Origin: Nitrospirota bacterium
Lineage (GTDB): Bacteria; NPL-UPA2; JAADIA01
Assembly (NCBI GenBank): GCA_013151555.1
Contig: JAADIA010000084.1
Coordinates: 1 to 20,964 of the forward strand
Direction of reading: 5' to 3'
DNA: 20,964 bases
The notes under the pieces were generated by a model. The model ran no database searches, was not told where the DNA came from, and worked only from the letters and a program-made list of their open reading frames with translations. Position 1 is the first letter of the stretch; each line of letters begins with the position of its first letter. Shown in pieces: positions 1-20,964 of the stretch. Both the position numbers and the translations under genes were made by a program.

Positions 1-947
1 AATTTCTTACCGCTTAATTCTTTCTCTCTTATAGTAATCGCCGCTCCGGCCTTTTCCATCCACCGGGCATTCTCTTCCTGATGATGCTCTGTAGCCAGAG
101 GATAAGGAATGAAGATTGCCGGAAGACCACAGGCTATAATCTCAGCTACGCTGGTAGCTCCCGCTCTGGCAATCACCAAATCAGCTTCCTGATAAGCTTC
201 CTCCATACGGTGAAGGAAGGGGTAAACCGTCGCTTTCATCCCGGCCCTTTTATAAGTTCGCACCATCAACTCATAATCTTCCCTACCGCTGAGATGAATT
301 ATCTGCCAGGAGTTCATTTTATCCTTAAGGAAATCAATGACCTCAATAAGAGCTAAATTGAGCTTGTGGGCTCCCTGGCTTCCTCCCATGATTAGAAGGG
401 TTCTCTTACTTTTTCCTTCTTGCTTCAAACTGCGTATTTTCCATATCTCTTCCCGCACCGGGTTACCGGTAACCCTTACTTTCTTCGGAGGGAAGAACCG
501 GCTCGAGCCAGGAAAACTCACGGCAATTTCATCAGCAAACCTGCTCAGAATTCTGTTGGTAAAACCCGGGACTGAATTCTGTTCATGAATAATAGTAGGA
601 AACCTAAAAAGCCAGGCGACCAGAACAAAAGGTCCGGATATATATCCACCCATGCCCATAACCACCCGGGGACGCAACCGCTTCAAGATAAAAAACGATT
701 GCAAGAACCCGGTGATAGCTTTCCCTGTTGAACAGAGTTTCCTTACCAGAGATTTACCCAACCATCCTCCCGCCGCTATGGAAATAAACTCGAATCCCTC
801 CCGGACAACGATGTCTCTTTCCCATTCGTTCTTCCTCCCGACGAAAAAAACCTCTGAATCTTTTTCTTTTTCCTTCAACTTCCGGGCTACAGTCAATCCG
901 GGAAAGAGATGTCCTCCCGTCCCTCCCGCCACGATGACTATCTTCAT
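1..947 (-). CDS. murG: MurG, lipid II synthase (partial, 3' end outside window)
   Basis: UDP-N-acetylglucosamine:undecaprenyl-PP-MurNAc-pentapeptide GlcNAc transferase, a peripheral membrane GT-B enzyme that makes lipid II. I read 315 codons from the ATG at 947 to the window edge with no stop; the family is about 360 residues, so roughly 40-50 C-terminal residues are missing. Visible motifs: N-terminal glycine loop GGTGGHLFPG (8-17), GGYISGP (100-106), HEQNSVPG (121-128), the second-domain loop GGSQGA (188-193), and the UDP-GlcNAc site RAGATSVAEI (261-270) followed by PYPLATEHHQEENA (281-294). A GGAG ribosome site lies 6 nt before the start. It follows ftsW by 75 bp, the standard dcw order; that spacer holds a heptad repeat array. 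Identity is very secure. Confidence 0.95.
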   Translation of the reverse strand, partial: MKIVIVAGGTGGHLFPGLTVARKLKEKEKDSEVFFVGRKNEWERDIVVREGFEFISIAAGGWLGKSLVRKLCSTGKAITGFLQSFFILKRLRPRVVMGMGGYISGPFVLVAWLFRFPTIIHEQNSVPGFTNRILSRFADEIAVSFPGSSRFFPPKKVRVTGNPVREEIWKIRSLKQEGKSKRTLLIMGGSQGAHKLNLALIEVIDFLKDKMNSWQIIHLSGREDYELMVRTYKRAGMKATVYPFLHRMEEAYQEADLVIARAGATSVAEIIACGLPAIFIPYPLATEHHQEENARWMEKAGAAITIREKELSGKK

Positions 948-971
948 TATCAACTCCATAAAAAACAGAAT

Positions 972-1022
972 TAAGCAGTAAGTTGTAAGAATTAAGTTCT
1001 TCCCAATCCTCAACTCTTAATC
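972..1022. repeat. Inverted heptad repeat array between ftsW and murG
   Basis: Read on the minus strand just after the ftsW stop, the spacer divides into 7-nt units: GGATTAA, GAGTTGA, GGATTGG, GAAGAAC, then TTAATTC, TTACAAC, TTACTGC, TTAATTC. The second half is the reverse complement type of the first (GAATTAA, GCAGTAA, GTTGTAA), so the array is two facing arms. It is related to the arrays at 6222-6302 and 9673-9735. Confidence 0.7.
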
Positions 1023-2111
1023 CTACACCTTTCTCCGCCGGGAAATGTTCAACAGCAATCCCACTCCTATCATATTAAAAAGAAGAGACGAGCCTCCAAA
1101 GCTTATGAAGGGAAGCGGGATTCCTTTCGTCGGCAAAGACCCGGTAGCTACACCTATATTAATAATCGCCTGTAAACTAATAGTCATAGTGATTCCCACT
1201 CCTAAGAGATAACCAAATAAATCCGGAGCCCGGTAGGCAATTCTTATTCCTGCCCAGAGGAAAACGAGAAATAAAATAACGATGGAGGCTGTTCCGATAA
1301 AACCCAATTCCTCTCCCAGAATGGAGAAAATGAAATCGGTATAGGATGCCGGGAGATAGAACAATTTTTGTCTCGACCACACTAATCCTCGTCCGGTCAT
1401 CCCTCCTGAACCAAGAGCTATAAATGACTGGGTAATCTGATAACCCACTCCCGAGGCATCCTTCCAGGGATCCAGGAAAGCAAGAATGCGTCGTTGTCGA
1501 TAACCTACTCCCACAACCAGGAAATAGAGAGCGGGAAGAGAAGACAGCACCAAGCCCGTCAGGTAGGTTATTCTTGCTCCGGCAATGAAGAGAAGGGAAA
1601 GAGAAACCACTCCTAAGAGCAATCCCGTTCCTAAATCCGGCTGGAGAAGAATAAGTCCGACCATTCCTCCCAGGACCAATATCGGGGGAAGGAACCCTTG
1701 CGAGAACTTCTTTATCTTGCTTTGTTTCCGGGTAAGATAATCGGATAAATAGATAAGGAGAGCTAATTTCCCTACCTCCGAAGGTTGAAAACTGAACCCT
1801 CCTATTCTCAACCAGCGCCGGGCTCCTCCCGCCTCCCTCCCCAACGGGGGAAAGAGAACCAAAGCAAGAAGAATCATCGTCAGGAACAACAAGGGCTTGC
1901 TAAGAGATCTTATCAACTCATACTTAATTTTCCAAGCAGCCAACATGGCAATTGATCCCAATAAGGCCCAGAGGAGTTGTCTCTTCAGAAAGAAGAGACT
2001 ATCCCCAAATTTCTCATTTGCAAAGATAGCACTGGTGCTATATATAGATACCAAACCGAAACCTATCAAAATGAAGGTAACAAGAAAAAGCAGGTAACCA
2101 CTCTTTTTCAT
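1023..2111 (-). CDS. ftsW: FtsW, SEDS-family septal peptidoglycan polymerase
   Basis: Lipid II polymerase (glycosyltransferase) of the divisome, partner of the FtsI transpeptidase. The 362-residue protein is polytopic (about 10 hydrophobic segments) with SEDS landmarks in order: GGARRW with QPSE (about residues 95-112), ILLQPDLGT, the YTDFIFSILGEELGF segment in the large extracytoplasmic region, and the C-terminal PLPFISFGGSSLL. The start codon overlaps the murD stop by 4 nt (ATGA), indicating translational coupling. Position between murD and murG favours FtsW over RodA. One deviation: the family usually has LPEAHTDF, whereas here it reads LPASYTDF, so the Glu and His are replaced while the Asp stays. 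Length is typical; the C-terminus RRRKV is cytoplasmic and short. Confidence 0.95.
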   Translation of the reverse strand: MKKSGYLLFLVTFILIGFGLVSIYSTSAIFANEKFGDSLFFLKRQLLWALLGSIAMLAAWKIKYELIRSLSKPLLFLTMILLALVLFPPLGREAGGARRWLRIGGFSFQPSEVGKLALLIYLSDYLTRKQSKIKKFSQGFLPPILVLGGMVGLILLQPDLGTGLLLGVVSLSLLFIAGARITYLTGLVLSSLPALYFLVVGVGYRQRRILAFLDPWKDASGVGYQITQSFIALGSGGMTGRGLVWSRQKLFYLPASYTDFIFSILGEELGFIGTASIVILFLVFLWAGIRIAYRAPDLFGYLLGVGITMTISLQAIINIGVATGSLPTKGIPLPFISFGGSSLLFNMIGVGLLLNISRRRKV

Positions 2112-3469
2112 TTTAGATGCCCCACAGCTTCTTTAAAAACCCTTCCCCTTTCTTCAAAATCTTTGAACATATCAAAGCTGGAACAGGCAGGAGAGAGAAG
2201 CACGGTCTCTCCCTTAACCGCTAAGGAATAAGAGACCCGCACCGCATCCTCCATTGAATCCACTTCCTTGATCGAAGTAGTCCCCGCAAGAGCCTTCTTA
2301 ATTTTATCCTTTACCTCGCCCAGAAGAATCAGGGCCTTCACTTTCTCCTCGACTAATTCCCTCAAGATTGAGTAATCGCCCCCCTTATCCCGACCTCCCG
2401 CTATAAGGATAATCTGTCCCTTTAGACCTTCCAAGCACCTGACCACCGCTCCCACATTCGTTCCCTTGGAATCATTTATGAACTTGACTCCTCCGATTTC
2501 GTCCACAAACTCCGAGCGGTGGGGAAGACCGGAAAATTGCGTTAGAACCTGAGCTATAATTCGGGGATCGACCTTACAAATTAAGGCAACAGCCGTTGCC
2601 GCCAGAGCATTCTCCAAATTGTGAGTTCCCTTAATACCCAGTTCATCACAGGCAAGGATAACCTGACTCTTCCCACCCTCCCGGAAGATTATTTTTCCTT
2701 CTTCCACGAAGACTCCTTTCCTCAACTGCCGCTTCCGGCTGAAGAAAAAAGTTTCGGCTTCAGCTTTAGAGTGGGAACTATCGTCCTTACAAAGGTTGTC
2801 ATCATCAGCATTAAGCACAGCAAAGTCTTTTGTTCCCTGATTGGACAATAACCGTTGCTTAACCTTCAAGTAACGAGAGAAAGAGTTATCATACCTATCC
2901 AGATGATCGGCGCTGACGTTAAGAATAACAGCAATGAAAGGTTTGAAATCCTTTATCGTTTCCAGTTGAAAGCTGCTTACCTCCACGACCGCGAGAACAT
3001 CTTTGCTCAGTTTCCCTACCTCACCGCAGAAAGGATTGCCAATATTTCCCGCAACGTTGACTCTTCGTCCTCCCGCTCTAAGCATCTCACCGATCAGAGT
3101 AACTGTGGTCGATTTTCCATTAGTGCCGGTAATGGCAATAATCGGAGCTTCACACCAATAGCATCCTAACTCCAACTCGCCGATGAGAGGAATTCCTTTC
3201 TCCCGCGCTATAGTAAAAGAGAGAGAATCAGGAGGCACCCCCGGACTGACTACGATTAAGTCAGCTCCTTCTATAGCCTCCTGACCATGTTGTCCTACCT
3301 CAATTTTAATACCTCTCTCCTTCAATTTCCCGGCCCTCTTTCCAATAGCTTCGCCAGAGAATTTATCAGTAACCGTAACCTCCGCACCTCTGTCAATAAG
3401 AAGTTGAGCAGCAGCCAATCCGCTCTTCCCCAACCCTACTACCGTGACTTTCTTTCCTCGAACTTCCAT
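2108..3469 (-). CDS. murD: MurD, UDP-MurNAc-L-alanine:D-glutamate ligase
   Basis: Cytoplasmic ATP-dependent ligase adding D-Glu to UDP-MurNAc-L-Ala. The 453-residue protein has the N-terminal Rossmann motif VVGLGKSGLAA (10-20), the Mur ligase P-loop TGTNGKSTT (114-122), the EVSSFQLE segment, NVSADHLDRY, the carbamylated-lysine region YLKVKQRLL, and in domain 3 GLPHRSEFV and NDSKGTN followed by IAGGRDKGGD. Length is normal. The ATG at 3469 follows an AGAGG closely. The stop overlaps ftsW by 4 nt. The 216-bp gap upstream to mraY is filled by a nested inverted repeat element rather than a promoter I can recognise. Confidence 0.96.
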   Translation of the reverse strand: MEVRGKKVTVVGLGKSGLAAAQLLIDRGAEVTVTDKFSGEAIGKRAGKLKERGIKIEVGQHGQEAIEGADLIVVSPGVPPDSLSFTIAREKGIPLIGELELGCYWCEAPIIAITGTNGKSTTVTLIGEMLRAGGRRVNVAGNIGNPFCGEVGKLSKDVLAVVEVSSFQLETIKDFKPFIAVILNVSADHLDRYDNSFSRYLKVKQRLLSNQGTKDFAVLNADDDNLCKDDSSHSKAEAETFFFSRKRQLRKGVFVEEGKIIFREGGKSQVILACDELGIKGTHNLENALAATAVALICKVDPRIIAQVLTQFSGLPHRSEFVDEIGGVKFINDSKGTNVGAVVRCLEGLKGQIILIAGGRDKGGDYSILRELVEEKVKALILLGEVKDKIKKALAGTTSIKEVDSMEDAVRVSYSLAVKGETVLLSPACSSFDMFKDFEERGRVFKEAVGHLK

Positions 3470-3502
3470 CCTCTGTCTCTCTCATCGCTAAGAAAACTTT
3501 AT

Positions 3503-3654
3503 AACCACAGATAAACACTGTCCCTTTAATTTTCACCGCAGAGTTCGCAGAGATTACTTAATTTTAAACATAATTTTCATTTTCTTCTCGGCGACCTCGG
3601 CGTTCTCGGCGGTAATTAGGTAAAGAGTTTGTTCTTCTGTGTCCATCTATAGTT
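3503..3654. repeat. Nested inverted-repeat element between mraY and murD
   Basis: Outer arms: AACCACAGATAAACAC (3503-3518) faces the reverse complement AACTATAGATGGACAC (3654-3639), 12 of 16 matching. Inside lies a second element: left arm from 3535 (ACCGCAGAG, TTCGCAGAG), right arm ending 3613 which on the minus strand reads CGCCGAGAA, CGCCGAGGT, CGCCGAGAA. Units repeat about every 9 nt. No ORF or promoter is evident. Confidence 0.75.
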
Positions 3655-3685
3655 AATCACCTATATTAACCCTCGCCATTCAATT

Positions 3686-4783
3686 TCATCTCAATTTCAA
3701 CGTACTCAGGCTAAACAGGGCAAAGATAACCGCCAATATCCAGAATCTGATAATAACTTTTGATTCCGCCCAACCCTGCAATTCAAAATGGTGGTGGAGA
3801 GGAGCTATTTTAAATACTCTTTTCTTCCGCCAACGGTAAGAGACAACCTGAATAATCACCGAGAGAGCCTCCATGACAAATACTCCCCCAACTATCAGGA
3901 GAAGCAACTCCTGTTTGATAATGACCGCTACTATTCCCAGCACTCCTCCCAGCGCCAGAGAACCCGTATCCCCCATAAAGATCTGAGCAGGATGACTATT
4001 GAACCAGAGGAAACCTAATCCTGCCCCGACTATGGCAATAAGGAAAATAGTTAATTCTCCACTTCCCGCTATCGGGACCAGACCTAAATATTCACTGAAC
4101 TTACTGTTCCCGGTCACATAGCTCATCCCTGCATAAGCGGAAGCCGCTATCACCACACAGCCGATAGCCAATCCATCCAACCCGTCGGTTAAATTAACGG
4201 CATTGGAAGTGCCTACAATGACCAGCATAACGAAGGGAATGTAGAGCCAGCCCAAAGGAAAGAATAAATGCTTGAAGAAAGGAAAAGCAAGTTCCGTCCC
4301 ATGCTCAGGATTAAGGGGATAATAATAGAGATAAAGGCCGATTAGAAAACCTAAAAGCAATTGACCTGTTAATTTGGTCTTTGCTCTCAACCCCGAGGGT
4401 TTCTTCCTCACTACTTTCAGATAATCATCGATAAAACCCAGCAAGCCTAACCAGATAGTGGAAAGAAAAACAAGAATGATGAACCTATTGCTCAGGTCCG
4501 TCCAGAGAATTACGGGTAAAAGGATACCGATTAAGATAAGGATCCCCCCCATAGTAGGTGTTCCCTCTTTCCCTTGATGGAGATTTTTAAGTTCCGGGCA
4601 AGCTTCCTTGCCTATTCTCTCTCTCACTTTGAACTTACCCAATTTTCTGATGACGAGAGGTCCCAGGAGAGTAGTAAGGAGAAGTGCCGTTACCCCGGCC
4701 ATCGCCGCCCGGAAAGTGATGTAACGAAAGACATTAAAGGGGAAAAATATTTCCCGTAGCTTAGGATAGAGATAATAAAACAT
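3686..4783 (-). CDS. mraY: MraY, phospho-MurNAc-pentapeptide translocase
   Basis: Integral membrane enzyme that transfers phospho-MurNAc-pentapeptide to undecaprenyl phosphate, making lipid I. The 365-residue protein has about ten hydrophobic segments and all family signatures: KEGTPTMGG (72-80), the catalytic Asp pair in FIDDYLK (D119, D120), NLTDGLDG (197-204), FNSHPAQIFMGDTGS (261-275, with D272) and the PLHHHFE histidine cluster (328-334). The start lies inside the end of murF (23-nt overlap), with a strong GGAGGAG ribosome site inside murF coding sequence, so the pair is coupled. Length and motifs are typical. Confidence 0.97.
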   Translation of the reverse strand: MFYYLYPKLREIFFPFNVFRYITFRAAMAGVTALLLTTLLGPLVIRKLGKFKVRERIGKEACPELKNLHQGKEGTPTMGGILILIGILLPVILWTDLSNRFIILVFLSTIWLGLLGFIDDYLKVVRKKPSGLRAKTKLTGQLLLGFLIGLYLYYYPLNPEHGTELAFPFFKHLFFPLGWLYIPFVMLVIVGTSNAVNLTDGLDGLAIGCVVIAASAYAGMSYVTGNSKFSEYLGLVPIAGSGELTIFLIAIVGAGLGFLWFNSHPAQIFMGDTGSLALGGVLGIVAVIIKQELLLLIVGGVFVMEALSVIIQVVSYRWRKKRVFKIAPLHHHFELQGWAESKVIIRFWILAVIFALFSLSTLKLR

Positions 4784-6206
4784 CGATTATCTCCTCCATC
4801 CGCATGGCCCTGGAACCCTTGACCAGGATAGTATCATCCTCTTTTATCATCTCCGCCAGTTCCTTCCCCGCTTCCCGGCTATCCCGGAAAGTAAAGATTT
4901 CTCCCTCCAGGCCCTCTTTCTTCGCTTCTTCAGCCAAAACCCGAGAGAGGCTACCCACAGTAATGAGAATATCAGGGGAACAAGAAGTCACCAGTCTCCC
5001 CACTTCCCGGTGAGCTTCTTCGCCCCATTCCCCCAACTCCAGCATATCCCCCAAAACAGCCACTTTTCTTCCCCCTACCTGGAGATGACTTAATAACCCC
5101 AGGGCCATTTTCATGGATTCGGGATTTGCGTTATAGGTATCATTAATAATTTTTATCTTCGAACTAAGCCTTTTCAAACTCAGGGAAATAACTTCCATCC
5201 GCTGCGACGAAGGCTTAAAACTTTCCAAGCCCTCCTTGATAAGATTCAAATCCAGGTCAAAGGTAGCCGAGATAGCTACCGCCGCCAGGGCATTGTAGAT
5301 ATTAGCATGTCCGGGAATAGGAAGTTCAACCTCTAACCTCTCTCCCTTTCCTTCCAAGGTCGATAAGATAAACTTCGTTTTACCATCGGGAAGATATTCA
5401 ACCTGGCCCGCTCGAAAATCGGCTTCTTCCTCTATCCCAAAACTAATTAATCGTCCTTTAATCCGCTTACTAAGAGCCCATACCCTCTGATCATCCCTGT
5501 TCAAAACAAGCGTGTTCTCATTTCCTAAAGTTTCCACTAACTCAGCCTTGGCCCGGGCTACTTCTTCTATATCCTGAAAAAATTCCAGGTGCGCCCTGCC
5601 TATATTGGTTATCACTCCCACCTGAGGTTTGATCAATTGAGTAAGATACGCAATTTCTCCGGGAGCATTCATCCCCACCTCCAGAACAGCTGCTTGATGA
5701 GAAGGAGAAAGCCGAAGTAAAGTCAGCGGAACGCCTACCTCGTTGTTAAAACTGCCCTCTGCCTTCAGAACAGCTAACTGCCTGCCCAAGATAGCTGCTA
5801 CCATATCTTTGGTAGTCGTCTTTCCGTTCGTTCCTGTTATAACCACAAGGGGGATATCAAATTTATTCCGGTAACAACCGGCAATATCCTGCAAAGCCTT
5901 CAGGGTATCAGGCACCCGGACAATAACTTGTAATCCGGAATCCGCCTGTGCCCGCCTGTGCCCGTAAGGGTATAAGGGTAGAACTCGGAAATCGTCAGAG
6001 ACGATAGCGCCCCGGGCTCCTCTCTGAAAGGCTTCTTCTACAAAATCATGCCCGTCAAACCTTTCCCCTTTCAAGGCTAAAAACATCTCTCCGGCTTTCA
6101 CCGTACGGGAATCTATAGAGATACCGGGAACCGCTAACTGCCCGTCCCCCTTAAGCAACCGGCCCTTAGCAGCTTCCAAAATCTCTTCAACTCTCATCAT
6201 TTCCAT
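4761..6206 (-). CDS. murF: MurF, UDP-MurNAc-tripeptide:D-Ala-D-Ala ligase
   Basis: Cytoplasmic ligase completing the UDP-MurNAc-pentapeptide. 481 residues: N-terminal substrate domain (DSRTVKAGEMFLALKGERFDGHDF region, 32-55), P-loop ITGTNGKTTTKD (123-134), LEVGMNAPGEI, NIGRAHLEFF and the domain-3 segment INDTYNANPESM. The ATG at 6206 has GAGG four nucleotides upstream; ATGs at residues 3 and 4 are also possible. Oddity: residues about 75-89 form an extra stretch rich in Pro, Tyr, His and Arg between the usual VSDDF and VIVRVPDTLKAL segments. It is encoded by a tandem repeat (5944-5980), so it appears to be an in-frame repeat insertion in the N-terminal domain. The catalytic core is intact, so I expect a working enzyme. 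Confidence 0.95.
   Translation of the reverse strand: MEMMRVEEILEAAKGRLLKGDGQLAVPGISIDSRTVKAGEMFLALKGERFDGHDFVEEAFQRGARGAIVSDDFRVLPLYPYGHRRAQADSGLQVIVRVPDTLKALQDIAGCYRNKFDIPLVVITGTNGKTTTKDMVAAILGRQLAVLKAEGSFNNEVGVPLTLLRLSPSHQAAVLEVGMNAPGEIAYLTQLIKPQVGVITNIGRAHLEFFQDIEEVARAKAELVETLGNENTLVLNRDDQRVWALSKRIKGRLISFGIEEEADFRAGQVEYLPDGKTKFILSTLEGKGERLEVELPIPGHANIYNALAAVAISATFDLDLNLIKEGLESFKPSSQRMEVISLSLKRLSSKIKIINDTYNANPESMKMALGLLSHLQVGGRKVAVLGDMLELGEWGEEAHREVGRLVTSCSPDILITVGSLSRVLAEEAKKEGLEGEIFTFRDSREAGKELAEMIKEDDTILVKGSRAMRMEEIIDVLLSLS
5944..5980. repeat. Short-period tandem repeat inside murF
   Basis: The plus strand shows two perfect copies of GCCTGTGCCC (5944-5953, 5954-5963), followed by GTAAGGGTATAAGGGTA. 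On the coding strand this is ACCCTTAT, ACCCTTAC (8-nt units), then GGGCACAGGC twice (10-nt units). It keeps the murF frame. Confidence 0.75.
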
Positions 6207-6221
6207 GCAACCTCAAACACA

Positions 6222-6302
6222 GGATTAAGGATTAAGTTGTAAGTATTAAGCAAAAAACTTAATTCTTAGAGCGAACGAAGTAAGCGTCTTAATCCTTAAT
6301 TC
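6222..6302. repeat. Inverted heptad repeat array between murE and murF, overlapping the murE 3' end
   Basis: Left arm on the plus strand in 7-nt units: GGATTAA, GGATTAA, GTTGTAA, GTATTAA (6222-6249). The right arm is in the opposite sense (TTAATCC, TTAATTC, 6289-6302). The right arm supplies the last codons and stop of murE (the residues RIKD). Confidence 0.75.
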
Positions 6303-7773
6303 TATCTTTTTCTTTTAGTATCTTCCTCACCACATCCCGGTCATCGAAAGGAATGACTGTATCCTTCAAGACCTGGTAGCTCTCATGCCCCTTTCCCGCT
6401 ACTATTACTAAATCGTCTTTCCCCGCCCGGGACAAAGCTTCCTTTATAGCCCGGGAACGGTCCTCAACGATGGCATAATTCGCTCTTCTCCCGAATCCCC
6501 CCTGGATCTGGCGAATAATCTCTCCCGGCTCCTCGCTTCTCGGATTATCAGAAGTAAGGATAGAATAATCACTGTAGCGGGAGGCAATCCTTCCCATCAA
6601 AGGACGCTTACCTTTGTCCCGGTCCCCTCCACAGCCAAAGACGGTAATAATCTTTCCCTTACCCATCCTTCCAGACATCTTCAAGAGGTTTTCCAAAGCC
6701 TGAGGGGTATGAGCATAATCTACGATAATAGTAAATTCCTGCCCGGCATCGACCAATTCAAACCTTCCCGGAACCCCTTCGATCTTCTCCAAACCCTCTT
6801 TGATAGTGCCCAGCTCCACTCCCTGGCTGATTCCCACCCCGATGGCGGAAAGAATATTATAGACGTTACCCTTCCCGATGAGTTTTACCTTCAGAGAAAA
6901 GGAACCTGCCGGAGTATTCACCCGAAAAGAAGTGCCGGTTAAACCAAGTTTTATTCGGGAAGCCCGGATATCGGCTCTTCGACTCAATCCATAAGTGAGG
7001 ACTTCTACCGGGGTTATCTTGCGCAGATAACGGCCATAGCGGTCGTCGAGATTGATTAAGGCCAAGCCCGGATCTTTCGTCCTTTCCCGTTCTCCCAACT
7101 TTTGAAAAAGAATGGCCTTAGATTTAAGATAATGGGAAAGATCTCCATGATAATCAAGATGGTCCCGCGTTAAGTTGGTAAAAATTCCGACATCGAATTC
7201 CACTCCATCCACCCGATGCTGGTCCAGAGAATGGGAGGAAACCTCCAGAATGGCAATCCGGCAATCCGCTTTAATCATCTCACTGAGCATCCTTTGGAGG
7301 TCAAGAGAAGAAGGAGTAGTATTTGCCGCCGGAAGGACCCGTTCTCCCCAGCGATAATTTATGGTTCCTACTAAACCGACTTTAAATCCCGCGGCCTTGA
7401 AGATAGCCTCCGAGAAATAAGTAGTAGTCGTTTTCCCATTAGTTCCGGTAACTCCGATAACCTTAATCCTGCCGGAAGGATGTTCATAAAAATTATCGCT
7501 AACCTTAGCCAGAGCCACACGACTACAGGGCACGATGACCTGAGTAAAGTCTTTTCTCCCCCCCCAATCCTCTTCGGTAATTATAACTGTCGCCCCTCTT
7601 TCCAAAGCCTCAGGGATAAAATCGTGTCCATCCGCACGATGACCTCTCAGGCAAACAAAGAGAAAATCCTTCTCCACTTTCCGGGAATCATAGGCAAGAC
7701 CCAAAACCTCTCGATTACTCTCTCCCCGAATCGATTTTATCTCTAGCCCTTTGAGCAGCTTCTTAAGTTTCAT
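6289..7773 (-). CDS. murE: MurE, UDP-MurNAc-L-Ala-D-Glu:meso-diaminopimelate ligase
   Basis: Cytoplasmic ATP-dependent ligase adding the third residue of the stem peptide. 494 residues: N-terminal domain (YDSRKVEKDFLFV, 28-40), P-loop GVTGTNGKTTTT (107-118), ILEVSSHSLDQHRV (175-188), FTNLTRDHLDYHGD (198-211), the lysine expected to be carbamylated in YLKSKAILF (K219), DYAHTP (352-357) and GCGGDRDKGKRP (380-391). The DNPR motif (409-412) is the signature of meso-diaminopimelate-adding enzymes, so the peptidoglycan should be of the mDAP type. No good Shine-Dalgarno is seen; only CGGAA directly abuts the ATG. The extreme C-terminus RIKD is encoded by the neighbouring heptad repeat. Confidence 0.96.
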   Translation of the reverse strand: MKLKKLLKGLEIKSIRGESNREVLGLAYDSRKVEKDFLFVCLRGHRADGHDFIPEALERGATVIITEEDWGGRKDFTQVIVPCSRVALAKVSDNFYEHPSGRIKVIGVTGTNGKTTTTYFSEAIFKAAGFKVGLVGTINYRWGERVLPAANTTPSSLDLQRMLSEMIKADCRIAILEVSSHSLDQHRVDGVEFDVGIFTNLTRDHLDYHGDLSHYLKSKAILFQKLGERERTKDPGLALINLDDRYGRYLRKITPVEVLTYGLSRRADIRASRIKLGLTGTSFRVNTPAGSFSLKVKLIGKGNVYNILSAIGVGISQGVELGTIKEGLEKIEGVPGRFELVDAGQEFTIIVDYAHTPQALENLLKMSGRMGKGKIITVFGCGGDRDKGKRPLMGRIASRYSDYSILTSDNPRSEEPGEIIRQIQGGFGRRANYAIVEDRSRAIKEALSRAGKDDLVIVAGKGHESYQVLKDTVIPFDDRDVVRKILKEKDRIKD

Positions 7774-7795
7774 TTCCGATATCCAATTAAATTAT

Positions 7796-7808
7796 CGCCC
7801 TTCGGGCG
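7796..7808. repeat. Perfect GC-rich hairpin upstream of murE
   Basis: CGCCC-TTC-GGGCG gives a 5-bp stem with a 3-nt loop, 22 nt before the murE start codon and adjoining the octad element at 7816-7883. No T-run follows it closely on either strand, so I do not call it a terminator. Confidence 0.5.
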
Positions 7809-7815
7809 GACTTTT

Positions 7816-7883
7816 AACCACTGAAGCACTGAAAATTTTAATTTGTTTTTCTTTCTTAATTCATTATTCCGTGTTTCCGTGGT
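7816..7883. repeat. Inverted octad repeat element between ftsI and murE
   Basis: Left arm AACCACTGAAGCACTGAA (units CACTGAAG, CACTGAAA); the right arm on the other strand reads ACCACGGAAACACGGAAT (units CACGGAAA, CACGGAAT). The arms face each other over a T-rich centre. A degenerate heptad stretch (7886-7915) follows towards ftsI. Confidence 0.75.
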
Positions 7884-7929
7884 CTTTCTTAAGTCGTTAA
7901 TCCTTAATTCTCAAGCATTTGAATACTTA

Positions 7930-9612
7930 TTAATTTCTATTATCCGTCATCTTTAAATAAGCCATGACCTGCTCAGCTACCCGGCGGAATACCGGAGCAG
8001 CTACCGTCCCTCCGTAATAAGTTCCTTGAGGTTCATCAACAACTACCAATATGGCAATCTGAGGGTTGTCGGCAGGGAGGTATCCAACAAAGGACGCGAT
8101 AAATTTACCGGGAAGATATCCTCCCACCCCGGCTACCTGGGCAGTCCCTGTCTTTCCCGCTACCCGATACTCCTTAAGACGAGCAGCTTTTCCCGTACCC
8201 TCATCTACCACTCCTACTAAAATATCCGTTAACTTCTTCGCCGTATCCGGAGAAATAACCCTTCGAAGGGGACGAGGAACAAACTTCTTTACTACCTCTC
8301 CCTCCTTGTTTATAATGGAATCAACTATTCTCGGCTGCATCAGAACTCCCCCGTTAGCTACAGCAGAAACAGCTGAAACCAATTGGATGGCTGTCACCGT
8401 TATCTCCTGCCCGTAAGGAATGGATCCCAGAGAAAGTTTTGACCAGGAACGAGGAGGTCTCACCAATCCTTTCCCCTCGCCGGGAAGGTCTACACCTGTC
8501 CTGGCTCCAAATCCAAAAGAGATTATATAGCGATAAAGTTTCTCCTTTCCCAGAGCCATGCCAATCTTAACTGCCCCGATATTGCTGGATTTTTCCACAA
8601 CCTCTTTAAAGGTTAACCATCCCTCGGGATGGACATCACGGATGGTACGCCCGGCTAACCGATAGAAACCCTCTTCACAGAAAATTTTATCCTCCAACTG
8701 GAAAAGTCCCTCTTCCAGAGCTGCTGCTGCCGTAATTATCTTAAAAGTTGATCCCGGTTCAAAACCATCGGTAACAGCACGGTTTCTATGCTGGGAGGGA
8801 AGATAATCCTGAAAAGAATTAGGATCGAATGTCGGTCGATTAGCTAAAGCCAAAATTTTTCCCGTTCCAGGTTCCATTATCACTATGGTTGCTCCCTTGG
8901 CTTTCGATTTTTGAAAGGCCTTTTCCAATTCCTGTTCAGCGATGTTCTGGATGACTTCATCTATAGTCAGTACCAAATTGAGGCCATTGATAGGAGCACT
9001 GTATTCATTCCGAAAGGAAAGGATCTCCCGACCCCGGGCATCCTTCTCTGACTGATCCCATCCCGGAGCCCCACGCAGATAGCGATCATAGTAAAGCTCT
9101 AATCCTTCTAAGCCTTTCCCGTCCATCCCGGAGAATCCGAGGATATGAGCAGCCAATTTTCCCTTGGGATAGAACCTCTTCACTTCCTCCACATAGTTAA
9201 GACCGGCTGAACTAAGTTGCTTCACTTTAGCTCCCAGTCCCTTTTTCACCTTCCTGGCCAGCCAGACAAAAGCTTTATCGCTTTTCAGTTTTTTCTCGAT
9301 AACCACGGGAGAGATATCCAGAAGAGCGGAGAGTTTCCTTACCGTTCCCTCAACCGGCCTTATCTTAGCAGGATTAGCATAGATAGAATCGACCGCGATA
9401 TTAATAGCTAATTCTTTCTTGTTCCTGTCATAGATAGTTCCTCTCCTGGGAGAGAGGCGAAAGTCAATCTGATGCTGTCTTTTTGCCTTAGCCCGAAGTG
9501 TTTCTCCTTCAACCAACTGAATTTGATATAAGCGCTGAAGAAGATAGATAAGACCGGCAGTAAGAGTTAAAAGGATAAGAAAGGTGCGAAATTTATGCCA
9601 CCGGGTTATCAT
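7930..9612 (-). CDS. ftsI: FtsI-type penicillin-binding protein (septal transpeptidase)
   Basis: Class B PBP that crosslinks septal peptidoglycan with FtsW. 560 residues: short basic N-terminus, one membrane anchor (about 9-26), the dimerisation/pedestal domain with RRGTIYDRN (56-64), a transpeptidase domain with the active serine in STFK (S288, K291), SSN (342-344) and KTG (487-489). No PASTA repeats are present, so it is FtsI-like rather than SpoVD or PBP2x-like. ATG at 9612 with GAGGGG about 7 nt upstream. It sits between the FtsL-like gene and murE as in most dcw clusters, with repeat-filled spacers on both sides (125 and 156 bp). Confidence 0.95.
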   Translation of the reverse strand: MITRWHKFRTFLILLTLTAGLIYLLQRLYQIQLVEGETLRAKAKRQHQIDFRLSPRRGTIYDRNKKELAINIAVDSIYANPAKIRPVEGTVRKLSALLDISPVVIEKKLKSDKAFVWLARKVKKGLGAKVKQLSSAGLNYVEEVKRFYPKGKLAAHILGFSGMDGKGLEGLELYYDRYLRGAPGWDQSEKDARGREILSFRNEYSAPINGLNLVLTIDEVIQNIAEQELEKAFQKSKAKGATIVIMEPGTGKILALANRPTFDPNSFQDYLPSQHRNRAVTDGFEPGSTFKIITAAAALEEGLFQLEDKIFCEEGFYRLAGRTIRDVHPEGWLTFKEVVEKSSNIGAVKIGMALGKEKLYRYIISFGFGARTGVDLPGEGKGLVRPPRSWSKLSLGSIPYGQEITVTAIQLVSAVSAVANGGVLMQPRIVDSIINKEGEVVKKFVPRPLRRVISPDTAKKLTDILVGVVDEGTGKAARLKEYRVAGKTGTAQVAGVGGYLPGKFIASFVGYLPADNPQIAILVVVDEPQGTYYGGTVAAPVFRRVAEQVMAYLKMTDNRN

Positions 9613-9672
9613 GATGGAACCCCTCTGTAAAAACTCTAAGATACAAAATTAAAAGAACAGAATGAAGTTTTT

Positions 9673-9735
9673 CTTAACACTTAACACTTAATCCTTAATA
9701 CTTATAACTTAATTCTTAATACTTATAACTCAATC
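9673..9735. repeat. Nine-unit heptad tandem array between ftsL-like gene and ftsI
   Basis: Nine consecutive in-register 7-nt units on the plus strand: CTTAACA, CTTAACA, CTTAATC, CTTAATA, CTTATAA, CTTAATT, CTTAATA, CTTATAA, CTCAATC. All run in one direction, unlike the two-armed arrays elsewhere. The array ends 2 nt from the stop codon of the ftsL-like gene. Confidence 0.85.
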
Positions 9736-9737
9736 CC

Positions 9738-10061
9738 TTACTTAACAACTATCCGGCGAATTGATTCCCCCTCGGTAGGAACAATTAATCCTAACTCTTC
9801 CCGGGCTATCCTCTCTAACCGCTGAGGAGCTTTGAGACTTACCGCCTCCGAGAGGAAGAGTTCATTCTTCTCGATTAACCGATCCCTTTGCTTAACCTTC
9901 TCCTTTATCCTGTATCCTGCCTCTAAACGCGCCACCCTTTCCCAAACATAAAACAGAATTATGGAAAAGAAAAGGATGGTCAGGATAAGATATTTCCAGA
10001 TGAAGAAGTTTTTTTTCTTCTTCCTTTTCCTTTTTCCTTTCCTCTTCGCTTTTCCAGTCAT
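9738..10061 (-). CDS. FtsL/DivIC-like division protein
   Basis: Small bitopic divisome protein of 107 residues: a very basic cytoplasmic tail (MTGKAKRKGKRKRKKKK), one transmembrane segment (about 19-40), then a periplasmic coiled coil (about 41-75) and the ending region ERIARE-ELGLIVPTEGE typical of the FtsL/DivIC (septum formation initiator) superfamily. FtsL is expected to form a complex with FtsB and FtsQ and to activate FtsWI. The start overlaps the rsmH stop by 4 nt. Sequence conservation in this family is low, so the call rests on architecture and position between rsmH and ftsI; the LGLIVP ending is also seen in DivIC/FtsB. Confidence 0.85.
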   Translation of the reverse strand: MTGKAKRKGKRKRKKKKNFFIWKYLILTILFFSIILFYVWERVARLEAGYRIKEKVKQRDRLIEKNELFLSEAVSLKAPQRLERIAREELGLIVPTEGESIRRIVVK

Positions 10062-10984
10062 ATCTTCTCAATTACCCGTAACTTGGCGCTGCGTGATCGA
10101 GGATTAGTCAGGATTTCCTCCTCGCCCGGCCGGACCACACCTTTAGTTACCTTTATTGCAACCTTCTTCCCATCACAGCAACAGACCGGCCACCGGGAAG
10201 GACATCGGCAAGCTCGGGCCCATTCTTGAAATGTCCCTTTGACTATTCGATCATCAAGAGATTGATAAGAGATGACGCCTATCCTTCCTCCCGGCCTCAG
10301 CATTTCGATCCCCTTATTCAATCCTTTTCTTAGAGCTTCCAGCTCCCTATTGACAGCTATCCTTAGAGCTTGAAATGTCTGGGTAGCCGGATGGATTTTT
10401 CTCCTCCGATGAGGTACAGCCTCTTCCACAATTTGGACCAACTGTCCGGTAGTCTTAATCTGTTCACATTTCCTTCGGATAACTATGAGGGCAGCAATCC
10501 TTCTTGCCCATCTTTCCTCTCCGAAACTCTTAATAATCCTTTCCAACTCCTCCCGGGATGAATTGTTCACCAAATGAGAAGCAGTAAGTGAGTTTCTTCT
10601 GTCCATACGCATATCCAGGGGAGCGTCAAACCGAAAGCTAAAACCTCTCTCCGGCTTGTCCAATTGAGGAGAGGAAACCCCCAAATCGAAAAATATCCCG
10701 TCCACTTCCCGGAGATTAAATTTTTTAAGGACCTTCTTTAAGTTCTCGAAATTATCTCGAACCAAGCTGCAAGAGGAACCATATCTCCTCAACCTCTTCT
10801 CAGCCGTTTTGATAGCCTCTTCATCCTGATCAATTCCAATTAATCTTCCCTCTTTTCCCAACTGCTCAAGAATAGCTTCGGCATGTCCTCCCTCTCCCAG
10901 GGTGCAGTCAACATAGATGCCTCCTGCTCGGCAATTGAGGAGTTTCACCACTTCCTTAAGTAAGACAGGAATATGTTTTCCCAT
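10058..10984 (-). CDS. rsmH: RsmH, 16S rRNA m4C1402 methyltransferase (MraW)
   Basis: S-adenosylmethionine-dependent N4-methyltransferase of C1402 in 16S rRNA. 308 residues, normal length: MGKHIPVLLKEV start typical of the family, SAM-binding VDCTLGEGGHAEAIL (25-39), IDQDEEA, the FFDLGVSSPQLD signature (98-109) with GFSFRFDAPLDMRMD (114-128), and the C-terminal basic NPRSRSAKLRVIE. The ATG at 10984 has no visible Shine-Dalgarno (AAAATTTTATT precedes it), although the start is secured by homology. The stop overlaps the next gene by 4 nt. An intrinsic terminator lies about 70 bp upstream, so rsmH may need its own promoter or read-through. Confidence 0.96.
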   Translation of the reverse strand: MGKHIPVLLKEVVKLLNCRAGGIYVDCTLGEGGHAEAILEQLGKEGRLIGIDQDEEAIKTAEKRLRRYGSSCSLVRDNFENLKKVLKKFNLREVDGIFFDLGVSSPQLDKPERGFSFRFDAPLDMRMDRRNSLTASHLVNNSSREELERIIKSFGEERWARRIAALIVIRRKCEQIKTTGQLVQIVEEAVPHRRRKIHPATQTFQALRIAVNRELEALRKGLNKGIEMLRPGGRIGVISYQSLDDRIVKGTFQEWARACRCPSRWPVCCCDGKKVAIKVTKGVVRPGEEEILTNPRSRSAKLRVIEKI

Positions 10985-10998
10985 AATAAAATTTTGTC

Positions 10999-11023
10999 AC
11001 CACGAATAAATACGGATACAGAC
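10999..11023. repeat. Single arm of an octad-type repeat upstream of rsmH
   Basis: ACCACGAATAAATACGGATA resembles one arm of the two-armed elements elsewhere in the window; no matching second arm is evident. It lies within the 62-bp interval bounded by the direct repeats at 10974-10984 and 11036-11046. Confidence 0.4.
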
Positions 11024-11050
11024 AACCCCAACCTGTGTTTTCCCATGCTC

Positions 11051-11095
11051 ATAAAAAATAAAGGCTCGTTCCCAAAAATCACTAAAGAACGAGCC
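11051..11095 (-). terminator. Intrinsic terminator between mraZ and rsmH
   Basis: On the minus strand GGCTCGTTC (11095-11087) pairs perfectly with GAACGAGCC (11071-11063) over a 15-nt loop, and TTTATTTTTTAT follows immediately. It would end or attenuate the mraZ transcript about 190 nt beyond its stop, before rsmH. Confidence 0.75.
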
Positions 11096-11116
11096 CATTA
11101 AGAACTATCAGCCATA

Positions 11117-11260
11117 TTACTCACATTGCGAGATGTCATACCCTTCATTTCCCTTTATAGAAAAATTGAGCTTATATCCCATTACCTATACATCCTTAGC
11201 CCGGATTATTCTCATGGTTCCTTTGAAGCCCGGCAGCCTTAGGTGGTTATGCTTCTCCAT
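11117..11260 (-). pseudogene. Possible small ORF with an in-frame TAG downstream of mraZ
   Basis: After the mraZ stop the minus strand has AGAAAGGAAAT-ATG and an open frame of 24 codons (beginning MEKHNHLRLPGFKG), a TAG at 11188-11186, then 22 more codons in the same frame (VMGYKLNFSIKGNEGYDISQ and two more) to a TAA at 11119-11117. I do not recognise either half. It may be a decayed small gene, two short peptides, or chance coding in a structured 3' leader that ends at the terminator 11051-11095. Without the internal stop it would be only about 47 residues. Confidence 0.25.
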
Positions 11261-11280
11261 ATTTCCTTTCTCCATTTCCT

Positions 11281-11730
11281 TCATTCTATCTTGACGTCCA
11301 TTTTCTCCGCTCTTTTCTCCAACCCATTTTCTTTTATTATCCCCTGTTTATATCCATTCCACTCAGCTCTATCCCAAATCTCAAAGCGAGAGGAGACTCC
11401 AATGATCGTTATTTCTTTTTTTATCCCCGCATAGTCTAAAAGACTTTGAGGTAGATTAATCCTTCCCTGTTTGTCACAGAGACACTGATTGGTTCCGGAA
11501 TACAATACCCGGCTGACGGCCCGGGGATCAGCTTGGTGAGGCGACTGAGATCTTAAAGTCTGCTCGAACACCTGCCACTGGTCAGGAGGGAAAACAAAAA
11601 GACATTTTTCATAACCTGTAGTTACCATAAAGGTATCCACAAATTTATCCTTAAGAACATCCCGGAACCTGGCCGGGATAATTACCCTCCCTTTCTTGTC
11701 AACAATATGCTCGTACTCACCATAAAACAT
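11281..11730 (-). CDS. mraZ: MraZ, transcriptional regulator of the dcw cluster
   Basis: DNA-binding regulator of the division/cell-wall operon that in other bacteria represses its own promoter. I start it at the ATG at 11730 (MFYGEYEHIVDKKGR), preceded by AGGGGA at suitable spacing, giving 149 residues; an upstream GTG at 11781 would add 17 residues encoded by the operator repeats and is not credible. Two SpoVT/AbrB-type half-domains are visible, each with the DxxGR motif: DKKGRVIIPARF (11-22) and DKQGRINLP (86-94). The C-terminal RFEIWDRAEW segment is typical. A consensus promoter and three operator-like repeats lie directly upstream. An intrinsic terminator lies downstream. Confidence 0.95.
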   Translation of the reverse strand: MFYGEYEHIVDKKGRVIIPARFRDVLKDKFVDTFMVTTGYEKCLFVFPPDQWQVFEQTLRSQSPHQADPRAVSRVLYSGTNQCLCDKQGRINLPQSLLDYAGIKKEITIIGVSSRFEIWDRAEWNGYKQGIIKENGLEKRAEKMDVKIE

Positions 11731-11750
11731 TTCTGATCCCCTAAGGCCCC

Positions 11751-11780
11751 GTTTCCCCCACTTCCTTCCACTTCCTCCCA
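11751..11780 (-). promoter_or_regulatory. MraZ operator: three 10-bp direct repeats
   Basis: On the minus strand the region reads as three in-register decamers, TGGGAGGAAG, TGGAAGGAAG, TGGGGGAAAC. This matches the known MraZ site in other bacteria (TGGGN direct repeats with 5-nt spacing). They cover about +1 to +30 of the predicted transcript, consistent with autorepression. Confidence 0.8.
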
Positions 11781-11786
11781 CCTGTG

Positions 11787-11815
11787 ATTATACCCTCTCC
11801 ACTTTTCCTTGTCAA
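11787..11815 (-). promoter_or_regulatory. Consensus sigma-70 promoter of mraZ/dcw cluster
   Basis: Minus strand TTGACA (11815-11810), 17-nt spacer, TATAAT (11792-11787): a perfect match to the housekeeping consensus. Predicted start of transcription is near 11780, about 50 nt before the mraZ ATG. Confidence 0.9.
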
Positions 11816-12092
11816 GAGATTTACTGATTTTTCTTTTCCTCAACATTGATACAGAAAAATATTCCCCTTTGTTTACCCCTCAAGCACAATATATTGATAC
11901 TTAGCATTCCTTTAACATCTATATAAGGGCATAGGGGGGATTAAAAATCTCCTGCGCAAAAAGAAGGATGGTTTTATCTTGAAGAAGGGATGGCTAAGCT
12001 CTAATTACTAAAGGAACCTACTTGTATGAGGTGTGAGATGGAATGAAAGTCTGTTGATCGTTTACCAGGGAAGGAAAAAAACAGCAAGGGTA
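11816..12092. other. Intergenic stretch between RNase P RNA and the mraZ promoter
   Basis: AT-rich 277 bp without a credible ORF or RNA. The minus strand directly after the RNase P RNA has CCCTTGCTG followed by seven T (about 12084-12075), which could serve termination of the RNA but lacks a clear local hairpin. I see no inverted repeat arrays here, in contrast to most other spacers in the window. Confidence 0.5.
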
Positions 12093-12497
12093 AGCTGGAG
12101 TTGGCCATAAGCCGAGTTCTGTATTTGATGATCATCTATCTGTCCGCCAAATTGCTCTGACGGATCAAGCGGCCAACCCGAGGGTCATAGCGCGGGATGG
12201 GCATCCCGTATCCGTCCCTCGCAGGGAACGGAATTCCCCTCTTATTTGGCCTTGCTCCGGGTGGGGTTTACCATGCCTCCCCTGTCACCAGAGGAGCGGT
12301 GAGCTCTTACCTCGCCTTTTTTACCCCCTTTGCTTGTTTACACAAGCAAACAATGGAGGCTGTGTATTTTCTGTGGCACTTTCCGTCGGGTCACCCCGCG
12401 TCGCCGTTAGCGACCACCCTGCCCGATGGAGCTCGGACTTTCCTCCCCTCCGCCAATCTTTTGGGCAGAGGAGCGATCATCCTGCCAACTCCAGCTC
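12093..12497 (-). ncRNA. rnpB: RNase P RNA (bacterial type A)
   Basis: Catalytic RNA of RNase P, which matures tRNA 5' ends. On the minus strand the 5' conserved block GAGGAAAGTCCGAGCTCC (about 12446-12428) and the 3' conserved block ACAGAACTCGGCTTATGG (about 12121-12104) are both present in the right order and spacing. The ends are set by helix P1: AGCTGGAGTTGGC at 12496-12484 pairs with GCCAACTCCAGCT at 12105-12093, 13 bp. Length of about 405 nt fits a type A molecule. A local hairpin TTTGCTTG/CAAGCAAA near 12335-12355 is likely P12. It lies 53 bp after rnhA on the same strand; a TATTAAT lies just upstream of P1 but I cannot define a firm promoter. Confidence 0.95.
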
Positions 12498-12549
12498 CAG
12501 ATGAAGCTATTAATAGGGCCCAGCAGATTAATATGTAATCTCTGGTTCA

Positions 12550-12954
12550 TTATAAACTCATGTCAATGGCTTGATTGGCTAACTTATCCGCCTCTTGATT
12601 TTTCTCCCGACCTATATGTTTTATCTCCACCTTCTTAAATCCTTCCCGGAGATGCTCAACCTGTTTGGAGAAAATCTTCAATAACTCGTTTTTAATCCGA
12701 TACCTCCCATCCATCTGCTTTACTACCAGCTCACTATCCATATAGATAGTAAGATATTTGGACTGACAAAGAAGTCCTTCCTGGAGTCCATAAATCAAAG
12801 CTACATACTCCGCCACATTATTGGTCGTTTTTCCCAGGTATTGTTTTATCCTCTTCAGAACATTCTCTTTATCATCATAAACGATGACGCCTATTCCCGC
12901 TCTTCCCGGATTTCCCCGAGAGGCTCCATCCACGTAAATAATCAATCTTTCCAT
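12550..12954 (-). CDS. rnhA: Ribonuclease HI family protein
   Basis: Cleaves the RNA strand of RNA-DNA hybrids. 134 residues with the RNase H fold and the full acidic active site: D9 in YVDGASRGNPG, E49 in NNVAEYVAL, D73 in YMDSELVV and D123 in NQEADKLAN, plus H113 in IKHIGRE. The length and the VDGASRGNPG form are those of the short bacterial RNase HI subfamily often found next to a C4 zinc-ribbon gene, exactly the arrangement here. ATG at 12954 with AAGGAAG upstream. The 257-bp spacer to the zinc-ribbon gene contains an inverted repeat element. Confidence 0.92.
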   Translation of the reverse strand: MERLIIYVDGASRGNPGRAGIGVIVYDDKENVLKRIKQYLGKTTNNVAEYVALIYGLQEGLLCQSKYLTIYMDSELVVKQMDGRYRIKNELLKIFSKQVEHLREGFKKVEIKHIGREKNQEADKLANQAIDMSL

Positions 12955-13036
12955 CCGTTCTTCCTTATTAAAAACAAAGAGCTTTGACTCCAGATTATCA
13001 TCGGATTGAATAGTTCTAATAGCTTAAAGAAAACAA

Positions 13037-13113
13037 GACAGGATCAACAAGATTAAACTGGATTTTTTAATTTTCTTATCGTTTCTATCCTGTTTAATCC
13101 CGTAAATCCTGTC
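13037..13113. repeat. 77-bp element with 27-nt imperfect terminal inverted repeats
   Basis: Left arm (13037-13063) and the reverse complement of the right arm (13113-13087) are both 27 nt and agree at 22 positions. Units of about 9 nt: ACAGGATCA, ACAAGATTA, AACTGGAT on the left; ACAGGATTT, ACGGGATTA, AACAGGAT on the right. It lies between the zinc-ribbon gene and rnhA. Confidence 0.8.
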
Positions 13114-13211
13114 AAAAGAAAGAATCAAACCTTAATCTTTATCTGCCCAAATCCGGTATCCCTGCTTGTTGTAGTCTGCGCTTTTAAAAACCGGCCTGAT
13201 TTGTTTAATTT

Positions 13212-13943
13212 TTAACCAGCTGAATCCGTACCTTCTTCAGTGTCAGGCAGGTATAATATCCGGGAGCATCTCTCACATATTATCATCCGGCGAGCTTGCA
13301 TAATCTCGTTTATCACCTGGGGCGGAAGTTTGGTAAAACATCCCTGACAAGCTTCAGCATTCACCGGCACCAGAGCTAACCCGCTTTTACCTTTTAAAAT
13401 CTTCTCATAGTAAGCAAGAAGCTTAGCTTCTATCTTCTTTGCCCCTTCTTCCCGCTCCTCTTGTCTTTTTCGTAGTTCTTCCTTCAGGATAGATACTCTT
13501 TCCTGGTTTTTCTTCTCTTCTTCAGCTAATTTCTCTCTTTCCTTTTCTAACTCTTCTTTTCTCCTCCCTACCATCTTTCTCAGTTCCTCTGCTCTTTCCA
13601 TCATAGCTAATATCTCATTCTCCCATTCCGAATGCTCCTGTTTCAAGCTATCGATTTCAAGCATGAGGGCAGAGTACTCTTTATTAGTCTTCACCTCATA
13701 TAACTGAGATTGATATTTGCTTAGAGAAGCTTCTTTAACACTCAATTCCCTCTCTTTGTGACGACGGTCCTTGTCCATATCTTCGAGCTTCTCCCCAATC
13801 TCCTCACAACTGTTCTCTCCTTGCTTAATGCTCTCTCTGAGAGTAATAATTTCCTCAGGAACAGTATCTATCTCTTTTTCTAACCTTTGAATGTGCCTAT
13901 CAATTTCCTGCAACTGAGTTAACAATTTTATCTGCTGACGCAC
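13212..13943 (-). CDS. Coiled-coil protein with C4 zinc ribbon (CdsZ-like)
   Basis: 243 residues. A long charged coiled coil (about residues 1-175, rich in Glu/Lys/Arg with heptad leucines) is followed by a C-terminal zinc ribbon with C199-x2-C202 (ACQGCF) and C223-x2-C226 (ICERCSRILY). This is the widespread zinc-ribbon family that includes Rv2229c/CdsZ-type proteins, thought to act in RNA or ribosome-related roles, but the exact function is uncertain. Start is GTG at 13943, with GAGG about 8 nt upstream. Its neighbour rnhA is a common partner. Flanking spacers on both sides carry inverted repeat elements. Confidence 0.85.
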   Translation of the reverse strand: MRQQIKLLTQLQEIDRHIQRLEKEIDTVPEEIITLRESIKQGENSCEEIGEKLEDMDKDRRHKERELSVKEASLSKYQSQLYEVKTNKEYSALMLEIDSLKQEHSEWENEILAMMERAEELRKMVGRRKEELEKEREKLAEEEKKNQERVSILKEELRKRQEEREEGAKKIEAKLLAYYEKILKGKSGLALVPVNAEACQGCFTKLPPQVINEIMQARRMIICERCSRILYLPDTEEGTDSAG

Positions 13944-13965
13944 TTCTTTTCCTCTCTTAAATTAA

Positions 13966-14048
13966 GCACAGAGACACTAAGTTAAAAAATCTAAAAAGCT
14001 GCAAGTATTGGCTTTTATTTTTCCTTTGTGCCTTTGTGCCTTGTGCCT
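13966..14048. repeat. Inverted octad repeat element between acsB and the zinc-ribbon gene
   Basis: Left arm GCACAGAGACACTAAGT (units CACAGAGA, CACTAAGT). The right arm on the minus strand reads GGCACAAGGCACAAAGG with a further CACAAAGG unit. The spacer lies 9 nt from the acsB stop. Confidence 0.65.
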
Positions 14049-14056
14049 TGTCGTTA

Positions 14057-16233
14057 TTACATCAAAGGTTCCATAGTTAATGCCGGGTGTTTCTCCTTCT
14101 CCAGAAAAGCAAGCAACTGCTCCGAGGTCTCGGCTACCGATTCATCGGCAATCTTATCAACGAGATCCGGAATTCCTATTTCTTCTGCCCGGGCCTTCAA
14201 TCTATCCCCAAGTGCTTCTTTAAGCTCCTTAGGCATCCAGACTACTCTTTTCAGACCCCCATCTGCAGAGATAAACTTCTTGCTGACGATGTACAATCTT
14301 CCTACTCCCAGGAACCCGGGTGTCTGATTTCCACCGCCCACAGAACCCGCCAGAGTGCTGAAAGCCATGCCGCAGGGAGTCATTCCCGGATACTCCCGAT
14401 TAACAATCATTATCCCGTTAGCCTCAGGAATAATAGCCACAATACACTCAAAGCAACCACATGATGTTTCCGGGTCTTCCATTAAAGAATAAGCATTGAA
14501 CCTTTCAATATGCTTATTGGACTTGGCATAGACGACTTTGTTTACCCCTTCCCACTGACCTTTAACCTCATCTATCGTCTTACCCTTAATAATCGGCTGG
14601 TTGGGACCGGTAGGATTTATCTCATAGGCAGCTTTCCCATCCAGCCAGTTATAAGCACCGCAAAGCCCTAACCTTTCCGGACTGATAATGCAGACGTGGT
14701 CCGGGGCATAAGACTGACAAAGCGTACAAGAGTAAAAAATATCCACACTCTCATCGACCATTCCTGCCATTCTCTCATCACGCCATCTATAGGCCGCTTC
14801 CGCTTCGGGCATAATCCTATCGACATCTTCCTGGTTGGTATAGATAGTAACCTGAGCTTTGTCCACAATGGCTCCAAAGGTTTCCTGTAAGCAGGCATGG
14901 AGGATAACGCCAAAGTGTTTGATTTTAAAACCTTTCTTTTGGGCTTCCTTACTAATCCGCACCCAACACATATTCCTTTGCCCCATATGGAATATGCCCA
15001 TAGCCTCGTTTAAAAAGGTATGGACTTGCCGTTCCAGAATGGATTCAAAATCCTTCTGCATTTTCCTTCCGGCTACTTCCACCAGGATACCCAGAGGCAT
15101 AGCTCCACCTTCTTTCGCCTCATCGATTTCCGGACCGACTACCTCAACCTTGCCATCCTCAATCTCGCCCAACTCTTTCATACGCAGATATTCAAAAGCC
15201 GTCGAATATTTTCCGCCGAACTCTACATACATATCTTCTCTTCTTACTCTTTCCCCCTCAAAGGCCGCCGCATGGGCCACCGGAATGGGAATCTCGGAAA
15301 CCTTCACCTTAACTCCCCGCACCGAGATACAGGTGGAAACTATTTTTTTACGGTCAAGTTCGCTAACCAGATGCTCATAAGTACAGATGCCGGTAGGTCG
15401 TATTTCCGGAATCTTTGTATCGGCAATTATCGGAAATCCCATATTAATAGCTCCGGCTCCGGTAGCATACTTTAAGTCATCTACCTCTCCCAGGGTCAAA
15501 CCGAAAGCGAAGATTCTATTCTGACAATATTTTAAACATTTGAGAGCTTCTCCCTTTTTGTGTCCGCCGAAAGTCAAAGCTCCCCTGATCGCCCAGTTGA
15601 GAGGATAGATGCCTGTAATAGTATCCCGGCCGTAAGGAACAATGTAAGTATCCCATCCCATCTCCACATTTTCTTCCTTTAACTGGTCAATGATACTCCG
15701 GCCGTTGACATTGCTGCCTACGAAAGAGAGAATGCTCCTTTTCTGAAACTCCCGGACGATTTCCACTGCGGTCTTATTGTCCGGAGCTGCTCCTAAAATA
15801 GCTGCAAATCCAGGCATCCGGCCATCGACCAACTGGATTCCCAGCTGTCTCAAAATAGTATCGGTAAAGAAACCGTTACAATCGGGTTGGGGCTCCTGGC
15901 CATAAAGATAGCGGAGAGAACAATAAGCTCTTCCGCTAAAAGAGTGGCCACGCCCGCATCCAGAGCATCTCCTAAATAGGGCAGCCATACTCTCTCTCCG
16001 GGCTCTTCACCTACGAGAGACTTGGCTTCCTCCAACACCGGTTTCATCTCCCCGACCGTTTTAACTTCCACGCCCATCAGGGCATAGGCCATGGGAAGAT
16101 AGAAAGCCGTCTCGGGGAACTCCACCTTTTGACTTTCTCCCTTATCCGCTACCGCTTTATTAATAAAATCCTCTGCTTCTTTAACTACCTTTTGCGCACC
16201 CCTGACGGCCGCCGCAGCAACTATCTTGGACAT
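14057..16233 (-). CDS. acsB: Acetyl-CoA synthase (CODH/ACS subunit, bacterial type), frameshifted
   Basis: Forms acetyl-CoA from CO, a methyl group from the corrinoid protein, and CoA in the Wood-Ljungdahl pathway. The start ATG at 16233 has an AAGGAGG site. The coding region is in two frames: 16233 to about 15920 (N-terminal MSKIVAAAAVRG), then -1 to the frame read to 14057 (ending HPALTMEPLM). Joined, it gives about 725 residues, the size of the Moorella enzyme (about 729). All six A-cluster cysteines are present: about C503, C506, C515, C525 (FYSCTLCQSYAPDHVC, LGLCGA) and C592, C594 (SCGCF). The break lies near AEELI/SLRYLYGQEP; one extra base there restores continuity, and no slippery heptamer is seen. 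A sequencing or assembly indel is most likely, a real mutation next. It follows the CooF-like and oxidoreductase genes. Confidence 0.92.
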
Positions 16234-16271
16234 ACTCGCCTCCTTAATTAGAAATTCATACTGTCAAATTC

Positions 16272-16367
16272 AACCACGGAAATACGGAAATTTACTTTAT
16301 AACTCTTTAATTCTTCCCATTCTAAATTCATTTTTCCGTGTCTCCGTTCTTCCGTGTCTCTGTGGTT
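16272..16367. repeat. Inverted octad repeat element between oxidoreductase and acsB
   Basis: Left arm AACCACGGAAATACGGAAAT (units CACGGAAA, TACGGAAA). The right arm on the minus strand reads CACAGAGA, CACGGAAG, AACGGAGA, CACGGAAA, four in-register octads. The centre is AT-rich. It fills most of the 152-bp spacer upstream of acsB. Confidence 0.8.
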
Positions 16368-16385
16368 TTCATAATATTTTTGACA

Positions 16386-17696
16386 TTATCCTACCATTTG
16401 ATTAAACAACCTGTCCGTCTCCGAAATTTTTTCCTCTTTCATCAGATGAACAACTCTGGAATAGTTAAAGGTCTCTTCCATAATCTCATCTTTTATTTCC
16501 GAAACATCAACTTTATCTCTAATTAAAGAGAGAAGCACTCCCGCAGGATTAATCCTTCCCAACAAAATTGCTCCTACTATTCTATTATCCCTAAGTACTA
16601 TCTTTCGATAAAAACCCTTCTCGGGGATATCTCTAATTACCTCCTCATATCCCTTCTCCCCCGGTCGGGTTATCCCTATAGAGATAACCGGCAAATCGAA
16701 AAACTCGATAGAATTCATCCCTATAGAACCAGCATATTTATGTTCCTCGCCTGCTTTCTCCCCGGATTTCCGGAGAGCCATATTGTAACCGGCGATTCTT
16801 CCCTGTTCCACTGCACAAGGCCAGAGAGCGTTAATGGTCGTCCGGCCACTTACGATGTCCACCGTCTCTGCTACGTCTCCAGCCGCATAAATATCGGAGA
16901 TATTAGTCCCCTGTTTCTCATCAACTGAAATACCCCGGGAAACCTTAATAGCCGTCCCTTTCACTAAATCAATATTGGGAGTTACCCCCTTGCCGATAAC
17001 AACCAACTGGCAGTCCACACTCGCACCGTTGTCTAATTTTAATCCTTTCACGGAACCATCATCCGCCAATATTTCCTCGGCAGCCAAACCAGTCATCACC
17101 TCAATACCGTTCTCTTCAATTCGCTTCCTGAAAATAGCTGCGGCTCTCTCGTCCAGCATTTGGGAAAGGACCCGGTTGGACTTGATAATGACCTTAACCC
17201 GGAGTCCTCTTTTTCTCAAGCCATACGCAGCTTTAAGTCCAATCAATCCTCCCCCAAGGACGGCAGCTACTTTAACTTTGTCGAGCCTCTGGAGAATATT
17301 TTGCACATCCTCTACCGTACGCAGTCCAAAAACGCCTTTCCTGTCTTCTCCCTTAATATTGAGAAGCTTAGGAGAAGCTCCCGTAGCTATCAGTAACTTA
17401 TCATAGGCAATCTCTTCTTTACCAGCGAGGATAACTTTTTTCTTCTCCGGTTCAATCTTCTCCACTTTTTTTCCTAAAAGGACTTCGATTTTATTTTTTT
17501 CATAAAAATCTTCCGGGCGGAAAAGTAATTTCTTCTCCTCGATGTCACCAGCTAAATAGTAAGAGAGAAGACAACGAGAATAAGGAGGATAACCCTCCGC
17601 CGAAACCATGGTAATCTTCCCGGTCTTATCCACTTTCCTAATCGCCTCGGCTCCACTTATTCCCGCAGCACTATTGCCAATGATAAGATAATTCAT
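16386..17696 (-). CDS. FAD-dependent NAD(P) oxidoreductase (CooF-associated type)
   Basis: 436-residue pyridine nucleotide-disulfide type flavoprotein: FAD-binding IIGNSAAGISGAEAI (5-19), the ATGASP motif (104-109), NAD(P)-binding VLGGGLIGLKAA (146-157), and the second FAD motif IYAAGDVAE (269-277), followed by a C-terminal domain. The family includes NADH oxidases, rubredoxin reductases and the N-terminal half of NirB. The neighbours suggest the FNOR-type protein that, with a CooF-like ferredoxin, passes electrons between CO/acetyl-CoA metabolism and NAD(P). Strong GGAGGGG ribosome site before the ATG at 17696. The role is inference from context; the fold is certain. Confidence 0.85.
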   Translation of the reverse strand: MNYLIIGNSAAGISGAEAIRKVDKTGKITMVSAEGYPPYSRCLLSYYLAGDIEEKKLLFRPEDFYEKNKIEVLLGKKVEKIEPEKKKVILAGKEEIAYDKLLIATGASPKLLNIKGEDRKGVFGLRTVEDVQNILQRLDKVKVAAVLGGGLIGLKAAYGLRKRGLRVKVIIKSNRVLSQMLDERAAAIFRKRIEENGIEVMTGLAAEEILADDGSVKGLKLDNGASVDCQLVVIGKGVTPNIDLVKGTAIKVSRGISVDEKQGTNISDIYAAGDVAETVDIVSGRTTINALWPCAVEQGRIAGYNMALRKSGEKAGEEHKYAGSIGMNSIEFFDLPVISIGITRPGEKGYEEVIRDIPEKGFYRKIVLRDNRIVGAILLGRINPAGVLLSLIRDKVDVSEIKDEIMEETFNYSRVVHLMKEEKISETDRLFNQMVG

Positions 17697-17724
17697 TTCC
17701 CCTCCCCTGGAACTTTAATATCTT

Positions 17725-17839
17725 AACCACAAAGACACGAAGAAAATCCTTAAATTCCTTTTGACAAGATGAACAGGATTGATCAGAACAATTTTCAATA
17801 ATTACGTTAAAGTTTTAGTTGTTTTCGCGCCTTCGTGGT
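17725..17839. repeat. Inverted octad element with an internal nonad stretch, upstream of the oxidoreductase
   Basis: Left arm AACCACAAAGACACGAAG (CACAAAGA, CACGAAGA) faces ACCACGAAGGCGCGAAAA read from the other strand. Inside, 17762-17785 carries ACAAGATGA, ACAGGATTG, which resembles the arms of the element at 13037-13113, as if one element had landed in another. The part just outside the right arm (17840-17860) has further degenerate units. Confidence 0.7.
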
Positions 17840-17896
17840 AATCTGTGTTTAATCTCGTGAATTCTTCTGGTTTCATCTTTCTCTGTTACTATATGG

Positions 17897-18388
17897 TTAT
17901 GAAGTTTTCTTGGTTACGGGTTGCGAGTTACGGGTTACTGTTTTTTTGAACTCTTCCGGCTCCATAAAAACCAATGCTCCCGTCGGACAGGCAACTACAC
18001 AGGCAGGCTCTTCCTTTTCCCGGCAGCGGTCACACCTGAGAGGCAACTTCCGTTCCCCATCAGGATTAACAGCTCCATAAGGACAGACCATAAGGCACAT
18101 CCAACAACCAACGCACCTCTCCTCATCCTGAACAACCGCTCCCGTCTTTGAATCTTTGCTCAAACATCCTGACATACAAGCAACTACACAGGCGGGCTCA
18201 TCACAGTGGCGGCAGGCCAGGGGGAAAGCTCTCTCTTTTCCATATTCAACTTTCAGACGATAGCGCGGAGAAGGTTTCTCTTCCACGGCTTGAAATAAAT
18301 CTTTGCTCCGGGAATGTTCCAACGCACAAGCAATCTCACAGGATTTGCATCCTAAACACTTCTCTAAGTTACAGAATAGGTATTTCAA
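17897..18388 (-). CDS. CooF-like 4Fe-4S ferredoxin protein
   Basis: 163-residue electron carrier with cysteines for four [4Fe-4S] clusters: C11, C14, C17, C21; C59, C62, C67, C71 (CRHCDEPACVVAC); C92, C95, C98, C102 (CVGCWMCLMVCPYG); C119, C122, C130, C134 (CDRCREKEEPACVVACPTGA). This is the CooF/HycB/DMSO reductase beta-subunit arrangement. With the next gene and acsB it suggests electron transfer in CO/acetyl-CoA metabolism. Start is a TTG at 18388, supported by GGGAGG 7-8 nt upstream and by the conserved KYLFCNLEKC beginning. The last residues (about 150-160, TVTRNSQPVTK) come from a heptad repeat array and are probably not part of the ancestral protein. Confidence 0.87.
   Translation of the reverse strand: MKYLFCNLEKCLGCKSCEIACALEHSRSKDLFQAVEEKPSPRYRLKVEYGKERAFPLACRHCDEPACVVACMSGCLSKDSKTGAVVQDEERCVGCWMCLMVCPYGAVNPDGERKLPLRCDRCREKEEPACVVACPTGALVFMEPEEFKKTVTRNSQPVTKKTS
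17912..17939. repeat. Four-unit heptad array inside the 3' end of the CooF-like gene
   Basis: Plus strand units: GGTTACG, GGTTGCG, AGTTACG, GGTTACT, exactly 28 nt in register. The array is read through in frame and encodes the C-terminal tail of the CooF-like protein. Confidence 0.8.
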
Positions 18389-18700
18389 TTTCCTGCCTCC
18401 CTTCTTATTTTCCTTCCTAATTTAATCACAGAAATCCCCTTTTAGCAACAAAAATCTTTCTTTTTTGAGGTGCAAATCATCTTTTAGCCTTTAAAATTGC
18501 AAAAATATGGGGAGGGACATTTAAGTTTCTAAGGACAAGAATCGTTTATGTGAATTAGGGAGATGGCTGAAAAGCGGGGAGAGAACAGAAAACCATCAGG
18601 TTTTCACTAGTAAGCCCATAGCCATTTCAGCTTACAGTAGATGGCTTGTTGCGTTCAATCTTCAACTGGCAGGCAGGAGCAAATACTCCCGTGAGCCAAA
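18389..18700. other. Spacer with several inverted repeats between PEP-CTERM gene and CooF-like gene
   Basis: No convincing gene. Inverted pairs: GAAAACC/GGTTTTC (18588-18594 with 18599-18605, 4-nt loop) enclosed by GCTGAAA/TTTCAGC (18567-18573 with 18625-18631). GTAAGC/GCTTAC (18610-18615 with 18630-18635) and AGCCAT/ATGGCT (18620-18625 with 18641-18646) exclude each other. GGAG/CTCC occurs at 18676-18689. It could be a structured RNA leader or 3' region. I could not match it to a known riboswitch, and no clear T-run follows. Confidence 0.4.
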
Positions 18701-19696
18701 CTAACGGTTTTTGTTTATTCTTCTACGTCTTACGGCGAAAGCCAGCAAGCCTGTACTCAATAAAATCATAGTACCCGGTTCAGGTATCACATTCCAGCCA
18801 ATGACATCTAAGGCAAGTAGATCGTTACTGGTCATGCTCAGTAGTTCACCATATGCTGCGGTAGGATCCATAATTCCTAATCCAAGGCCATCAGCCCAAT
18901 GGCTGGCCTGTCTGCCATCCAAACCATATTTACCATCAGAAAGGTCTATCTCGGTTAAACCATCATCGTGGGAAAAATAGGCATCGCGCCCGTCAAAGGA
19001 AATATCAATCTGACCTGGGCCATAGGTCTCTGCATGTCTATAAAGGTCAAGAATTGAGGGGGGAAGAACAACATCGTTATAATAGGCATTATAATCAACC
19101 ATACTAATAAACCCCAGCGCATGCCCTATTTCATGAGTAGCCACACCGACAAAATCCATCTTATCTGTTGAAATTCCATCACTTGGGTCATAATCAAAAG
19201 CAAAGTCAGTATTAAACTCCATCCTGGCATCAGCAGCAGTAAAACCACTATACCCCAAGGCCTTCAGATTAGCACTCGTGCCCACAATCGAATCAGATTC
19301 GTGTAAGATGTTATTGCTATACCACGACAATTTTGAGCCGGATACAGGGAGCGTATTGAGATAATTCACGGCGGCAGTATCCGCAGAGGATGTCTGATCA
19401 AGAGCTAACCGGGTTATTACCCCGGAGACGCTCTCTTGATTAAGGAAATCGGCATACCATAAAGAAGGCCATGTGCCTCCAATTATGCCTTTTCCCATAG
19501 AAGAGAATGAGAAGTCAATATTAACGGTAATCGGGTCTGTAAGCCGGGATTCCCACCTTTGCACAGCCTGTTCAAAAGCATTGGTTTGGGTCGGATTTGC
19601 ACCGGTTATGGTATACCCAATATTCAAGGCGCTTGCCGTTGACGATAAAACAAGCAGAGAACTAAAAGCAATTACCACTCCAAACAACTTTTTCAT
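18701..19696 (-). CDS. PEP-CTERM-anchored metalloprotease-like protein (NF038122-like)
   Basis: 331-residue exported protein. Signal peptide about 1-23 (MKKLFGVVIAFSSLLVLSST, then ASALN with likely cleavage after ASA). The zinc-binding HEIGHALGF lies at 188-196 (H188, E189, H192). A likely further ligand is H266 in ASHW, followed by a Met-turn-like IMDP (275-278) and the SNDLLALDVIGW segment common in such peptidases. The C-terminus is a complete PEP-CTERM tail: PEP at 305-307, hydrophobic segment about 309-321 and RRRR, the sorting signal for an exosortase, usually linked to exopolysaccharide secretion. ATG at 19696 with AGGA about 10 nt upstream. A sigma-54 promoter lies about 200 bp upstream. 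Substrate unknown; the third ligand is an inference. Confidence 0.85.
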   Translation of the reverse strand: MKKLFGVVIAFSSLLVLSSTASALNIGYTITGANPTQTNAFEQAVQRWESRLTDPITVNIDFSFSSMGKGIIGGTWPSLWYADFLNQESVSGVITRLALDQTSSADTAAVNYLNTLPVSGSKLSWYSNNILHESDSIVGTSANLKALGYSGFTAADARMEFNTDFAFDYDPSDGISTDKMDFVGVATHEIGHALGFISMVDYNAYYNDVVLPPSILDLYRHAETYGPGQIDISFDGRDAYFSHDDGLTEIDLSDGKYGLDGRQASHWADGLGLGIMDPTAAYGELLSMTSNDLLALDVIGWNVIPEPGTMILLSTGLLAFAVRRRRINKNR

Positions 19697-19900
19697 TTCT
19701 TTGTCTTCCTTTCTATAATCTGTGAAGACCGGCTCGTGAAAGACTACCTAATTAATTAGGCCCTAAATTTAAAGTAACTATTTACCATAAAACTGTACCA
19801 AACTTTTTAATGCTATATCCACCCTTATTTTGACTATCTCATTTAAACCCCCAAAAAAATAACCGGAGATCCTAAAAATATAGCCCTATCTTCTTTAACC

Positions 19901-19916
19901 TGCAATTTTCGTGCCA
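19901..19916 (-). promoter_or_regulatory. Sigma-54 (RpoN) -24/-12 promoter of the PEP-CTERM gene
   Basis: The minus strand reads TGGCACGAAAATTGCA, an exact match to the sigma-54 consensus TGGCACG-N4-TTGCW. Transcription would start near 19890, leaving a leader of about 190 nt before the ATG at 19696. PEP-CTERM/exosortase genes are known in several lineages to be under a PrsK/PrsR-type sigma-54 system, which fits. Confidence 0.8.
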
Positions 19917-20031
19917 GATTCTCCTCCAACCAAATTTTCTTGATTTTTTCTTTCAAGTAATGGGTTGGCAATGGCTTACGAGAATAAAAAATTGCGTTCC
20001 CCTTAGGCTACCCTTCTTCCCTTATTCATCC

Positions 20032-20055
20032 AAACGTTCAAATAAATGTACGTTT
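20032..20055. promoter_or_regulatory. 24-bp dyad, candidate enhancer-binding-protein site
   Basis: The pattern AAACGTnCAnnTAnnTGnACGTTT has perfect dyad symmetry at 16 of 24 positions with AAACGT/ACGTTT ends. It lies about 130 bp upstream of the sigma-54 promoter, the usual distance for an activator site. The link to a PrsR-like activator is inference. Confidence 0.5.
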
Positions 20056-20164
20056 ACTCCGCAAAAATCAGAAAACATTTGGCTTAAACCACTATTACAC
20101 AATAAATTAACTTAAATATTGCTTCTCATTGATGCATGTTTAATAAACTTAACACTATTGGAGA

Positions 20165-20191
20165 GAAAAGAGGAACGGGAAAATCTCCTCT
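20165..20191 (-). terminator. Possible intrinsic terminator after aroD
   Basis: On the minus strand AGAGGA (20191-20186) pairs with TCCTCT (20174-20169) over an 11-nt loop and TTTT follows. The stem is short and the T-run modest. Confidence 0.4.
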
Positions 20192-20226
20192 CTGCCCCTC
20201 TCACCCGGAAAGGGTTGAATTTATCC

Positions 20227-20958
20227 TCAAAATAATTTCTTCAGCTTTTCCTTTAATTGAGATACGCTCAACTGCCCGGGAACAACAGGATTATCCACAT
20301 AAGCATAAGTTAAGCAGGAACCGAAAAAAGGCGCCAGGATACGGGAGATAACCCCGGCCCGGCCCAGGGAAATAGAGACCAATGGTTGATAGAGACAATG
20401 GTAGGTAAAGGTCATCAGGCGGACTACTTCATCTTTGTTTTTAGCCCGAACAGCTATCTTGATGATATCGCCTCCTACTCCTTTGGCCCGGCAAGCGAGT
20501 TCTTCCAGGTCCTCATCCCGGGGAGTCTCCCTGAGATTATGATAGGAAACCAAAATTTTCCTTTTTCTCAACCTTGCTTCCCGCACCACTTCTTTGATGA
20601 TTCTCTTAGACCTCAGTTCAATGTCCACAGCATCAATTACAGGAATCAGAGATTTCCAGAGGTGAAGACGTTCTCGTTCCGAGTAGCGGCGTCCCCCCCC
20701 TTCATCCTTGCGCCTCACCGTGCCGATAACAGGCAGCCCTACCTTTTGCCTGATAACTTGCAAATCTCTCTTCAAACTCACCAGATTAACTTTCTTAAAG
20801 AGGTCCACTCTAACCTCCAGAATATCAGCCCCCTCCTCCCGGGCTCTCGCTGCCAATTCCAGAAGCCGGGGCCCCCAGATTACCGCTACGATCCGGGGGA
20901 CTCGCCCTATTTCCACTTTTCCGATAGAGAAGTTAGGTATTTTTTTCTTCATCATCAT
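20227..20958 (-). CDS. aroD: 3-dehydroquinate dehydratase, type I
   Basis: Third step of the shikimate pathway, 3-dehydroquinate to 3-dehydroshikimate via a Schiff base. 243 residues. Active-site features: EVRVD (E48, R50, D52), GTVR (79-82), catalytic His in SYHNL (H140), Schiff-base lysine in IIKIAV (K167), SLGRAGVISRI (197-207, R200), and the C-terminal PVVPGQLSV (225-233, Q229). The start is ambiguous among three consecutive Met codons (20958, 20955, 20952), and the window ends just upstream so the ribosome site cannot be judged. It is probably not cotranscribed with the PEP-CTERM gene, which is 530 bp away with its own promoter. Confidence 0.95.
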   Translation of the reverse strand: MMMKKKIPNFSIGKVEIGRVPRIVAVIWGPRLLELAARAREEGADILEVRVDLFKKVNLVSLKRDLQVIRQKVGLPVIGTVRRKDEGGGRRYSERERLHLWKSLIPVIDAVDIELRSKRIIKEVVREARLRKRKILVSYHNLRETPRDEDLEELACRAKGVGGDIIKIAVRAKNKDEVVRLMTFTYHCLYQPLVSISLGRAGVISRILAPFFGSCLTYAYVDNPVVPGQLSVSQLKEKLKKLF

Positions 20959-20964
20959 CCTGCC

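Follow-up and report, generated by a model that had tools for sequence, protein, structure and literature searches.

What are the short tandem arrays that fill the gene junctions of the dcw cluster, and of the genes beyond it, in the window (the whole 20,964-nt stretch analyzed)? An earlier note had placed overlaps at rsmH/ftsL, murF/mraY, and murD/ftsW, which the gene calls confirm (4 nt, 23 nt, and 4 nt, respectively), and arrays in nine spacers, five within dcw and four around the zinc-ribbon, acsB, oxidoreductase, and CooF-like genes. With junctions judged from gene calls and elements recognized as dispersed repeats shared with other spacers, all nine do hold a dispersed repeat, and 9 of the 13 window spacers of at least 31 nt contain one in which a pair of arms, built of tandem units 7, 8, or 9 nt long, face each other. 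The claim that nearly every junction is filled stands for the window but not for the genome as a whole, in which shared repeats occur in 426 of 1063 spacers (a naive coding control for this count was excluded because its samples overlapped).

All nine window elements are intercistronic, outside rRNA genes, and have no assigned strand. Family A (unit TTAAGNN, 7 nt) occupies the ftsW/murG spacer (961 to 1026; left arm, 966 to 996; right arm, 997 to 1026; 5 partner spacers), the murE/murF spacer (6219 to 6304), in which a left heptad arm (6221 to 6250) and a right arm that extends into the murE stop codon (6288 to 6304) enclose a conserved core (6251 to 6287), and the ftsL/ftsI spacer (9659 to 9736), which has a long heptad right arm (9673 to 9736) and a decayed left arm. 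The mraY/murD spacer (3486 to 3647) holds CGCAGAGNN / CTCGGCGNN units (9 nt; de novo family 3, 45 copies; 19 partner spacers) and the ftsI/murE spacer (7798 to 7912) holds CACNGAAN / TTCCGTGT units (8 nt; de novo family 0, 70 copies). Further along lie the elements of the rnhA/zinc-ribbon spacer (13024 to 13120; ACAGGATTN, 9 nt; left arm, ∼13036 to 13064; right arm, 13087 to 13114; inverted score, 14.5), the zinc-ribbon/acsB spacer (13964 to 14051; family B, GGCACNNA, 8 nt; left arm, ∼13966 to 13983; right arm, ∼14022 to 14051; 21 partner spacers), the acsB/oxidoreductase spacer (16265 to 16384; CACGGAAN, 8 nt; left arm, ∼16273 to 16292; right arm, ∼16333 to 16366), and the oxidoreductase/CooF-like spacer (17725 to 17839), a composite of CACGAAG and ACAGGATTN arms. 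Each has 4 to 22 partner spacers elsewhere in the genome. Taken alone, five of the nine arrays have a tandem score of <9, and these weak arrays were recognized only through better-preserved relatives. No partner spacer was found elsewhere in the genome for window spacers 10985 to 11280, 11731 to 12549 (the RNase P RNA gene), and 18389 to 18700, and spacer 19697 to 20226 contains an unrelated dispersed repeat without arrays.

The genome-wide scan that had been set beforehand as a possible refutation found arrays (score of at least 10; period 7, 8, or 9) in 180 of 968 clean spacers, compared to 3.8 in dinucleotide shuffles and 2 of 739 coding control sequences. Periods 7, 8, 9, and 14 exceeded the shuffles, and periods 5, 6, and 10 did not. 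Inverted arms with a score of at least 12 were present in 139 spacers, compared to 1.5 expected from shuffles, and paired arms were convergent in 67 cases and divergent in 1, across 13 unit motifs. As proposed, many unit sequences follow a common plan, with arms facing each other far above chance, and neither of the two refuting outcomes named in the earlier note was observed. Twenty-six dispersed families were recovered, 17 of them of array type with ∼535 copies, and 619 of the 660 copies in all 26 families are intergenic, although spacers make up 16.8% of the genome. Copies of the window elements elsewhere differ in unit number and are 73 to 95% identical over 60 to 170 nt, core included. 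The suggestion of a single process in place of a spreading sequence is not supported, as each unit family is itself such a sequence. A target duplication gave no consistent signal in this genome's own families, where few copies are full length.

IVP/S23 is a four-helix-bundle protein, first known from 23S rRNA intervening sequences (IVSs), and proteins annotated as S23 or “four helix bundle” are very common. A link between the arrays and its genes was absent from the earlier note. The genome has six IVP/S23 genes (PF05635); five adjoin such arms, and one (on contig C62) has several small hairpins in succession at its flanks in place of tandem arms. Four of five IVP genes ranked 4, 5, 9, and 16 among 1424 genes for inverted flanks, and the sixth, truncated by a contig end, starts beside arms of CGAAANN, the unit of a 66-copy family. 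Families 22 and 24 comprise both IVP-bearing and IVP-less copies, and IVP-bearing relatives in the same genome are likewise found for family 1 and family A, that of the murE/murF element lying at C34:1291-1826. No window element (0 of 9) contains an IVP/S23 ORF; given these relatives, the nine were filed as IVP-less derivatives and not as IVSs. No IVP-bearing member was found for two sets of unit families that occupy most other window junctions, CACAGAG/GGCAC (8 nt) and ACAGGATTN (9 nt), and their link to IVP rests on architecture. Nor was an IVP gene found beside GGCAC or ACAGGATT arrays in the other genomes and viral contigs searched. One relative (G002) has 47 GGCAC-array matches and no IVP gene, and the reversed-motif control for such matches is compromised, as CACGGARA also happens to be the unit of one of the families.

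Beyond this genome, the IVP loci came mostly from cyanobacterial plasmids and IMG/VR contigs rather than from this phylum. Convergent arms enclosed 17 of the 18 IVP genes on plasmids, compared to 4 of the 65 control genes (P = 5e-13), and 22 of the 26 on IMG/VR contigs, compared to 1 of the 60 control genes (P = 2e-15); the pooled controls gave 5 of 125. The arm period around these genes was nearly always 7 or 8. Some IVP elements are located in junctions of cas, nrd, carAB, and VirB operons. One from Azospirillum (L248), with 7-nt GGACAGA arms, lies inside a 23S (LSU) rRNA gene and is a true IVS.

Comparison of orthologous spacers, which had been proposed as a check, revealed junctions with and without elements. 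The dcw junctions occupied here measure −11 to +4 nt in a relative with the same gene order (G001); a MurE search of genome contigs found no close relative. Elsewhere, loci L252/L257 and L236/L237 provide a clean empty-site comparison, with flanks 98% identical and a 5-nt duplication (GTAAT) at the IVP insertion, and in a further locus (L253), one decay intermediate, this site holds the left arm and a fragment of IVP. On Nostoc plasmids, IVP elements built from different units occupy two neighboring junctions, which are 1 to 4 nt long or overlapping when empty. Occupied junctions differ between species.

Taken together, the families of dispersed copies, the location of IVP genes between such arms, the IVP-bearing and IVP-less members of single families, the clean empty sites, and the decay intermediate suggest that the facing arrays are probably arms of IVS-type mobile elements and that the window copies are IVP-less derivatives. 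A complete element would consist of an IVP/S23 gene between two convergent arms of 7- to 9-nt tandem units and would insert where little harm is done, at the tips of 23S rRNA helices or in cistron junctions just past a stop codon and ahead of a start codon. Copies without the gene (lost or never present) would retain the arms and a short core and would form the bulk of the population, all nine window elements included. Unit number would drift among copies, probably via slippage or recombination. IVP would be required in trans for spread, and RNase III may cut the RNA arms, as in rRNA IVSs, in which case insertion would be nearly neutral. Two other mobilizers were considered and rejected: reverse transcriptase, as no PF00078 match was found in this genome (93.7% complete), and RAYT, as another inverted repeat, AAAGGGGACAGGCTACTTT, and not array units, borders the RAYT-like Y1 gene (C1:6284-6910).

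Several known systems share parts of this anatomy. The 23S rRNA IVSs of Leptospira and Coxiella have an IVP/S23 protein, terminal inverted repeats that form a stem, a stem arm with a varying number of tandem heptamers (at the RNase III site in Coxiella), decaying ORFs, and a patchy distribution (PMC4990558). The Azospirillum element resembles them in its position and 7-nt arms, and the facing arms here could likewise form a stem. The window elements differ in lying between protein genes, without an ORF, and in belonging to many dispersed families with hundreds of copies per genome. The GGGAATC and GGGGA(C/T)T heptads of Xanthomonas and Nostoc (Rehm et al. 2015; PMC4692102) are also intergenic 7-nt arrays of variable length with convergent pairs (70 to 75 per Xanthomonas genome), but their description is of simple repeats that form G-quadruplexes, without an IVP link, conserved core, or mobility, and there is one unit family per genome, whereas here there are many, with 8- and 9-nt units in addition to 7-nt ones. 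Classes 1 to 3 of Geobacter metallireducens (Aklujkar et al. 2009; PMC2700814) likewise have two facing arms, variably spaced and each of three to five tandem 7- to 8-nt units, and occur in dozens of copies and several unit families per genome; in the portions of that paper available, they are read as regulator binding sites, with no enclosed gene or mobility described. The TAACTGA repeats of Beggiatoaceae and cyanobacteria (PMC4679880) are also tandem heptamers in intergenic DNA and are scattered patchily across phyla, but almost all are direct (one set is indirect), near start codons, and read as translational control sites. REP/REPIN sequences (PMC3116915) are short, intergenic, non-autonomous inverted pairs with hundreds of copies, but they lack tandem unit arms and have a Y1 HuH transposase (RAYT) as their partner, and the Y1 gene here does not share its flanks with the arrays. 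The view that no established named family exists therefore needs qualification: facing heptad arrays have been described in Xanthomonas and Geobacter, and heptads are known in the Coxiella IVS, but we found no paper joining them.

The arrays might instead be ordinary MITEs mobilized by at least one conventional transposase, with tandem units as transposase binding sites at each end and IVP as a frequent passenger. The elements are indeed short, noncoding, multicopy, and intergenic, with inverted ends of constant polarity, and one insertion has a 5-nt target duplication. We nevertheless consider this unlikely: no known transposase gene was found between array arms, the genome's own Y1 gene has other flanks, no autonomous recombinase-encoding element with the same ends was found, and the gene family that recurs between the arms across phyla is IVP, which gave no recombinase match.

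Retention of the elements by selection as intercistronic RNA hairpins that stabilize, terminate, or process operon mRNA is much less probable still. Convergent arms and the strong preference for spacers would be expected, as would the higher frequency of shared repeats in codirectional spacers (0.31, versus 0.20 in convergent and 0.22 in divergent spacers), but divergent spacers also hold elements, species differ in the junctions occupied, and a terminator inside the dcw operon would be harmful. Pairwise arm covariation is absent, and the arm-to-arm match of 14.4 within one element, compared to 16.7 across different copies, speaks against both hairpin selection and hairpin-templated correction. 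The same comparison tells against an independent origin at each junction by replication slippage, with the second arm copied from a hairpin template, to which we give marginally less credence. Variation in unit number and the polymerase-footprint slippage idea for heptamers cited in PMC4692102 agree with it, but copies at unrelated loci have common cores and ends, and relatives lack elements at these junctions. Because the elements are copies of dispersed families with a conserved nonarray core, they cannot have been born locus by locus through slippage. Slippage is contradicted as an origin and likely as a cause of unit-number drift. Among the causes listed in the earlier note, a mobile element is supported, and slippage per locus and selection for pairing hairpins are not. 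Least credible are paired sites for IHF/HU-like chromosome-organizing proteins, which match the anatomy of paired opposite-strand sites of three to five tandem 7- to 8-nt repeats at variable distance but which appear, in the part of PMC2700814 available, as a proposal only and leave IVP enclosure, the 23S rRNA location, and empty sites unexplained.

If the facing arrays are arms of IVS-type elements, a wider proposal can be put forward, tentatively and with somewhat less than even confidence: IVP/S23 elements may be a distinct and very widespread class of bacterial mobile element that occupies rRNA helices and operon junctions, has no recombinase of its own, and uses a four-helix-bundle protein and host enzymes acting on hairpin arms, and its non-autonomous swarm may be the heptad arrays seen in cyanobacteria, Xanthomonas, Geobacter, and a large number of uncultured phyla. 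For annotation, an IVP gene within a cas or other operon has probably been inserted there and is not a functional partner. The best reading of the repeat-filled gaps is that most of them are copies, without the gene, of small insertion elements of a widespread class that carry an S23/four-helix-bundle protein in their complete form. Three puzzles, namely, how rRNA intervening sequences originated, what the S23 protein does, and the facing 7- to 9-nt spacer repeats of many phyla, would thereby become one testable system.

Arrays of short tandem units occur in the spacers of this genome far more often than expected by chance. A genome-wide spacer scan and a comparison of arm inversion with shuffled sequence, which the earlier note had named as tests of its reading, both came out in its favor. 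The analysis covered nearly the whole genome, with genes called, and the test set was 968 clean spacers of 31 to 400 nt; 180 of these had a period-7, -8, or -9 array with a score of ≥10, compared to 3.8 in dinucleotide shuffles, with almost no excess at periods 5, 6, and 10. Inverted arms (score of ≥12) were found in 139 spacers versus 1.5 in shuffles and in 45% of array-bearing versus 10% of array-free spacers, and a coding-segment control gave 2/739. The claim that nearly every nonoverlapping junction holds an array is upheld within the window but not genome-wide, where ∼40% of spacers have a repeat in common with at least one other, and the window is denser in repeat-bearing spacers than this average.

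The assembly (1.81 Mb, 99 contigs, 93.7% complete) comes from a small phylum, the window is its contig C95, and its nearest relatives in the comparison set share only its order. Gene calls place the dcw cluster on the minus strand of the window and bear out the three overlapping junctions and nine repeat-bearing spacers named previously. Five of the nine window arrays, taken singly, have a tandem score of <9; the same arrays are plain once aligned with relatives. The window also contains RNase P RNA (12093 to 12492), rnhA, a zinc-ribbon gene, acsB, an oxidoreductase gene, and a CooF-like gene. acsB (14057 to 16233) is called as two overlapping frames (14057 to 15853 and 15850 to 16233), and the split at ∼15850 suggests a frameshift or assembly error. 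A GGTTACG heptad array (17912 to 17938) lies within the 3′ end of the CooF-like open reading frame (ORF), and the C terminus of the protein may therefore be encoded by an array arm. The ORF at 18701 to 19696 is, as judged by eye, secreted metalloprotease-like, with a PEP-CTERM-like C-terminal tail (PEPGTMILLSTGLLAFAVRRRR).

The nine repeat-bearing window spacers each have 15 to 53 matches in the genome, with copies 73 to 95% identical over 60 to 170 nt. In aligned copies, non-array cores are conserved, ends are sharp, and unit phase is locked, while unit number varies; the heptad arms of murE/murF element copies nearly always enclose a core resembling AAAAAACTTAATTCTTAGAGCGAACGAAGTGAGCGTC. Iterative clustering sorted 660 copies into 26 families; 619 of the copies are intergenic, compared to a spacer share of 16.8% of the genome. 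Seventeen families (535 copies, 50 kb) are of the array type, and some elements are nested within the loops of others. The motif CGAACGAAGTGAG or close variants occurs at window positions 6269 to 6286 and at three other loci (L146, L148, and L149), recurring in element cores and spacers across several of the phylum's genomes. A dispersed repeat with a 343-nt consensus and 15 copies, one at window positions 19883 to 20155, has no tandem arrays and is therefore a different kind of element.

Among adjacent arms of 13 unit motifs, 67 pairs were convergent and 1 was divergent. In a motif-free test, 54 of 57 pairs had a purine-rich 5′ arm. Such polarity is not expected from random local slippage. 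No covariation of arms was found within elements, and strict hairpin pairing is therefore not the trait kept by selection.

The same junctions differ among relatives. In the same-order genome G001, ftsL/ftsI, ftsI/murE, murE/murF, and mraY/murD measure −11, 1, 4, and −4 nt, respectively. In other relatives, different junctions are filled by different elements; ftsW/murG holds a GGCAC array in genome G002, and ftsL/ftsI holds a CACAGAG hairpin in genome G006. GGCAC unit arrays number 47 in G002 and 17 in the source genome, are single in four genomes outside the phylum, and are absent from three other members of the order. ACAGGATTN arrays are shared by the source genome and a single genome from outside the phylum, where they lie beside CACGGAGA arrays.

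A search for genes enclosed by convergent arms showed that arms of family A (TTAAGNN heptads) enclose a PF05635 gene, encoding IVP (S23), the intervening-sequence protein of 23S rRNA, with a further weak match to the Avd-like family. This element lies between carA and carB, as judged from flank sequence. Besides five IVP genes, the genome has one that is truncated at a contig end; all adjoin repeat arms or hairpins, with a different unit at each (TTAAGNN, AAGTGCTCC, AAGTTAC, AAATCAC/CAATATA, CGAAANN, and, at one gene, a series of small hairpins). Blind scoring of 1,424 genes ranked four of the five IVP genes 4, 5, 9, and 16. Two of the arm units also characterize large families that lack IVP (family A, 47 copies; family 1, 66 copies), and in families 22 and 24, copies with and without IVP can be aligned through their arms. 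On contig C62 (L064, 2283 to 2648), the IVP gene is flanked by a series of small hairpins such as TAGTCACTTCGTGAC in place of tandem arms and may represent a second type of arm.

The association extends to other replicons. Among 18 further IVP loci on plasmids, mostly cyanobacterial (one Azospirillum and one Gemmatirosa), 17 had inverted flanks (score of ≥13), compared to 4 of 65 for the remaining genes of those stretches (Fisher P = 5e−13); the left and right flanks both had a period of 7 or 8. In IMG/VR contigs, 22 of 26 nonduplicate IVP loci had inverted flanks versus 1 of 60 control ORFs (P = 2e−15). Units at these loci vary widely (GGAGTCA, AGGTGAC, AGGGTGT, GGGAGTA, AAAAGGG, GGCAGAA, GTTCGGC, AAGGAACT, and others). 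In Azospirillum, IVP is located within a 23S rRNA gene (Rfam LSU) between arms of GGACAGA heptads, and textbook intervening sequences (IVS) and spacer elements therefore share one plan. Tandem GACAGAT heptamers were reported independently in the Coxiella IVS, where they immediately precede the S23 ORF and vary in number, with the RNase III site at the first of them (PMC4990558). Across 193 genomes, IVP occurs in 6 of 8 with GGCAC or ACAGGATTN unit arrays versus 61 of 185 others, which is suggestive only.

Filled and empty sites were found in a VirB-type operon of plasmids ∼98% identical: L252 and L257 have AAAAAGTAATTAACAAAT, whereas L236 and L237 have AAAAAGTAAT-AAATCAGAATTC...IVP...TTCTTCTTT-GTAATTAACAAAT, an insertion of ∼420 nt with a 5-nt duplication, the length of which is based on this single clean site. 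Plasmid E of Nostoc C052 retains the left arm and a broken IVP start at this site, a decay intermediate. Another Nostoc operon has two neighboring junctions, each filled on certain plasmids but empty on the rest, with units differing between elements. Other IVP elements lie between cas6 and cas4, between cas10 and cmr3, and between nrd genes. Three loci (L235, L239, and L241) place them inside CRISPR-Cas operons; a figure legend about CRISPR-linked genes mentions IVP (PMC10910872), and such links may be hitch-hiking insertions.

The anatomy itself is not new: Xanthomonas has facing heptads in 70 to 75 convergent pairs (PMC4692102), and the facing tandem repeats of Geobacter (PMC2700814) are of the same design. 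IVS with S23 are also long known. In the open-access literature searched, no statement equating the two was found.

No reverse transcriptase was recognizable in the source genome (93.7% complete). A RAYT-like Y1 transposase gene on contig C1 (L003, 6284 to 6910) is flanked by the inverted repeat AAAGGGGACAGGCTACTTT, which differs from the array units, and it was rejected as mobilizer. No IVP-bearing member of the CACAGAG/GGCAC or ACAGGATTN families was found, and their putative assignment to the IVP elements therefore rests on the shared plan; no IVP gene was detected in G002, which has many arrays. Cistron junctions take up whole elements, of which the complete ones carry IVP and the IVP-less ones dominate. 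IVP would help its own and related elements to spread, and inserts flanked by stop and start codons, or placed within rRNA helices where RNase III can cut the stem, would cost little.
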